Of a stretch of DNA of 57,595 nucleotides, positions 1 to 57,595 are shown in pieces (the first letter of the stretch is position 1; the number at the start of each line of letters is the position of its first letter). The translations under genes and the position numbers were made by a program. Below the pieces are notes generated by a model. That model had not been told where the DNA came from. It did not search any database and saw nothing but the letters and a program-made list of their open reading frames with translations. The stretch comes from Sphingomonadales bacterium BRH_c3 (lineage in GTDB: Bacteria > Pseudomonadota > Alphaproteobacteria > Sphingomonadales > Sphingomonadaceae), in contig LOET01000097.1 of assembly GCA_001515985.1 (NCBI GenBank), positions 1 through 57,595 on the forward strand. Direction: 5' to 3'.

Positions 1-1145
1 GTATCGGCGGGCCAGGTTTCGCGCATGAAGGCAACGCATTGGCCCAGGTCGAGCGGGAAATCGGCCGGTTTCGGCGTGGACCATGCCTTCCATTCTGCAT
101 GCGCTTCAGCCCCGGCGTCGAAAGAAATGATCGAATTGTCTTCCCACAGCGCCGCCGCTTCGGCGAATTCGTCCATCGCGCAGCAGATCGCCAGATCGGT
201 CATATAGACCCGGTTCAATTCCTCCGGGTCGGGATGAATATGCACAAGCCGCTGCTCGGTGCGGTCGAGTTCGGGACAGGTATAACCATCTGTTGTCGCT
301 TCACCCAGGCGCGCGCCCACTGCGATGACCAGATCGGCCTGCTTGACGCGCTCGACCAGCTTGGGGTTGGGGCCGTAGCCAAGATTACCGGCATAAACCG
401 GTGAAGAAGGCGAAATTGCGTCCTGCCGCCGGAACGCCGTTGCAACCGGCAGGCCGATTCGTTCGGCGAATTGCCGGAAGTATTCGCGTGCCTTGGGGTT
501 CCAGCCAGCCCCACCGATGATCGCAATCGGGCTGGCCGCATCACCGATCAGCGCCATCAGCGCTTGCATCGCATCGGGGCAGGCGGCTTGCGATGGCCGG
601 GTTACGAAGGGGCGCGGTTTAGCCTGCGTGGCATCATCCAGCATGTCTTCGGGCAGGGCAAGCACCACCGGGCCGGGGCGGCCCGAGATCGCAGTGGCAA
701 AGGCACGTGCGACGAATTCGGGGATGCGGTCGGCGCTTTCGATCCGCGCCGCCCATTTGCAGATCGGGCTGAAGAAGGCCGGGAAGTCCACTTCCTGAAA
801 CCCTTCGCGCTCGCGCATCGAACGGTCGACATCGCCCACGAACAGGATCATCGGCTGCGAATCCTGATGCGCCACATGCACACCGATGCTGGCGTTGGTC
901 GCGCCCGGGCCGCGCGTAACAAAGGCAATACCTGGCCTTCCGGTCATCGTTCCATCTGCGCAGGCCATGAAAGCGACACCGCCTTCCTGGCGGCAGGTGA
1001 CTAGATCGATTTCGTCGCGGCCATGCAGCGCATCTAGCACTTGCAGGAAGCTTTCGCCGGGAACGGTGAAGATGCGGTCTGCGCCTTGTTCGATCAGGCA
1101 TTCGACCAGCAGCTTTGCGGCATCGGGAGTTGGGCGTGCAGTCAT
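1..1145 (-). CDS. Thiamine-diphosphate-dependent enzyme, acetolactate synthase-like (partial, C-terminus outside window)
   Basis: The reading frame starts at the ATG at 1145-1143 and runs off the left edge with about 381 residues visible. Residues 1-170 form an N-terminal ThDP-binding (PYR) domain: the start MTARPTPDAAKLLVE, the catalytic-type glutamate in TCRQEGGVAFM (E54) and the signature FVTRGPGATNA. A central domain of the acetolactate synthase fold follows, containing a VIAVGARLGE segment. The C-terminal ThDP-binding domain lies outside the window. The family makes or breaks C-C bonds next to a carbonyl (acetolactate synthase, benzoylformate decarboxylase and similar). No small regulatory subunit is seen nearby, so a catabolic or uncharacterised family member is as likely as a true IlvB. 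The family assignment is strong; the substrate is unknown. Confidence 0.88.
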   Translation of the reverse strand, partial: MTARPTPDAAKLLVECLIEQGADRIFTVPGESFLQVLDALHGRDEIDLVTCRQEGGVAFMACADGTMTGRPGIAFVTRGPGATNASIGVHVAHQDSQPMILFVGDVDRSMREREGFQEVDFPAFFSPICKWAARIESADRIPEFVARAFATAISGRPGPVVLALPEDMLDDATQAKPRPFVTRPSQAACPDAMQALMALIGDAASPIAIIGGAGWNPKAREYFRQFAERIGLPVATAFRRQDAISPSSPVYAGNLGYGPNPKLVERVKQADLVIAVGARLGEATTDGYTCPELDRTEQRLVHIHPDPEELNRVYMTDLAICCAMDEFAEAAALWEDNSIISFDAGAEAHAEWKAWSTPKPADFPLDLGQCVAFMRETWPAD

Positions 1146-1283
1146 GTTGCGGGGCTTAAACCTGCCTTGCAAACGAAGCAATCTATCCACAGGTCACCAT
1201 GAACAGGGATGCTTAATGTCCCGCCTTGCGACAGCCCGGAATCAGGGCGCGCGAAATGGTTAGCATCGGGTTAAGAAACCCCC

Positions 1284-1475
1284 ATGCGTAGGAACCTGGT
1301 ATTGACCGACGAGCAGGCAAGGCACCCATTTCGGGCGCTGTTGCCGGCGCATGTCCGCAGCAATGAATATGAGGCACCCGCCGAAGTGCTTTGGAAGCTG
1401 ACGCGCGAAGATGTGCGCGGCTTCGCCACCGCCTACTTCGCGACATTCGCAGCGGTGCTCGTTTTCTTCGCCTAA
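1284..1475 (+). CDS. Small hypothetical protein (63 aa) with a hydrophobic C-terminus
   Basis: This 63-residue frame lies in the gap between the divergent ThDP enzyme and the convergent MFS gene, so it is not a shadow of another gene. It overlaps the last 4 bases of the MFS gene tail to tail. The first 45 residues are charged and polar. Residues 46-63 (GFATAYFATFAAVLVFFA) are hydrophobic and could be one membrane segment ending exactly at the C-terminus. No clear ribosome binding site precedes the ATG. I do not recognise a family. It may be a small tail-anchored membrane protein or a chance frame. Confidence 0.45.
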   Translation: MRRNLVLTDEQARHPFRALLPAHVRSNEYEAPAEVLWKLTREDVRGFATAYFATFAAVLVFFA

Positions 1476-2782
1476 ACCGGCCCCGCCTCCAGTTCGGCCC
1501 TGTGCAGCTGCCGCCCCAGGTATGCAGAAATCAGGCACATCGCCGCGCTGAGCAGCAATTGTTCCACCACCGGCACGCCAATCGCGCTTAGCGCCATGGC
1601 GACCAGCGCACCGCCCACCATCGCGCCGGAATTGACGATGTTGTTCGCGGCAATCGTGCGCGCCGCGGCATCAGGCGAGCAGCGGGTGGTGAGAAATGCG
1701 TAAAGCGGCACAACGAACATCCCGCCCGCAACCGCTATCCCCAGCAGGCACAGCATGATGACTGTGGCCAGCGGCCAGGCCAGAAATTCGCTTACGCTGA
1801 GAAGTTCGGTCGGCTGGTCTGCGTGCCACATGCGGCACACGAGGTAGAAGGCGATCACGAACAGGCCCATCACGATCACCGAGGCTGGTGAATAGCGCGC
1901 CGATACGGTGCCCTTGAGCAGCGCGTTGATCGATATCGATCCGATTGCCACCCCTACCGAGAAGATCACCAGGAACAGGCTGGCGACTTCCTTGCTTGCC
2001 ATAAGCGTGTTCTTGGCCAGCGGCGGGAACTGGATGAACAGGACGGCTCCAATGGTCCAGAAAAAGCTGATCGCCAGTATCGCATAATAGATCTGCCGAT
2101 CGAGCATCGTTTTCCTGATCAGCCCGATCGATGCGCGAATGATGTGCCAGTCGAGCTTCTCGTAATCGGCAATGGGCGGGGCAGCGGGGACCTGGCGGCT
2201 TGTCAAATAACCTATGACGGATGTTGCGATGATGCCGCCGGCAGCCCATTCGACCGGGATCCATCCGGCCAGAATGGTACCGGTCAGAATCGCGATATAG
2301 GTCCCCGCTTCGACCAGGCCGGTGCCCGCCAGCACCTCGTTTCGTTTGAGATGCTGCGGCAGGATGGCGTATTTGATCGGGCCAAGAAAGGTCGATTGCA
2401 CGCCGGTAAGGAACAATGCCAGCAGCAGCAGCGGGATCGCCAGCGTATCGACTGAAATTCCGCGCCAGGCGAGATAGAGCCCGCTTGCACCGATCAGCAT
2501 CAGGCCGATCTCGCACATCTTCACCGTGCGGATGATCTTCGCCTTGTCGCGCATATCGGCGAGCTGCCCCGCCAGCGCCGAAAGAATGAAGAAGGGCAGG
2601 ATGAACAGCGCCGATGCCACCGCACTGAAGATGCCTTCGGCGCTTTCATCATCATAGACGCTGTAAACCACGAACAGCACCATCGCGGTCTTGTAGAGAT
2701 TGTCGTTGAAGGCGTTGAGCAACTGGGTGCAGAAAAGCGGCAGGAAGCGCCGCTGGCGCAGCAGATGCGTTGAAGTGCTCAT
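1472..2782 (-). CDS. MFS transporter, LplT/lysophospholipid-carrier type
   Basis: The 436-residue protein has about twelve hydrophobic segments typical of the major facilitator superfamily. The N-terminus FLPLFCTQLLNAFNDNLYK and the segment FLGPIKYAILPQHL are characteristic of the LplT family and of the MFS half of LplT-acyltransferase fusions, which flip lysophospholipids across the inner membrane. The acyltransferase and AMP-ligase domains found in the fused relatives are absent, and no such gene follows directly. The neighbouring divergent gene is pgsA, so a link with phospholipid metabolism is plausible but inferred. Family assignment is good; the lysophospholipid substrate is by analogy. 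Confidence 0.82.
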   Translation of the reverse strand: MSTSTHLLRQRRFLPLFCTQLLNAFNDNLYKTAMVLFVVYSVYDDESAEGIFSAVASALFILPFFILSALAGQLADMRDKAKIIRTVKMCEIGLMLIGASGLYLAWRGISVDTLAIPLLLLALFLTGVQSTFLGPIKYAILPQHLKRNEVLAGTGLVEAGTYIAILTGTILAGWIPVEWAAGGIIATSVIGYLTSRQVPAAPPIADYEKLDWHIIRASIGLIRKTMLDRQIYYAILAISFFWTIGAVLFIQFPPLAKNTLMASKEVASLFLVIFSVGVAIGSISINALLKGTVSARYSPASVIVMGLFVIAFYLVCRMWHADQPTELLSVSEFLAWPLATVIMLCLLGIAVAGGMFVVPLYAFLTTRCSPDAAARTIAANNIVNSGAMVGGALVAMALSAIGVPVVEQLLLSAAMCLISAYLGRQLHRAELEAGPV

Positions 2783-2897
2783 CCAATCAGCCCCGCTGCC
2801 GCCTCATCGCAGATGATCCTAGGGTGGGGGTGAGCGGTGAACAAGCCTTTGCAGCCATCTTTTGCCCGGCGCCGCAACGCGCTAATGAGTGCACCCT

Positions 2898-3491
2898 ATG
2901 CTGACCTTGCCCAACATCCTCACCCTGTCCCGGATCGGCGCGGTGCCGCTGCTCGCCTTCTTCCTGTGGTGGCCAGATTGGCATATGGGCTATTTGATCG
3001 CTTTCGTGCTCTACAGCCTGATGGGCATTACCGACTATTTCGACGGCTATCTCGCGCGCTCCAGCGGGGCAGTGTCCAGGCTCGGCATCTTCCTCGATCC
3101 GATCGCGGACAAGATCATGATAGCCGCTGTTATCCTGGTGCTTACCGCACAGGGCGTGCTGCGCGGCCCCTATGTCGGTGACATGCATGTGATTGCCGGG
3201 CTGATCATTCTGGTGCGGGAGATCGCCGTGTCGGGCCTGCGCGAATTCCTGGGCGGGCTGCAAGTCTCGGTGCCGGTGACCAAGCTTGCCAAGTGGAAGA
3301 CGACCTTCCAGATCATCGCGCTGGGTGCGCTCATCCTTGGGCGCGGGCTGCCCGAATGGAACATGGACATTGGCGGGATCGAGGCCAATGTGCCGCACAC
3401 GGTTGGCCTCACGACACTTTGGGCGGCTGCGATCCTGACGCTGATGACGGGGTGGGATTACCTGCGTGTCGGCCTCAAGCACATGGACTGA
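2898..3491 (+). CDS. pgsA: CDP-diacylglycerol--glycerol-3-phosphate 3-phosphatidyltransferase
   Basis: PgsA makes phosphatidylglycerol phosphate from CDP-diacylglycerol and glycerol 3-phosphate in the inner membrane, the committed step to phosphatidylglycerol and cardiolipin. The CDP-alcohol phosphotransferase motif is complete: D46-YF-D49-G50-YL-A53-R54, then G63, D67 and D71 in GIFLDPIAD. Several membrane helices surround it and the length of 197 residues fits the family. A GTG at 2889 would add three residues; I prefer the ATG at 2898 because MLTLPNILTLSRI is the usual PgsA beginning. The gene is divergent from the LplT-like carrier, with about 115 bases between their starts. Confidence 0.95.
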   Translation: MLTLPNILTLSRIGAVPLLAFFLWWPDWHMGYLIAFVLYSLMGITDYFDGYLARSSGAVSRLGIFLDPIADKIMIAAVILVLTAQGVLRGPYVGDMHVIAGLIILVREIAVSGLREFLGGLQVSVPVTKLAKWKTTFQIIALGALILGRGLPEWNMDIGGIEANVPHTVGLTTLWAAAILTLMTGWDYLRVGLKHMD

Positions 3492-3609
3492 ACAGCTGCT
3501 GCGAATCAAATAATCGGGCATGAAAACACCCGGCGTCTTGAAACCAAATGCGCTTCTGGCGCGTATTAGAGGCAGGAACTGAGCGCTCGCAAAGCGAAAG
3601 GCCGCGAAC

Positions 3610-3948
3610 ATGAATGGTTTGATCTGGCCAGCGGCATTTGCCGCAGCCAACATCAACTTCTTGGAAAGCATTTGGGGATACCAAGGCCCCATGAGCGCCA
3701 CGCTTTCCACCTTGATTGCCGCCTTTCTCAAGATTGGCTGGGTCGCCATCGTCTTCAATGAAGTGCGCGGCGTGATCATGGCTGTGCCGGTCCTCTATGC
3801 GATGTATCAGTCAGGCGGGTCGCTCATGGCCCTGTGGCTCGGTTTCTGTTCGCTGGCGGGTATCGCCCTGTCAGTGGTGGTGCCATTGTTCGCGGCGCGG
3901 AAGTTTGAGCGTTTCGCCAAGTCACGGCTCGCACCCGCCAAGGCCTGA
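3610..3948 (+). CDS. Hypothetical integral membrane protein (112 aa)
   Basis: This short protein has two to three hydrophobic stretches: residues 29-48 (TLSTLIAAFLKIGWVAIVF), 55-68 (VIMAVPVLYAMYQS) and 72-95 (LMALWLGFCSLAGIALSVVV), ending in a basic tail with KFERFAKSR. The ATG at 3610 is the only sensible start. It stands alone between pgsA and the convergent oxyR gene, with only 9 bases between the two stop codons. I do not recognise the family. It looks like a real small inner-membrane protein because the hydrophobic pattern is clean and no gene lies opposite. Confidence 0.6.
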   Translation: MNGLIWPAAFAAANINFLESIWGYQGPMSATLSTLIAAFLKIGWVAIVFNEVRGVIMAVPVLYAMYQSGGSLMALWLGFCSLAGIALSVVVPLFAARKFERFAKSRLAPAKA

Positions 3949-3957
3949 CGCCTTGCG

Positions 3958-4854
3958 CTAACCTTCGCGCAATTCCTCCGCCAGCAATTCAAACTCTTCC
4001 GAACGCGGGCTGTTCTTGCGCCAGATCAGCGCGATCTCGCGCTTGGCATTCTTCGCCCGCAATGGCCGTGCGACCACATCGGTGCCGTTGAGGATTCCGG
4101 CATCGAGCGCCATCTCCGGCAGCATCGTTAGGCCCAGATCATTGTCCACCATCTGCACCAGCGTGTGCAGCGAAGTGCCGATCATGGTGGCAGAGGCGCG
4201 CAGTTCGGGCCGGTTGCAGGCGGCCAGCGCATGTTCCTTCAGGCAATGCCCGTCTTCCAGCAGCAGCAGCCTGCCTTCGTCGATCATCGAGGCAGGGATC
4301 GAATCCGGCGGGTCACGCGGGTCATCCTTGGGAAAGGCGACATAAAGCTGGTCATCGGCGATATGCGCCATCTCCACCTCGCCGGTGGCAAAGGGCAGGG
4401 CCAGCAGTACGCAATCGACCCGCCCGTGCTGGAGCGATTCGACCGCGTCGTGGCTGGTTTCCTCGCGCAGCATCAGCTTGAGCTCGGGCCGCTCGCGCTT
4501 CAGCCGCGGCAGGATGCGCGGCAGCATGAAGGGTGCGATTGTGGGGATCACGCTCATCCGCAGCGTGCCCGAAAGCGGCTTGCCCGCTGCCTGCACCAGA
4601 TCCGAAAGTTCCTCCGCCTCGCGCAGCAGACGGTGCGCCTTTTCCACCACCTGCTCGCCCAGCGCGGTAAAGCGCACCACCCGGCGGCTACGCTCGACCA
4701 GGGTCACGCCCAGCAGCGATTCGAGCTCGCGAATCCCCGCCGAAAGCGTCGATTGCGAGACGAAGCAACTTTCCGCCGCGCGCCCGAAATGGCCGTGCTC
4801 GTGCAGGGCGACGAGATATTGCAACTGCCTGATGGTGGGGAGGTAGGTGGACAT
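3958..4854 (-). CDS. oxyR: LysR-family peroxide sensor, OxyR-like
   Basis: OxyR activates peroxide-defence genes when two cysteines form a disulfide. The N-terminal winged helix (IRQLQYLVALHEHGHFGRAA) is followed by the substrate-binding-type regulatory domain. The two redox cysteines are visible: C204 and C213 in DGHCLKEHALAAC, with the same 9-residue spacing as C199/C208 of E. coli OxyR. The ligand-pocket segment MSVIPTIAPFMLP also fits OxyR. The frame is open to an earlier start at 4914, but MSTYLPTIRQLQ at 4854 is the standard OxyR beginning, so I chose it (298 aa). No catalase or peroxidase gene lies beside it, so its targets are presumably elsewhere. Confidence 0.9.
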   Translation of the reverse strand: MSTYLPTIRQLQYLVALHEHGHFGRAAESCFVSQSTLSAGIRELESLLGVTLVERSRRVVRFTALGEQVVEKAHRLLREAEELSDLVQAAGKPLSGTLRMSVIPTIAPFMLPRILPRLKRERPELKLMLREETSHDAVESLQHGRVDCVLLALPFATGEVEMAHIADDQLYVAFPKDDPRDPPDSIPASMIDEGRLLLLEDGHCLKEHALAACNRPELRASATMIGTSLHTLVQMVDNDLGLTMLPEMALDAGILNGTDVVARPLRAKNAKREIALIWRKNSPRSEEFELLAEELREG

Positions 4855-5156
4855 GCTGCCTATGCATTTAGCCCGACACGGCGAAGGCGCAAAGTCCCGC
4901 AGGATGGAACACATGGAACACGGTTATGGGAAAAGAATTCCGCCGGAGGCAGGGCGGCGATTTGCGTGCGTGAATTGGCGGGGCGGGAAGGGGCGGTCAT
5001 ACCGCAAAGATAGGCGCGCGCGGCAGTGTAGGAAACTCGGCGGGGACGCTGAGCTTTTCCTCCCCTCTCTTGAGGGAGGGGGTCTCACGGTCTAGCCTTC
5101 GCGTCTCCGCGCAAGAGCTTGCCCGGATCCCGACACCCGCCGCACGCAGGTAGCCC
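4855..5156. other. Intergenic region, no gene seen
   Basis: About 300 bases between oxyR and rnd. Frames here extend only from the antisense of oxyR and carry no recognisable protein. Near 5062-5082 a short CCCTC/GAGGG inverted repeat could form a small hairpin, but it lacks a T tract and lies upstream rather than downstream of oxyR. I see nothing else. Confidence 0.5.
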
Positions 5157-6359
5157 TCACTCCGCCGCCAGCGCCTCTTCCATCTCGGCCTGCATATCGT
5201 CGATATGCGTCATGGTCAGCTTGCCGCGCTTCACCGCGAAGGCAAGCTTGCCTTCCACCAGTTGCAGCGCGTCGCGCCCGAAAATGTCATATCGCCAGCC
5301 CTGCAGCACCGGCAGGTCACGCACCCCGGCGGCGAGCGCCTCCATCTCTTCGGCCCGCGTCAGCAGCCGAGTGGCGACGTCAATCTCGCGGCTGCGGATC
5401 TTGAGCAGCAGCTTGAGGAGGTCCGCCACCAGCGCGCCTTCCTTGCCCAAAGGCGCGCCGCGCTTCATCTTTTCGGGAATCTCGTCCTTGTCGATCGGCT
5501 CCGCCTTTTCGAGCACTTTCATCAGCCGCTTGCCGATGTCATTGTCGCGCCAGGCGGATGAAAGCCCGCGCACCTTGGCCAGATCGGCCTGCTGGCGCGG
5601 CGGGTGGCTGGCGATGTCGGCCAGGGTCTCATCGCGCATGATCCGGCCGCGCGGGATATTCTTGTGCTGCGCTTCGCTTTCGCGCCACGCCGCCAGAACC
5701 TTGAGCCGCCCCAGTACCTGAGGATTGCGCCCGGACTGGCGAATTCGCCGCCAGGCCTGGTCAGGATCGATCAGATAGTTGGAGGCATCTGCAAGCTTGT
5801 CCATTTCCGCGTCGAGCCAGTCGCCGCGCCCGGTCTTGATCAGCTTGTTCAGGATCCTGGGGAAGATTTTCGAGAGATGCGTCACGTCGCCGATGGCATA
5901 TTCAATCTGCCGGTCAGTGAGCGGGCGGCGGCTCCAATCGGTAAATCGCGCGCCCTTGTCGATGGTGATGTCGAGCCAGGCTTCGACGAGATTGGCATAA
6001 CCGATCTGGTCGTTCTGGCTGATGGCCATCATCGCGATCTGCGTGTCGAAGATCGGGTGCGGGGTTTTTCCGGCAAGGTTGACGATGATCTCGACATCCT
6101 GCCCGCCGGCATGAAACACCTTGAGCACATCCTCATTTTCCGTCAGCAGCCGCAGCAGCGGGGCAAGGTCAATGCCATCTGCCAGCGGATCGATCGCGGC
6201 GGCCTCTTTATCATTCGCGATTTGCACCAGGCACAGTTCGGGCCAATAGGTGTTTTCGCGCATGAATTCGGTATCGACCGTCACGAATTCGGAAGTGGAA
6301 AGGCGCTCGCACAGCTGTGTCAGAGCGTCAGTTGTGGTAATCAGATCGTGTATTTTCAT
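5157..6359 (-). CDS. rnd: Ribonuclease D
   Basis: RNase D trims the 3' ends of tRNA precursors and other small RNAs by 3'-5' exonuclease action. All DEDDy catalytic residues are visible: D29 and E31 in VTVDTEF, D88 in VFHAGGQD, and Y154/D158 in YAIGDVTHL. An HRDC nucleic-acid-binding domain follows (around residues 205-285, containing NIPRGRIMRDE). The frame is open upstream to 6515, but the preceding residues look like translated non-coding DNA, and MKIHDLITTTDAL at 6359 is a normal family start, giving 400 residues. The gene is divergent from aspS with about 180 bases between. Confidence 0.94.
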   Translation of the reverse strand: MKIHDLITTTDALTQLCERLSTSEFVTVDTEFMRENTYWPELCLVQIANDKEAAAIDPLADGIDLAPLLRLLTENEDVLKVFHAGGQDVEIIVNLAGKTPHPIFDTQIAMMAISQNDQIGYANLVEAWLDITIDKGARFTDWSRRPLTDRQIEYAIGDVTHLSKIFPRILNKLIKTGRGDWLDAEMDKLADASNYLIDPDQAWRRIRQSGRNPQVLGRLKVLAAWRESEAQHKNIPRGRIMRDETLADIASHPPRQQADLAKVRGLSSAWRDNDIGKRLMKVLEKAEPIDKDEIPEKMKRGAPLGKEGALVADLLKLLLKIRSREIDVATRLLTRAEEMEALAAGVRDLPVLQGWRYDIFGRDALQLVEGKLAFAVKRGKLTMTHIDDMQAEMEEALAAE

Positions 6360-6540
6360 CCGTCTTTTCTTTGTGTGGGGCGGAGTACCGCCCTCGGGCC
6401 TTGCGGCCCATTTCGGAAGGGGAACCTTGACAAAGCCACCCTCTTCCCCTGTTAGCGCGCGCTTGAAACGCACACGGGCTTGCGCGCTTTTGCATGGGCG
6501 CGCCCATAGCGCCATACACCCGAATTTGGAAAGATATTAG

Positions 6541-8337
6541 ATGCACGCCTATCGTACCCACAATTGCGCACAGCTTGGTGAAGCGAATGTTGGCGAATCC
6601 GTCCGTCTTTCGGGCTGGATCCACCGCAAGCGCGACCATGGCGGGGTGCTGTTCATCGACCTGCGCGATCATTTCGGCATTACGCAGATCGTGGCGGACG
6701 AGGATTCGGCTGCATTGCCGGTGCTGGAAAGGCTGCGACTCGAATCGGTCGTGACGATCGACGGCAATGTGAAGGCGCGCACGCCCGAAACGGTGAACAA
6801 GGATTTGCCGACCGGCGCGATCGAGGTGTTCGCGCGCGAGGTAACGATCCAGAGTGCCGCCGAAGAACTGCCGATGCCGGTTGCGGGTGAGCAGGAATAC
6901 CCTGAGGATATCCGCCTGAAATACCGCTTCCTCGATCTGCGCCGCGAAACGCTGCACCGAAACATCATGACCCGCGTGGCGGTGGTGGCTGACATGCGCG
7001 AGCGGATGCGCGCGGTGGGCTTCAACGAATTCTCGACCCCGATCCTGACCGCTTCCAGCCCAGAGGGTGCGCGTGACTTCCTGGTCCCCAGCCGCATCCA
7101 CGCGGGCAAGTTCTACGCGCTGCCGCAGGCGCCGCAGCAGTACAAGCAGCTGCTGATGGTGGCCGGGTTCGACCGCTATTTCCAGATCGCGCCGTGCTTC
7201 CGTGACGAAGACCCGCGCGCAGACCGGCTGCCGGGTGAATTCTACCAGCTTGACCTGGAAATGAGCTTCGTAACGCAGGAAGAGGTGTGGGAGACGATGG
7301 AGCCGGTGATCGCCGGCACGTTCGAGGCGTTCGCCAATGGCAAGCATGTAACGCCAGCGGGCCGCTTTCCGCGCATCCCCTATGCCGAAGCGATCCTGAA
7401 GTATGGCACCGACAAGCCCGATCTGCGCAACCCGCTGATCATCAGCGATGTCTCGCAGCATTTCCAGCAGTCGGGCTTCGGCCTGTTCGAGAAGATCGTG
7501 GGCGGCGGCGGCGTGGTGCGCGTGGTTCCTGCGCCCGGCACGCATGAGAAGAGCCGCAAGTTCTTCGACGACATGAACGATTGGGCACGCAAGGAAGGTT
7601 TCGCGGGGCTGGGTTATGTCACGCGCAAGCAGGGCGAGTTTGGCGGGCCGATCGCCAAGAACCACGGGCAAGAGGGTATGGAAGCGCTCTATGCCGAGCT
7701 CGGCCTGGGCGAGAATGACGGGCTGTTTTTCGCTGCGGGCAAGGAATCCGATGCCGCCAAACTGGCCGGCGCCGCGCGCATCCGCGTGGCCGAGCAGCTT
7801 GAGCTGATCGACCGGAACCGCTTCGAACTCGCCTGGATCGTCGATTTCCCGTTCTACGAATATGACGAGGACGAAAAGAAGGTCGATTTCAGCCACAACC
7901 CCTTCTCCATGCCGCAGGGCGGGCTCGACGCGCTGGAGAACCAGGATCCGCTGACCATCAACGCCTATCAGTATGATCTGGTCTGCAATGGCTATGAGAT
8001 TGCATCGGGATCGATCCGAAACCATCGGCCCGAAACCATGGTCAAGGCGTTCGAGATTGTCGGCCTCAGCAAGGCGGACGTCGAACAGCAGTTCGGCGGC
8101 ATGTACCGCGCTTTCCAGTATGGCGCGCCGCCGCATGGCGGGATGGCCGCCGGGGTGGACCGGATCGTGATGCTGCTGTGCGGGGCGCAGAACCTGCGCG
8201 AGATCACCCTGTTCCCGATGAACCAGAAGGCCGAAGACCTGCTGATGGGCGCGCCCAGCAGGCCCGATCCCAAGCAGCTGCGCGAATTGCATCTGCGTGT
8301 GGTCGAGCCGCCGAAGAAAGAGGGTGAAGGAGCATAA
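6541..8337 (+). CDS. aspS: Aspartate--tRNA ligase, probably non-discriminating (Asp/Asn)
   Basis: Class II synthetase that charges tRNA-Asp. The order is the bacterial one: N-terminal OB anticodon-binding domain ([19 protein letters not shown]), class II motif 2 ([19 protein letters not shown]), a GAD insertion, and motif 3 near the C-terminus ([13 protein letters not shown]). The length of 598 residues is standard. His33 in the RDHGG segment is the residue associated with non-discriminating AspRS, where E. coli has Leu; such enzymes also charge tRNA-Asn for later amidation by GatCAB. That would fit alphaproteobacteria lacking AsnRS, but it is an inference from one residue. No strong Shine-Dalgarno is seen before the ATG. 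Confidence 0.96.
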
Positions 8338-8456
8338 GGGGCGCATAAGCGCGGCGCAAAGTCGCAGAAGCGAATTCCTATGCCTCTTGCGCTGCGCCGA
8401 TCCGTTCATTAGGGCGAATGACGAAATTCAAAAACCCCATAAGCAGAGGGAACATT

Positions 8457-8693
8457 ATGAGCGATACTGCCGACCGCGTGCAGAAGATTGTTGTCGAGCA
8501 CCTTGGTGTCGAGGCCGACAAGGTCACCCAGGAAGCCAGCTTCATCGACGATCTGGGCGCAGACAGCCTCGACATCGTCGAACTGGTGATGGCGTTCGAA
8601 GAGGAATTCGGCGTCGAAATCCCTGACGATGCGGCTGAAAAGATCACCACCGTCGGTGACGCCACGAAATATATTGAAGACAACAAGGGCTAG
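8457..8693 (+). CDS. acpP: Acyl carrier protein
   Basis: The 78-residue acidic protein carries growing fatty acyl chains on a 4'-phosphopantetheine arm. The attachment serine is S37 in [11 protein letters not shown]. The frame is open from 8418, but the ATG at 8457, preceded by an AGAGGGA ribosome site, gives the canonical start [17 protein letters not shown]. fabF follows about 140 bases downstream, the usual acpP-fabF pairing of fatty acid synthesis. A hairpin lies between the two genes, which may allow acpP to be expressed at a higher level than fabF. Confidence 0.97.
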
Positions 8694-8752
8694 GTCCTTC
8701 ACGTCTTTCGCCCGCACCGAGGTGGCAGCGCCATCGCATTGGCGGGATATTG

Positions 8753-8782
8753 ACAGGCTCGGCCCCTTGGGGTTGAGCCTGT
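8753..8782 (+). terminator. Hairpin between acpP and fabF, possible (partial) terminator
   Basis: ACAGGCTC at 8753-8760 pairs perfectly with GAGCCTGT at 8775-8782, and the intervening bases (GGCCCC and GGGGT) extend the stem. No long T run follows, so termination may be weak or the hairpin may protect the acpP message end. Confidence 0.5.
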
Positions 8783-8834
8783 TGCATTCTGGTCGCTCGA
8801 AAGTGCGATCCTGAACTGGAATACGGAGAAATCG

Positions 8835-10094
8835 ATGCGTCGTGTCGTCGTTACCGGTCTTGGCCTTGTTACCCCGCTGGGTGGCGATGTAGAGACGAGC
8901 TGGAGCAATCTGATCGCTGGCAAGAGCGGGGCGGGCCCGATCACCCGTTTCGATGCCTCTGACCAGAAGTGCCAGATCGCCTGCGAAGTGAAGCCGGCCG
9001 ATCATGAATTCGGTTTCGATCCGAACAAGCGCGTCGATCACAAGGTTCAGCGCCAGGTGGATCCCTTCATCATCTACGGGATCGATGCGGCCGGCCAGGC
9101 GCTCGAAGACGCCGGCCTGGCCGATATGGATGAAGACCTGAAGCTGCGTACCGGCTGTTCGATCGGCTCAGGCATCGGCGGACTTCCGGGAATCGAGCTC
9201 GAATCGGTCAATCTGCACGAGCGTGGCCCCAGCCGTGTCAGCCCGCATTTCGTCCATGGTCGCCTGATCAACCTGATCAGCGGCCAGGTTTCGATCAAAT
9301 ACGGGTTGATGGGCCCCAACCATGCGGTCGTAACGGCATGTTCGACCGGGGCGCACTCCATCGGCGATGCAGCGCGCATGATCAAGGATGGCGATGCCGA
9401 TGTAATGCTGGCGGGTGGCTCGGAATCGACCATCAATCCGCTCGGCGTGGCCGGTTTCGCGCAGGCGCGCGCGCTCAACATGAGCATGAATGACCGCCCG
9501 ACCGAGGCCAGCCGCCCCTATGACAAGGACCGCGACGGCTTCGTGATGGGCGAGGGTGCAGGCGTGGTTGTGCTGGAAGAGTATGAGCACGCCAAGGCGC
9601 GCGGCGCGAAGATCTATGCCGAAGTGGTTGGTTATGGCCTGTCGGGCGATGCCTATCACGTCACTGCCCCGCACCCTGAAGGAAAGGGTGCGCAGCTGGC
9701 GATGGAAATGGCGCTGCGCAAGGCCGGAATGGGACGTGGCGACATCGATTATGTCAATGCGCATGGCACCTCGACCATGGCCGACACGATCGAGCTAGCG
9801 GCAGTCAAGCGTGTGCTGGGTGATGACCTTTCGGGGGCATCGATGAGCAGCACCAAATCGGCTATCGGGCACCTGTTAGGCGGTGCCGGTGCGGTTGAGG
9901 CGATCTTCTGTATCCTGGCGATGCGCGACCAGATCGTGCCGCCCACGCTCAATCTGCACAATCCGGACGAGGGCACGGAAGGCGTTGACCTTGTTCCACT
10001 GGTGGCGAAGAAGCGGCAAGTGCGCGCTGTGCTGAACAACAGCTTCGGCTTTGGCGGCACCAATGCCTCGCTGGTGATGAAGCAGGTCAGCTGA
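8835..10094 (+). CDS. fabF: Beta-ketoacyl-ACP synthase II
   Basis: FabF condenses malonyl-ACP with acyl-ACP in fatty acid elongation in the cytoplasm. The Cys-His-His triad and lysine are in place: C169 in TACSTGAHS, H310 in NAHGTST, and K341/H346 in STKSAIGHLLGG. The glycine-rich C-terminus (NNSFGFGGTNASLV) is typical. The length is 419 residues, slightly longer than E. coli FabF. The ATG at 8835 follows a GGAGAAA ribosome site. One base separates its stop from the mltG start, so the two genes form an operon. Confidence 0.97.
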   Translation: MRRVVVTGLGLVTPLGGDVETSWSNLIAGKSGAGPITRFDASDQKCQIACEVKPADHEFGFDPNKRVDHKVQRQVDPFIIYGIDAAGQALEDAGLADMDEDLKLRTGCSIGSGIGGLPGIELESVNLHERGPSRVSPHFVHGRLINLISGQVSIKYGLMGPNHAVVTACSTGAHSIGDAARMIKDGDADVMLAGGSESTINPLGVAGFAQARALNMSMNDRPTEASRPYDKDRDGFVMGEGAGVVVLEEYEHAKARGAKIYAEVVGYGLSGDAYHVTAPHPEGKGAQLAMEMALRKAGMGRGDIDYVNAHGTSTMADTIELAAVKRVLGDDLSGASMSSTKSAIGHLLGGAGAVEAIFCILAMRDQIVPPTLNLHNPDEGTEGVDLVPLVAKKRQVRAVLNNSFGFGGTNASLVMKQVS

Positions 10095-10095
10095 C

Positions 10096-11058
10096 GTGAA
10101 ACGCGGCGGCTGCCTCGTTGCGGCCATCCTGGCGCTGCTCGTGGCGGGGGCGATTGCACTATCGGCGCTGTTCGGTTCAGCCAGGATCGAACAGCCGACA
10201 GCCTTTGTCATTCCCTCAGGCTCGTCGCTCACCGCAGTGGCGAAGAAGCTTGAGGATGAAGGGCTGATCAGTTCGGCTGACGGTTTCGTTCTGCATGCCA
10301 GATTGCTGGGCGGAGATGCGCCGATCCAGGCCGGCGAATTCCGGCTCACCCCGGATATGGGGCAGGGCGACATCCTGCGCGCCTTCCAGCAGGGTGACGT
10401 GATCCGCCGTTTCGTGACCATTCCCGAAGGCATGCCGTCGATCATGGTCTACGAACGCCTGATGGCGGAGGAACTGCTTACGGGTGAAGTCGCGGTGCCT
10501 GCCGAGGGATCGGTATTGCCCGATACCTATGATTTCGAACGCGGTGAGCCGCGCGCTGCGGTCCTTGCGCGGATGCAGGATGCGATGACCGGCTATCTCG
10601 ATCAGGCGTGGGAAAAGCGCAGCCCCAGTGCGGCAGTGAAGTCCAAACGCGAAGCGGTGATCCTGGCCTCGATCATCGAGAAGGAAACGCAGGACAAGGA
10701 AGAGCTTGCCCTTGTGTCCGGAGTGCTCTCCAACCGCATTCGCATCGGCATGATGCTGGGCGCTGATGCGACGACCATCTATCCGATCACCAAGGGCAAG
10801 CCGCTGGGCCGCATGATCCGCAGGTCGGAGCTGCGCGATCCCAATCCCTACAACACAAGGGCGATAGCCGGGCTGCCCGTTGGGCCGATCTCCAACCCCA
10901 GCCGCGCGGCGATAACGGCAGCTCTCAATCCGGCGAAAACCAGCGCGCTTTACTATGTCGCCGATGGCAGCGGCGGGCATGTGTTTGCCGAGACGCTGGA
11001 AGAGCACAACCGCAACGTGGCAGCATGGCGCAGATTTCGCGCGGAGAAGGGCCTCTAG
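10096..11058 (+). CDS. mltG: Endolytic murein transglycosylase
   Basis: MltG cuts nascent glycan strands at the inner membrane and so sets their length. One N-terminal membrane helix (residues 7-26) is followed by a LysM-like subdomain and the YceG catalytic domain. The catalytic glutamate is E195 in ASIIEKET, and the family motif LPVGPISNPSRAAI lies near the C-terminus. The gene starts with GTG one base after the fabF stop, so it is translationally coupled to fabF. The acpP-fabF-mltG order is common in alphaproteobacteria. Confidence 0.95.
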   Translation: MKRGGCLVAAILALLVAGAIALSALFGSARIEQPTAFVIPSGSSLTAVAKKLEDEGLISSADGFVLHARLLGGDAPIQAGEFRLTPDMGQGDILRAFQQGDVIRRFVTIPEGMPSIMVYERLMAEELLTGEVAVPAEGSVLPDTYDFERGEPRAAVLARMQDAMTGYLDQAWEKRSPSAAVKSKREAVILASIIEKETQDKEELALVSGVLSNRIRIGMMLGADATTIYPITKGKPLGRMIRRSELRDPNPYNTRAIAGLPVGPISNPSRAAITAALNPAKTSALYYVADGSGGHVFAETLEEHNRNVAAWRRFRAEKGL

Positions 11059-11079
11059 GTTCTGACCCTCGGCGGCGCC

Positions 11080-13029
11080 CTAGGGCGTGACGATATCAAA
11101 GGTTCCTGGCATCGGGTCGAGCGCGTCAAGCAAGTCCTGCAGTGCCCCCGCGTCGCCTTCCACCTTCAGCCCGGCTGCCTGCATCTGCGCCAGTGGCAGC
11201 TTGAGGAACATCAGCCCCAGCAGCAATTGGCGCGGGCCGGTGATGGTCGCCGCCGGTGTATCCCCGGTATCGCCCATCCGCCCTATCAGCACGCTCTCAT
11301 TGGCTTCCAGCACCGCCGTTTCGCCGCGATCGCTGAGATTGATCTGCACGCGCAGTGGATCGCGCCCAAGCCGGGTGGGATCATAGCGGGTTGCAACCGA
11401 ATCGAGCAGCAGGCCAGTGGGAACTGCGGCGATCATGTCCGTGCTTTGCGTGGCGAAATTGTCTGGCCTTCCGTTGCGCAGCTCGTAGGCGGCAGCCAGG
11501 AACTGGTTGCGCCAGATCGCGCTTTCGGACTGGTAGCCTTGCTGCTCGTAACTGTCAGCCAGCAACCCCTTGCCTTCGTTATTTTCAGGCTCGGCAAATA
11601 CAAGCTGCTGCAGCAGGTCTGATGACCAGCGATAGTCACCCTCTGCCATGGCGTTGCGGGCCAGCGCGATCACGCGCTCGACGCCGCCCAGTGCCGCGAT
11701 CATGCGGGCCGCACGGGCAACCGGCGGGTGGGGGTTGAGGTTGGCCGGCACAGCGTCATACCAGCCGAGATAATATTGGTAGATCGCCTTCGAATTGTGG
11801 TTGTAGGTGCCGTAATAGCCGTGGTTTGACCATTCCTCGGCCAATTGCGGCGGCAGCGGCACCGCCTCGGCGATCTCGGCCATGGTCGCGCCCCGGTTCA
11901 TCAGCCGCACGGTCTGGTCATGCAGATAGCGGTAGTTGTCGCGCTGTGCACTGAGCCACGCCACCCCTGCCTCGCGCCCGAATTGCGGCCAGCAGTGGCT
12001 CGAGATCACCACGTCGCTTTTCGGTGCGAAATCCTGCACCGCCTCGTCGAGGAAATGTGCCCAGGCACGTGCGTCGCGCACCTTCGCCCCGCGCGGGGTT
12101 AGGATATTGTGCATGGTGCAGGTCGCGATTTCCGCGGCAAGGAATGTCTTGGCGGGCGCGACAAACACATTGAGTTCAGCGGGCGCCTCGCTGCCTGAAA
12201 CGATCTGGAACACCAGTTCCACGCCATCGACTGTGCGGATCTCTCCCGTGTGGGTGATCGTGTCAGTGGGCGGGAGCAGGCTGATCGTGCCGCGAGACAC
12301 GGCCGAGCCGATCCCGCTGCCCATCTGGCCACTATTCCCCGGCACCAGCCCGGCACCGAACTGATAGGCCGCGCGGCGCTGCATGGCGCCGCCAGCCATC
12401 ACGTTCTCGGATGCTGCCTCTTCCATGAAATGTTCGGGCGCGATGATCTGTGTGCGCCCCGCCGCCACATCCTCTGCGCTTGTCACGCCGCGCACGCCGC
12501 CAAAGTGATCGGCATGGCTGTGGCTGTAGATCACTGCGGAAACGGGGCGCTGGCCCAGTGTAGCATTGACCAGTTCCAGCGCTGCGGCTGCAACCTCGCT
12601 GGTGGTCAGCGGATCGATCAGGATCCACCCGGTTTCGCCGCGCACCACCGTCATGTTCGAAAGGTCAAAGCCGCGCACCTGCCATACACCCTCGGCCACT
12701 TCGAACAGGCCGTGGTGCCTCAGATAGCGCATGTGCCGCCACAGGCTGGGGTTGACCGTGGCGGGCGCCTCGCCCTCGACAAAACCATAGGCATCGAGGT
12801 TCCAGACTGGTTCGCCTGCCGCATTGCGGATGATCGGGTCATCGCGCGTGGCCACGAAGCCGCGCAGGGCGAAATCCGCATCGCGCGTGCCGTCAGCCGG
12901 CAGGGCTGCTGCCACGGCATGCTGCGCTTCCACCGTTGCCGGCGAGGCGGGCTTTGCCCCCTCTTGTGCCGCTGCGACGCTTGTGAGCGAGATCCCGGCC
13001 AGGAAGCCTGCCAGCATGGTTCTTGTCAT
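11080..13029 (-). CDS. Secreted MBL-fold alkylsulfatase (SdsA1-like)
   Basis: The protein resembles secreted class III sulfatases that hydrolyse alkyl sulfates such as SDS with a binuclear zinc centre. It has an N-terminal signal peptide (to about residue 22, AAAQ), the metallo-beta-lactamase motif H170-S-H172-A-D174-H175 in YSHSHADHFGG, the segment HCWPQFGREAG, an alkylsulfatase dimerisation region with YYGTYNHNSKAIYQ, and a C-terminal SCP2-like domain (LQINLSD-type strand pattern near VQINLSDRGETAVLEAN). I chose the ATG at 13029, preceded by GAGAGGGA, over the longer open frame to 13083, because it gives a proper signal peptide. It stands alone and is divergent from the 2H gene. The substrate is inferred from the family. 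Confidence 0.88.
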   Translation of the reverse strand: MTRTMLAGFLAGISLTSVAAAQEGAKPASPATVEAQHAVAAALPADGTRDADFALRGFVATRDDPIIRNAAGEPVWNLDAYGFVEGEAPATVNPSLWRHMRYLRHHGLFEVAEGVWQVRGFDLSNMTVVRGETGWILIDPLTTSEVAAAALELVNATLGQRPVSAVIYSHSHADHFGGVRGVTSAEDVAAGRTQIIAPEHFMEEAASENVMAGGAMQRRAAYQFGAGLVPGNSGQMGSGIGSAVSRGTISLLPPTDTITHTGEIRTVDGVELVFQIVSGSEAPAELNVFVAPAKTFLAAEIATCTMHNILTPRGAKVRDARAWAHFLDEAVQDFAPKSDVVISSHCWPQFGREAGVAWLSAQRDNYRYLHDQTVRLMNRGATMAEIAEAVPLPPQLAEEWSNHGYYGTYNHNSKAIYQYYLGWYDAVPANLNPHPPVARAARMIAALGGVERVIALARNAMAEGDYRWSSDLLQQLVFAEPENNEGKGLLADSYEQQGYQSESAIWRNQFLAAAYELRNGRPDNFATQSTDMIAAVPTGLLLDSVATRYDPTRLGRDPLRVQINLSDRGETAVLEANESVLIGRMGDTGDTPAATITGPRQLLLGLMFLKLPLAQMQAAGLKVEGDAGALQDLLDALDPMPGTFDIVTP

Positions 13030-13106
13030 TTCCCTCTCCCCTTGTCTTGTCGCCAGATTGCTCGATATGGGCTGCGGCGACAAGCTATCATATCAGGAGG
13101 CGCCGC

Positions 13107-13619
13107 ATGGGAAGCTCGCCATTCATCGTCACCGCCGCGCTGCCCGATGACATCTTCGCCTGGGCCGACGCCCTGCGGCGCGCCCACTTCCCGCCCGAGC
13201 GCAACCACCTGCATGCCCACGTCACCCTGTTCCACGCCTTTGCCCCGGCCTTGTTTCAGGAATTGCGCGACTATTTGCCCCGGGTTGCGCGCGAATTTGC
13301 GCCTCCGGTGGGGCGGATTGCGGGCCTGATGAATCTGGGGAAGGGAACCGCGATCGCGCTTCACAGCCCCGATCTGCTCGGGATCAGGGCACAGATTGCC
13401 GATCATTTTCACGGCAGTCTGACCGCGCAGGACCTGCACGAGCCGCGGCTGCACATCACCATCCAGAACAAGGTAACGGCGGACGATGCGCGCGCGCTGC
13501 AGGCGCGGCTGCGCGGTGCGATCGAACCGCGAGAGTTCGCTTTTCCCGCGCTCGAACTGCACATCTATCGCGGCGGCCCGTGGGAGTTTGTGAAGCGTTG
13601 CGCCTTTCGGCGGCAATAG
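13107..13619 (+). CDS. 2H phosphoesterase / 2'-5' RNA ligase-like protein
   Basis: Two HxT motifs identify the 2H phosphoesterase fold: H38-V-T40 in HAHVTLFH and H116-I-T118 in RLHITIQN. Members hydrolyse 2',3'-cyclic or 2'-5' phosphodiester bonds in RNA or nucleotides, and some act as 2'-5' RNA ligases. An AGGAGG site at 13096-13101 fixes the ATG at 13107 (170 aa), although the frame is open further upstream. It is the last gene before the tRNA-Met and the accessory region. The natural substrate is unknown. Confidence 0.82.
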   Translation: MGSSPFIVTAALPDDIFAWADALRRAHFPPERNHLHAHVTLFHAFAPALFQELRDYLPRVAREFAPPVGRIAGLMNLGKGTAIALHSPDLLGIRAQIADHFHGSLTAQDLHEPRLHITIQNKVTADDARALQARLRGAIEPREFAFPALELHIYRGGPWEFVKRCAFRRQ

Positions 13620-13693
13620 CAGTTGACCGGGGCGAGGCTGCGCCCTAAATGCGCCGCCTGCCGAGCGGGCGTTTGCCCCGGCAAGCCTTTCGG

Positions 13694-13770
13694 GGCGGAG
13701 TAGCTCAGGTGGTTAGAGCAGCGGAATCATAATCCGCGTGTCGGGGGTTCGAGTCCCTCCTCCGCTACCA
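13694..13770 (+). tRNA. tRNA-Met (anticodon CAT)
   Basis: The 77 bases fold as a complete tRNA with encoded CCA: acceptor GGCGGAG/CTCCGCT (first pair G-U), D arm with GCTC/GAGC, anticodon stem GCGGA/TCCGC around loop ATCATAA, and T arm GGGGG-TTCGAGT-CCCTC. The loop reads anticodon CAT. Elongator Met is the simplest call; a lysidine-modified tRNA-Ile2 also reads CAT but usually has a different acceptor and anticodon stem. An integrase gene follows and the 3' end recurs downstream, so this tRNA is the insertion site of the accessory region. Confidence 0.93.
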
Positions 13771-13772
13771 TT
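13754..13772 (+). repeat. Attachment-site core (left copy, within tRNA-Met 3' end)
   Basis: The 19 bases TCCCTCCTCCGCTACCATT cover the last part of the T arm, the acceptor 3' strand, CCA and two further bases. They are repeated exactly at 33,799-33,817. A P4-type integrase begins 177 bases downstream. This is the expected layout for an integrative element that restores the tRNA 3' end on insertion. Confidence 0.8.
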
Positions 13773-13948
13773 CCTTGATCCGGAAGCATCCACTATCTTC
13801 CGTATCTTTCCAAAAACCTGAACAAAAACATGGGCTAACATGTGATTCGCGTTCGCGCTTGCGCAAGCACGTCCACGTGTAGCCGGATTTGGCGTGGGGG
13901 TATTTTGGGGGTATCTCGACAGGATGTTGAACCGGAGCGATACCCCCA

Positions 13949-15202
13949 ATGCCTCTTACCGAGATTCAGGCACGAAAATCGCAGCCACGCGAGCGTCCGT
14001 ACAAGCTTTTTGATGGCGAGGGACTTTTCCTGCTGGTCAAGCCAAATGGATCAAAACTATGGCGCATGAAATACCGGTTTGGCGGCAAGGAAAAGCTGCT
14101 CTCTTTCGGTGCCTACCCAGACCTTGGCATAGCAGCTGCCCGTGAGAAGCGGTTTGCCGCCAAAGTCCTTCTCGCACGCGGCCAGGATCCACAGCACAGC
14201 GCTATTCAAAGCGCATCAGTGGATCAGGAGACATTCTATTCCGTGGCCCGGCGTTGGCACGAAAATCGCAAGGCTGCGCTAACTCCGGCTCATGCAGAAC
14301 GCGTGTGGTCACGGCTGGAAAGGGATGTTTTTCCTGCCATCGGCCAAAGCCGCATTCAGGAAATTACGTCTCAGCAAATTCTGGAAATGATCCGGAAGAT
14401 CGAAGAGCGCGGCGCGCTCGACATCAGCAGGCGGGCGAAGCAGGGGGTAGGACAGGTGTTCCAGTTCGCGATCGCATGTGGGCTGGCCTCAAGCGATCCT
14501 ACGGCGCATTTGCGCGGGGCGCTAAAGCCGCGTCCGCGGGTCAGGCACATGAGCCGTTTGCCGCTAGGCGAACTGCCGAGCTTTCTCGAGAAACTCCGTT
14601 CATACGAAGAAGACGGAGATCGGCGTTCGGCGAATACCAGGAATGCCGTGCTTTTTGCCCTCTTGACCTGGGTTCGGACCAAGGAACTTCGCTTTGCTGT
14701 GAAGTCCGAGTTTGAGGACCTTGAAGGCAAAGCTCCGGTCTGGCGTATTCCGGCCGAACGCATGAAGATGGGAAGAGAGCATCTCGTGCCCCTGTCTGCA
14801 CAGGCGCGTGAGATTGCCCGAGCCATGATCGGTTCGGCCGCCGGCGAATATGTATTCCCGGGCACCGGCATAAACAAACCCTTGTCTGAAAACACGATGA
14901 TCTACGCGCTCTATCGCATGGGCTATCACAGTCGTCAGACGGTGCATGGCTTTCGGGGACTGGCCAGCACCTGGGCCAACGAGCAGCTTGTGGAATTTGG
15001 CGAGCCGGCGATATGGATCAGGAAATACCATCAGGACTGGGTTGAGATGCAGCTCGCGCATTCGGAAAAGAACGAAGTTCGCGGTGCATATAATGCTGCC
15101 GAGTATTTGATTCCCCGCCACCGCATGATGCAGGACTGGGCAGACTTTCTTGAAAGCGGAAAGGTCGTAGTTCTGAGGAATGTCGGCAGACAGGCGGCGT
15201 GA
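13949..15202 (+). CDS. int: P4-type tyrosine integrase
   Basis: The 417-residue protein has the N-terminal DUF4102-like arm domain (LTEIQARKSQPRERPYKLFD) and a C-terminal tyrosine recombinase domain. Catalytic residues are visible: R243 in WVRTKEL, H333-xx-R336 in HGFRGLAS, H371 in LAHSEKN and Y381 in RGAYNAAEYL. P4-like integrases insert genomic islands into tRNA 3' ends, and this one starts 178 bases after tRNA-Met, pointing away from it. The frame is intact, so the enzyme may be active. No excisionase-like small gene is obvious beside it. Confidence 0.95.
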   Translation: MPLTEIQARKSQPRERPYKLFDGEGLFLLVKPNGSKLWRMKYRFGGKEKLLSFGAYPDLGIAAAREKRFAAKVLLARGQDPQHSAIQSASVDQETFYSVARRWHENRKAALTPAHAERVWSRLERDVFPAIGQSRIQEITSQQILEMIRKIEERGALDISRRAKQGVGQVFQFAIACGLASSDPTAHLRGALKPRPRVRHMSRLPLGELPSFLEKLRSYEEDGDRRSANTRNAVLFALLTWVRTKELRFAVKSEFEDLEGKAPVWRIPAERMKMGREHLVPLSAQAREIARAMIGSAAGEYVFPGTGINKPLSENTMIYALYRMGYHSRQTVHGFRGLASTWANEQLVEFGEPAIWIRKYHQDWVEMQLAHSEKNEVRGAYNAAEYLIPRHRMMQDWADFLESGKVVVLRNVGRQAA

Positions 15203-15381
15203 ACTTGATAGCTTCGCTTACAAGAACCTTGGCAGCCGGGCACGGCTCCTTGCGCTGCTTATGTGGCGCCGTCGCCGCGCCCGCCACAATGCGGCGTGCA
15301 GCCGCTTAGCTGCGATCCGCGCAAGGGCTGGTCATTCGGTTTGCGTGCAGATTGCGAATGCTTGGTCTTCAGTAAGTTTTT

Positions 15382-15792
15382 CTACAATTCACGAAGACTC
15401 ATTGCCTGGGCTGTTCCAAGCGTATCGATGTATTGCTGAAAGCGGACAACTTTGCCGTTTTCCACCGTCCAGACGTGAGCCGCTTGCACATCAAGCGGCA
15501 TTCCTGACCGCTTATGCGTAGCTTTGTAGCGTCCCAGCGCCACGACGCGGTCACCTCCATCGATAATGTCATCCATATGAACCGAGAAATCGTCCCAGTC
15601 TTCGGCCGTGCGCCCGAAGACGCCTTCCAAGATTTGTTCCGCACCCCGATACGGATTACGATCCGCGTACGGATAGTTCTCCGCCTCGTTCCAGATCACA
15701 TCAGGCGCCAGGGCGCCGGTGAACTCCGCCATGTCGCCTGCGGCAAACGCAGAGTAGATTCCTTCGATCAATGCTTTCGAAGAACTCGCCAT
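15382..15792 (-). CDS. SnoaL-like / NTF2-fold protein
   Basis: The 136-residue protein looks like the SnoaL-like group of the NTF2 superfamily: an N-terminal helix pair (ALIEGIYSAFAAGDMAEF) followed by the typical beta sheet, with DDWDDFSVHMDD and the C-terminal HVWTVENGKVVRFQQYID. Family members are small isomerases, hydrolases or ligand-binding proteins; the reaction cannot be read from the sequence. I chose the ATG at 15792 because a GGGGGT sequence lies just upstream. It is convergent with the integrase, within the first accessory module. Confidence 0.75.
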   Translation of the reverse strand: MASSSKALIEGIYSAFAAGDMAEFTGALAPDVIWNEAENYPYADRNPYRGAEQILEGVFGRTAEDWDDFSVHMDDIIDGGDRVVALGRYKATHKRSGMPLDVQAAHVWTVENGKVVRFQQYIDTLGTAQAMSLREL

Positions 15793-16856
15793 TATATACC
15801 CCCTGTCCGGCAAAATTGCTGCTGAAAGGGAACATCCGGACTTGCCCGACGTCTGGGTAAACCAACACTGCCGCCTTTGAGAAGTTTATCAATTCGGAAT
15901 ACAGTTTTAGTCCGCTCACTACCCACTTCGCGCCGCCGACATTCAGCCCGTCGATCGCCGTGTTCGAAAGCTGTCGGCGGCATTGGCGTCGCCGTTTAAG
16001 TGCTAACTCTATGCAGCAAGACGGCACGTATACTGACAATCCAAAGGTAGCCATTTCTCGCCAGTTCTGCAGACCGGCAACACTTTTTGCGCAGCTCCGC
16101 CACATGCCATCTGCCGCCCTGTTGCAGCTACTCTGCCGCAGGACTGCAGCGATTTGCAACCGGGGTTATCTGTCCGTAAGCGTATGATTTTATGCTGCGA
16201 ATCTACAGCGAGATAAAAGTAGCGCCGTCGGTCGGCTCGCAGGTGGCTGATTTTGTTGAGTTTTAAGCGACAGCATTGATCAGGGCCATATGGCTGTCTT
16301 TCCGATTATGCCCGTGAATTCAATACATGAAGAGACGGCTTTCCGTTATTCTGGCCCTGAGGGTGAAGGTTGCACTCTGGCAGGACTTGTCCAGACATGT
16401 TCACGGGCACGTCGGCCTGTCCACTTTCCCTGTGCTGCCGCAATGATCGGGAGCGCATCGCACAATCGGCGCCAATGGCGCAGGAACGTCATCTGGCGCC
16501 GCTTCCTCCCTGGAGCTGATAATGGCGGCGATGGCGGGCCGGTCTGCTCCCCTCTCCAGCCCCGGATCGGTCCGTCATCACCCGAAAGATGAAGGGACCG
16601 ATCCCGATGCCAGCCACGGCCACGACTGTGCCTTCCCATGAGCAGCATGAGTATGGAACGGTAGGCACCTTAGCTCGCAAAGCACAAATGGGGCGGACCA
16701 CAAAATCAATCGAAAATACTAGCGGAATCGTGCCAGCAAGCTCAGTCGGTTGGTTCAGCCCACTAGGCCTGGGAAACATAGATCACTTCGTCTCCACGTG
16801 GCCGAGTTTTGGTAGCAGTGCATCACGATTCCCCAAGGATTGCGCCGATGAGCTGC
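15793..16856. other. Gene-poor stretch of about 1 kb, no supported gene
   Basis: Several short open frames cross each other on both strands here, none longer than about 150 codons, none with a recognisable domain or a convincing ribosome site. An inverted repeat GATCGGTCC/GGACCGATC lies at about 16,563-16,601. The stretch could be decayed coding DNA left in the island, but I cannot name an ancestor. Confidence 0.5.
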
Positions 16857-17537
16857 CTAGCTTGCCACAAAAAACGCTGCGATCGTCAGGCGTCCCTTCT
16901 GCGGGTCGTCAGGGTGATCGATGTGCTGTGGCACGATCGAGCATTGCAACAGATTGCAGGGATAGATCACCGCGCGGTTATAGACAAAACCTGCCTCGCC
17001 GATCCGTTCGAAAACGGGCGTGCTGTCGTTGACATAGGCGGGCTGTGGAGTGCCGTGTTTCGCCAGATCCAACTCCAGGGCCGATAAGTAATCCTGGTGA
17101 TTGTCGGCGAAAATTCGCGCCAGCCCGGTGGAGCGATGGCGATAGAAGGCGGTCCCCCCGAAGGGAGCATCGGATAGATAATGCACCATGGCAAAGGCCT
17201 GCGCGGAGACATCGTCAATATGCGGAATCCGCTGCGCCAGCGACAATTGATCCGGACTTGTGCTGACAATCGAGTAGAGCGCGCGATCCACCTTCAGCGA
17301 TCGCGTGCAGCCATAGACCGTGCGCAATATCGATCCCAGCCGCCTGCCGATATCGTCAAAATAGGCGCTGCCGACGTGCTTGCGCTTTCCAGGATAGAAA
17401 TCGCCCCGGAAGGCGAACCCGTCACCCGCCGCTTCGTCCCTCCAGCGATCCGCGCTGCCAGCGAATTTGTCGATTACGACGACCGGGCATTGTTCCTGCC
17501 CAAGCCGCAGCACTCCGATGGCGGGCAAGTCGCTCAC
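16857..17537 (-). CDS. DUF6445 family protein
   Basis: This protein resembles a family (DUF6445) that occurs beside TonB receptors, tryptophan-halogenase-like genes and cupin-like genes in sphingomonads and caulobacters. It carries features of a 2-oxoglutarate-oxygenase-like fold: ARIPHIDDVSAQAFAMVHYL early in the domain, GGTAFYRHRSTG in the middle, and the terminal segment RLTIAAFFVA. The frame is open to 17615 only through a TTG codon overlapping the cupin gene. The GTG at 17537 gives VSDLPAIGVLRLG and avoids the overlap, so I prefer it. It follows the cupin gene with 58 bases between and is probably in the same operon. The biochemical role is unknown. Confidence 0.75.
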   Translation of the reverse strand: MSDLPAIGVLRLGQEQCPVVVIDKFAGSADRWRDEAAGDGFAFRGDFYPGKRKHVGSAYFDDIGRRLGSILRTVYGCTRSLKVDRALYSIVSTSPDQLSLAQRIPHIDDVSAQAFAMVHYLSDAPFGGTAFYRHRSTGLARIFADNHQDYLSALELDLAKHGTPQPAYVNDSTPVFERIGEAGFVYNRAVIYPCNLLQCSIVPQHIDHPDDPQKGRLTIAAFFVAS

Positions 17538-17595
17538 GGCACAACCGTCACATCGCGCCGGTAGGGCGACGGAGCGCGGACAGGGATCCGGCCGA

Positions 17596-18615
17596 TCATC
17601 CCTGCGGCCCGGCAAGCGCGCGGATGATCCGGCGGCGCATGGCTTCCTTCATCGCCGGAGTAGGGCGTGCGATGATGCCGAGCATATCGGGCTGGATATG
17701 CGCCCCGGGATCGCCGTCATCTTCGAAGATATAATGCGCGAACATGGCGCGCCACACACGCCTGTCTGCTGCTGGCAGATCGCGCAGGGCCATGAAGCCA
17801 TGCATCAACGCATCCCACGGGGAAGGCCCCGGCACGGGCTGTTGCCACCAGTAATTGATCAGCAGGTTGATCGGGGAAAGCGCTTCGACATGGTGATACC
17901 AGCCAGTGGGGATGAAGATGGCATCGCCGGGACAGAGCTCGGCAAACTGTGATCGGGCCAGTGCTTCCCGCAGTAGCGGGAAACGACTGTCGTTAGGCCT
18001 GAGAGGGTCAGCAAGCGAGATCTGCGTTCCGTTGGGAACCGGATCGAATGGACCCATATAAAGATTGCCAATCTCTTCCGGGGCAAACAGCGTGAAGCGC
18101 CGCCTTCCGCCCGCGACATAGGCAATGTTAGGGGCCGGATCGCAGTGTATGGCGACTTCCGCCTGCGTTCCCAGCCATAGCCGGTAATCGCCACCGGCCG
18201 GGGCACCGGCAATTACGTTCCTCTCGGAAAATCCTGGCGCGGCATCGCTGGCTCGGATTCCCTGGACTGCAATCGCTCCTGCCGGAGGTCCCGGATCGAT
18301 GAGGTTCATGACAAAGTCCCGAAAACTGGTTGTGATCCGGGTGAAGTTGAAGGATTTCAGATCGTCATTGTAACCGAATTTTCCCTGCACCGGTTCGGGC
18401 GCGTGGAGCGCTTCTACCTCGAATGGGAGGGCGAATTTTAGGAGGTAGAGCAGCAATTGCCGGTCACCGCTGATGGCTGCCTGAACTACGGGAAAGTTAG
18501 AGGCCAGACCACGGATCACAGCCGGCTCCAATTGTTCTCCCGCCCGGCCCGCTATCTCTTCAAGCTCTTTTGCAACCGCCTCCCTGATGGGGGACGGTCT
18601 TATAGGGACGGGCAT
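17596..18615 (-). CDS. Cupin-like (JmjC-type, cupin_8) oxygenase-fold protein
   Basis: A 339-residue protein with the facial iron triad of JmjC/FIH-like cupins: H157 and D159 in AIHCDPAPN, and H241/H242 in PTGWYHHVEAL, preceded by CPGDAIFIP. FIH-type members hydroxylate proteins using 2-oxoglutarate and Fe(II). Related genes are common next to TonB receptors in sphingomonads, with unknown substrates. The ATG at 18615 is preferred over the longer open frame to 18657, which would run into the operator region. A LacI-type palindrome lies 46 bases upstream of the start, so the gene is probably controlled by the divergent LacI regulator. Confidence 0.8.
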   Translation of the reverse strand: MPVPIRPSPIREAVAKELEEIAGRAGEQLEPAVIRGLASNFPVVQAAISGDRQLLLYLLKFALPFEVEALHAPEPVQGKFGYNDDLKSFNFTRITTSFRDFVMNLIDPGPPAGAIAVQGIRASDAAPGFSERNVIAGAPAGGDYRLWLGTQAEVAIHCDPAPNIAYVAGGRRRFTLFAPEEIGNLYMGPFDPVPNGTQISLADPLRPNDSRFPLLREALARSQFAELCPGDAIFIPTGWYHHVEALSPINLLINYWWQQPVPGPSPWDALMHGFMALRDLPAADRRVWRAMFAHYIFEDDGDPGAHIQPDMLGIIARPTPAMKEAMRRRIIRALAGPQG

Positions 18616-18660
18616 CGATCGGCTCCTTTGGGTGCAGGTTAATCGAGAAACTCCCACTTA

Positions 18661-18672
18661 GGAAGCGCTTCC
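18661..18672. promoter_or_regulatory. LacI-family operator (perfect palindrome)
   Basis: GGAAGCGCTTCC is a perfect 12-base palindrome with a central CG, the classical LacI/GalR-family operator form. It sits between the divergent cupin gene and the LacI-family gene. The same core recurs before the TonB receptor and before the SGNH/EEP pair. Confidence 0.75.
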
Positions 18673-18835
18673 AATCCTGTGCATCAACGCATAACAAGAT
18701 GGATGTTCAGGATTGGACCTTTGCCAACGACCGAGTCCTGTGCAGTGGCGGCGTAGGGGGTTTGCTAGACTGTGCTGCACCCGATAGAGCTTGCGTCCGG
18801 TCAAATTTGACATGCAGAAAAGTCGAGCAAGATAA

Positions 18836-19879
18836 TTGGACAAGAAACCGACCATCGATGATGTCGCCAGAGTGGCCGGGGTGGCGCGGGCAACCGTTTC
18901 GCGGGTGCTCAACGCTAGCCCCAATACCAGTGAGCGGGTGCGCGAGCGGGTAATGAAGGCAGTGAATGACCTCAATTACCAGGTCAACCATCAGGCGAGG
19001 CAGCTGGCTAGCGGAACTAACCGGCTCCTGGCGGTGATATTCGCCGCAGATGCCGATGCAGAACCGAACAGCTATTATCATTCCGCAATCGAACTGGGGG
19101 CGATGCGTGCCTGTTCCGAACTTGGTTTCGGGCTTGTCACCCACACCCTAGATCCGGCAGCGGAGCCCGATCGGTCCCGTATCCTTACACTGGCGGACAA
19201 AAGCCGGTGCGACGGTCTGGTGCTGACGCCTCCTTTTTCAGATGACGACGCGCTTATTATCGCCTTGCAGGAGCGGGGTTTCCCATTTGTCCTGATTTCG
19301 GCCGGCCCGGATGCCAGGCGCCTGTCATGTTCGGTGGGAATAGACGACCGGCAGGCGGGGTTCGAGCTGGGATCGCATCTCCTCCGGAAAGGCCATCGGC
19401 GCTTCGCTTTCATCAGCGGCCCGCGCGACCACAAATCGGCGGCGTTGCGGCTGCAAGGGTTTCTGGACGCATTAGTAGGTGCAGGGCTGGCCGATGATGC
19501 CATAGTGATCGCGGAAGGTAATTTCACGTTCAAGTCCGGGATCGATCTGGCTGGTCGGCTGCTGACCGGCAGTGACAGGCCAACTGCGCTAGTCTGCGCC
19601 AATGACGATATGGCGGCGGGCGCATTGTTCACTGCGCATCGGCTCGGGCTGAATGTTCCTGCCGACCTTTCGATCACCGGTTTTGACGACACTCCCGTAT
19701 CGCAGATTGTCTGGCCGCCGCTGACGACGATTCATCAACCTCTTCGCCAAATAGGTTCAAGGGCCATTGAACTGCTGGTCGCCAGTGTAGTGCAGGAGAA
19801 CGGGACTTCTGATCCTGCTGGCGAAGAGCACCTCGTGCCATTCCACCTGGTTGAAAGGGGTTCATCCGCACAGCGCTGA
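18836..19879 (+). CDS. LacI-family transcriptional regulator of the island glycan locus
   Basis: The protein begins with the LacI helix-turn-helix (TIDDVARVAGVARATVSRVL) and continues with the periplasmic-binding-protein-type ligand domain, ending in the usual TGFDDTPVSQIVWPPLTTI and QPLRQIGSRAIELL. It starts at a TTG codon at 18836; no ATG or GTG upstream fits and the HTH begins at residue 5. It is divergent from the cupin gene and lies just upstream of the TonB receptor, and four copies of a LacI-type palindrome lie in the locus. This makes it the probable local repressor, released by a sugar from the imported glycan. The effector is unknown. Confidence 0.92.
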   Translation: MDKKPTIDDVARVAGVARATVSRVLNASPNTSERVRERVMKAVNDLNYQVNHQARQLASGTNRLLAVIFAADADAEPNSYYHSAIELGAMRACSELGFGLVTHTLDPAAEPDRSRILTLADKSRCDGLVLTPPFSDDDALIIALQERGFPFVLISAGPDARRLSCSVGIDDRQAGFELGSHLLRKGHRRFAFISGPRDHKSAALRLQGFLDALVGAGLADDAIVIAEGNFTFKSGIDLAGRLLTGSDRPTALVCANDDMAAGALFTAHRLGLNVPADLSITGFDDTPVSQIVWPPLTTIHQPLRQIGSRAIELLVASVVQENGTSDPAGEEHLVPFHLVERGSSAQR

Positions 19880-19891
19880 CCGGGGATAAAA

Positions 19892-19960
19892 TGGAAGCGC
19901 TTCCAATTTTTGTTTGACTTTCTGTTCTTTGATCAGCAGATGACGATGAGAGCGCTTCCA
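19892..19960 (+). promoter_or_regulatory. TonB-receptor promoter region with two LacI-type operators
   Basis: TGGAAGCGCTTCCA at 19,892-19,905 is a perfect 14-base palindrome. A second copy, TGAGAGCGCTTCCA at 19,947-19,960, keeps the right half intact and has two changes in the left half. A TTGACT at 19,914-19,919 between them could be the -35 element. Two sites 55 bases centre to centre could allow repression of the receptor gene by cooperative binding. Confidence 0.7.
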
Positions 19961-20048
19961 TAAGCGCGGTCATGTGTCAGTACGCTGTCCGCTGGAAGTG
20001 ACATAGGGAATTGAGAATCAGGATAGAATCCTGATGTGGAGGGGAAAA

Positions 20049-22925
20049 ATGAACAATCGAACTCACTCTTCGAGTCGCGCAATCACGCTCGGCGTTACGG
20101 CATCTGCCATTGCGCTCGCCGTGGCTATGCCCAACACAGCGCTGGCGCAGGACGATGGGGCAGGCAACGGGCAGAACGCACCCGACCAGGCCGAAGATGG
20201 CGAAATCCTGGTTACCGGCCTGCGCTATGGCCTTGCGACCTCGATCGACACCAAGAAAGAATCGCTGTCGATCGTTGAAGTTGTCTCCGCAGAAGAAATC
20301 GGCAAATTGCCTGATGTGTCGATTGCCGAATCGCTGGCCCGCTTGCCGGGCCTGACTTCGCAGCGGGTCAATGGCCGCTCGCAAGTCATTTCCATCCGCG
20401 GTTTTGCGCCTGATTTCGGCACCACGCTGCTTAACGGCCGCCAGCAGGCCAGTTCGGGGGACAACCGCGCGGTCGAGTTCGACCAGTATCCGTCCGAACT
20501 GCTCTCGAGCGTTGTCGTTTACAAGACCCCCGACGCCGGGATCGCGGGTATGGGGCTTTCGGGCACGGCAGACCTTCGTACCGTTCGGCCACTGGCATAT
20601 GGCAAGCAGGCAATCGCGATGAATGTGCGCGGCGAACTCACCTCAGGTGACAAGCTCAACGATGACGTTCGCAAATATGGCGGCCGCCTTAGCGTCAGCT
20701 ACATCGACCAGAACGAGGCGGGTACGTTGGGCTGGGCGCTGGGCTATGCCTACCTCGATTCGCCTTCGAAGAACCAGCATTACAAGGGGTACAATTACGA
20801 AACCTTTGGAGCGGATTTTGTGCGCGACCGGATTTCGCCCGACAGCGCGGATACCGCCACATTCCTCACGGGCCAGGAAATTTTCGCCACTTCGCGGCTA
20901 AACAAGCGGCATGGCATGATCGGGATCCTCGAGTGGGAGCCGAGTGACGCAGTTCATCTCACCTCCGATCTTTATTATTCCAAGTTTAAGCAGCGCGAAG
21001 TTACCCGTGGCGCGCAGTGGTTCTCGAATGTCTGGGCGGACAATCAGAACTTCTCCAATGTCACCACCACCAAATTTGCCGGATCCCAAGTCGCGGTAAC
21101 GGGCACCAATACCGGGGTTGCGCCGATCATCCGCAACGACCTCAATACGCGCGAAGACGATCTGTTCTCCGCAGGGCTCAATGGCGAATTCGAGATGACC
21201 GATCGCCTGCGCTTTACCGGTGACCTGTCCTATTCGCGCAATGAGCGTGACGAGAGCATCACCGAAACCTATGCCGGTTTCGGCTGCTGCGCCACCAGCG
21301 CTACGCAGAACGCCAACCGGGTGTTCGATACGATCGACTGGGACATTTCGGGCGCTCTTGCCGGCGGGTTCCCGACTTATTCCACCGGACTCAACTATGC
21401 CGATGCCTCGCAAGTATCGCTGGGCGACCGCGCGCCGTGGGGCGGCTGGGGGCATGACGGCCAGACCAAGGAACCGCATGTAACCGAGGAAGTCTATGCG
21501 CTCGACCTCGGATTCCAGTACGATGTTGACGGCTTCTTCGACCGCTTCGATGTGGGCATGAACTTCACCCACCGCGAGAAGCGCAAGCGCGTGGACGAGT
21601 TCGATCTCAATCTCAAGAACGGCCGTCTTCAGTCGCTCGTTGGCAGCGAATTCCTCGCCAATCCCACAAGTCTTGGCTTTGCCGGTTTCGGAGACGTTCT
21701 GGCGGTCAATCTGGAGAAGGCCCTTCCGGTGTTCTACGACCGGATTACCTTCATCAACAACGACACCTTCGACAAGGCGTGGATGATCGAGGAGGAAGTG
21801 CTCACGCTTTATGCCAAGGGCACGATCGACGCGGGCAATCTGCGCGGCAATATCGGCGTCCAGGTGGTCAACCAGCGCCAGGAATCGACTGGCAGCGCGA
21901 TCAACCGCACGCAAACCCCGACTGAGGTGACCGAAATCACCCGCCGCGCAAGCTATACCGATATCCTGCCGAGCATGAACCTGATCTACGATCTGGGTGG
22001 TGGGCACAACTTGCGCCTTGCAGCCGCTCGGCAGATGGCGCGTCCGCGCATGGACGAGATGCGGGCGAACTTCCTGCCCAGCTTCTCCAACCCCTGCGGC
22101 GGCAGCCCGCCCTGCGTGCCCGGCCAGGAGATTAATCCCTGGTCCGCGACTGGCGGTAATCCGCTGCTTGAGCCATGGCGGGCCTGGGCGTTTGACGTTT
22201 CGTATGAATGGTATCTAGGCAAGGCGAGCTACATAAGCATTGCCGGTTTCTACAAGGATTTGAGCAACTTCATCTTTACCCAGCGCCAGCCGTTCGACTT
22301 CACCGGTCTGCCGCTGCCACCAACCGCGGCCAACATTCCCGATGGAGTCATCATCAGCCCGATCGGCCAGATCAACCAGCCGGCTAACGGCCAGGGTGGC
22401 TCGATCAAAGGGATCGAATTGACTGCTGCGCTCGAACTTGGCCGGATAATCGAACCGCTCGACGGGCTTGGTGTGATCGGGACTTATTCCTACACGGACT
22501 CGAATCTGCGGCCGACCGCGAGCGAGAACCCTGATGTGATCCAAGCGACACGCATCGCCGGTCTTTCAGGCGATGTTTACAACGTCACCGGATATTTCGA
22601 GAAGTGGGGTTTCCAGGCAAGGATGAGCTATCGTTGGCGTTCAGCGTTCAAGGGTGAGGTGACACAGCTGTTCGCGGTTCGCGGTGCAACCGAAATCCTC
22701 GCAGAAGAGGACGCGTCGGCGCAGATCGGCTACACCTTCCAGCCTGGATCGACGTTGGAGGGGCTGGGCCTGTTGTTCCAGGTTAACAACCTCACCAATT
22801 CACCCTTCCGCACCCGCCTCGGCGTGGATGCGGGTGGTGTGCGAACTGCGGACGGATCCTTCCTGCCTGAGGTGGTGGAGAAGTACGGGCGCCAGTTTCT
22901 GTTTGGCTTTAGCTACAAATATTGA
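20049..22925 (+). CDS. TonB-dependent receptor (TonB-Xanth-Caul type)
   Basis: A 958-residue outer-membrane receptor, probably for import of oligosaccharides from a glycan. It has a signal peptide ending at about LAQ (residue 30), a short linker, a TonB-box-like EILVTGLRYG, the plug domain (SIAESLARLPGLTSQ, ISIRGFAPDFGTTLLNGRQ), a long beta-barrel and a C-terminal aromatic residue (FGFSYKY) as expected for BAM recognition. The KLPDVSIAESLARLPG form is typical of the Xanthomonas/Caulobacter carbohydrate receptor group. I chose the ATG at 20049, seven bases after GGAGGGG, over an upstream in-frame start. Two LacI operators lie in front. Confidence 0.94.
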   Translation: MNNRTHSSSRAITLGVTASAIALAVAMPNTALAQDDGAGNGQNAPDQAEDGEILVTGLRYGLATSIDTKKESLSIVEVVSAEEIGKLPDVSIAESLARLPGLTSQRVNGRSQVISIRGFAPDFGTTLLNGRQQASSGDNRAVEFDQYPSELLSSVVVYKTPDAGIAGMGLSGTADLRTVRPLAYGKQAIAMNVRGELTSGDKLNDDVRKYGGRLSVSYIDQNEAGTLGWALGYAYLDSPSKNQHYKGYNYETFGADFVRDRISPDSADTATFLTGQEIFATSRLNKRHGMIGILEWEPSDAVHLTSDLYYSKFKQREVTRGAQWFSNVWADNQNFSNVTTTKFAGSQVAVTGTNTGVAPIIRNDLNTREDDLFSAGLNGEFEMTDRLRFTGDLSYSRNERDESITETYAGFGCCATSATQNANRVFDTIDWDISGALAGGFPTYSTGLNYADASQVSLGDRAPWGGWGHDGQTKEPHVTEEVYALDLGFQYDVDGFFDRFDVGMNFTHREKRKRVDEFDLNLKNGRLQSLVGSEFLANPTSLGFAGFGDVLAVNLEKALPVFYDRITFINNDTFDKAWMIEEEVLTLYAKGTIDAGNLRGNIGVQVVNQRQESTGSAINRTQTPTEVTEITRRASYTDILPSMNLIYDLGGGHNLRLAAARQMARPRMDEMRANFLPSFSNPCGGSPPCVPGQEINPWSATGGNPLLEPWRAWAFDVSYEWYLGKASYISIAGFYKDLSNFIFTQRQPFDFTGLPLPPTAANIPDGVIISPIGQINQPANGQGGSIKGIELTAALELGRIIEPLDGLGVIGTYSYTDSNLRPTASENPDVIQATRIAGLSGDVYNVTGYFEKWGFQARMSYRWRSAFKGEVTQLFAVRGATEILAEEDASAQIGYTFQPGSTLEGLGLLFQVNNLTNSPFRTRLGVDAGGVRTADGSFLPEVVEKYGRQFLFGFSYKY

Positions 22926-22931
22926 GCGGAT

Positions 22932-22961
22932 ACGGGCCGGTGGTGTGAACTGTCGGCCCGT
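22932..22961 (+). terminator. Hairpin after the TonB receptor gene
   Basis: ACGGGCCG at 22,932-22,939 pairs with CGGCCCGT at 22,954-22,961. It begins seven bases after the receptor stop. There is no long T run (TCCTCTCC follows), so it may reduce rather than stop read-through to the GH3 gene. Confidence 0.5.
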
Positions 22962-23086
22962 CCTCTCCGATTGATGCGAACAAGTCCATATCCGGGGCGG
23001 ACCCTTCGGGTCGTCGCTTCGCACCAGGGAAGTGCCGCACGCAATATCGGCGGCACCAACACAATCGACCGCGAGGGGCTAGAAAC

Positions 23087-25075
23087 GTGCTGAACTTCCA
23101 TAACTCCCGCTTGATCCTCCCGGCACTGATGATCGCGCCGTTCCTGGTCGCTGCTGCCGCGCCGGTTGACAGGGCGGATTCCGAAACGGCCAGCCAATGG
23201 CCTGGCGCCGCGAGTCCCATCACCAAGGACGCGGCGATGGAGGAGCGGATTGCTGCAATCGTCGCGGGCATGACCTTGCGCCAGAAGATCGGGCAGATGA
23301 CGCAGCCGGATATCCGCTCGATCACGCCCGACGAGGTGCGTCAGCACTACATCGGTTCGGTCCTCAACGGTGGCGGGGCATGGCCTGACAATGACAAGCA
23401 CGCGTCGGTTGCCGATTGGGCGGCGCTGTCCGAAGCCTATTATCAAGCGTCGATGTCCACTGACCTGCCTGTGAAAATACCGGTGATCTGGGGCACGGAT
23501 GCAGTCCATGGGCACAATAATGTGTTCGGGGCGACGCTGTTTCCGCACAATGTCGGCTTGGGCGCGGCACAGGACTCGGATCTCGTCGGTCGCATCGCAC
23601 GACTTACCGCAAAGCAGGTCAGGGCAACCGGGATCACCTGGGTTTTCGCTCCGACGTTAGCAGTAGTGCAAAACCCGCGATGGGGCCGGACTTACGAAAG
23701 CTATTCCTCCGATCCGGCGTTGGTGCGGGACTATGCCGCGTCCTTCGTCAGCGCGATGCAGGGCGATCTGTCCGGCGCCAGCAACACGATCGCTTCGGCC
23801 AAGCATTTCATCGGCGACGGCGGCACCTGGCTGGGCATCGATCAGGGCGAAACCCGCGCCACGCGGGAAGAACTGTTCCGCATCCACGCCCCCGGCTATC
23901 TCGGAGCGCTCGAAGCCGGGGTGCAGACCGTGATGGTGTCATACAGCAGCTGGACCGATACCGGCACCGGCGAAGCCCATGGCAAGATGCACGGCAATGG
24001 CGAACTGATCACCGATGTGCTCAAAGGCGAGCTCAGCTTTGATGGCTTTGTGGTGTCTGACTGGAACGCCATCGAACAGGTCGAAGGCTGCACCCGCACC
24101 CATTGCCCGCAAGCGATCAATGCCGGGATCGACATGTTCATGGTTCCCGACGACTGGCTGCGCTTCATCGAGGAGACTATTGCCGATGTCGAAGCAGGGA
24201 CCGTCCCGATGAGCCGTATCGACGATGCCGTGACTCGGATCTTGCGCGTCAAGCTGCGTAGCGGGCTGTTTGAAGGTTCGCCATTTCCGCCTGCTGCTGC
24301 CGCTGGTGACCTGGCCAGTGAAGAAGCGCGCAAGACGGCACGTGAAGCTGTTTCCAAGTCTCTAGTGCTGCTCAAAAATAGCGGACGTGCATCGCTTCCG
24401 CTGGCTGCCGATGCGAAGATACTTCTCGTCGGGAGGGCCGCCGACAAAGTGCCTCCTCAACTTGGGGGATGGTCCCTGACGTGGCAAGGTGACGAGACCG
24501 ACGATAACGATTATCCGCTCGCCGATGACATGCTTTCTGCGCTTCGCAAGGCAGTCGTTGGTGAAGGTCGAGTAGATTTCAGTGCTGATGGCACGGATGT
24601 CGATGTGACTGCTTACGATGCAGTCATCGTGGTTCACGCCGAAGATCCCTATGCGGAAATGAAGGGAGACATTCCCTATCCGGATACTATTCGGCACAGT
24701 GCACGCTATCCAGAGGACCTGACAGCGCTTGAACGGGTCTCTGGTAAAGGGGTGCCGGTCTTGTCCGTACTTTATTCTGGACGTCCAGTCTATGTGAACG
24801 ACCTGCTCAACCTCTCCGATGCTTTCATTGCAGCCTGGCTTCCAGGAACCGAAGCCTTGGGAATAACCGATGTTCTCCTGCGTTCTGGGGACAGGCTTGA
24901 GGAGCGCGACTTTACGGGCCGTCTGCCGTTGGCCTGGCCAGGCGATCCCTGTCCAGAGACGGCGTCGAACCCGGTTCTGTTCGCGCGAGGCTACGGCCTC
25001 GGGGTGAGGGATCGCACGGATTTGGCAAGCGTTCCGGTCGACAATCGACTAACCTGTCCGTCACTCGCGCAATGA
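23087..25075 (+). CDS. Glycoside hydrolase family 3 (beta-glucosidase / exo-beta-glucanase type)
   Basis: GH3 enzymes remove beta-linked glucose or similar sugars from chain ends. An N-terminal signal peptide (to about residue 25) implies the periplasm or outer membrane. The catalytic nucleophile is D325 in GFVVSDWNAIE, and the substrate-binding KHFIGDGGT (K239/H240) is present. The second alpha/beta domain follows (SLVLLKNSG, WLPGTEALGITDVL). At 662 residues it resembles the ExoP-type 1,3/1,4-beta-glucanase group but is shorter than the roughly 800-residue members, lacking a C-terminal module. The GTG at 23087 follows GAGGGG. The halogenase-like gene follows within 25 bases of its stop. Confidence 0.93.
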   Translation: MLNFHNSRLILPALMIAPFLVAAAAPVDRADSETASQWPGAASPITKDAAMEERIAAIVAGMTLRQKIGQMTQPDIRSITPDEVRQHYIGSVLNGGGAWPDNDKHASVADWAALSEAYYQASMSTDLPVKIPVIWGTDAVHGHNNVFGATLFPHNVGLGAAQDSDLVGRIARLTAKQVRATGITWVFAPTLAVVQNPRWGRTYESYSSDPALVRDYAASFVSAMQGDLSGASNTIASAKHFIGDGGTWLGIDQGETRATREELFRIHAPGYLGALEAGVQTVMVSYSSWTDTGTGEAHGKMHGNGELITDVLKGELSFDGFVVSDWNAIEQVEGCTRTHCPQAINAGIDMFMVPDDWLRFIEETIADVEAGTVPMSRIDDAVTRILRVKLRSGLFEGSPFPPAAAAGDLASEEARKTAREAVSKSLVLLKNSGRASLPLAADAKILLVGRAADKVPPQLGGWSLTWQGDETDDNDYPLADDMLSALRKAVVGEGRVDFSADGTDVDVTAYDAVIVVHAEDPYAEMKGDIPYPDTIRHSARYPEDLTALERVSGKGVPVLSVLYSGRPVYVNDLLNLSDAFIAAWLPGTEALGITDVLLRSGDRLEERDFTGRLPLAWPGDPCPETASNPVLFARGYGLGVRDRTDLASVPVDNRLTCPSLAQ

Positions 25076-25099
25076 TCCAGCTTGGCCAGGAAGGCGAAC

Positions 25100-26611
25100 A
25101 TGACGCAGCGACTGAAGACGATTTTGGTAGTTGGCGGAGGTTCCGCCGGGTGGATGACTGCTGCCTTGTTGTCCAACCTGTTTCAGGGCTTGTATCGCAT
25201 AAGGCTGGTCGAATCCGAGGACATCGGCACGATCGGAGTGGGTGAAGCCACGATCCCGGCGATCAAGAAGTTCAACGAACTGCTGGAGCTGGACGAGGCC
25301 GACTTCATGCGGCTGACGCAGGGTACCTTCAAGTTGGGTATCCAGTTTAACAACTGGGACCGGATCGGATCAAGTTATGTCCACGGCTTCGGTGTCATCG
25401 GGCAGGATCTGGGCTGGCTGCGCTGCCATCAATACTGGCTCAAGATGAAGTTGCACGGCGACGCCGCCGATTTTGCGAATTTGTCGATCAACACAGCAGC
25501 GGCGCTAGAAAACAAGTTCATGCCGGCCAGAGCTGATGCGGGGGATTCGCCGATCGGCCATATCGCCCATGCCTATCAGTTCGATGCCGGGCTTTATGCG
25601 CGCTTTCTGCGCGGCTATGCCGAAGATCGCGGGGTTGTGCGTCAAGAAGGGAAGATCGTCGATGTCGCTCTGCGCGGGGAGGACGGCTTCGTTGAATCGG
25701 TAACGCTGGAAAATGGCGAGCGGATCGAAGCCGATCTGTTCATCGACTGTTCGGGCTTTCGCGGCCTGATTATAGAACAGGCGATGAATACCGGTTATGA
25801 AGACTGGACAAAATGGCTGCCGTGCGACCGGGCCATGGCGCTGCCCTGCGCCCGTTCCGACAATTTCACCCCATACACAACCGCAACCGCGAATGGCGCC
25901 GGTTGGCAATGGCGCATTCCGTTGCAGCATCGGACCGGCAACGGGCACGTTTATTCCAGCCAGTTCATGGAAGATGACGAAGCCGAGGCGATCTTGCGGG
26001 CCAATCTCGATGGCGAAGCGCTTGGCGAGCCCAACCGCATCCGCTTCACGTCAGGCAAACGCAAGCGGATCTGGAACAGGAACTGCGTCGCAGTGGGCCT
26101 GTCTGGCGGCTTTGTCGAACCGCTCGAATCGACCGCGCTGTTCTTGATTCAGTCGTCGCTGATCCGTCTTATCCGGCTGTTTCCCGACCTGAGCTTCGAC
26201 CAGGCCAATATCGACGAGTTCAACCGTCAGACCGATTTCGAGTTCGAACGGGTCCGGGATTTCATTATCCTACACTACAAGGTGACCCAGCGCGACGATA
26301 CGCCGTTCTGGCGATACTGCCGGGACATGGACGTGCCGGACACGCTGCAGCGCAAGATGGACCTGTTCCGTGCCAATGGCCGTATCTTCCGCGAGGATGA
26401 GGAACTGTTCAGCGAAGAAAGCTGGATCCAGGTAATGCTGGGGCAGGGGATCATTCCCCATGGCTATGATCCGCTGGTGGATATCCGCAGCGAGGCGCAA
26501 ATTCTGCAGTATCTCGGCAATATAGAGAACGTGATCCGCAAATGCGTTGCGGTGATGCCCACGCATGCCGATTTCGTTGGAAAATACTGCGCCGCGACGG
26601 CTTCAGGCTGA
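25100..26611 (+). CDS. Flavin-dependent tryptophan halogenase-like protein
   Basis: The FAD-binding GGGSAGW, the motif IGVGEATIP, lysine K78 (in TQGTFKLGIQFNNW, where PrnA and RebH have K79) and GWQWRIP are all present, and GFVEPLESTALFL follows. So the halogenase active-site framework is intact. In sphingomonads and caulobacters such genes commonly sit beside TonB receptors, cupin-like and DUF6445 genes, and their real substrates are unknown. No separate flavin reductase gene is seen in the window. The ATG at 25100 is preferred to 25082 because the GGG motif then lies at the usual distance. The stop overlaps the next start by one base (TGATG), so it is coupled to the GH30 gene. Confidence 0.9.
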   Translation: MTQRLKTILVVGGGSAGWMTAALLSNLFQGLYRIRLVESEDIGTIGVGEATIPAIKKFNELLELDEADFMRLTQGTFKLGIQFNNWDRIGSSYVHGFGVIGQDLGWLRCHQYWLKMKLHGDAADFANLSINTAAALENKFMPARADAGDSPIGHIAHAYQFDAGLYARFLRGYAEDRGVVRQEGKIVDVALRGEDGFVESVTLENGERIEADLFIDCSGFRGLIIEQAMNTGYEDWTKWLPCDRAMALPCARSDNFTPYTTATANGAGWQWRIPLQHRTGNGHVYSSQFMEDDEAEAILRANLDGEALGEPNRIRFTSGKRKRIWNRNCVAVGLSGGFVEPLESTALFLIQSSLIRLIRLFPDLSFDQANIDEFNRQTDFEFERVRDFIILHYKVTQRDDTPFWRYCRDMDVPDTLQRKMDLFRANGRIFREDEELFSEESWIQVMLGQGIIPHGYDPLVDIRSEAQILQYLGNIENVIRKCVAVMPTHADFVGKYCAATASG

Positions 26612-28065
26612 TGCCTTTTCGCGCTCGGTTCTCCATCCTCCTTGCGTTCGCCCTGGCACTGGCGGCCTGTTCAGGGGCGCCGAAAAGTGGCCTGGTTGTC
26701 TCGCCATCGGGAAGCCCGCCACCTGTCGTGCGCACCATACCGGGCTGGCTGACAACGGCGGATGGTTCGCACAGGTTGGTACCCTTCGAAGCCAGTGAAA
26801 TCACGCTAGGCAGCGGGCAGGGCGCAGATGTTGTGGTCGATACCAGCCAGCACTTCCAGCCGTTTGCCGGATATGGCGCATCGGTCACCGATGCCACGGC
26901 GTGGCTGCTGATGCACGAACTTGATGCTGCAAGCCGGTCGCAGCTGTTGCAGGAACTGTTCGGACTGGGCGGAGCGCTGGGGCTGGATGTTGCCCGGATC
27001 AGCATCGGCGCTTCGGACTTTTCCCGCAGCCATTATACCTTTGCCGATACGCCGGGCTTGCCCGATGCCGATATTGCTCCGGCGCGGGCCGATTTGATAC
27101 CCGCACTGTTGGAAATCCGTTCGATCAATCCGGGGCTGTCGGTGATAGCCAGCCCCTGGAGTGCTCCGGCATGGATGAAGACCAGCGGCAGCCTGATCAA
27201 GGGTAGACTGGATCCGGCGCATTATGCCGATTTCGCTCACTACCTCGTCAGTTACGTCAGCGAAATGCAGGCGGCGGGCATTCCGATCGATATGCTCACG
27301 ATCCAGAATGAACCACATTTTGAACCCGAAGATTATCCGGGCATGCGCGTCGAACCGGCGGAACGGGCAGCCTTTGTCGGGGAACATCTTGGCCCGTTGA
27401 TGGACCGCGAGAATCCGCAGACCAGGCTGCTCGACTGGGATCACAACTGGAACGAACCTGACAGCCCGCTGTCGGTTCTGGCGGATACCAGAGCCTCGCC
27501 GTTCGTAGATGGCGTGGCGTGGCATTGCTATGCCGGTGACGTTTCAGCGCAAACGCTGGTACACGAACGATTTCCTGACAAGGAAGCTTGGTTTACCGAA
27601 TGCAGTGCAGGTGACTGGAGCGGCAGCTGGACCGAGGCTTTCCAGTGGTCCGCGCGGAATTTGGTTATCGGCGCGCCGCGCAACTGGGCCCGCGGAGTGT
27701 TGATGTGGAACTTGGCGCTGGATCAGAACAACGGCCCCCATCTGGGCGGCTGCGGTACATGCCGGGGATTGGTGACGATTGACACGCAAACCGGCGCGAT
27801 CAGCCGGGAGCCGGAATATTATGCCTTCGCCCATGGCAGCCGCTTCCTGCCCGCCGATCCCGTGCGCGTCGACAGCACGACGGCAGCATCCAGTATCGAC
27901 GCGGTCGCATTCCTCGGCAGGCGGGATGGGGCGTTGACGATGTTGGTGTTCAACGGCAAGCCGGGTGACGAAGGGCTTACTTTCATTATCGATGGCAGGG
28001 CTTATCGCGCCCTGATGCCTTCCGGCGCGCTCGCCACATTTGTTATTGCTGCTGCAGGGGGATGA
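26611..28065 (+). CDS. Glycoside hydrolase family 30 lipoprotein (beta-glucanase / glucosylceramidase family)
   Basis: The 484-residue protein starts with a lipoprotein signal peptide whose lipobox is LAAC (C20), so it is probably anchored in the outer membrane. The TIM-barrel GH30 residues are visible: acid/base E234 in IQNEPHF and nucleophile E330 in WFTECSAG, with FQPFAGYGASVTDATAW near the N-terminus and a beta domain at the end (EYYAFAHGSRFL). GH30 includes beta-1,6-glucanases and glucosylceramidases. Together with GH3 a beta-glucan substrate such as laminarin side chains is reasonable, but this is inferred. The start codon overlaps the halogenase stop. Confidence 0.93.
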   Translation: MPFRARFSILLAFALALAACSGAPKSGLVVSPSGSPPPVVRTIPGWLTTADGSHRLVPFEASEITLGSGQGADVVVDTSQHFQPFAGYGASVTDATAWLLMHELDAASRSQLLQELFGLGGALGLDVARISIGASDFSRSHYTFADTPGLPDADIAPARADLIPALLEIRSINPGLSVIASPWSAPAWMKTSGSLIKGRLDPAHYADFAHYLVSYVSEMQAAGIPIDMLTIQNEPHFEPEDYPGMRVEPAERAAFVGEHLGPLMDRENPQTRLLDWDHNWNEPDSPLSVLADTRASPFVDGVAWHCYAGDVSAQTLVHERFPDKEAWFTECSAGDWSGSWTEAFQWSARNLVIGAPRNWARGVLMWNLALDQNNGPHLGGCGTCRGLVTIDTQTGAISREPEYYAFAHGSRFLPADPVRVDSTTAASSIDAVAFLGRRDGALTMLVFNGKPGDEGLTFIIDGRAYRALMPSGALATFVIAAAGG

Positions 28066-28076
28066 TTGCCTGATAA

Positions 28077-29357
28077 ATGGGGAAGCACCTTGCCGGTATC
28101 TCGGTCTCGTTTGTATCGGTCACCACGCTGTTTTTTGCATGGGGCTTTATATCATCGAACAATGACCCGCTCATCGCCTCGCTCAAAGCGAGCTTCCAAC
28201 TCAATTACACCGAAGCCCTGATGACGCAATTGGTGTTTTTTGCTGCCTATGGCTTCATGTCCTTTCCGGCAGCAGCGCTGCTGGCGCGCTTCGGATCACT
28301 GTGGTCGATCTTGCTGGCGCTGATCACCATGATTGCAGGTTGCTTGTTGGTGCAATTCGTCGTCCGGTTCCAGGATTATACCGTGATCCTGGTGGCGCTG
28401 TTCGTGCTGGGCATGGGGATCACTACGCTGCAGGTTGCCGCCAACCCACTGGCCGCGGCGCTGGGCCCCCCTGAAAGTAGTCATTTCCGGCTGACATTGG
28501 CGCAGGCATTCAATTCTTTGGGCGTGGTGATGGGTGTCAATTTCGGTTCGCGCATCATGCTGGGTGAGGAAGTGCTGAAAGCTGGGCACGGCCCCATCGC
28601 CAGCGAAGCCGAGCGACTGATTGCTCTCGAAGCCATTTCACACGCTTTCCTGCTGATTGCCGTGATGCTGGCCGGGCTGATGCTGTTCATCTGGTTCTCG
28701 CGCCGACGCATTTCGGGTGCGGCCGCACTATATGCGCCGGGCGGGCAAGGATCGGTGCTCGATGCCCTGAAATCGCGCTGGGCGTTATTCGGGGCACTGG
28801 CAATCGGCCTTTACGTCGGGGCGGAAGTTTCAATCGGCAGCATCATGATCAACTTCCTCAACAAACCGGAGATCCTTGACCTGCCGCTGGAAATTGCGGG
28901 TTTCTATCTGGGTAATATCTACTGGATGGGGGCGCTGGTAGGACGCTTTCTTGGCTCCTATTTGCTAACCGTCGTGCGTGCTCCGCTGTTGTTGATGACC
29001 GCGGCAAGCTCTGCCTCTATGCTGTGTCTGGTCGTCGCGTTCAGTTCGGGGCCGCTGGCGGGCTATTGTGCGCTGGCTGTGGGTCTGTTCAATTCGATCA
29101 TGTTCCCGACCATCTTCACCATCACTCTGGAGCGGGCCGGCGTGTCGCAATCGGCTACATCGGGGCTGCTATGCGTAGCCATCGTCGGAGGTGCGCTGCT
29201 ACCCTATGCGGTGGGCCAGATCGCCGACAAGGCGAGCCTATCGATCGCATTCCTGATCCCGATGGTGGCCTATGGTGTGATCGCCTGCTTTGCTATGCTG
29301 GCGGCGAAGGCGCGGACATATACAATTGGCGAGACCGCCGATCCCGCTGCCGCCTGA
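28077..29357 (+). CDS. MFS sugar transporter, FucP/GluP type
   Basis: Twelve hydrophobic segments and the FucP-family signatures are visible: TTLFFAWGFISSNNDPLIAS at the first helix, FGMGITTLQVAANP-like FVLGMGITTLQVAANPL in the middle and a late FNSIMFPTIFTITLE. Such proton symporters bring monosaccharides across the inner membrane. The gene begins 12 bases after the GH30 stop and ends 8 bases before the convergent EEP gene. It would import the sugar released by the GH3 and GH30 enzymes. Substrate inferred as glucose or a related hexose. Confidence 0.92.
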   Translation: MGKHLAGISVSFVSVTTLFFAWGFISSNNDPLIASLKASFQLNYTEALMTQLVFFAAYGFMSFPAAALLARFGSLWSILLALITMIAGCLLVQFVVRFQDYTVILVALFVLGMGITTLQVAANPLAAALGPPESSHFRLTLAQAFNSLGVVMGVNFGSRIMLGEEVLKAGHGPIASEAERLIALEAISHAFLLIAVMLAGLMLFIWFSRRRISGAAALYAPGGQGSVLDALKSRWALFGALAIGLYVGAEVSIGSIMINFLNKPEILDLPLEIAGFYLGNIYWMGALVGRFLGSYLLTVVRAPLLLMTAASSASMLCLVVAFSSGPLAGYCALAVGLFNSIMFPTIFTITLERAGVSQSATSGLLCVAIVGGALLPYAVGQIADKASLSIAFLIPMVAYGVIACFAMLAAKARTYTIGETADPAAA

Positions 29358-29364
29358 AGCGGTC

Positions 29365-30270
29365 TTATTCCCGGCAATGCGGCTGCCCCTCAGCGCTGAG
29401 ATCGAGCAGCGCGACGACGGGGAAATGATCGGACGCAGCGCGCCCGTTGGCATGTTCGGCCATCACCATATGCTTGATCACTCTCATGCCGCTGCTGGCA
29501 AACAGGTGATCGATCAGCGCACCGTTCATTGGCATTGGCGCAAACCCATTGAAACTGAACGCAGGCCCCGAACTGCCCATGGCGGCCGCCTCGCGCGTGT
29601 CTTGGAGGCCCGTGGCTTCGGTAAGCAGGGCGCGGATCGCGATATCGGATACCGTAGTATTGAAATCGCCCATCAGCAGCACTTCTTCGCCGGGCTGGCG
29701 ATTGGCGGCGATCCATTCTGCCAGCATAAGTCCGCTGTTTTCGCGCGCCAACTGTCCTTCATGATCCCAATGGGTGTTGATCGCCAGCAGCCGCGCTCGG
29801 TCCCGCCGTCGTTCCAGGCGCACCCAGCTGGCGATCCGGCGATAGGCCGCGTCCCAGCCGAGCGAAGGCACCTCGGGAGTGGGAGACAGCCAGAATGTGC
29901 CCGATGCGGTGATCCGGAACAGGCGGCGATCGACGGCAATGGGGGATGCCTCGCCAGCCACTGCGCCATCATCGCGCCCGCCGCCGACGAAATCATAGCC
30001 GGTCAGCACGGCGGTCAGATCCGCGCGCTGGTTGGGCAGGACCTCCTGCATACCCAAAATCGCAGGCCGCAGCACAAGGATTTGCCCGATCACGAAATCG
30101 CGGCGATGTGCCCAGCTATTTTCACCATCGGCGGGAGTGTCGAGCCGAATGTTGTAGGTCATTGCCAGCAATGGGGCTGGGCACGACAGGTTGCGTGCCT
30201 GCACTTGGGGTGCGTTAAGCGCGGCAAGAGCCAGCATCAGGGGCCATGCCCATTGCGTCGGTCGGTTCAT
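29365..30270 (-). CDS. Secreted endonuclease/exonuclease/phosphatase (EEP) family protein
   Basis: A signal peptide (MNRPTQWAWPLMLALAAL) is followed by the EEP fold: TYNIRLDTPADGENSW, GMQEVLPNQ with the metal-binding glutamate, NTHWDHEG, LMGDFNTT and the terminal ASDHFPVVAL with the D-H pair. The superfamily includes nucleases, inositol-phosphate phosphatases and sphingomyelinases. In sphingomonad sugar loci close relatives are common, with a role not yet clear. The start at 30270 gives a normal signal peptide; the frame is open five residues further. It is divergent from the SGNH gene, with a LacI-type operator between them, so it probably belongs to the same regulon. Confidence 0.88.
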   Translation of the reverse strand: MNRPTQWAWPLMLALAALNAPQVQARNLSCPAPLLAMTYNIRLDTPADGENSWAHRRDFVIGQILVLRPAILGMQEVLPNQRADLTAVLTGYDFVGGGRDDGAVAGEASPIAVDRRLFRITASGTFWLSPTPEVPSLGWDAAYRRIASWVRLERRRDRARLLAINTHWDHEGQLARENSGLMLAEWIAANRQPGEEVLLMGDFNTTVSDIAIRALLTEATGLQDTREAAAMGSSGPAFSFNGFAPMPMNGALIDHLFASSGMRVIKHMVMAEHANGRAASDHFPVVALLDLSAEGQPHCRE

Positions 30271-30304
30271 GCCGGTGCCTCTCATAATGCTGGAACTATT
30301 TCAA

Positions 30305-30318
30305 TGGTAGCGCTTCCA
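30305..30318. promoter_or_regulatory. LacI-family operator between EEP and SGNH genes
   Basis: TGGTAGCGCTTCCA differs in one base from the perfect palindrome at 19,892. It lies 35 bases upstream of the EEP start and about 240 bases upstream of the SGNH start, placing both transcription units under the island LacI regulator by inference. Confidence 0.7.
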
Positions 30319-30560
30319 ATTCCAGGAAAGAAGTGTAATTCTACCGGATATCGCTGGCGGGTCGGATAATGAACCAGGTACACACAGTCGAACCGTCGCT
30401 GTTGTCGAAGGCCTTGCTCACCGAATTCTGTGAGCGCGGCGGAACTGTGGTCGCCGATCGAGTCGAGATTGCGCGGTTGAAGCGTAACCTGATCAACTTT
30501 CCCGACGATGCGAAGGCCGCACATACGAAGGTTTCGTCTGACCACCTGTGGAGTATTCCA

Positions 30561-31250
30561 TTGAAACTAAGACCCATGCTGATTGCTGTTGCGCTGGCCC
30601 ATTATCTTGCCGCGCCTGCCATGTTGAGGGCGCAGGAGGCCCATTTCGCCGAGGAAATCCACGTTTTCGGTATCGAAGACGAAGTTTACCCGCCGCAAGG
30701 GTGTGAGACGCTGTTCGTAGGAAGTTCCAGTTTTCGTTTCTGGTTCACAATTCAGCAGGACTTTAGCGACTGGCCGGTGCTCAAGCGCGGCTTTGGCGGC
30801 GCGCGGATATCTGACATCAATTTCTATTTTGACCAAGTGGTCGGCCGCTATCACCCCCAAAGGATCGCGTTCTATGCAGGCGAGAACGACATCGATGCCG
30901 GGCTTTCGCCTGAAGCTGTTATGGCTGATTTCAGCAGCTTCATGGACCGCAAGAGCGCTACGCTGGGCGCAACGCCGGTGTTTTTCGTCTCCGCCAAGCC
31001 GTCCCTTGCGCGCTGGGCGCAGTTCGATCGGCAATCGCAGTTCAACCGGCTTGTCGAACAGATGGCGCGCGAGCGTGACGATCTTGTCTTTGTCGATATC
31101 GTCAATGAAATGATGAGAGATGGCGAACCGGACGCGCTGATCTTCATATCCGATGGGTTGCACATGAATGCGGCGGGCTACAGCCTCTGGCGCGCACGGT
31201 TGCGCGATGCTTTCACAAGCGCTCCGGCAAGCGCGGCACCGGGATGCTGA
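30561..31250 (+). CDS. SGNH/GDSL-family hydrolase (probable secreted esterase)
   Basis: The four SGNH blocks are visible: the nucleophile in FVGSSSFRFW, the glycine in GFGGARISD, asparagine in YAGENDID and the D-x-x-H pair in SDGLHMNAAGY. The family removes acetyl or other acyl groups, and a glycan deacetylase would suit the locus. The frame is open from 30369, but its first 60 residues do not look like a signal peptide. A TTG at 30561, seven bases after TGGAG, gives LKLRPMLIAVALAHYL with cleavage near RAQ, so I prefer it; the ATG at 30576 is an alternative. The preceding 190 bases of open frame may be a gene remnant. Its stop overlaps the GH2 start. Confidence 0.85.
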   Translation: MKLRPMLIAVALAHYLAAPAMLRAQEAHFAEEIHVFGIEDEVYPPQGCETLFVGSSSFRFWFTIQQDFSDWPVLKRGFGGARISDINFYFDQVVGRYHPQRIAFYAGENDIDAGLSPEAVMADFSSFMDRKSATLGATPVFFVSAKPSLARWAQFDRQSQFNRLVEQMARERDDLVFVDIVNEMMRDGEPDALIFISDGLHMNAAGYSLWRARLRDAFTSAPASAAPGC

Positions 31251-33112
31251 GCCGGCTCGCTGCCCTTTCGCTGGCAATCGCCGCCGCCCTGTTCCTGCCG
31301 AGCGCGGCAATAGCGCAGGTGCTGCCGACAGGCCCAGTGTTGGCCGCCGCCGATCTGCGCGACGGGCAGGACCTTTCGGGTCCGTGGAACTGGTCGATCG
31401 ATCCCTATCGTGACGGGCAGGCCGGCTTTCATGGCGGCGAGACCGGAACGGGCCACCGCCGTTATGACGATACCGATGTATCCGCCGCGCGGCGGGCCGA
31501 TCCGCTGGCGCTTTACGAATATGACATGGATACAGCCCCGGTCGCGATCCTTCCTTCTTCCTGGCTCACCCATACGCCGCAAATGCGCCATTATCAGGGG
31601 CTGGTGTGGTATCAGCGCCGTTTCGACGCGGCTCCCGATCCCGAGCGGCGCAGTTTCTTGCGGTTCGGTGCGGTCAATTATTCGGCCGAGGTATGGCTCA
31701 ACGGGCAGCGGCTGGGGCGGCATGACGGGGGGTTTACGCCGTTTGCCTTCGAAGTGACCGGATTGCTGCGCGAGCGCGGCAACCGGCTGGTGATTGCAGC
31801 GGATTCGCACCGCAGCGAGCGCGATGTGCCGCCGCCCGTCACCGATTGGGAAACCTACGGCGGCATCACCCGCGAGGTGCGCCTGCTCACTCTGCCGAAG
31901 ACCTTTGTCGATGATGGCTTGGTGCGGCTCGCACCCGATGGCAGCCTCCTGGCCGATATCCGGCTGGATGGCGCGGGCCGGGGCGGGATGGCTGTGCGGC
32001 TGGCGATTCCGGAACTGGGCATCGAACAAAGCGGCATTGCCGACAGCGAGGGCCGGGCCTCGTTTCGCGTGGCTGCACCGCGGCAACTTCAGCGCTGGTC
32101 ACCAGACAATCCCCGGCTTTACCGGGTCGAAATCACCGCTGGCGATGATCGCTGGCACGACATCGTCGGATTCCGGACGCTGGCGGTGGATGGCAGCCGC
32201 ATCCTGCTGAACGGCGCGCCGATTTTCCTGCGCGGCATCAGCCTGCACGAGGAGGAACTGGGTGCCAATCCCACGCGCCGGATAACCGATGCCGCCGCAG
32301 AGACGCTGCTGACGGAAGCAAGGGATGGGCTGCACGCCAATTTCGTCCGGCTGGCGCATTATCCGCATGCCGAACCCATGCTGCGCGAAGCCGACCGGAT
32401 AGGGCTGATCGTCTGGAGCGAAATCCCGGTTTACTGGCGCATCGCCTTTGCCGATGCCGAAGTTCTGGAGCGGACCCGCCGGATGCTGGCAGAAATGATC
32501 CTGCGCGATCGCAACCGCGCTTCGATCGCGCTGTGGAGCATCGGCAATGAAACGCCGATCGGGGATGCGCGCAACAGCTTCATGGTGCAATTGGCGCAGG
32601 ATGCCAGAACGCTCGATCCGGACAGGCTGATTACCGCCGCCTTGCTGACCGGACGCGAGGAGCGCGGCGGCCTGCCGGTGGTCACCATCACCGACCCGCT
32701 TGCGGACGCGGTCGATGTGCTGGCGGTGAATAGCTATTTCGGCTGGTATGGCGGCGACCGGCTGGAGGACATCGGATCATACGGCTGGGATTTGCCCGCC
32801 GACAGGCCGTTCCTATTTTCCGAATTCGGCGCGGGGGCAACCCTGGGCTTGCACGCCGAGGGAACACCGCAGAAATTCACCGAGGAATACCAGGCGCAAT
32901 ATTATCACGCCACGCTGGCGATGGCGAAAGGCATCCCCACGCTGGCGGGAATGTCACCGTGGGTGCTCAAGGATTTCCGTTCCCCGCGCCGCCAGTTGCC
33001 CTTCATTCAGGATGGCTGGAACCGCAAGGGGCTGATCAGCGAGACGGGCGAGCGCAAACAGGCCTACGCCGTACTTGCCGATTGGTATGCACGGCTCGAT
33101 GGCGGGCGGTAA
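31244..33112 (+). CDS. Glycoside hydrolase family 2 enzyme
   Basis: The 622-residue protein has a signal peptide (to about AIAQ, residue 25), a sugar-binding jelly roll (YQRRFDAAPDPERR, AEVWLNGQRLGRHDGGFTPF), an immunoglobulin-like domain and the TIM barrel. The acid/base is E436 in SIGNETPI and the nucleophile E527 in FLFSEFGAGA. GH2 includes beta-glucuronidases, beta-galactosidases and beta-mannosidases; the length and layout are closest to beta-glucuronidase-type members, but the substrate cannot be fixed. The ATG lies within the last codons of the SGNH gene (ATGCTGA), so both are translated together. It is the last gene of the island glycan locus. Confidence 0.92.
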   Translation: MLSRLAALSLAIAAALFLPSAAIAQVLPTGPVLAAADLRDGQDLSGPWNWSIDPYRDGQAGFHGGETGTGHRRYDDTDVSAARRADPLALYEYDMDTAPVAILPSSWLTHTPQMRHYQGLVWYQRRFDAAPDPERRSFLRFGAVNYSAEVWLNGQRLGRHDGGFTPFAFEVTGLLRERGNRLVIAADSHRSERDVPPPVTDWETYGGITREVRLLTLPKTFVDDGLVRLAPDGSLLADIRLDGAGRGGMAVRLAIPELGIEQSGIADSEGRASFRVAAPRQLQRWSPDNPRLYRVEITAGDDRWHDIVGFRTLAVDGSRILLNGAPIFLRGISLHEEELGANPTRRITDAAAETLLTEARDGLHANFVRLAHYPHAEPMLREADRIGLIVWSEIPVYWRIAFADAEVLERTRRMLAEMILRDRNRASIALWSIGNETPIGDARNSFMVQLAQDARTLDPDRLITAALLTGREERGGLPVVTITDPLADAVDVLAVNSYFGWYGGDRLEDIGSYGWDLPADRPFLFSEFGAGATLGLHAEGTPQKFTEEYQAQYYHATLAMAKGIPTLAGMSPWVLKDFRSPRRQLPFIQDGWNRKGLISETGERKQAYAVLADWYARLDGGR

Positions 33113-33798
33113 CGCGCGGTAATTTCCGAATCAGCAATCCCTCACTCGATTATGACGTCTGACAAGGGCACATTTCGAATCTGATCCACTTTGGAAGTTG
33201 CGGGCATGTCGCAAGGTCGTAATGGCGTGACCTCCCACGCCAAGTGCCCATGCACTTAGCGTTGTACGATTTGGTCAGTGTTGATCGCCGCTAGACCGAA
33301 TGGTTCGACTGGATTCTGACTTCTTTATGGTCCGGTCGTTGCGAGGAAGGCAGGCTAATTTCTATCGGGGCATACCACCCTATCCTGATGCAAAAATGTG
33401 CTGCATCGGAGCAAGGTCAAAAGCCCAAGTGCATGAGCGTGGAGAGGCTCGAAAAATGTTTGGAAACTATAGTCACGGTCTACCTCCCAAGAATTTGCCT
33501 GTAAGAATGACGGGGCGACGAGGTAACGCACAGACGACAATGCCTTGCCGGGAGGTTGCTCGATCACGCTTAAGCCATATAGCTCGGATCGGTGGACGAA
33601 GTTAAGGATGCCGTTGCTTCCAGTTGACTCCATCCGAATTTTCCTACCGCGCCTCATTTTCTGGCTCGAAACTCATTCTACCTCACGAACTGAACCGGTC
33701 AGCGCAAACAGCCAACAATTGGGGTATCGCTGGGGGTACTCGCAGCAAATATCTCAAAAAAGATACAATATAATAAGCGTTTAAGTTATGCCAGAAGA
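33113..33798. other. Non-coding end of first island module
   Basis: About 690 bases between the GH2 stop and the right attachment-site copy. Opposing short frames (about 100 codons) occur but show no domain and no ribosome site. The last 40 bases before the repeat are AT-rich (around 33,755-33,785), unlike the rest of the window, as often seen near element ends. I see no gene. Confidence 0.5.
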
Positions 33799-33817
33799 TC
33801 CCTCCTCCGCTACCATT
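33799..33817 (+). repeat. Attachment-site core (right copy of first module)
   Basis: These 19 bases are identical to 13,754-13,772 in the tRNA-Met 3' end. No tRNA 5' half is present here, so this is a junction relic and not a gene. Downstream bases (TCGTCCAGGATTGCGG) resemble those after the copies at 44.07 and 47.26 kb (CATCCAGGAATTGCGG). The distance to the left copy is 20,045 bp, the size of one integrated element. Confidence 0.78.
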
Positions 33818-33987
33818 TCGTCCAGGATTGCGGTCTGGTTTGCGCTGTCGCAGCTGGCCATGAGCGCTGGCTTAAGCTCGGCTCTTGGGCATCGATCCAG
33901 TCGACGCCCGGAATTTTCATCATTTATGCGCTTGCCCCTGAACCAATTGGCCGAAATCGGGTGCGGCGCGAACACCCGTTTGGCAGA

Positions 33988-34398
33988 TTAGCGATCTGTA
34001 GCGTTACCGGCATCAAGGCTTTCAATAACCTTGGCGAGTTTTGCCCGCACCTCGCCGGCAGCGCTGACAAGGTCCGCGTTCTCGATAGCCTGCATCGATG
34101 CAACAGGATCAATCGCCGCCACTTCAGTGTGCCTATCATCGATCGCTTGCACAACGACATTGCATGGCAACATCGTCCCGACCTTGTCCTCGATTTGCAG
34201 TGCCTCATAGGCCAGCTTCGGGTTGCAAGCCCCAAGGATTGTATAGGGGCGGAAGTCCACCCCGATTTTGGTCTTGAGAGCCTCTTGCATGTCGATACGT
34301 GAGATAATGCCAAAGCCTTCGGACTGAAGGGCCAGTTCGGTCATTTCGATCGCTTCGGAGAACGAGGTCTCCAGAATTGTCGCTAGATAGTAGGTCAA
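33988..34398 (-). CDS. DUF302 family protein
   Basis: The 136-residue protein matches the DUF302 fold: an N-terminal strand-helix (TSFSEAIEMTELALQSEGFG), the segment RPYTILGACNPKLAYEALQ with the conserved cysteine, and LPCNVVVQAID. Members are small soluble or periplasmic proteins, often in islands with redox or stress genes; the function is not established. No signal peptide is seen. It is the first gene after the 33.8-kb repeat and stands alone. Confidence 0.88.
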   Translation of the reverse strand: MTYYLATILETSFSEAIEMTELALQSEGFGIISRIDMQEALKTKIGVDFRPYTILGACNPKLAYEALQIEDKVGTMLPCNVVVQAIDDRHTEVAAIDPVASMQAIENADLVSAAGEVRAKLAKVIESLDAGNATDR

Positions 34399-34568
34399 TG
34401 GATAATCTCCATTCGCTGGAAGGTGAGACGTGTGTGTCTGGATTCATTCTGACCCAAGCTGAACTACACCCTTTCAACGCAAAGATCGAATGGCGGCCAT
34501 CTGGCTCTACGTTGAAGGTCAGCTTCAGATTACTTTAGATGGGAGGCCTCTTGCGCGCCAGCGCCGCG

Positions 34569-35249
34569 TCAAATGACCTCTCTCTTGCGGTAGGATCGGC
34601 CGATTGGGACCTCCATTCCGTTGTCGAGCGTCACGGACGCCCGGCGCTGTTCGAAGATCCGGTCGCGCCGCACGACAAAGGATCGGTGGACTTGAACGAA
34701 GTCCTTTTCGGGCAAGGTTTCAAGCAGCTTTCGCAGCGTGGTCGTGGCGAGACAATTTCCTTCGTCGCTCCAGACCTTGACGAAGTTTCCCTCCGCCTGA
34801 AAACCGGAGATGCGATCCAGCCTCAACCGGCGGGTTGCACCGTCGACCCGCAAGGCCAGATATTCCTGCTCGCTTGGTGTGTCCTGTTTCTGCTCGGCCA
34901 GGCGCCGCCGCGCCTTTTCCAGCGCCGCAGCGAACCGGTCCGAGCTAACCGGCTTTAGCAAGTAGTCGACCACGTCGAGTTCGAAGCCGTCGAGCGCATG
35001 CTCGCGGTGCGCGCTGACGATGATTGCGAGGGGAGGGGCCTCCAGCCCGCGCAGCAGGTCGAGGCCGCCGAAGCGCGGCATGCGGACGTCGAGAAACATC
35101 AGGTCGACGGGAACTTCGCTGATCTTCGCGAGGGCTTCGGCGGCATTGTGACACTGGCCCACAACCCGCAAGTCAGGGTGCGCGCGGCAATGGTGCAGCA
35201 GGACTTCGTGCGCCAAAGGCTCGTCATCGACCAGAAGCACGTTCAGCAT
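34569..35249 (-). CDS. LytTR-type response regulator
   Basis: A receiver domain with acidic pocket (LLVDDEPLAHE) and phospho-acceptor D54 (FLDVRMPRF) is joined to a C-terminal LytTR DNA-binding domain (RLDRISGFQAEGNFVKVW, FVQVHRSFVVRRD, IGRSYRKRE). I chose the ATG at 35249 because MLNVLLVDDE is the normal start; the open frame to 35282 adds unlikely residues. It overlaps the end of the upstream histidine kinase gene by 7 bases, so the two form a two-component operon. The ABC/M1-peptidase genes diverge from this pair and are plausible targets. Confidence 0.93.
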   Translation of the reverse strand: MLNVLLVDDEPLAHEVLLHHCRAHPDLRVVGQCHNAAEALAKISEVPVDLMFLDVRMPRFGGLDLLRGLEAPPLAIIVSAHREHALDGFELDVVDYLLKPVSSDRFAAALEKARRRLAEQKQDTPSEQEYLALRVDGATRRLRLDRISGFQAEGNFVKVWSDEGNCLATTTLRKLLETLPEKDFVQVHRSFVVRRDRIFEQRRASVTLDNGMEVPIGRSYRKREVI

Positions 35250-36745
35250 GGGCGAAGTTCCAGTTCCAGCACTGCGCGCCATCCTTCCCCGCTTCGCTCG
35301 CTGCTCAGACCGGAACTGTCTCCGAAAATCAGTTCAAGCCGGCGGCGAAGATTGGCCAGGCCAAGGCCCAATGTCTTTGAGCGCACTGTATCTGGGTCGA
35401 GCGAGTTTTCGCAGACAAAGCGCATATGGGTGGCAGAAGCACTCAGGTCGATCCTGAGTTCGCTCGCCCGGTCCGTAGGTTCGATACCATGCTTGAACGC
35501 ATTTTCCACCAGCATGATCAGCAGCAGCGGCGGGATACACAATCGGTCCGAAACTTCCGACCAATTACATCGGACCACGCAGCGATCCCCCAAACGCAAC
35601 AGCTGCAGGGCGATATAGTTGCGCAAATACTCAATCTCTTCGTCGAGACGGACCAGCTCACGTTGCCCGTCATATACAGTGTAACGTAGCAGATCGGACA
35701 ATTTTACAACGGCATCGGCGGCGGACGAGCGATCCTTGAGGCACAGGGCGTAAAGCGTGTTGAGCGAGTTGAACAGGAAGTGGGGGTTGATCTGTTGCTG
35801 CAGGAGAGCAAGCTCGGCGCTCACCTGTTCGTGGCGCCCGGCAGCATCGCGCTGCTCGGCAAGCAAGCGCTCGCTCGCCAGCACGATGGGCATCGTCACC
35901 GCAAGAAAAACGAAGGTGAAGCCATAATTGAGCGGATCGAATAGTTGGCGATCTTCGGAGGGCAGAAGGCTCCATACCGGCAGGTTGATCGGCAGTTGCA
36001 GGACAAGGCTGGCCATAAGCGGCGTCGCGATGATCCAGTAACTCAACGACGACAGCGCAAAGAATGTCCAGCCATGGCCGCCCAGCGCACGCCGGATCAG
36101 GAGATAACGGCTGCCCCAGTAGAACGCGTAGAGAAGCAATGCCACGATCGCGAACTGCCAGAGGTAATACAGGGCTTCGCCCGGATGGCTGGCGAGGCGC
36201 ACGGGATCGAACCACACGGTAAACGGCTGGTTCCGCACTGCGTCGGCGGTCGATGCGAAGAGTGAAGTCGTCGCCAGCGCCCACCCCATCAGAAGTGCGA
36301 TCATCGAACCGTCCAACGTGACCGGCAAACGGCGCAAAAGCGACGCAATTTCACCGGCGCGGAGGCGATAACTGGACCTGCCGCCTGCCAGTAATGCCAT
36401 GGCGCTGAAGGCGGCTGCGGTCGCGCACTCGCGCAAGTCTGGCAGCAGGTTGTCGAATGCGCCGCGTGTGGCAACCCAAAAGACGGCGATCGGATAAAGC
36501 GCGAAGCCTGCCAGCCAAGCGGCCAATGCCGCAAGCGGTCGCAGACGAAACGCTGAGAGATGCGCAGCCACGAACGGCAGGCTCACCAACCCAGTCTGTG
36601 CCACATGCAGCGCGAAGCTGCCCAGCGTTTCATCGCCTGCGGCGTGATGCCGCCATAGCGCAGAGAGCAGGACTGCGGCGATCATAGGCATCAGCTGCAC
36701 CGACCAGTTCGTCACCGACGCAGGGATGGTTTGAGGGCTCGTCAT
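35243..36745 (-). CDS. LytS-type membrane histidine kinase
   Basis: The N-terminal half has about eight hydrophobic segments. The His_kinase domain follows, with phospho-acceptor H322 in LLQQQINPHFLFNSLNTLYA, and an HATPase with MLVENAFKHGIEP and GLGLANLRRRL. The start at 36745 (MTSPQTIPASVTN) is preferred; the frame is open to 36910, but that extension is polar and unlike the family. The gene precedes and overlaps the LytTR regulator gene. The signal sensed is unknown; this kinase class often responds to peptides or membrane state. Confidence 0.9.
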   Translation of the reverse strand: MTSPQTIPASVTNWSVQLMPMIAAVLLSALWRHHAAGDETLGSFALHVAQTGLVSLPFVAAHLSAFRLRPLAALAAWLAGFALYPIAVFWVATRGAFDNLLPDLRECATAAAFSAMALLAGGRSSYRLRAGEIASLLRRLPVTLDGSMIALLMGWALATTSLFASTADAVRNQPFTVWFDPVRLASHPGEALYYLWQFAIVALLLYAFYWGSRYLLIRRALGGHGWTFFALSSLSYWIIATPLMASLVLQLPINLPVWSLLPSEDRQLFDPLNYGFTFVFLAVTMPIVLASERLLAEQRDAAGRHEQVSAELALLQQQINPHFLFNSLNTLYALCLKDRSSAADAVVKLSDLLRYTVYDGQRELVRLDEEIEYLRNYIALQLLRLGDRCVVRCNWSEVSDRLCIPPLLLIMLVENAFKHGIEPTDRASELRIDLSASATHMRFVCENSLDPDTVRSKTLGLGLANLRRRLELIFGDSSGLSSERSGEGWRAVLELELRPC

Positions 36746-36970
36746 TACTCCTGCCTTGCCGCTACCGATTGGGTTGGCACCTTCTGCACTTTCCTTCGAA
36801 TTAAATTCATTCGTGAATGACGAACGGCGCAAAAACGATGATGAGCGGCCGCGTGAACCGATTCTGGTCAATGACGGGTCGTTTGTCACTACCAGCGTCC
36901 ACTTGGTCATTCGGCGATTGCGAGTTGTCCGCCCGCCCGCAAGGCCAGTGCTCCTGCAATTGGAGGCATC

Positions 36971-37840
36971 ATGCTGGCAATCCGCAATCTCTCAAAGACC
37001 TATCGCGGCGCGGTTCGTGCACTCGACGGGCTGGAACTGGACATCACTGCCGGGATGTTCGGCCTGTTGGGCCCCAACGGAGCGGGCAAGAGCACTCTGA
37101 TGCGCACGCTCGCCGGGCTTCAATTGCCCGATCAGGGGAGCATCCATTTCGATGGTGTGAGCGTGCTTGATGATCCATTCGCGCTGCGGAAACGCCTTGG
37201 CTACCTGCCACAATCCTTTGGCGCATACCCCTATATCGGCTGCCGCGCGTTGCTGCGCCACATGGCCGTGCTGAAAGGTTTGCCAGATTCAATCGAGACC
37301 CAATCCGAGGTGGATCGGCTGCTCGAACTTACCAATCTCACGCATCACGCGCGGCGGCCCGTAAGCACCTTTTCGGGGGGTATGCGCCAGCGTTTTGGCA
37401 TCGCGCAGGCGCTGCTGGGCGATCCAGCGCTACTGATCCTCGACGAGCCGACTGCCGGGCTCGATCCGGAGGAGCGGCTGCGGCTTTACAACCTCTTGAG
37501 CCAGCTAAGTGACGACAGGATCGTGCTGCTTTCGACCCATATAGTCGATGATGCCGAGCAGCTCTGCCCCGAAGTCGCGATCATAGTCGGCGGGCGCATC
37601 AGTGCGCGAGGTGGCACGGAACTGTTGGTGAAGGAACTCGACGGCTGCGTCTGGCAAGGATCGGCCGAGCCGAGTGCGCAGAGCGGCGCGGTCCTGCTCA
37701 ACTCGGCCTATCGCCAAGGCGTTCAAATTTACCGCTACTTCAGCCGCACCTGTCCAGCTGCAGGTTTCGAGGCGGTCCGGCCGAATCTTGAAGACCGCTA
37801 TTTCCTTGAAATGCGCGGGTGCGAGGTTGGAGCGTGTTAG
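36971..37840 (+). CDS. ABC transporter ATP-binding protein
   Basis: A standard ABC-2 type ATPase of 289 residues: Walker A GPNGAGKST (residues 34-42), the Q loop at YLPQSFGAYP, signature STFSGGMRQR, Walker B ALLILDEPTAGLD and the H-loop LLSTHIVDD. The C-terminal 60 residues are family-specific. The gene is coupled to the permease-peptidase gene, which begins within its last codons. It diverges from the LytS/LytTR genes with about 225 bases between the kinase and ATPase starts. Confidence 0.95.
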   Translation: MLAIRNLSKTYRGAVRALDGLELDITAGMFGLLGPNGAGKSTLMRTLAGLQLPDQGSIHFDGVSVLDDPFALRKRLGYLPQSFGAYPYIGCRALLRHMAVLKGLPDSIETQSEVDRLLELTNLTHHARRPVSTFSGGMRQRFGIAQALLGDPALLILDEPTAGLDPEERLRLYNLLSQLSDDRIVLLSTHIVDDAEQLCPEVAIIVGGRISARGGTELLVKELDGCVWQGSAEPSAQSGAVLLNSAYRQGVQIYRYFSRTCPAAGFEAVRPNLEDRYFLEMRGCEVGAC

Positions 37841-40800
37841 GCCGGCTAAAGCTGGGCAATGAATGGCGGTTCCTGAGCCGCCAACCGTTGGTATGGCTGG
37901 CACTGGCCGGTGCTGTAATAATGAGCGCGGTTATGGCCGGGGGCAGTCCGGCTCCTTCGGGCAGCACGCCAGCTGAGGCGCTTCTGCGGGTCAACCTGTT
38001 CATCCCGGCCTTCATCCTGCCATTCCTTGCCGCAGCACTCGGGCCGACAGTGTTCCTCCGCGAGGTCGAACATGACATGAGCGAGATCGTCGGCAGCTAT
38101 CCTATGACTGTCACGCACTGGCTGGGGGTGCGGCTGGGTAGCTGCCTGATCGTGCTTGTTGCGGCCTGCGCGCTGGCGCAGCTTGCCATGCTGGCCACGC
38201 TGGCATCTGCCGATCCTGCTGCCGTGCCAGCGCTAACGCTGCAGTCGCTGGGCTGGTTGCTCGTGATCCATGCTCCAGCCTGCCTGATCTGGTCTTGCCT
38301 GCTTGCGCGCTTGAGCTGCGCAACGGGGCACCCCGGCATCCTCTATTTCGCCGCCGGCTTTGGTTGGGTAGCCTATATCGCGCTCGCAATGCTGACAGGC
38401 ACACCGCTGATTGGCGGAAGCTATGTCGCATGGGAACCATTGCGCCAGGCTCTGATCATCTTTGACCCTTACGCGATCACCGCGCTGGTGAACCCTATGC
38501 CCGAGAACGGTCTGCTGCAATCGCGCGCTGCGAACATCGCGCTTGGCAGGATTGCATGGCTTGCGGTGTGCCTGTGGATGCTGCGCGGGATTATCGACTT
38601 GCCTGCCCGCAGCCGGCGAGAAGAGAAGGCCGGCAAGATTGAAAATCCAGATCGGTCGCTTCTGCCCGATGTGGTCAGCAGGCTACCTGGCTGGGCAAGG
38701 CACGTTGGCCTTCACCTGCGCCATGTCATGCGTGATAGGGCCTTCCCCTTGATGGTCGGGGGGTGGCTCCTGCTGCTTGGCCCTGAAGTCTATAGCGGCC
38801 TGAGTTATGCCGAGCCTTTGGCGCAGGTCGATCCGGACAGTCGCGACGCTCTCAACCGTGTGATGTGGGACATTGTGCCGATCGCAGCAGCCCTCGTGCT
38901 GCTCTACGCGGCAGACCGGGTTTGCCGGATGTATGGCGCTGTTCGGATGCATGAGCTGGTTGCGGCGACGCCCTATCGTTCATGGCTGATGGTAGGTGTC
39001 CAAATCCTCGCCTTGTGGACTGTGGCGGTATTTTTCCTCGCACTTGCCGGGTTGGCGGTGGTGGCGGCGCAGCTGGCAGCGGGAAGTCCGATCGAGCTAT
39101 GGGAATATATGCTTCAGCTGGGGCTCGCGCTTCCGCAACTGCTGCTCTTTGGCATGCTGTTTGCGGCAGTTCACGCGCTCATTCGGCTGCGATTTGCAGC
39201 CAATCTGGTCAACCTTCTGCTGGTCATACTGGGTTTCACCAGCCTGGCGCCGTCACTCGGTTTCCATCACCCGCTCTGGCGGCCCCTTGCATCCCCGTTG
39301 GCCGCGCCGGACCATTACTGGGGCTTCGAAAGTAGCATCGCGGGCTACGCGCCATTTCTGGTCTTCTGGTCTGCAGTTTGCCTGGCGCTAGTCCTGCTGG
39401 GGATGGTGTTAAACCATCGCGGCATGGCATTTCGTCAAATGTATTGGCGCAGTGCTCTGCGGCATCCAGCCATTGCGCTGGTCCTGACCCTGGCTGTCGG
39501 CAGTGCCATTCAAGGGCGCCTGATCCATGTGGCATTTGCCGATGAAGGCTTGCTGGTCAGCCCAGACGAGCGGATTGCACAGCGCGCTGATTATGAGCGG
39601 AACTATGGGCAATGGGATGCGGTGGCCCAGCCTGATGTCGCGGCAGTGCGATTCCAGATCGATTTTCATCCGTCCTTGCGCAGCGCGCAGCTGCGCGCGT
39701 CGATGACGTTGGTCAACCGCACGAAAGTGCCGATCGAACAGGTGCTGGTGGGCCGCAACCAGATCCCCTGGGATGGCGATGTCCGCATGGGAGACGCAGC
39801 GTTGGTGCAAGCCGATGCACGATTGGGGCAGGATATCTTCCGCTTTCAAAGGGCGATGCAACCGGGCGAGACACGCGAACTGAGCATGGCGGCCTTGTTC
39901 AGGCAATCCGGGCTTGTGACGGCGTCTATGCCGCTTGTGCTGCGCCCTACATTCAGCAGTCTGCCCGCGCATGCATTGTTGCCCGTGATCGGTTTCGAGC
40001 GGGAATTCACCTTGCGTGACCCTGATCTGCGCCGCGCGCAAGGACTGCCCGAGCGGCAGTTGACGCCGCCCAGCCAATTGCCTCCACAGTCTGCGCGACT
40101 GTCAGCGGACCTCGCGAATATCGAGACCCTGATCACCACCGAGAAAAGCGATCACGCGATCGCTCCTGGAGAGCTGGTGAGCAGCTGGCAGGCGAACGGG
40201 CGCAATCACTTCCTCTATCGCAGCGAGGGCGCGATGCGGAATCTTCCAGCTTTCTATTCGGTCCCCTGGCGGCCACAGACATGGAAAGCAGGCCCGATTG
40301 CGCTGGAAGTGCATGCCCCGCAGCGTCTCTCTGCCGATGATCCCAATCTGCGTGCCATGCGTGACACGCTGGAATGGCTCGGCAGCGAAGTTGCGCCCTA
40401 TCAGTCGCGCACCTTGCGCCTGATCGCGGTGCCGGAGGCGGGGCTGAGCGGCTATGCATTGCCGCAGACAGTTCTGTTGTCACATAGGCTGGCAATTCGC
40501 GCGTATCCAACGGCCGATGCGGGGTTCAGCCAGGCCTATCGCCGCGCGGCGCATGAGACCGCGCACCAATGGTTCGGTCACATGATCGGACATGGCATTC
40601 CCGAAGAACACGGATTTCTGGTTGAATCGCTCACCAAATACGCCGAGCTCGTGATTGTCGAGCGGCATGAGGGGGGCGATGCCATGCAGGCGCTCGTCGC
40701 TTACGAATGGGATCGGTATCGCGGGGCGAGGCTGGATCTCGCTGCACCCGTTGCGCCGCTAATCGATGCCGAAGAGAGCGAGGACATGTATTCGCGTGCG

Positions 40801-41055
40801 ACGCTGGTGTTTGCCTGCCTTCGGCAACAGATTGGCGACGAACCCATACTCAAGGCGCTCCGGGCAATTACCAGCCAAGGCGAGACGACTGGCAGGCCGG
40901 TGCGATCGGTCGATTTCGTCGATGCCCTCATCGAAGCAGCCAATCCTATGGCAGAAGGAACCATCCGGGCACTCTTACTCGATCGTGCGCCATTACCGGT
41001 TACCTTGGCAAAGTCCGGTTGCAACCTGAATGACCCACAGTTTCTCGCGCGGTGA
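37834..41055 (+). CDS. ABC-2 permease fused to an M1-type metallopeptidase domain
   Basis: This 1073-residue protein has two sets of six or so membrane helices (about residues 15-230 and 290-560), then a large extracytoplasmic M1 aminopeptidase-like part. The zinc motif H907-E908-T-A-H911 (HETAHQWFGHMIGH) is intact, and the third ligand is probably E931 in LVESLTKYAE, one residue further than in leukotriene A4 hydrolase. The GTG at 37834 overlaps the ATPase stop and gives VLGRLKLGNEW. Such fusions are known in sphingomonads and xanthomonads as ABC permease/M1 family proteins; their substrate has not been settled. It probably exports or processes a peptide under LytS/LytTR control. Confidence 0.9.
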   Translation: MLGRLKLGNEWRFLSRQPLVWLALAGAVIMSAVMAGGSPAPSGSTPAEALLRVNLFIPAFILPFLAAALGPTVFLREVEHDMSEIVGSYPMTVTHWLGVRLGSCLIVLVAACALAQLAMLATLASADPAAVPALTLQSLGWLLVIHAPACLIWSCLLARLSCATGHPGILYFAAGFGWVAYIALAMLTGTPLIGGSYVAWEPLRQALIIFDPYAITALVNPMPENGLLQSRAANIALGRIAWLAVCLWMLRGIIDLPARSRREEKAGKIENPDRSLLPDVVSRLPGWARHVGLHLRHVMRDRAFPLMVGGWLLLLGPEVYSGLSYAEPLAQVDPDSRDALNRVMWDIVPIAAALVLLYAADRVCRMYGAVRMHELVAATPYRSWLMVGVQILALWTVAVFFLALAGLAVVAAQLAAGSPIELWEYMLQLGLALPQLLLFGMLFAAVHALIRLRFAANLVNLLLVILGFTSLAPSLGFHHPLWRPLASPLAAPDHYWGFESSIAGYAPFLVFWSAVCLALVLLGMVLNHRGMAFRQMYWRSALRHPAIALVLTLAVGSAIQGRLIHVAFADEGLLVSPDERIAQRADYERNYGQWDAVAQPDVAAVRFQIDFHPSLRSAQLRASMTLVNRTKVPIEQVLVGRNQIPWDGDVRMGDAALVQADARLGQDIFRFQRAMQPGETRELSMAALFRQSGLVTASMPLVLRPTFSSLPAHALLPVIGFEREFTLRDPDLRRAQGLPERQLTPPSQLPPQSARLSADLANIETLITTEKSDHAIAPGELVSSWQANGRNHFLYRSEGAMRNLPAFYSVPWRPQTWKAGPIALEVHAPQRLSADDPNLRAMRDTLEWLGSEVAPYQSRTLRLIAVPEAGLSGYALPQTVLLSHRLAIRAYPTADAGFSQAYRRAAHETAHQWFGHMIGHGIPEEHGFLVESLTKYAELVIVERHEGGDAMQALVAYEWDRYRGARLDLAAPVAPLIDAEESEDMYSRATLVFACLRQQIGDEPILKALRAITSQGETTGRPVRSVDFVDALIEAANPMAEGTIRALLLDRAPLPVTLAKSGCNLNDPQFLAR

Positions 41056-41490
41056 CATTCTCTGGTCGTCTTCCGGTACCGTCGGGTCCGTTCCCTGACC
41101 GGGAGCAGGCAAATTGGGAATGACGCGAAAGGCGATTGCCAGCCCCGTTTGTCTCGCCATCCAACTTGGACGCGGCCATGCAGACCGCACGCGAGCGGCG
41201 AGGGCTTCACCCGGCCATCGAATCCCCTGCCACCTCATTTCGCTAGACACGCTCAGGCATATTGCTGGTGGACGATCAATGCCCAGGTCTGCCATGTAGG
41301 TCAGGTTGGCCTGGAAACCGGGGAACTCGATCGCTACCACCGCTGCTGAGCCCGACGGACCTTCTTGCTGGAATCATCGTCCAATTCAGCGACGAGCGCT
41401 GCCGGTCTGGCTGTTATAGGGTATGTGCGTCGCTGTTCCATTTCGCGATAGATCGGTTCTCTCGCGCATTGATCAGCAAAAGGGAGTTTG
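41056..41490. other. Intergenic region with a possible orphan frame (minus strand, 40993-41340)
   Basis: This 435-base gap precedes the antiporter gene. A 115-codon minus-strand frame from a GTG at 41340 overlaps the end of the permease-peptidase gene. Its beginning (VAIEFPGFQANLTYMADLG) reads like protein, but I do not recognise it and there is no ribosome site. It may be a decayed gene. Nothing else is seen apart from the AGGGAG ribosome site of the next gene at 41,481. Confidence 0.4.
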
Positions 41491-43944
41491 ATGCAGGAAC
41501 AGGCAATCGTCATTGCGTTAATAGGCGTGTTGGGCATCGGCGCTCAATGGCTCGCATGGCGCTCCAACCGTCCCGCCATCGTGCTCATGCTGGGCGCCGG
41601 GTTCTTGGCTGGACCGGTGCTTGGCATCTTCGATCCGGAGCATGCCTTCGGCGAATTGCTCGAGCCGATGATCGCGATCGGTGTCGCGCTGGTGCTTTTC
41701 GAAGGCGGGCTAAGCCTCAATTTCCGCGAATTGCGCGATAACAGCGATGCTGTGGGGCGAATGGCCACGATCGGCGTCCTGCTCGGCTGGCTGTTCGGGG
41801 CGCTGGCTGCCAACGCGATCGCCGGGCTGGTGTGGCCCGTTGCCGTGCTGTTCGGAGGTATCCTGATTGTGACGGGGCCGACCGTGGTCGTTCCGCTGCT
41901 TCGGCAGGCGACGGTTCAGCCAAGGCCAGCTTCGCTCCTCAAGTGGGAAGCGATCGTCAACGATCCGACCGGTGCGATGTGCGCGGTGATCGCCTACGAA
42001 TATTTCCGACTTTCGCGGACCGGCGCGACGTGGATGGAGATCATCCCGCCGATGCTTTTCGCAGCAGCGCTGGCCGCTGTACTTGGCTATGCCGCCGCCC
42101 GTTTCGTTGCTTGGTCCTATCCGCGCGGGCTGGTTCCGGAATACCTCAAGGTTCCGGTCTTGTTTGTAACGGTGATCGCCCTGTTCGTGATCTCCAACGC
42201 GATAGAAAAAGAAGCCGGGCTGGTGGCGGTAACGGTGATGGGCATCGCGCTCGCCAACATGAACGTCCAGTCGCTGCGTTCGATCCATCCGTTCAAGGAG
42301 ACCGTCGCGATCCTGCTGGTCTCGGGCATCTTCATCTTGTTGTCGGCCTCGTTGAAATGGTCCGATCTCGCCTTTCTGAACTGGCGCTTCGGCTTGTTCC
42401 TGCTGGTGCTGCTGTTCGTGGTCCGCCCGGCGACTGTGCTGCTGACGCTGCTCGGCAGCTCGGTCCCTTGGAACGAGCGCCTGTTCGTGGCCTGGATCGC
42501 GCCACGGGGCATCGTTCTGGTTGCTATCAGCGGGCTTTTCGCCTTGCGCCTCACCGAACTGGGCTACGCGGACGGCAATGTCTTGATCGGATTAAGTTTT
42601 GCCGTGGTGGTGGCTACGGTAATGGCGCACGGCTTCACCATCGATCTTGCGGCCAAGTTGTTCCGGGTCAAGGGAGAAACCCGCCCGGGCCTGCTTCTAG
42701 TCGGCAGCACACCTTGGACCATCGCCCTTGCCGAACTCATGCAGGAGCTGAAGACCCCCGTCATGGTGGTCGATTCCAGCTGGCAGCGCCTGAAGCCAGC
42801 CCGGCGAAGGAACCTGCCCTATTATCACGGAGAGATCCTCAACGAGGCGACGGAGCACAATCTCGATCTGTCCCCCTATCAGGCGCTTGTTGCGGCGACC
42901 GACAACGAGGCTTACAATACGTTGGTATGCAGCGAATTCGCGCACGAAATCGGACGGGATGCCGTCTATCAGATAGGCCAACCAGGTGACGACGATGATC
43001 GCCAGGCGATTCCAGAGGCCTTGCGTGGCCGTGCCTTGTTCGAATCCGGCTACGGGGTCGACGACATTGCCGAGCGGCTCGATCAAGGCTGGCAGCTGCG
43101 CAAGACGAAGCTTTCCGACAACTTTAAGTTCGATGATGCCAAGGACGTTCTGCCACCTTCAACAAACATGCTCATGCTGTTGAAAGGAGACGGCCGCATG
43201 CAGTTCTTCACACACGCGGCCCGTCCGAATCCTGGTCCGGGCGATACCGTCATCAGCTTCGCCCCATCAAAGGATCGCACGCAAGTCAAGCGCGAGAAGG
43301 CGGCGGTAAAAGCCAGCAAGGCACTGCCGGTGCTCCTTGCATTCATGATTCTTGTAGGGTGCAACAATGATCGAAAGGACGACACAGGCCCCGGGTCCGA
43401 AACGCCCGCGCCACCGCCGACCTCGATCATGCGACCTGATATCGTCGCAGCCGAACCGGCGCCAAGCGTACTCGGCCCCCTCGAGGTGACGATTGGCTTT
43501 GCGGACGCAGCTGCGGAACTGAGCGACGAAGCGACCGAAAAGCTGCAAGGGATGCTCGCCAGCCCGCAGTTCGAGGCAGGGGCGGCGATCTATATCGGTG
43601 CGCACACTGACTCCGCCGGAAGCGACACTGTCAACATGAAGGTCTCGCGCAAACGGGGCATGCTGGTGCGAGACTGGTTCGTGGAACATGGCGTCGCATC
43701 GGAGCGCATCACGCTCGTCGCCTTCGGCGAGCAGAATCCGGTGGAACCCAACGCTCTGCCCGATGGCTCTCCTAACGAAGAAGGCCGCAGCGCCAACCGC
43801 AGGGTAGTCGTGCGGATGGTTGCATCGCCCGAAACGCCGTCCTCCCGTCGCAAGCCGACCTTGGCTGAAGATCTGGTCAACAAGTTGAACGATGACGAGG
43901 CTCCGTCGGCCGCAATCGAGGATGATCGCGGTCGCGCCCGGTAA
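41491..43944 (+). CDS. CPA-type cation:proton antiporter fused to lipobox and OmpA-like domain
   Basis: One uninterrupted 817-codon frame joins three parts. Residues 1 to about 390 form a Na+/H+ exchanger with some twelve helices (FLAGPVLG, LFEGGLSLNFRELR, GPTVVVPLLR, EAIVNDPTGAM, AWIAPRGIVLVAISG). Residues about 399-583 form a cytoplasmic RCK/TrkA-N-like domain (LLLVGSTPWTIALAELMQEL). Then comes KASKALPVLLAFMILVGC: basic stretch, hydrophobic core and a perfect lipobox with Cys624. A proline-rich linker leads to an OmpA peptidoglycan-binding domain at about 664-776 (IYIGAHTDSAGSDTVN, VAFGEQNP, NRRVVVRM). The ATG at 41491 follows AGGGAG. The antiporter part resembles NhaP/KefB types often found in stress islands. 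Cys624 may be lipidated after cleavage, or the segment may be a plain membrane helix. Confidence 0.88.
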   Translation: MQEQAIVIALIGVLGIGAQWLAWRSNRPAIVLMLGAGFLAGPVLGIFDPEHAFGELLEPMIAIGVALVLFEGGLSLNFRELRDNSDAVGRMATIGVLLGWLFGALAANAIAGLVWPVAVLFGGILIVTGPTVVVPLLRQATVQPRPASLLKWEAIVNDPTGAMCAVIAYEYFRLSRTGATWMEIIPPMLFAAALAAVLGYAAARFVAWSYPRGLVPEYLKVPVLFVTVIALFVISNAIEKEAGLVAVTVMGIALANMNVQSLRSIHPFKETVAILLVSGIFILLSASLKWSDLAFLNWRFGLFLLVLLFVVRPATVLLTLLGSSVPWNERLFVAWIAPRGIVLVAISGLFALRLTELGYADGNVLIGLSFAVVVATVMAHGFTIDLAAKLFRVKGETRPGLLLVGSTPWTIALAELMQELKTPVMVVDSSWQRLKPARRRNLPYYHGEILNEATEHNLDLSPYQALVAATDNEAYNTLVCSEFAHEIGRDAVYQIGQPGDDDDRQAIPEALRGRALFESGYGVDDIAERLDQGWQLRKTKLSDNFKFDDAKDVLPPSTNMLMLLKGDGRMQFFTHAARPNPGPGDTVISFAPSKDRTQVKREKAAVKASKALPVLLAFMILVGCNNDRKDDTGPGSETPAPPPTSIMRPDIVAAEPAPSVLGPLEVTIGFADAAAELSDEATEKLQGMLASPQFEAGAAIYIGAHTDSAGSDTVNMKVSRKRGMLVRDWFVEHGVASERITLVAFGEQNPVEPNALPDGSPNEEGRSANRRVVVRMVASPETPSSRRKPTLAEDLVNKLNDDEAPSAAIEDDRGRAR

Positions 43945-44031
43945 CCCGATCAGTACGATTGCCCGCCCTCACTGCCGATGGGGACCATTTTTCTTGCTCG
44001 CTCGGATCTATCGAATTTCTTCGAAGCGCTT

Positions 44032-44094
44032 GCAGATCCGCGTGTCGAGGGTTCGAGTCCCTCCTGCGCTACCATATCATTCAGGAATTGCGGG
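44032..44094 (+). repeat. tRNA-Met 3'-half repeat, copy C
   Basis: Bases 44,037-44,074 correspond to the 3' half of tRNA-Met (end of anticodon stem, variable loop, T arm, acceptor strand, CCA). Compared with the intact tRNA there is G instead of C in the acceptor strand (CTGCGCT) and an A in the T stem at 44,048. Twenty further bases, to 44,094, match the copy at 47,215-47,277. Over 63 bases the two copies differ at two positions. No 5' half precedes it. Confidence 0.85.
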
Positions 44095-44386
44095 ATTGCG
44101 ACCGTAGCTGCTGGGGCCGTTTGCAGCTTACTTCATGGCGTCTGATTGCGGGTATTTGAAAGAACCCACCTCTCTGGAGGAGTGCTGGTAGCGTGGTTGA
44201 GGTGGAACGGCCGACGCCCCTTGTGGATTGAGCAAAGCCTGTCACTGCATTGATGCAGGGCTAAGGCGTGGAGCTTGATCTTGATTTGAAGCCCGGCATT
44301 CAGAGAACCAAAGATAAATTGTCAGAGCCGGGAACTTCGCCGAACTAATACCATCCAATGTTTGCACGATTGCACGGAGGCAAACA

Positions 44387-45034
44387 TTGAAAACGACATC
44401 GCTGGCTGACCAGACTTTTACGGCCCCCCTTCACGAGAAAGATTCGCGTCAGGGTATCGAAGCTTATTCGAGCACCTTTTCGCCGCTACAGGATGCCATC
44501 CGGACAATGATCATCGCCGCCGGAGACGATCCTGACCGTGAAGGCCTGAAGGAGACGCCCGCAAGAGTTGAACGGGCATATTCAGAGTGGTTTGCTGGTT
44601 ACTCGATCGACCCAGGCGACCTGCTTCGCAAGACGTTCAGTGAAACCAGCGAATACGAAGAGACAGTGCTGCTGCAGGATATTCCTATAGTGTCCACCTG
44701 CGAACATCACCTTGCACCCATAATCGGCAGAGCACATGTGGCTTATCGTCCGCATCGGCGCGTGGTCGGTATCTCAAAACTGTCGCGACTGGTCGATGCA
44801 TTTGCAAGGCGCCTACAGCTCCAGGAAAGGCTGACGCAGCAGATCGCGGGGGCAATTGAGGCCGCGCTTCAGCCGCGGGGAGTGGCAGTAGTCATCGAGG
44901 CCAGTCACGCCTGCATGTCCACTAGAGGTGTCAACCAGCATGGGGTAACAATGAAAACGCAATGCTGGCTGGGTGATTTCAAACTGGACACTTGCCTACG
45001 AGCCGAGCTGCTTGGCTCGCTGTCTGCTGCATAG
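44387..45034 (+). CDS. folE: GTP cyclohydrolase I
   Basis: FolE converts GTP to dihydroneopterin triphosphate, the entry to tetrahydrofolate and other pterins. The zinc ligands are visible in [11 protein letters not shown] and [11 protein letters not shown], and [21 protein letters not shown] and QERLTQQIA are typical. The length of 215 residues fits. The start is a TTG at 44387, set by ACGGAGG six bases upstream. It is coupled to the sigma-factor gene, which starts four bases after its stop. Its position in a four-gene island module without other folate genes suggests an extra, possibly stress-induced copy. Confidence 0.94.
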
Positions 45035-45037
45035 GAA

Positions 45038-45802
45038 ATGACCGTGACCGGTAAGCCCAATCGCGCGATTGATTATCACAACATCGATGATCTCGAGCTT
45101 GCAGCGCTGGCTGCTGATCGTGATCCGCAGGCCGTGCGCACCATCACGACGCGAAATAACCAAAGGCTTTTCAGGGTCGCGTGGGGGATTCTTCGTAACC
45201 GGACGGAAGCGGAAGACGCTGTGCAAAGTGCGTATCTTCGTGCGTTCTCTTCGCTCGACAAGTTTCAAGGCCGCTCGGCTCTTTCGACCTGGCTGACCAG
45301 GATCGTCATAAACGAGGCGCTTGGTGCAAAAAGAGCGCGCGAACGGCAACGCCAGATGCTGGAGACAAATGAAGTGGCCGTATTGGACCTGTATCGGGAA
45401 GAACTCATGCAAGGATCTCTTGACCGAGCCAGCAACGGAGAGCAGGTCGCGCGCATACAGATCAGGGGAATTCTGGAACGGGCGATTGCAGCCTTGCCCC
45501 AGGAATTCAGGCTGGTCTTCATCCTCCGGGAGGTTGAAGGACTAAGCGTCAAGGATACTGCCGATGCATTGGGATTGGTCGAGGGAACGGTCAAGACCCG
45601 CCTTCACAGGGCGCGGTTGAGACTCAAGGAAATGCTTGCTCCCGAAGTTCGCGACCTCTTGCATGGGACGTTCCCGTTCGCGGGGCCAGACTGCGACAGA
45701 ATGACGAATGCCGTAGTTGCCGAAGTGTGCGTCTCAGTATCCCGAAAATCCCAGGCAAACAGGAAAAATCCAACCCCTGCGCGGACGCCGGGGAACCTTT
45801 GA
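45038..45802 (+). CDS. ECF-type sigma factor with C-terminal tail
   Basis: Sigma region 2 (RLFRVAWGILRNRTEAEDAV, AYLRAFSSLDKFQGRSALS with TWLTRIVINEAL) and region 4 (RAIAALPQEFRLVFILREV, LSVKDTADALGLVEGTVKTR) are complete. After region 4 there is a tail of about 55 residues with FPFAGPDCDRMTNAVV, similar to the C-x-R-containing tail of one ECF group. No anti-sigma gene lies beside it; the tail could itself sense the signal, or control may be transcriptional. It follows folE by 3 bases and precedes the DUF4142 gene, so it may regulate this module. Confidence 0.92.
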   Translation: MTVTGKPNRAIDYHNIDDLELAALAADRDPQAVRTITTRNNQRLFRVAWGILRNRTEAEDAVQSAYLRAFSSLDKFQGRSALSTWLTRIVINEALGAKRARERQRQMLETNEVAVLDLYREELMQGSLDRASNGEQVARIQIRGILERAIAALPQEFRLVFILREVEGLSVKDTADALGLVEGTVKTRLHRARLRLKEMLAPEVRDLLHGTFPFAGPDCDRMTNAVVAEVCVSVSRKSQANRKNPTPARTPGNL

Positions 45803-45861
45803 GCGTCAATCCCATCCAATGAAGTGACCGCCTGATGCGGTAGCTTAACGAGGAGATTGAA

Positions 45862-46410
45862 ATGCTCAGGGTAATGTTCTTGGGGATGGCTATTGCGTCC
45901 AGTTCGCTCGCAGCAGCATCAAACGATAATTCAAGCAGCGCCGCCAGCACGCAAGAGACCAGCATTGGCGACGCCGAGATTGCGCACATAGCCTATACCG
46001 CCGGACAACTGGATGTCGTGGCTGCACAACAGGCGCTAGAACGATCGACCAATAAAGACGTGCGCGCCTTTGCCGCCACCATGCTGCGTGATCACAAGGC
46101 CGTGAACGATCTGGCCCTGGCGCTGGTCACAAAACTGGGCGTCACGCCCCAGGCGAACCCCGTAAGCCAAAGCCTGACAGACGAGGCTGATGCTGTGCGA
46201 GCACGCATCGCCAAGCTCTCGGGCAAGGCGTTTGACCGCGCATATATCGACAGGGAAGTCGGATTTCATGCGGCAGTCAACGAAGCCCTGCGGAGCACGC
46301 TTATTCCTGCTGCGCAACATCCCGAACTCAAGGACCTCCTTGAGCAAGGACTCGCCTTGTTCAGCGCTCATCAACAACATGCCGAGGACCTCGCGAGAGA
46401 ACTTCAATGA
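45862..46410 (+). CDS. DUF4142 family exported protein
   Basis: The 182-residue protein has a signal peptide (MLRVMFLGMAIASSSLAAA) and the DUF4142 four-helix pattern: IAHIAYTAGQLDVVAAQQAL, NKDVRAFAATMLRDHKAVND and FDRAYIDREVGFHAAVNEAL. DUF4142 proteins resemble ferritin-like bundles and occur in stress or outer-membrane-related islands; the function is unclear. AGGAG lies nine bases before the ATG. Its last codon overlaps the start of the cupredoxin gene. Confidence 0.92.
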   Translation: MLRVMFLGMAIASSSLAAASNDNSSSAASTQETSIGDAEIAHIAYTAGQLDVVAAQQALERSTNKDVRAFAATMLRDHKAVNDLALALVTKLGVTPQANPVSQSLTDEADAVRARIAKLSGKAFDRAYIDREVGFHAAVNEALRSTLIPAAQHPELKDLLEQGLALFSAHQQHAEDLARELQ

Positions 46411-46748
46411 CAGCGCGACGCAGATTTGTCGGGGTGCTCGCCTGGGCGGCCTTGGTAATTGGTTCTTCCACGCTACTCGCGACGAATTCTCAATCACGCA
46501 GGATACACGTGATTTCTATCGACAGGATGAAGTTCGACAGTGTGCCCGCGAACCTGAAGGTTGGCGATACCATCAGGTGGGTCAATCGTGATGCCGTTCC
46601 GCACACTGCCACTGCGCGTGACCGGAGTTTTGATATCACAATACCGGGTAACAGCATCCGCGAAATGAAGATTCTGAAAAAAGGACAACATGAATTCTTC
46701 TGCCGCTTTCACCCGGCCATGAAAGGCGTCCTTTCTGCTGCCCCCTGA
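46407..46748 (+). CDS. Cupredoxin-domain (plastocyanin/amicyanin-like) copper protein
   Basis: A 113-residue exported protein: signal segment FVGVLAWAALVIGSSTLLA, then a cupredoxin fold with type 1 copper ligands visible as H in AVPHTATA and C, H and M in FFCRFHPAMKG. Such proteins shuttle electrons in the periplasm. It overlaps the DUF4142 gene by four bases (ATGA). The ECF sigma-DUF4142-cupredoxin order suggests a periplasmic redox or metal stress unit. Confidence 0.92.
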   Translation: MTARRRFVGVLAWAALVIGSSTLLATNSQSRRIHVISIDRMKFDSVPANLKVGDTIRWVNRDAVPHTATARDRSFDITIPGNSIREMKILKKGQHEFFCRFHPAMKGVLSAAP

Positions 46749-46807
46749 AGGAGGTCCTTTCTGTTACCCGCAAACGGATTTGCCTGCACGGCAGTCAATT
46801 TGCGGGG

Positions 46808-46842
46808 TTCCCCTCTGCGATACTCCACGTCGCAGAGGGGAA
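46808..46842. terminator. Perfect 13-bp inverted repeat (hairpin) after cupredoxin gene
   Basis: TTCCCCTCTGCGA at 46,808-46,820 and TCGCAGAGGGGAA at 46,830-46,842 form a perfect 13-bp stem with a 9-base loop. It lies 60 bases after the cupredoxin stop. There is no long T run, so it may be a terminator, a message-stabilising hairpin or an element-end sequence. Confidence 0.55.
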
Positions 46843-47214
46843 TATTCGGGGTTCGTATTTTCCCATGGTCCGGGACCAACTTCTGATGAAAAAACTGAGA
46901 GTGGGGGCATTGGCGCGAGGCTACTGCAAAGTGCCACAACAAGCCGAAGACTTAGCTTACCTATTAGCCGTCGCACTGTTTGCGAGGCAATTCCTCTGCT
47001 TGGGGGGAGTGCCTACGGGGTGCAGGCGGGGGCAATTCAAAACGTCCGAAAATTGCGCGGCTAGCGACGGTGTGGCCTTGTGGCGCATGTCGCATTAACC
47101 CGTTTCGCGTCAATCCCGCGGCGGCGGGCGGCAGGGCGTCTTCTGCCCCGCCTGATCGGCTCCATCCGGGTATGGGGCGAGCTGAAAGTTTGGACTTCGA
47201 CCTTTTGTAAGTCC

Positions 47215-47277
47215 GCAGATCCGCGTGTCGGGGGTTCGAGTCCCTCCTGCGCTACCATATCATCCAGGAATTGCGGG
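47215..47277 (+). repeat. tRNA-Met 3'-half repeat, copy D
   Basis: The 40 bases 47,219-47,258 match the intact tRNA at 13,732-13,771 with one difference (G at 47,249 where the tRNA has C at 13,762). The whole 63 bases match copy C, 3,183 bp upstream, at 61 positions. Upstream is a 400-base gene-free stretch (46,843-47,214) in which I see nothing. No 5' tRNA half precedes it, so this is an integration relic. Confidence 0.85.
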
Positions 47278-47407
47278 CAGCTTATCTGCGGGCGCGCGCG
47301 AAAGCGGCTCGAGTACGGGGGATCCTGCGCGCCAGGCGACCAATGGCGCCTGGCCCCCGCTGCAATGTCAGCGATGCCAGGCGTCAGCCATCTCGCCGCC
47401 GCTGGGA

Positions 47408-47926
47408 TTAATCGATCGTGACAGTCGCCGCCCGCCGGTTCCTGGCCCACGATGCCTCATCTGAACCGAGCGCGACCGGCCGTTCCTTGCCGTAGCTGAT
47501 GACGGAAATTCGCGACGCGTCCACGCCAATAGAGACCAGATAGTTCTTGGCCGCATTCGCGCGGCGTTCACCAAGGGCGAGGTTGTATTCGCGCGTGCCC
47601 CGTTCGTCGGCATGGCCTTCAATTGTTGCGCGTTTGTTTGGATATCTTGCCAGCCACTGAGCCTGAGATTGAAGCGCCGAAGCGTCGACATTATCGATAT
47701 TGAAGCGGTCAGTATCAAAATAGATCACGTTTTGCCCGGCCATCTGCTGAACGAAATCGGCATGCGAGCCAGGAATCACTCCAGGCTCTGCCAGTCCAGA
47801 AGAGTCCGCTTCCGAGATTGCCTGAGCCGGCGGCGGCGGCAACACTTCTGGTTGCTTCTTGCCGCAACCAGCAAGACCCAGACCAACTGCAGTTACCAGG
47901 AATATGGGCGTCAAACGAATTGTCAT
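47408..47926 (-). CDS. Pal-like OmpA-family lipoprotein
   Basis: A 172-residue lipoprotein with lipobox LAGC (C21), a short proline-rich linker and a Pal-type OmpA domain: VIYFDTDRFNID, ATIEGHADERGTREYNLALG, RRANAAKNYL and VISYGKERPVA. It would bind peptidoglycan from the outer membrane. The ATG at 47926 is chosen because it gives a normal lipoprotein signal; the frame is open to 47989. No tol genes are near, so this is probably an accessory copy and not the Pal of the Tol system, which is inferred. It stands directly beyond copy D. Confidence 0.88.
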   Translation of the reverse strand: MTIRLTPIFLVTAVGLGLAGCGKKQPEVLPPPPAQAISEADSSGLAEPGVIPGSHADFVQQMAGQNVIYFDTDRFNIDNVDASALQSQAQWLARYPNKRATIEGHADERGTREYNLALGERRANAAKNYLVSIGVDASRISVISYGKERPVALGSDEASWARNRRAATVTID

Positions 47927-48175
47927 GTGCTTTGCTCCGAAGTGCCCATTTGAGCACCATCTTGTTGACCCAGACTGATAGCCCGTCATTCCGGGGCAAG
48001 TTAGTATGGATTTTTAACGCGCGGCATAAAAACGACATGGTAACCGACCTGGAGCGAGTTCTGTATGAACTTCGGATCAAGGTCGTCCGGCTCCTGTGGG
48101 ATTCCTTGACAGCGAGAAGTAGTCGGCAGGAACGCTGAGCCCTATCGAGATGCGGATCCTGCCGACTACAATCTG

Positions 48176-48868
48176 CTACTGGCTTGGTCCCAGCGGAACA
48201 GTGAGGCGGTATCCCACACCCGGCTCGGTCTGGATGAGTTCCGGGTCGGAAGGATCGGCTTCGAGTTTCTCACGCAGCATTGCGATATAGCTTCGCAAAT
48301 ATTGTCCATCGACATTGGGGCTCGACCAGCCTGCGATCATGAGTTGCCGCTGAGTGACCACCTGCCCCGAACTTCGCACCAGGGCTTCGAAGATCGCAAA
48401 TTCCTTGGGCGAGAGATGAATTGGCTGTTCCATCAACACCACCTCGCGTCGAGCCAGGTCTACGACCAGATCTTCCGATAGAAATCGCTGCACTGATCCG
48501 CCCGTCGAATCTGACCGGCGCCGTTCGACCACGCGGATTCGGGCGAGAAGTTCTTCCAGGCCGAATGGCTTGTCGACGTAGTCATCGGCGCCTTCGTCTA
48601 GGGCCCTGACCTTGTCCCGTTCCAAATGTCTGGCCGATACCACGATCACACTGGCTTGTGCCTCATCCTTGATCTTCCTGATCAGATCGCAGCCATCAGT
48701 GTCAGGCAATCCCAGATCCAAAAGCACGAGGTCGAGATCGGTTGATGTGATGACCTCCAGCGCATTCAGTCCATCGGCTGCGTCATGCACATCGTGCCCA
48801 ATTGCTGCGAGCACCGGCCGAAGAGTGTCGATAATCTGGGGCTCATCATCGATGATCAGTATCCTCAC
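48176..48868 (-). CDS. kdpE: KdpE-like response regulator
   Basis: An OmpR-family regulator of 230 residues: receiver with D51 (LLDLGLPDTDG) and K101-type lysine in DDYVDKPFG, then a winged helix (IHLSPKEFAIFEALVRSSG, QLMIAGWSS, LRSYIAMLREKLE, GVGYRL). The YLRSYIAMLR segment is typical of KdpE. Its start overlaps the kinase stop by four bases. kdpFABC genes are absent from the window, so it may control other genes, possibly the island stress genes. Confidence 0.9.
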   Translation of the reverse strand: MRILIIDDEPQIIDTLRPVLAAIGHDVHDAADGLNALEVITSTDLDLVLLDLGLPDTDGCDLIRKIKDEAQASVIVVSARHLERDKVRALDEGADDYVDKPFGLEELLARIRVVERRRSDSTGGSVQRFLSEDLVVDLARREVVLMEQPIHLSPKEFAIFEALVRSSGQVVTQRQLMIAGWSSPNVDGQYLRSYIAMLREKLEADPSDPELIQTEPGVGYRLTVPLGPSQ

Positions 48869-50343
48869 GCCGCGTGCTCCGAGAGGCGGGGAACCGAAAC
48901 CAGCGGCAGGCGGATCAAAAAGCGGGTGCCCTTTCCATGCGCTACGGGTGATTCGACCTCGATCGTGCCAGAGAACGCTTCGACAAAGCCTTTTGAAATG
49001 AACAGTCCCAATCCCATACCGGCTTTGTCGCGTTTGCCTGCGCCCCTGAAGAAGCGCGTGAAGACACGGCCCCTCTCTTGCACTTCAATCCCCGCACCAT
49101 TGTCGGTGATCGCAACTGTCCCTCTTTTGCCGTCGCTTTCAAGTTCGATCAGGATCGGGCTTTCCGCACCGCCGAACTTATAAGCGTTGTCGATGAGATT
49201 ATAGATCGCTTGCTCCAGCATTGCGGCATTGGCTTTGACATAGAGGGAACTCTGTTGGAGGTTTCGTTCTATCCATATCGTGGGGTGTGCGCTTCTGGCC
49301 TGCTTGATGGCCATCTGAACGACCTCCTTTAGGTCGACAGTTTCGAGCTGGTTACCCGAGATTCCGGACTGGATCTGACCGACATCGAGCAATTCTGCGG
49401 TATAGCGATCAAGCTTCCTGCATTGGTCAATGATCGCAGCGAGCAGCTTGTGGCGCTCATGATCAGGCAGACTGACTTCCCTGGAATTGAGCGCGCCTGC
49501 TGCTGCCTGAATGACGGTAACCGGAGTTCGCAGGTCATGCGAAACGGATGAGAGCAGCGCGTCCTTGAGCGCTTCGCTACGTATCAAGGCCTGCGCTTCG
49601 GTCACCTCTTCCAGCAGCAAGCATCTCTCGGTCGCCAAGGCAAGCAGCGCCGCAAGGGATTGCAAGTTGGGCAGTTTGAACCGCTCTTCTTCGTCCGCCG
49701 CAAGCTGGAATTTCACTATACCCAGCGGCCCGCGGACTCCCTCCAGCTCCAAAATGACGACCTTCTCCGAGGAAGCGTCTGCAGCGCCCGCTCCGATGAA
49801 GGGTTTCAATTGATCGAATTCGATCTGTCCGGTCGACGGCCTCAGATAGGCATTGCCATGGGCGAGGTATATCTCGACCGTTCTGACTCCTTGCCTTGGT
49901 ATGATGCCGCGGATCGCAGCTTCGACTTCCTCCACCCCGATCGCCGATTGCAGTCGATCGCTTACTGTCAGCAGAAAGGCTGTGTCCGATTGGGCTAAAT
50001 AGGCCCGCTTCGCGCTGTCCCGCAATCGCCCCACGAGGATCCCTGCAACAAGGGCGCTGATGTTGAATGCCGCCAAGGGGACAATCTCGTCAGCTGTGGT
50101 AACCCCGAACTGGTAGACAGGTTCACTCAGTAAGAAATTATATGTGACCGAGGCGGCAACGGCTGCGAACAAGGCGCCAAATACCCCAGACCTGGCCGAG
50201 ATAAGAATGACACCTGTCAGGAAAATCAGGACGGCAGTGATTGGCCGTTCGACCGATTGCGCAAAGTGAGTTGCGATTGCGGCAGCTATGAAAATAGCTG
50301 AGTTGACGCAAATTTCGATTATATTCCTGGTCTGCACGATCAT
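48865..50343 (-). CDS. Short KdpD-like sensor histidine kinase (no N-terminal KdpD/Usp domains)
   Basis: The 492-residue protein begins directly with the four-helix DUF4118 membrane region of KdpD (VTYNFLLSEPVYQFGV), then a GAF-like part, the HisKA domain with H269 in SVSHDLRTPVTVIQAAAGAL, and HATPase (LIDNAYKFG, MGLGLFISKGF). Full KdpD has about 900 residues with an ATP-binding KdpD domain and a Usp domain in front; both are missing here. The start codon is ATG at 50343. It forms an operon with the KdpE-like regulator. What it senses is unknown; potassium sensing through the Usp part is not possible in this version. Confidence 0.88.
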   Translation of the reverse strand: MIVQTRNIIEICVNSAIFIAAAIATHFAQSVERPITAVLIFLTGVILISARSGVFGALFAAVAASVTYNFLLSEPVYQFGVTTADEIVPLAAFNISALVAGILVGRLRDSAKRAYLAQSDTAFLLTVSDRLQSAIGVEEVEAAIRGIIPRQGVRTVEIYLAHGNAYLRPSTGQIEFDQLKPFIGAGAADASSEKVVILELEGVRGPLGIVKFQLAADEEERFKLPNLQSLAALLALATERCLLLEEVTEAQALIRSEALKDALLSSVSHDLRTPVTVIQAAAGALNSREVSLPDHERHKLLAAIIDQCRKLDRYTAELLDVGQIQSGISGNQLETVDLKEVVQMAIKQARSAHPTIWIERNLQQSSLYVKANAAMLEQAIYNLIDNAYKFGGAESPILIELESDGKRGTVAITDNGAGIEVQERGRVFTRFFRGAGKRDKAGMGLGLFISKGFVEAFSGTIEVESPVAHGKGTRFLIRLPLVSVPRLSEHAA

Positions 50344-50449
50344 ACCTTAAGGGTGACCTCTGTCAGGTACCACCTTAGCGATCTTATGCAGCACACGCAT
50401 GCACGCGATTTTTATATCGAGGGTGCCGTGATGTGTGCAGGGGCCAGAA

Positions 50450-50485
50450 ACTCCTGCCGCTACAATTCGTCAGCCTCCGGTCTGG
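50450..50485 (+). repeat. Possible degenerate attachment-site copy E
   Basis: ACTCCTGCCGCTACAATTCG followed by a GTC and, after a few bases, CGGTCTGG resembles the 33.8-kb copy and its downstream bases (CTCCTCCGCTACCATTTCG, then CGGTCTGG). The match contains gaps, so chance is possible. It lies just before the GH13 gene, where the accessory region seems to end. Confidence 0.35.
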
Positions 50486-50512
50486 ATGGCAGGGCGTCTA
50501 CTGCGCCGTTGT

Positions 50513-52096
50513 TCAGATTGCCAGCACAAGCCCGCCCCAAGGCGGCAGCACAGCCTTGTTGCCTTCAACAGTTCCGGGCAGGCCATAATCCAGTTTCTCG
50601 ACCGGGCAGGGAAGTTGATATTCAACCTCCTTGTCGCCGAGATTGAACAGGCACAGCAGCGGGCCATCACCTTCTGTCTCGCCGCGTTCGAACGCCAGGA
50701 TCGGCTCGGGTGCATCAAGGAACCGGCTGGTGCCAAGCCGCAAGGCCGGGTGGGCCTTGCGGAAGGCGATAAATTTGCGGGTCAGCGCCAGGGTAGATGC
50801 TGGATCGGATTCCTGCGCATCTACAGCATAGTCATGATGCAGGGGGTCGACTGGCAGCCAGGGTTCGACGGTGCTGAACCCGGCATTGGGCTCACCCTTT
50901 GCCCAGGGAATCGGAGTGCGGCAGCCATCGCGCCCAAGGCTGTCAGGCCAGAACCGGATTCCTTCCGGGTCCTGCAGCCTTTCGAACGGCACATCTGCCT
51001 GCGGCAAGCCAAGTTCATCACCCTGATAGAGGAATATTGTTCCCCGCAGGCACATCAGGATTCCCATCAGCAGGTTCGCAAACTCATCACCGGCTGCCTC
51101 GCCGCCCCAACGGGTACGGGCGCGCACGACATCGTGATTGGAAAACGACCAGCTTGGCCAGGACGTTTCGCTGGTCCAGCTTTCCAGCGCATTCCTGATG
51201 AGTCCCGTCGTCAGCGGTCCATTTTCGAGCAGCAGGAAGTTATACGCCGTGTGGAGCCTGCCAGGTTCGGTATATTCGATCGAGCGGTCGATATAGGAAT
51301 CGCTGCCGATCTCCGCCACGGTCATCAACTCGCCATAGCTGTCGACCACGCGCCGCAGTTCGCCCATGAATTCGAGATTTTCGGGTTGTGACCGGTCATG
51401 GAGATGCCGCTGATGCCAATAGGGGCGGGCAAACCCGCCATCTGGCGATTTGGGCGGATTGTCGCGCAATTGTGGATCGCAGTAATAGAAATTGGCGACA
51501 TCAAGGCGGAAACCGTCGACCCCCCGCTCAAGCCAGAATCGCGCAGCATCGAGTATCTCCGCGCGTACTTCGGCGTTGTGAAAATTCAAATCGGGTTGTT
51601 CGGACAGGAAATTGTGCATGTAATATTGCTTGCGCCGCGAGTCCCATGACCAGGCCTGCCCTCCGAACAGCGAGATCCAGTTGTTCGGTGGCCCCCCGTC
51701 GGGCCTGGCATCGGCCCAGACGTACCAATCGGATTTGGGATTATCGCGCGAGCGGCGGCTTTCCTTGAACCATTCGTGCTGGTCTGACGTATGCGAGTAA
51801 ACCTGGTCGATCACCAGTTTCAGGCCGCGCGCATGCGCCCCCTCAAGAACATTGTCGAAATCGGCAAGCGTGCCGAAGATGGGATCGACCTTGCGATAAT
51901 CGGAGATGTCATACCCGAAATCACGCATGGGCGATTCGAAGAATGGCGAAAGCCAGACTCCGTCAACGCCCAATTGCGCGAGATAATCCATGCGCGACAA
52001 CACGCCGGGCAGGTCGCCCACGCCGTCATTGTCGGAATCGCAAAAGCTGCGGGGATAAACTTGATAGATTACTCCGCCACGCCACCATTCGGTCAT
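50513..52096 (-). CDS. GH13 alpha-glucosidase
   Basis: A 527-residue cytoplasmic or periplasmic alpha-glucosidase of the oligo-1,6-glucosidase type without visible signal peptide. Conserved GH13 regions are present: DQVYSHTSDQHEWF, nucleophile D199 in GFRLDVANFYY, acid/base E262 in VAEIGSDSY and D322 in SFSNHDVVR. The start MTEWWRGGVIYQVYPRSF at 52096 follows a GGAGG-like site (reverse strand of TCCTCC) and is the family norm; the longer frame to 52165 is rejected. It is divergent from an MFS gene, with LacI-type palindromes between. It would split maltooligosaccharides or isomaltose taken up by the neighbouring receptor and MFS. Confidence 0.94.
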   Translation of the reverse strand: MTEWWRGGVIYQVYPRSFCDSDNDGVGDLPGVLSRMDYLAQLGVDGVWLSPFFESPMRDFGYDISDYRKVDPIFGTLADFDNVLEGAHARGLKLVIDQVYSHTSDQHEWFKESRRSRDNPKSDWYVWADARPDGGPPNNWISLFGGQAWSWDSRRKQYYMHNFLSEQPDLNFHNAEVRAEILDAARFWLERGVDGFRLDVANFYYCDPQLRDNPPKSPDGGFARPYWHQRHLHDRSQPENLEFMGELRRVVDSYGELMTVAEIGSDSYIDRSIEYTEPGRLHTAYNFLLLENGPLTTGLIRNALESWTSETSWPSWSFSNHDVVRARTRWGGEAAGDEFANLLMGILMCLRGTIFLYQGDELGLPQADVPFERLQDPEGIRFWPDSLGRDGCRTPIPWAKGEPNAGFSTVEPWLPVDPLHHDYAVDAQESDPASTLALTRKFIAFRKAHPALRLGTSRFLDAPEPILAFERGETEGDGPLLCLFNLGDKEVEYQLPCPVEKLDYGLPGTVEGNKAVLPPWGGLVLAI

Positions 52097-52135
52097 TTTT
52101 GCTCGGTCCTCCGGGGATTGTTGGATGGCATGTTG

Positions 52136-52185
52136 TTGCAAACCGTTGCAAAGCCAGCGACGCAATTCTTATGATATGCATTTCA
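52136..52185. promoter_or_regulatory. Divergent promoter region with LacI-type palindromes (GH13 / MFS)
   Basis: TGATATGCATTTCA at 52,172-52,185 differs in one base from the perfect palindrome TGAAATGCATTTCA in front of the TonB receptor at 54,752. TTGCAAACCGTTGCAA at 52,136-52,151 is a second inverted repeat (TTGCAA arms). Both lie between the divergent starts, so one regulator could control GH13 and MFS together. Confidence 0.65.
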
Positions 52186-52277
52186 TAAATGATATGATAG
52201 GGCTTTTGCAAGTGACCTTGGACGAATGATGGGCGGAGCAACCGCTGGTCCGGGCTAATTGAGGGGGAGCAAGCTCG

Positions 52278-53561
52278 ATGACGTCTGACGCAAGCGCTGT
52301 TGATCCAGCTGGCGTATCGGTGAAAAGCCGGATGACAGGACTTTTTGCGACGGCGGCCATTTTGAGTGCAGCCTATGCGGTGTTTGCAATCCTGCTCAAT
52401 AGCGTGGGAACGGTCATTCTTCAGTCGATCGTCTATTTTCGGGTCGACAATGTCACTGCGTCAACGCTTGAGGCATTCAAGGACCTGACCATTGCGGTTG
52501 TATCATTCATTATCGCCGCGCAATTGCCTCGCTTCGGGCTCAAGCGATCGATGCTTGCCGCTTTGGCGATAGCCGGGGCAGGTTGCGTGCTGGTTCCGCT
52601 TGCAGACGTGTTCTGGGCGACGCAGGCGATGTTCTTTTGCACCGGTTTCGGTTTCGCCCTGATGAAGGTTTCGGTTTATTCGGCGGTCGGGCTGCTTAGC
52701 GACAGCACGGCCACCCACGCCCGCTTGCTTGGCATTATCGAGGCTGTCTTCATGACCGCTGTTGTGGCCAGCGCGTGGATCTTTGCATACTTCATTGATC
52801 CGACCGATGCCGCTTCGTCATCCTGGCTCGATACCTATTGGCTGCTGGCAGCGTTGTGCCTTGTGGCCGGCTTGCTTGTCGCTGTGATGCAGATTGATGA
52901 GAGCCGGCTTGCAGAAGAAGCAGAAGGCAAGCCAGCGTCGGTTGCATTTCGCGAGATGATCGCCCTCGTGGTCCTGCGAGTGACCCAGATTTTCGTTGTC
53001 GGCGTATTTCTCTACGTATTCATCGAGCAGGGCCTGGGAACCTGGCTTCCCACTATAAATCATCAGATGCTTGGGCTTGATGGCCAGATTGCCGTGCAGG
53101 CGGCTTCGGCCTTCGCGCTGGCGATAGCGGCCGGGCGTTTCTGTGCAGGACTGGTCGTGACGCGGGTTGGATGGTTTGCGCTTCTGATGGGGTGTTTCGT
53201 TGGAATGGCGCTGATTCTGGGAGTGGTTCCAAGCATGGCTGCCGCCGTCGATGGCAGGCAGGTGACGAACTGGGGCGATGTTCCATTCGTGACATTCGTT
53301 TTGCCGGCGATCGGCTTTTTCATGGCTCCCATCTATCCGACGCTCAATTCGGTTGTGCTTTCCTCCATTCCCCCAGCCAAGCAGGCGGGATTGATTGGAT
53401 TGATCGTGGTCTTTTCGGCATTGGGCGGCACCGCTGGCTCACGCATGGTTGCGGAACTGTTTTCCGCCATTCCCAGTGCCGATGTGCTCTATAGCCTGCT
53501 GCTTCCGATTATCCTGTTGGCTGCAGCCACTGTCTGGCTTCGCCGGCTGGCCCAGGCTTGA
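52278..53561 (+). CDS. MFS transporter, probable sugar permease
   Basis: Twelve hydrophobic segments in 427 residues, with FucP-like features (FKDLTIAVVSFIIAAQLPRF, FGFALMKVSVYSAVGLL, FFMAPIYPTLNSVVLSSIP). It lies between the GH13 gene and the LacI gene, so uptake of maltose-type oligosaccharides or glucose across the inner membrane is the probable role. The ATG at 52278 follows GAGGGGGAG. It ends 54 bases before the convergent LacI gene. Confidence 0.9.
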   Translation: MTSDASAVDPAGVSVKSRMTGLFATAAILSAAYAVFAILLNSVGTVILQSIVYFRVDNVTASTLEAFKDLTIAVVSFIIAAQLPRFGLKRSMLAALAIAGAGCVLVPLADVFWATQAMFFCTGFGFALMKVSVYSAVGLLSDSTATHARLLGIIEAVFMTAVVASAWIFAYFIDPTDAASSSWLDTYWLLAALCLVAGLLVAVMQIDESRLAEEAEGKPASVAFREMIALVVLRVTQIFVVGVFLYVFIEQGLGTWLPTINHQMLGLDGQIAVQAASAFALAIAAGRFCAGLVVTRVGWFALLMGCFVGMALILGVVPSMAAAVDGRQVTNWGDVPFVTFVLPAIGFFMAPIYPTLNSVVLSSIPPAKQAGLIGLIVVFSALGGTAGSRMVAELFSAIPSADVLYSLLLPIILLAAATVWLRRLAQA

Positions 53562-53615
53562 CGGTTGGCGGCATGAGCCCCTTGCCAAGGGGCTAGCTCG
53601 GGCTGATTGGCAGTT

Positions 53616-54659
53616 TCAGGTTTCCCGCTCTATCAGCCGGGTCGGCAATAGCGTCGAATTGGCCCTGCCGCCTTCGACGAGCTGCATCAGCTTTTCGACC
53701 AGGATGGCGCCCGCGAGGTGGGTCTCCTGCTCGACCGTGGTGATTGCGGGTGTGAAGTCCGCTGCGGGCGGAATGTTGTTGTAACCGACCAGCGAATAAT
53801 CGCCAGGAGAGTTCAGGCCTGCTTCGCGCAATCCCGAGATCGCTGCCATTGCGGCTGTGTCGGAAAAGCAGAAAATCGCATCGGGGGCCGGATTCCGGCC
53901 GATATAGGATTTCACCGCGTCAAACGTGGCTGAATAGGACATAGCCGGCACCGGCAGCGTATCGATGGTGACATCTGCGCCGGAATCGCGTGCCGCCGAT
54001 TCAAGTCCGGCATGTCGCATGCGAAATTCGATATGATTGTCATTGCCGACATAGAGCCAGCGCTTGCGATTTGAACGGAGGAAATACCGGCCCGCCAGTT
54101 GCCCTCCCAGAAAATTGTCACTGCCCACCGCGCAATAGGGTTCAGACGGGTCCACCGCGCCCCAAACCACGAAGGGAACCTTGGTTTTCGCCAGTTTACG
54201 CAACAGGGGATCGCGTTCGCCCTGGCCCAGGAAAACGAAACCGTCCACCACCCTTGCGTTGATCTGGTCCAGATAGTCGCGTGCGTCCCCTGAAGAAGGT
54301 GGGGCCAGGAGCAAGTCGAGATTTCGGACCGAAAGTGCTTCGGCTACCCCGGCGAGCAATTCGAAAATGAACGGATCGGCAATGCGGCCACCGCGGAAGG
54401 AGCCGAAATCGAGCACAACTGCGATCGTGTCAGTGCGGGTTTGGCGGAGTTTTTGTGCATTGCGATTGACGGCATAGCCATGTTCGCGCGCGATCCTGAG
54501 CACATGGTCGCGCGTTTTCTCGGTTACCAGGGGGCTGCCAGATAGCACGCGCGAGACGGTGGGCTTGGACACATTGGCCAGCCGGGCAATGTCCGCCATG
54601 CTGACCCCCATTGCGCGCGACCTCCCGTGCCGCGTTGGCGGGCTTTTTTCACTGGTCAT
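53616..54659 (-). CDS. LacI-family regulator of the alpha-glucoside locus
   Basis: The helix-turn-helix SMADIARLANVSKPTVSRVL begins at about residue 20, followed by the ligand-binding domain (SDNFLGGQLAGRYFL, DAIFCFSDTAAMAAISGLRE, GYNNIPPAADFTPAITTVEQ). The ATG at 54659 is preceded by GGGGAA; starts at residues 17 or 21 are possible. It is divergent from the TonB receptor gene, and a perfect TGAAATGCATTTCA palindrome lies between them. This places the receptor, and by the second site GH13 and MFS, under its control. Confidence 0.92.
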   Translation of the reverse strand: MTSEKSPPTRHGRSRAMGVSMADIARLANVSKPTVSRVLSGSPLVTEKTRDHVLRIAREHGYAVNRNAQKLRQTRTDTIAVVLDFGSFRGGRIADPFIFELLAGVAEALSVRNLDLLLAPPSSGDARDYLDQINARVVDGFVFLGQGERDPLLRKLAKTKVPFVVWGAVDPSEPYCAVGSDNFLGGQLAGRYFLRSNRKRWLYVGNDNHIEFRMRHAGLESAARDSGADVTIDTLPVPAMSYSATFDAVKSYIGRNPAPDAIFCFSDTAAMAAISGLREAGLNSPGDYSLVGYNNIPPAADFTPAITTVEQETHLAGAILVEKLMQLVEGGRANSTLLPTRLIERET

Positions 54660-54751
54660 TCAATCATTCCCCGGTTCGCTCAAAGCTGCGTTCCTCCCCC
54701 GATGCAACATGGCACTACATGCCACAATGTGGAATAAGTGCAACTGAAGCT

Positions 54752-54765
54752 TGAAATGCATTTCA
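54752..54765. promoter_or_regulatory. LacI-type operator, perfect palindrome
   Basis: TGAAATGCATTTCA is perfectly symmetric over 14 bases. It lies 58 bases upstream of the TonB receptor start and 93 bases upstream of the divergent LacI start. A near-identical copy sits in the GH13/MFS promoter region at 52,172. Confidence 0.7.
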
Positions 54766-54822
54766 CAATTGGTTACAGGACGCCAAGTCCTAATAAGGGT
54801 AGTCTTCAAGGGAGAGTGTATC

Positions 54823-57114
54823 GTGAAGAGCCGTCGCATAAAATTTTTCAACCTGATGGCTGGCGCAGCCACCTTGGCCATCGCAGCATTGCCGGTTTCG
54901 GCCTATGCGCAAAGCACGGATGCTGCCGGCGGCGAGAGCGCTGATACAGCTGGCAACGAAATCATTATTATCGGTACCGCTGGTGGTAAGGGCATCAACA
55001 AGCTCGACGCGAGCTTCTCTGTCACGACCTTCAATCAGGAAGACCTGGCTATCCTGAGCCCGAAAAGCTCGGCCGATCTGCTCAAGGGCGTTCCCGGCAT
55101 CTGGTCTGAGAGCTCCGGCGGCGTTGCTGGCGCGAACATCATGGTCCGCGGCATTCCTTCGGGCGGTGATGCTCCCTTTGTGACATTCTCTGTCAACGGC
55201 TCGCCATTGTTCGGGACAAACACACTCTCGTTCTTCGAAACCAGCACCCTGTTCCGGCCTGACCTGACGGTCAGCAACGTCGAAGTGCTGCGCGGTGGCC
55301 CCAATGCGGTGTTTGCGCGCGGTGAGCCGGGTGCGACAATCAACTTCCGGCTCAAGGAAGGCACCGATGTAACCGAAGGTGCGGTGGAAGCGTCGATTAC
55401 CGATTTTGGCGGAACGCGCTTCGATACCGTGCTCAGCGGGCCGCTGGGCAATGATTTCTATTACATGGTGGGCGGCTACGTCCGCCGTTCCGATGGTGTG
55501 CGCGATGCCCAGTTCACCTCTGAAGAAGGGCAGCAGCTGACCGTTCAGCTGACCAAGCACTTTGATAACGGCAAGCTGAACCTCTACGGGCGGTACACCG
55601 ATGATCACGGCCAATGGTATCTGCCGTTCAACCTGGCCAACCCGAATCTCGACCTTGGCGAGTTCTCGCAATTGGGCAATGCCACGCGGCTTCGCACGCT
55701 GCAGGTCGATCCCAGCGGCACAACCGAAACCTTCGACTTCGCTGACGGTCGCGGCTGGGACGGCTATGTGGTCGGCGCCAATGCCGAGTTTGAAATTGCC
55801 GACGGCCTGACGCTGCGTGACAACTTCAATTACGTCAACGGCAACGCGGATACTTTCGGGTTCGTCCCGGCAGGTTCCGCGGTAACCGTGGGCGCGGTTG
55901 AAAGCGTGATCGGCGGCCCTGTGGAAACCACTGGCGGCGTGACACTGGCATCCGATGACTTCGTGCAGACCTATGGCCACTGGGTTGTGCTCAAGGACAT
56001 CGAATCGTTCTCGAACGATCTCAGCCTCACGCAGGTTCTGGGCGATCGCGACCAGCACGAACTGACCCTTGGTGTCTATACCTCCTCGTTCAGCTCGGAT
56101 GACTGGTGGTCGATCGGCAACCCGATTGCCGTTCACAATGCGCCCAATGGCGATACGCTGGCGAATGTCACTCCCGGAGATATTGCTACAGCTGGCGGCA
56201 ATGGCGGGTTCAACTTCGGCCTGGCCGATGCCGGTGATGCCGATATCCTGGCCTTCTATGCCGGCGGAACTTTCGAGCTGGTCGAAGGGCTCAAACTGGA
56301 TGGCGGTGTTCGTTTCGAAAACATCGACATCAATTTCGTGCTCGACACCGGGCCGGGCTTTCCTGACGGCGTACGGGATCTTACCTTTTCGGAATCGGAT
56401 GATGAAATCGCCTGGACCGCAGCGCTCAGCTACGATCTCACACCTGATCTGATGGTATATGGCCGTTATTCAGACGGTTATCGTTTCCCCGATTTTGACC
56501 AGATTCGCGATGGTTCGACTGCTGTTCAAAGCATCAAGCAGGCCGAAACCGGGGCCAAATTCAACAATGGCACCGTTGGCCTGTTCGTTACCGGATTTTA
56601 CACCAAGACGGACCAGTTCTCGAACACGGTTGGCGGTAGTGTCCCCGCTTCGTTCTTCACCGCAGAAGCCTATGGGGTGGAAGTCGAATCGACCTTGCGG
56701 TTTGGCGGTTTCGGCCTTGCCGGCACGCTTACCTACCAGGATGCGGATATCACGCGATCGACTATCACTGCGGACATCGGCAATCAGGTTCAGCGTCAGC
56801 CCGAATTCCAGGCCCGCTTTTCGCCAAGCTATGATTTCGATCTCGGATCGCTCTCTGGCACGCTCTATGGCAGCCTGACCCATGCCGGGAAGCGGTTTGG
56901 CGACAATGCCAATACCGTCATCCTGCCAAGTTATCAGAAGCTGGATCTGGGCGTTCTGGTTCGCCATGAATCGGGCCTTTATGGGCAGGTCCATGCGGAT
57001 AATCTGAACGATTCGCATGGCATCACCGAAGGCGATCCGCGCAATCCGACGGCACCTAATGGTCGCCCCATCCTTGGGCGTTCGATCAAGTTCACGGTCG
57101 GATACAACTTCTAA
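54823..57114 (+). CDS. TonB-dependent receptor of the alpha-glucoside locus
   Basis: A 763-residue outer-membrane receptor: signal peptide ending at about AYAQ, a TonB-box-like IIIIGTAGG, plug domain (SADLLKGVPGIWSESSGG, ANIMVRGIPSGGDAPFVTF, VEVLRGGPNAVFARGEPGAT) and a beta-barrel closing with FTVGYNF. The frame is open to an ATG at 54751, but that lies inside the operator palindrome. The GTG at 54823, six bases after GGAGAG, gives VKSRRIKFFNLMAGAATLAI, a proper signal peptide, so I prefer it. With GH13 and MFS in the same locus, import of maltooligosaccharides is likely, though not proven. Confidence 0.93.
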   Translation: MKSRRIKFFNLMAGAATLAIAALPVSAYAQSTDAAGGESADTAGNEIIIIGTAGGKGINKLDASFSVTTFNQEDLAILSPKSSADLLKGVPGIWSESSGGVAGANIMVRGIPSGGDAPFVTFSVNGSPLFGTNTLSFFETSTLFRPDLTVSNVEVLRGGPNAVFARGEPGATINFRLKEGTDVTEGAVEASITDFGGTRFDTVLSGPLGNDFYYMVGGYVRRSDGVRDAQFTSEEGQQLTVQLTKHFDNGKLNLYGRYTDDHGQWYLPFNLANPNLDLGEFSQLGNATRLRTLQVDPSGTTETFDFADGRGWDGYVVGANAEFEIADGLTLRDNFNYVNGNADTFGFVPAGSAVTVGAVESVIGGPVETTGGVTLASDDFVQTYGHWVVLKDIESFSNDLSLTQVLGDRDQHELTLGVYTSSFSSDDWWSIGNPIAVHNAPNGDTLANVTPGDIATAGGNGGFNFGLADAGDADILAFYAGGTFELVEGLKLDGGVRFENIDINFVLDTGPGFPDGVRDLTFSESDDEIAWTAALSYDLTPDLMVYGRYSDGYRFPDFDQIRDGSTAVQSIKQAETGAKFNNGTVGLFVTGFYTKTDQFSNTVGGSVPASFFTAEAYGVEVESTLRFGGFGLAGTLTYQDADITRSTITADIGNQVQRQPEFQARFSPSYDFDLGSLSGTLYGSLTHAGKRFGDNANTVILPSYQKLDLGVLVRHESGLYGQVHADNLNDSHGITEGDPRNPTAPNGRPILGRSIKFTVGYNF

Positions 57115-57154
57115 GGCAGTAGAACTCAGCTCTTGCAGGGTCGCATTGCTGAGG

Positions 57155-57188
57155 CTGGCGGGTCGGGGAAAAATCCTCGGCCCGCCAG
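57155..57188. terminator. Bidirectional terminator-like hairpin between receptor and putA
   Basis: A 15-bp stem, CTGGCGGGTCGGGGA at 57,155-57,169 pairing with TCCTCGGCCCGCCAG at 57,174-57,188 (two wobble pairs), with a loop of four A. It lies between two converging genes and would serve both. Confidence 0.65.
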
Positions 57189-57236
57189 TTGCCTGTTGGT
57201 GAAACGAATTTGTGGCGGTTTGCCGGATTGGCCGGG

Positions 57237-57595
57237 TCACACCACTGCCATGAGGCTGGCGTTGCCGCCTGCTGCGGTGGTGTCGACCGAGATGGCGACT
57301 TCCTCGAACATCCAGTCAGTGCGGTAGGCGCGGGTTTCCCCGCCTAGCTGGACGATCGGGATCGGGCCATCCTTGGCGGCAATGGCGGCGAGGGTGGGGC
57401 GGATGTCCTGCCCCGCATCCTCGACCAGAACATGGGCAAAGGGCGGCTCGGCAGTCCAGTCGGCGACCCAGACGATGTCATCGATCACCTCCACGGGCAG
57501 GTCGCCGTGCAGCTGGCGCGTGTGCGCGTCATCGGGCAGCGCGGCGCTATTGCCGCTGGCCGCGACCGCTTTCAGCTGGGCGTACAGCCCCTCGC
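57237..57595 (-). CDS. putA: PutA C-terminus (proline dehydrogenase / L-glutamate-gamma-semialdehyde dehydrogenase), partial
   Basis: The frame enters from the right edge and ends at 57237, showing about 118 residues. The segments EGLYAQLKAVAASGNSAALP, WVADWTAEPPFAHVLVED and the end SVDTTAAGGNASLMAVV match the C-terminal end of PutA, which oxidises proline to glutamate. The catalytic domains lie outside the window. A shorter frame starting at 57494 is only an internal GTG of the same gene. Confidence 0.82.
   Translation of the reverse strand, partial: EGLYAQLKAVAASGNSAALPDDAHTRQLHGDLPVEVIDDIVWVADWTAEPPFAHVLVEDAGQDIRPTLAAIAAKDGPIPIVQLGGETRAYRTDWMFEEVAISVDTTAAGGNASLMAVV

Follow-up and report, generated by a model that had tools for sequence, protein, structure and literature searches.

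The window analysed here is the whole 57,595-nucleotide stretch of contig LOET01000097.1 from Sphingomonadales bacterium BRH_c3. ARAGORN calls a single tRNA gene within it, an intact tRNA-Met (cat), which is followed on the same strand by three partial copies of its 3' end that delimit segments 1, 2 and 3 (Table 1).

Table 1. Coordinates of the features at the tRNA-Met locus, in order along the window
Feature	Position	Strand	Evidence and remarks
Conserved left chromosomal flank	3,958-13,619		Seven genes; Pfam for six of the seven
Gene inside left flank, outside conserved set	11,080-13,083		
Intact tRNA-Met (cat)	13,694-13,770	+	ARAGORN; 3' end is the insertion site and left att site of the first element
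Segment 1	13,771-33,798		20.0 kb, between tRNA and the 33,799 copy; Pfam
P4-type tyrosine integrase	13,949-15,202	+	Pfam: Arm-DNA-bind_3, Phage_int_M, Phage_integrase; 178 bp after tRNA
19-nt tRNA-Met 3'-end copy	33,799-33,817	+	BLASTN 19/19, E 3e-4; right att site of segment 1
Segment 2	33,818-44,035		10.2 kb; Pfam of six proteins; no integrase found
tRNA-Met 3' half	44,036-44,075	+	BLASTN 38/40, E 7e-13; with shared flank 44,036-44,094
Segment 3	44,076-47,218		3.1 kb; Pfam of four proteins; no integrase found
tRNA-Met 3' half	47,219-47,258	+	BLASTN 39/40, E 5e-14; with shared flank 47,219-47,277
DNA right of last copy	47,259-57,595		OmpA, response regulator, histidine kinase, alpha-amylase family, MFS, LacI, TonB receptor; Pfam

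A BLASTN search with the tRNA region as query returned these three same-strand copies, none of them with a 5' half, so that the repeats claimed in a preliminary description of this DNA are real; its segment lengths were also correct. Only its start points for the two outer copies (44,032 and 47,215) require adjustment, as they lie four bases early: the four bases before 44,036 and 47,219 are identical between both copies, yet are not part of the tRNA. When up to three mismatches were allowed, the 17-nt core of the repeat matched the + strand of the window at the tRNA and the three copies only. The copies at 44 and 47 kb are longer than that at 33.8 kb, share a C-to-G change in the acceptor-stem portion that the tRNA lacks, and have the flank that follows them in common (19/20). 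Overall they are alike over about 60 bp, and the likeness stops at both ends of this stretch. Their flank was found in no other genome of the genus, two further matches with three mismatches being explained by a match without a tRNA (G031) and by an intact tRNA-Met (G105), and it had no match among viral contigs. The flank after the 33.8-kb copy is also similar to those after the outer copies.

In agreement with the preliminary description, the contig carries one tyrosine-recombinase gene, adjoining the intact tRNA; from its set of three domains we take the product to be a P4-type integrase. Eight named relatives of this integrase (56-78% identity) are positioned 177-201 bp behind a tRNA-Met. 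Among 39 genomes read, the family stands directly behind the tRNA in seven, and in two (G032 and G019) it occupies a second position, 10-12 kb downstream and beside a displaced tail (15/17). According to Pfam, segment 1 further encodes a SnoaL-like protein, DUF6445, a cupin, LacI, a TonB receptor, GH3, a member of the tryptophan-halogenase family, GH30, MFS, a member of the endo/exonuclease-phosphatase family, a GDSL lipase and GH2, a cargo that includes sugar-use genes. To characterize right ends, a matrix was built from 21 distinct right ends in relatives. The 30 bp before the 33.8-kb copy rank third of 57,565 window positions with this matrix, which is loose in that 3 of its 21 members score below 0 when left out; the 44- and 47-kb copies do not fit it. 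With an integrase beside an intact tRNA and a distal direct repeat of the tRNA 3' end, segment 1 has the layout of a P4 island and, as judged from its sequence, is a predicted P4-type integrase element with a right end that conforms to those of relatives. A Pfam scan of 15 of its proteins (short ORFs scanned in part) revealed no conjugation gene, and it was rejected as an ICE. An integron, for which an IntI-type integrase with attI and a series of small attC-bearing cassettes would be expected, was likewise rejected: the domain set of the integrase is P4-type, tRNA 3' ends serve as the sites and the segments measure 3 to 20 kb.

Segment 2 encodes DUF302, a LytTR response regulator and histidine kinase, an ABC ATPase, a large protein with an M1-peptidase domain and a Na/H exchanger with an OmpA domain, while segment 3 carries genes for GTP cyclohydrolase I, an ECF-type sigma factor and DUF4142 (Pfam in both cases). 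No recombinase or transfer family was found among the ten proteins of these segments scanned with Pfam (short ORFs in part). Nor did tblastn and a profile derived from 80 integrase sequences detect integrase remnants elsewhere in the window, including segments 2 and 3, this six-frame search being one for tyrosine recombinases. The tRNA tail itself accounts for weak tblastn matches at 44 and 47 kb, because the query frames reached upstream into the tRNA. The idea of segments 2 and 3 as a transferable unit was not upheld, as a search of 397 genomes of the family did not find the two together; matches in those genomes are mostly to a single gene (65-78% identity). G095 has two adjacent pieces of segment 2 (67-69%), about 1.2 Mb from its tRNA-Met, and a comparison of both segments with plasmids yielded two weak matches. 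Defence models gave no match to eight small or unknown proteins of the window. The DNA right of 47,258 is probably more accessory DNA, because the contig stops short of the likely ancestral right neighbour, a DEAD-box helicase gene; the sole match to that gene in this genome lies on another contig (C46), where it is cut by the contig end.

On the left side the locus is conserved. The seven genes of the flank encode a LysR regulator, a 3'-5' exonuclease/HRDC protein, a class II tRNA synthetase (presumably aspS), a protein outside the Pfam scan that we assume to be an acyl carrier protein, a ketoacyl synthase, YceG and a 2'-5' RNA ligase-like protein, and they are collinear in all five relatives compared. 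The distance to the helicase gene varies widely: it ranges from 51 bp to 103 kb across 16 of the 25 genomes that have tRNA and helicase gene on one contig, the others being differently arranged (eight) or having a gap of 634 kb (one). The empty tRNA-Met sites that the preliminary description expected in relatives do exist, as the site beside the helicase gene is empty or nearly empty in G045 (51 bp from tRNA to helicase match) and G037 (315 bp). At the other extreme, in G023, where 103 kb separate the two, a copy of the 17-mer lies 37 bp from the helicase match.

Across 114 genomes of the genus, the 17-nt core yielded 194 matches with at most one mismatch compared with 4 for a reversed control, and the repeats are therefore not due to chance. 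Nor are they scattered over unrelated places, an outcome that would have contradicted serial insertion: in 15 genomes for which the contig with the tRNA is listed as carrying a second 17-mer, this lies on the strand of the tRNA in all 15 and downstream in 14, the exception being G012. Extra tails away from the site, about 1 Mb or more off, number one each in G012 and G095. The region is also not fixed across the family, which would equally have spoken against the proposal, as one protein of segment 1 and one of segment 2 were found in only 5 and 4 of the 114 genomes, respectively, the window included, and in the other genomes these are not beside tRNA-Met. Relatives carry chains of up to seven tRNA tails in line, with different DNA between the tails; the chain of G029 consists of the tRNA plus six tails over 38 kb, and PF00589 had no match between its tRNA and helicase gene. 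The tRNA-Met is a genus-wide insertion hot spot.

Modules within these chains can be followed between species. G029 and G100 have one module in common that is 95.2% identical over 4,894 columns and in which no integrase was found; the likeness ends one base past the CCA, and identity around and upstream of the tRNA is 71.9%. Behind the tRNA-Met this module ranks first in G100 and third in G029. Two other modules, in G077 and G100, contain broken copies of one second integrase, 80% identical over 95 aa.

The locus is very probably best explained by serial insertion at a tRNA-Met hot spot with subsequent decay and possible mobilisation by outside integrases, which upholds the core of the preliminary description. 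As is established for tRNA-targeting integrases, the tRNA 3'-end copy on an element circle would recombine site-specifically with the chromosomal tRNA; the incoming copy would complete the tRNA, and the displaced 3' end would become the distal border mark. Each newcomer would enter beside the intact tRNA and push older elements rightward. Segment 1 would then be the newest element of the window, inserted by its own P4-type integrase, while segments 2 and 3, and probably also the DNA past 47.26 kb, would be older and belong to at least one other kind of element with a longer att site. Consistent with this, segments 2 and 3 appear to be bounded by a different kind of copy than segment 1, with another att length, suggestive of another element kind. 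Lacking an integrase now, they may be fixed or may move only with another integrase of matching specificity. The right-end matrix and the differing att lengths led us to reject the window integrase as the maker of all copies, so that insertion by a P4-type integrase, as originally proposed for each of them, applies to the 33.8-kb copy and not to the two outer ones. Likewise, the suggested loss of older integrases is borne out in relatives by the broken copies in G077 and G100 modules, but is not established for the window, because segments 2 and 3 hold no remnant.

Alternatively, the chain may have been built elsewhere and have arrived as one composite island via one integrase, with one or two insertions at this site instead of at least three. 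We consider this unlikely. It would agree with the presence of one intact integrase for the entire chain, and whole transfer of tandem composites has been described (PMC5704250); however, the 33.8-kb copy, taken alone, has the right-end context of an integrase element, the outer copies differ from it in att length and flank, and one module occupies different ranks in relatives. Segments 2 and 3 may nonetheless have arrived together at an earlier time, which would be compatible with all these points. Another source of the flanks common to the outer copies could be the local duplication of a single tail along with its flank, in which case segment 3 would not be an element. Such an event, though quite unlikely, would account for the likeness over about 60 bp, including the mutation absent from the tRNA, and for a shared flank that recurs in no other genus genome searched. 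It sits poorly with the end of that likeness on both sides, with the similar flank at 33.8 kb and with the different DNA between tails in relatives. The joining of contigs from different islands via short tRNA tails during assembly is highly improbable: short-read assembly can go astray at repeats of 17-60 bp, and the present assembly has 157 contigs and is 82% complete, but the tails differ in length and sequence and the same layout recurs in the good assemblies of G029 (7 contigs) and G100 (2 contigs).

For some relatives, the tRNA-Met chains might represent a cassette system without an integrase of its own, in which the tRNA serves as entry point and unlinked integrases move modules in trans between species, much like integron cassettes. 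These modules, of about 1 to 17 kb, may terminate in a dedicated site made up of a conserved sequence surrounding the palindrome GTAGACGCGTCTAC and, after it, the 48-nt tRNA 3' half. A strict pattern for the palindromic site matched 8 places in 5 of the 114 genus genomes, each of them at the tRNA-Met locus, and the site had no match among viral contigs. If such a system existed, segments 2 and 3 would form a second cassette family with its own shared left flank. We regard it as doubtful, and for those relatives its pure form is weakened by the broken integrases of G077 and G100. The integrase-free module shared by the two species provides a direct test case for continued movement of such elements and for the integrase responsible.

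The mechanism is already known, and the locus adds another example. A close parallel is provided by the Dehalococcoides ssrA islands, which lie in tandem downstream of one RNA gene with a 20-bp copy of its 3' end as the border of each; they include 15 islands without an integration module, and a conserved motif precedes the repeat (PMC3146451). As reported there, a serine recombinase acts at ssrA, whereas the window has a P4-type tyrosine integrase at tRNA-Met and at least one further att type. In Erythrobacter, five ICEs flanked by tRNA-Met-CAT were reported from 14 genomes (PMC4919336); they resemble segment 1 in the kind of tRNA, in the integrase just behind it and, presumably, in the group of organisms. 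Segment 1 differs from them in its sugar-use genes and in having no conjugation gene among the 15 proteins scanned, and the portion of that account drawn on here contains no tRNA-tail chains or integrase-free modules at tRNA-Met. A conserved tRNA as target for successive gene cassettes is also described for the additive flexible genomic island fGI1 of Alteromonas (PMC4119200), and recurring copies of the last 20 nt of tRNA-Lys mark an island in Methylophilaceae (PMC10872708); from what these reports describe, the tRNA genes, bacteria and cargo are different. Finally, in CIMEs and tandem accretion, integrase and transfer genes are described as lost and att sites as kept, a later element entering the same gene (PMC5704250). 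Segments 2 and 3 are similarly flanked by att-like repeats and have no integrase or transfer genes among the scanned proteins, but their former integrase genes are not seen and their mobilisation is putative, with an indirect hint at most from the integrase-free module that two relatives have in common.

The locus illustrates the acquisition of metabolic gene blocks by a genus of free-living alphaproteobacteria at a single fixed site, where the order in which they arrived can be read off in that the block closest to the tRNA should be the newest. A fourth tail of 42 nt lies on another contig of the same genome (C127:21,229-21,270). C127 as a continuation of the chain is unsupported, since all 11 relatives searched have its left-end gene, presumably infC, either on a different contig from tRNA-Met or no closer to it than 0.5 Mb. 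With one C127 gene similar to one that G048 has between its tRNA and helicase gene, this contig may nevertheless have some link to the chain.

Serial insertion of accessory modules at tRNA-Met, as proposed in the preliminary description, is well supported. The source assembly comprises 2.5 Mb in 157 contigs (82% complete), and the window is one entire contig (C97) of 57,595 bases. ARAGORN called tRNA-Met(cat) as its sole tRNA, which may be an elongator tRNA-Met or a tRNA-Ile bearing that anticodon. The reported 3'-end repeats were recovered as three partial copies (tails) on the same strand; when the window was scanned with the 17-nt core at up to 3 mismatches, the tRNA and these copies were the only plus-strand matches.

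tRNA-Met, its partial 3'-end copies and neighbouring features in the window
Feature	Coordinates	Strand	Identity to tRNA
Alkyl-sulfatase-like gene	11080-13083	-	
tRNA-Met(cat)	13,694-13,770	+	
Segment 1	13,771-33,798		
tRNA-Met 3'-end copy 1	33,799-33,817	same strand as tRNA	19/19
Segment 2	33,818-44,035		
tRNA-Met 3'-end copy 2	44,036-44,075	same strand as tRNA	38/40
Segment 3	44,076-47,218		
tRNA-Met 3'-end copy 3	47,219-47,258	same strand as tRNA	39/40

Across a genus set of 114 genomes, this 17-mer core gave 194 matches at up to one mismatch, versus 4 for the reversed pattern. The repeats exceed chance and cluster locally. At least one match was present in 108 of the 114 genomes and at least two in 58; in 48 of these 58 all matches lie on a single strand, strands not being comparable across draft contigs. 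Among the matches listed, a second copy shares the tRNA's contig in at least 15 genomes with tRNA coordinates, on the tRNA's strand in 15/15 and downstream of it in 14/15, at distances of 2.3 to 236 kb. G012 alone departs from downstream placement, its second copy being 1.55 Mb from the tRNA. Outside these 15, G095 carries intact tRNA and copy on opposite strands, about 1 Mb apart.

On the left of tRNA-Met, a set of seven genes is collinear across the five relatives compared. The ancestral right neighbour of the tRNA is likely a DEAD-box/DbpA helicase gene oriented toward the tRNA. Both coordinates were available for 45 of 61 genomes searched: the tRNA and helicase matches are separated by 51 bp in G045 and 315 bp in G037, by 1.3 to 103 kb in 14 further genomes and by 634 kb in one; the two genes share a contig in a different arrangement in 8 genomes and occupy separate contigs in 20. 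The 103-kb interval, in G023, includes a copy of the 17-mer at 37 bp from the helicase match; in G051, G010 and G049 the match is preceded by a copy at 0.4 to 2.5 kb. On the left, an alkyl-sulfatase-like gene (Alkyl_sulf_dimr, metallo-beta-lactamase fold) stands in the window between YceG and 2'-5' RNA ligase-like genes; since these neighbours are directly adjacent in 5/5 relatives, it looks like a separate small insertion. A fourth tail of the same genome lies on another contig (G000 C127:21229-21270; L003 1501-1542; 42 nt, 95%), near a gene resembling one that G048 carries between its tRNA-Met and helicase genes.

Segment 1 has a P4-type integrase 178 bp behind tRNA-Met and carries a sugar-use set (TonB receptor, GH3, GH30, GH2, LacI, MFS), its GH30 protein being found in 5/114 genomes, window counted. 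From named relatives, 80 integrase loci were fetched and 16 of these scanned for tRNAs. Just upstream of the integrase was tRNA-Met in 11, tRNA-Gln in 3 and tRNA-Ser in 1; at the remaining locus no tRNA was called, yet the 17-mer is present. At loci L047-L054, with integrases 56-78% identical to the window's, it was tRNA-Met in 8/8. The DNA behind the tRNA was read in 39 genus genomes (up to 20 kb each, 40 kb in G029), revealing a full relative of the integrase immediately behind the tRNA in seven and only its N-terminal part in G021. G049 has such a relative behind tRNA-Met on a 158,745-base contig. In G032 and G019 the related integrase lies 10-12 kb downstream, next to a displaced tail that retains 15/17 core bases, the layout expected if a newer element enters ahead of an older one. 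Behind the related integrase, nine loci (L007, L009, L014, L016, L017, L019, L021, L011 and, as a shorter piece, L025) have a large protein family (~1,424 aa) in common, and several also carry genes that look, by eye, primase-like and ParB-like; the arrangement may be the front part of a large conjugative element.

Of 27 right ends found in relatives, 21 distinct ones went into a right-end matrix, those with a longer tRNA match being excluded. The window's 30 bp before the 33,799 right end rank 3 of 57,565 positions, and this end fits the same kind as the relatives' P4-type elements. The motif is loose, as leave-one-out scores of the 21 members range from -6.6 to 28.6, with 3 below zero. No fit to the matrix was seen for the copies at 44 and 47 kb.

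The window contains at least two kinds of element. The two outer copies begin at tRNA nucleotide 39, not 61, and have in common a C-to-G change absent from the tRNA, which also occurs in one 17-mer of G087. The 20 bp that follow them agree at 19 positions. The flank of the 33.8-kb copy resembles theirs (a score this high is reached by 0.08 to 0.13% of ~20,000 random window pairs), and that behind the intact tRNA is unrelated. Under serial insertion these flanks would be the left ends of segment 2, segment 3 and whatever follows; their similarity would make these one family, distinct from segment 1. The flank of the outer copies was absent from the other genomes of the 114-genome set, no integrase or detectable remnant was found in segment 2 or 3, and as DNA the two segments did not appear as a unit in 397 family genomes, where most matches are confined to the Na/H exchanger gene. 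In G095, two neighbouring pieces of segment 2 (67-69%) sit roughly 1.2 Mb away from the tRNA-Met of that genome, beside a relative of the M1-peptidase protein with 52% identity; the M1-peptidase protein was found in 4/114 genomes, window counted.

Chains of tails also occur in relatives. In G029, the tRNA together with six tails spans 38 kb; no PF00589 match (E up to 1e-5) lies between the tRNA and the helicase gene, and there is no recombinase among the 27 ORFs scanned with Pfam (36 chosen). One of its modules (~5.2 kb) encodes a TPR/CHAT protein and a YadA-like one. It matches a G100 module at 95.2% identity over 4,894 columns; a further 96 bp at its left end agree at 99%, and about 300 to 500 bp between the parts are unaligned. 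Similarity stops one base past the tail's CCA, and identity around the tRNA and upstream of it is 71.9%. Behind tRNA-Met, the module takes first place in G100 and third place in G029. A tail-bounded module has thus been exchanged, with others added ahead of it or removed. Ordinary homologous recombination via the tails may account for this exchange, and transfer without an integrase seems to occur at this locus. Alongside serial insertion, the preliminary description had proposed loss of older integrases. In modules of G077 and G100 one and the same integrase survives as broken copies, which share 80% identity over 95 residues and show no BLAST similarity to the window integrase at E 1e-3, so decay is real at tRNA-Met in these relatives; for the window, where it was not seen, we infer it.

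The tRNA-Met chain is a further example of an already known kind, and in a search with most subscription journals outside it, no title or abstract opening mentioned a tail chain behind tRNA-Met for this genus. Five ICEs reportedly occupy tRNA-Met-CAT in 14 Erythrobacter genomes, with the integrase just behind (PMC4919336), and Dehalococcoides is reported to have tandem islands with repeated ssrA 3' ends, 15 without integration module, for which cis-mobilisation and accretion were proposed (PMC3146451). A course of insertion, decay and new insertion has been reviewed (PMC5704250), and Alteromonas islands assembled additively from cassettes at a tRNA (PMC4119200) and recurring 20-nt tRNA-Lys repeats in Methylophilaceae (PMC10872708) are described.

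A similar stretch precedes tails in several relatives: four in G029, five in G100, and a single one in each of G077, G078 and G096. The exact palindrome GTAGACGCGTCTAC stands before 4/12 such tails, with variants before the remaining ones, and a strict pattern for the stretch matched 8 places in 5/114 genomes, all at the tRNA-Met locus. It lies directly before many 48-nt tails (L037 and L038 of G029, L155-L157 of G100) and may be an arm site, a terminator or a recombination site. One G029 module opens with a TIR-domain protein (L037 8095-9216; frame starting just before the tail) that weakly matches ThsB-type and SAVED-TIR defence models, and a G100 module, read by eye, seems to open with a TIR-like protein.
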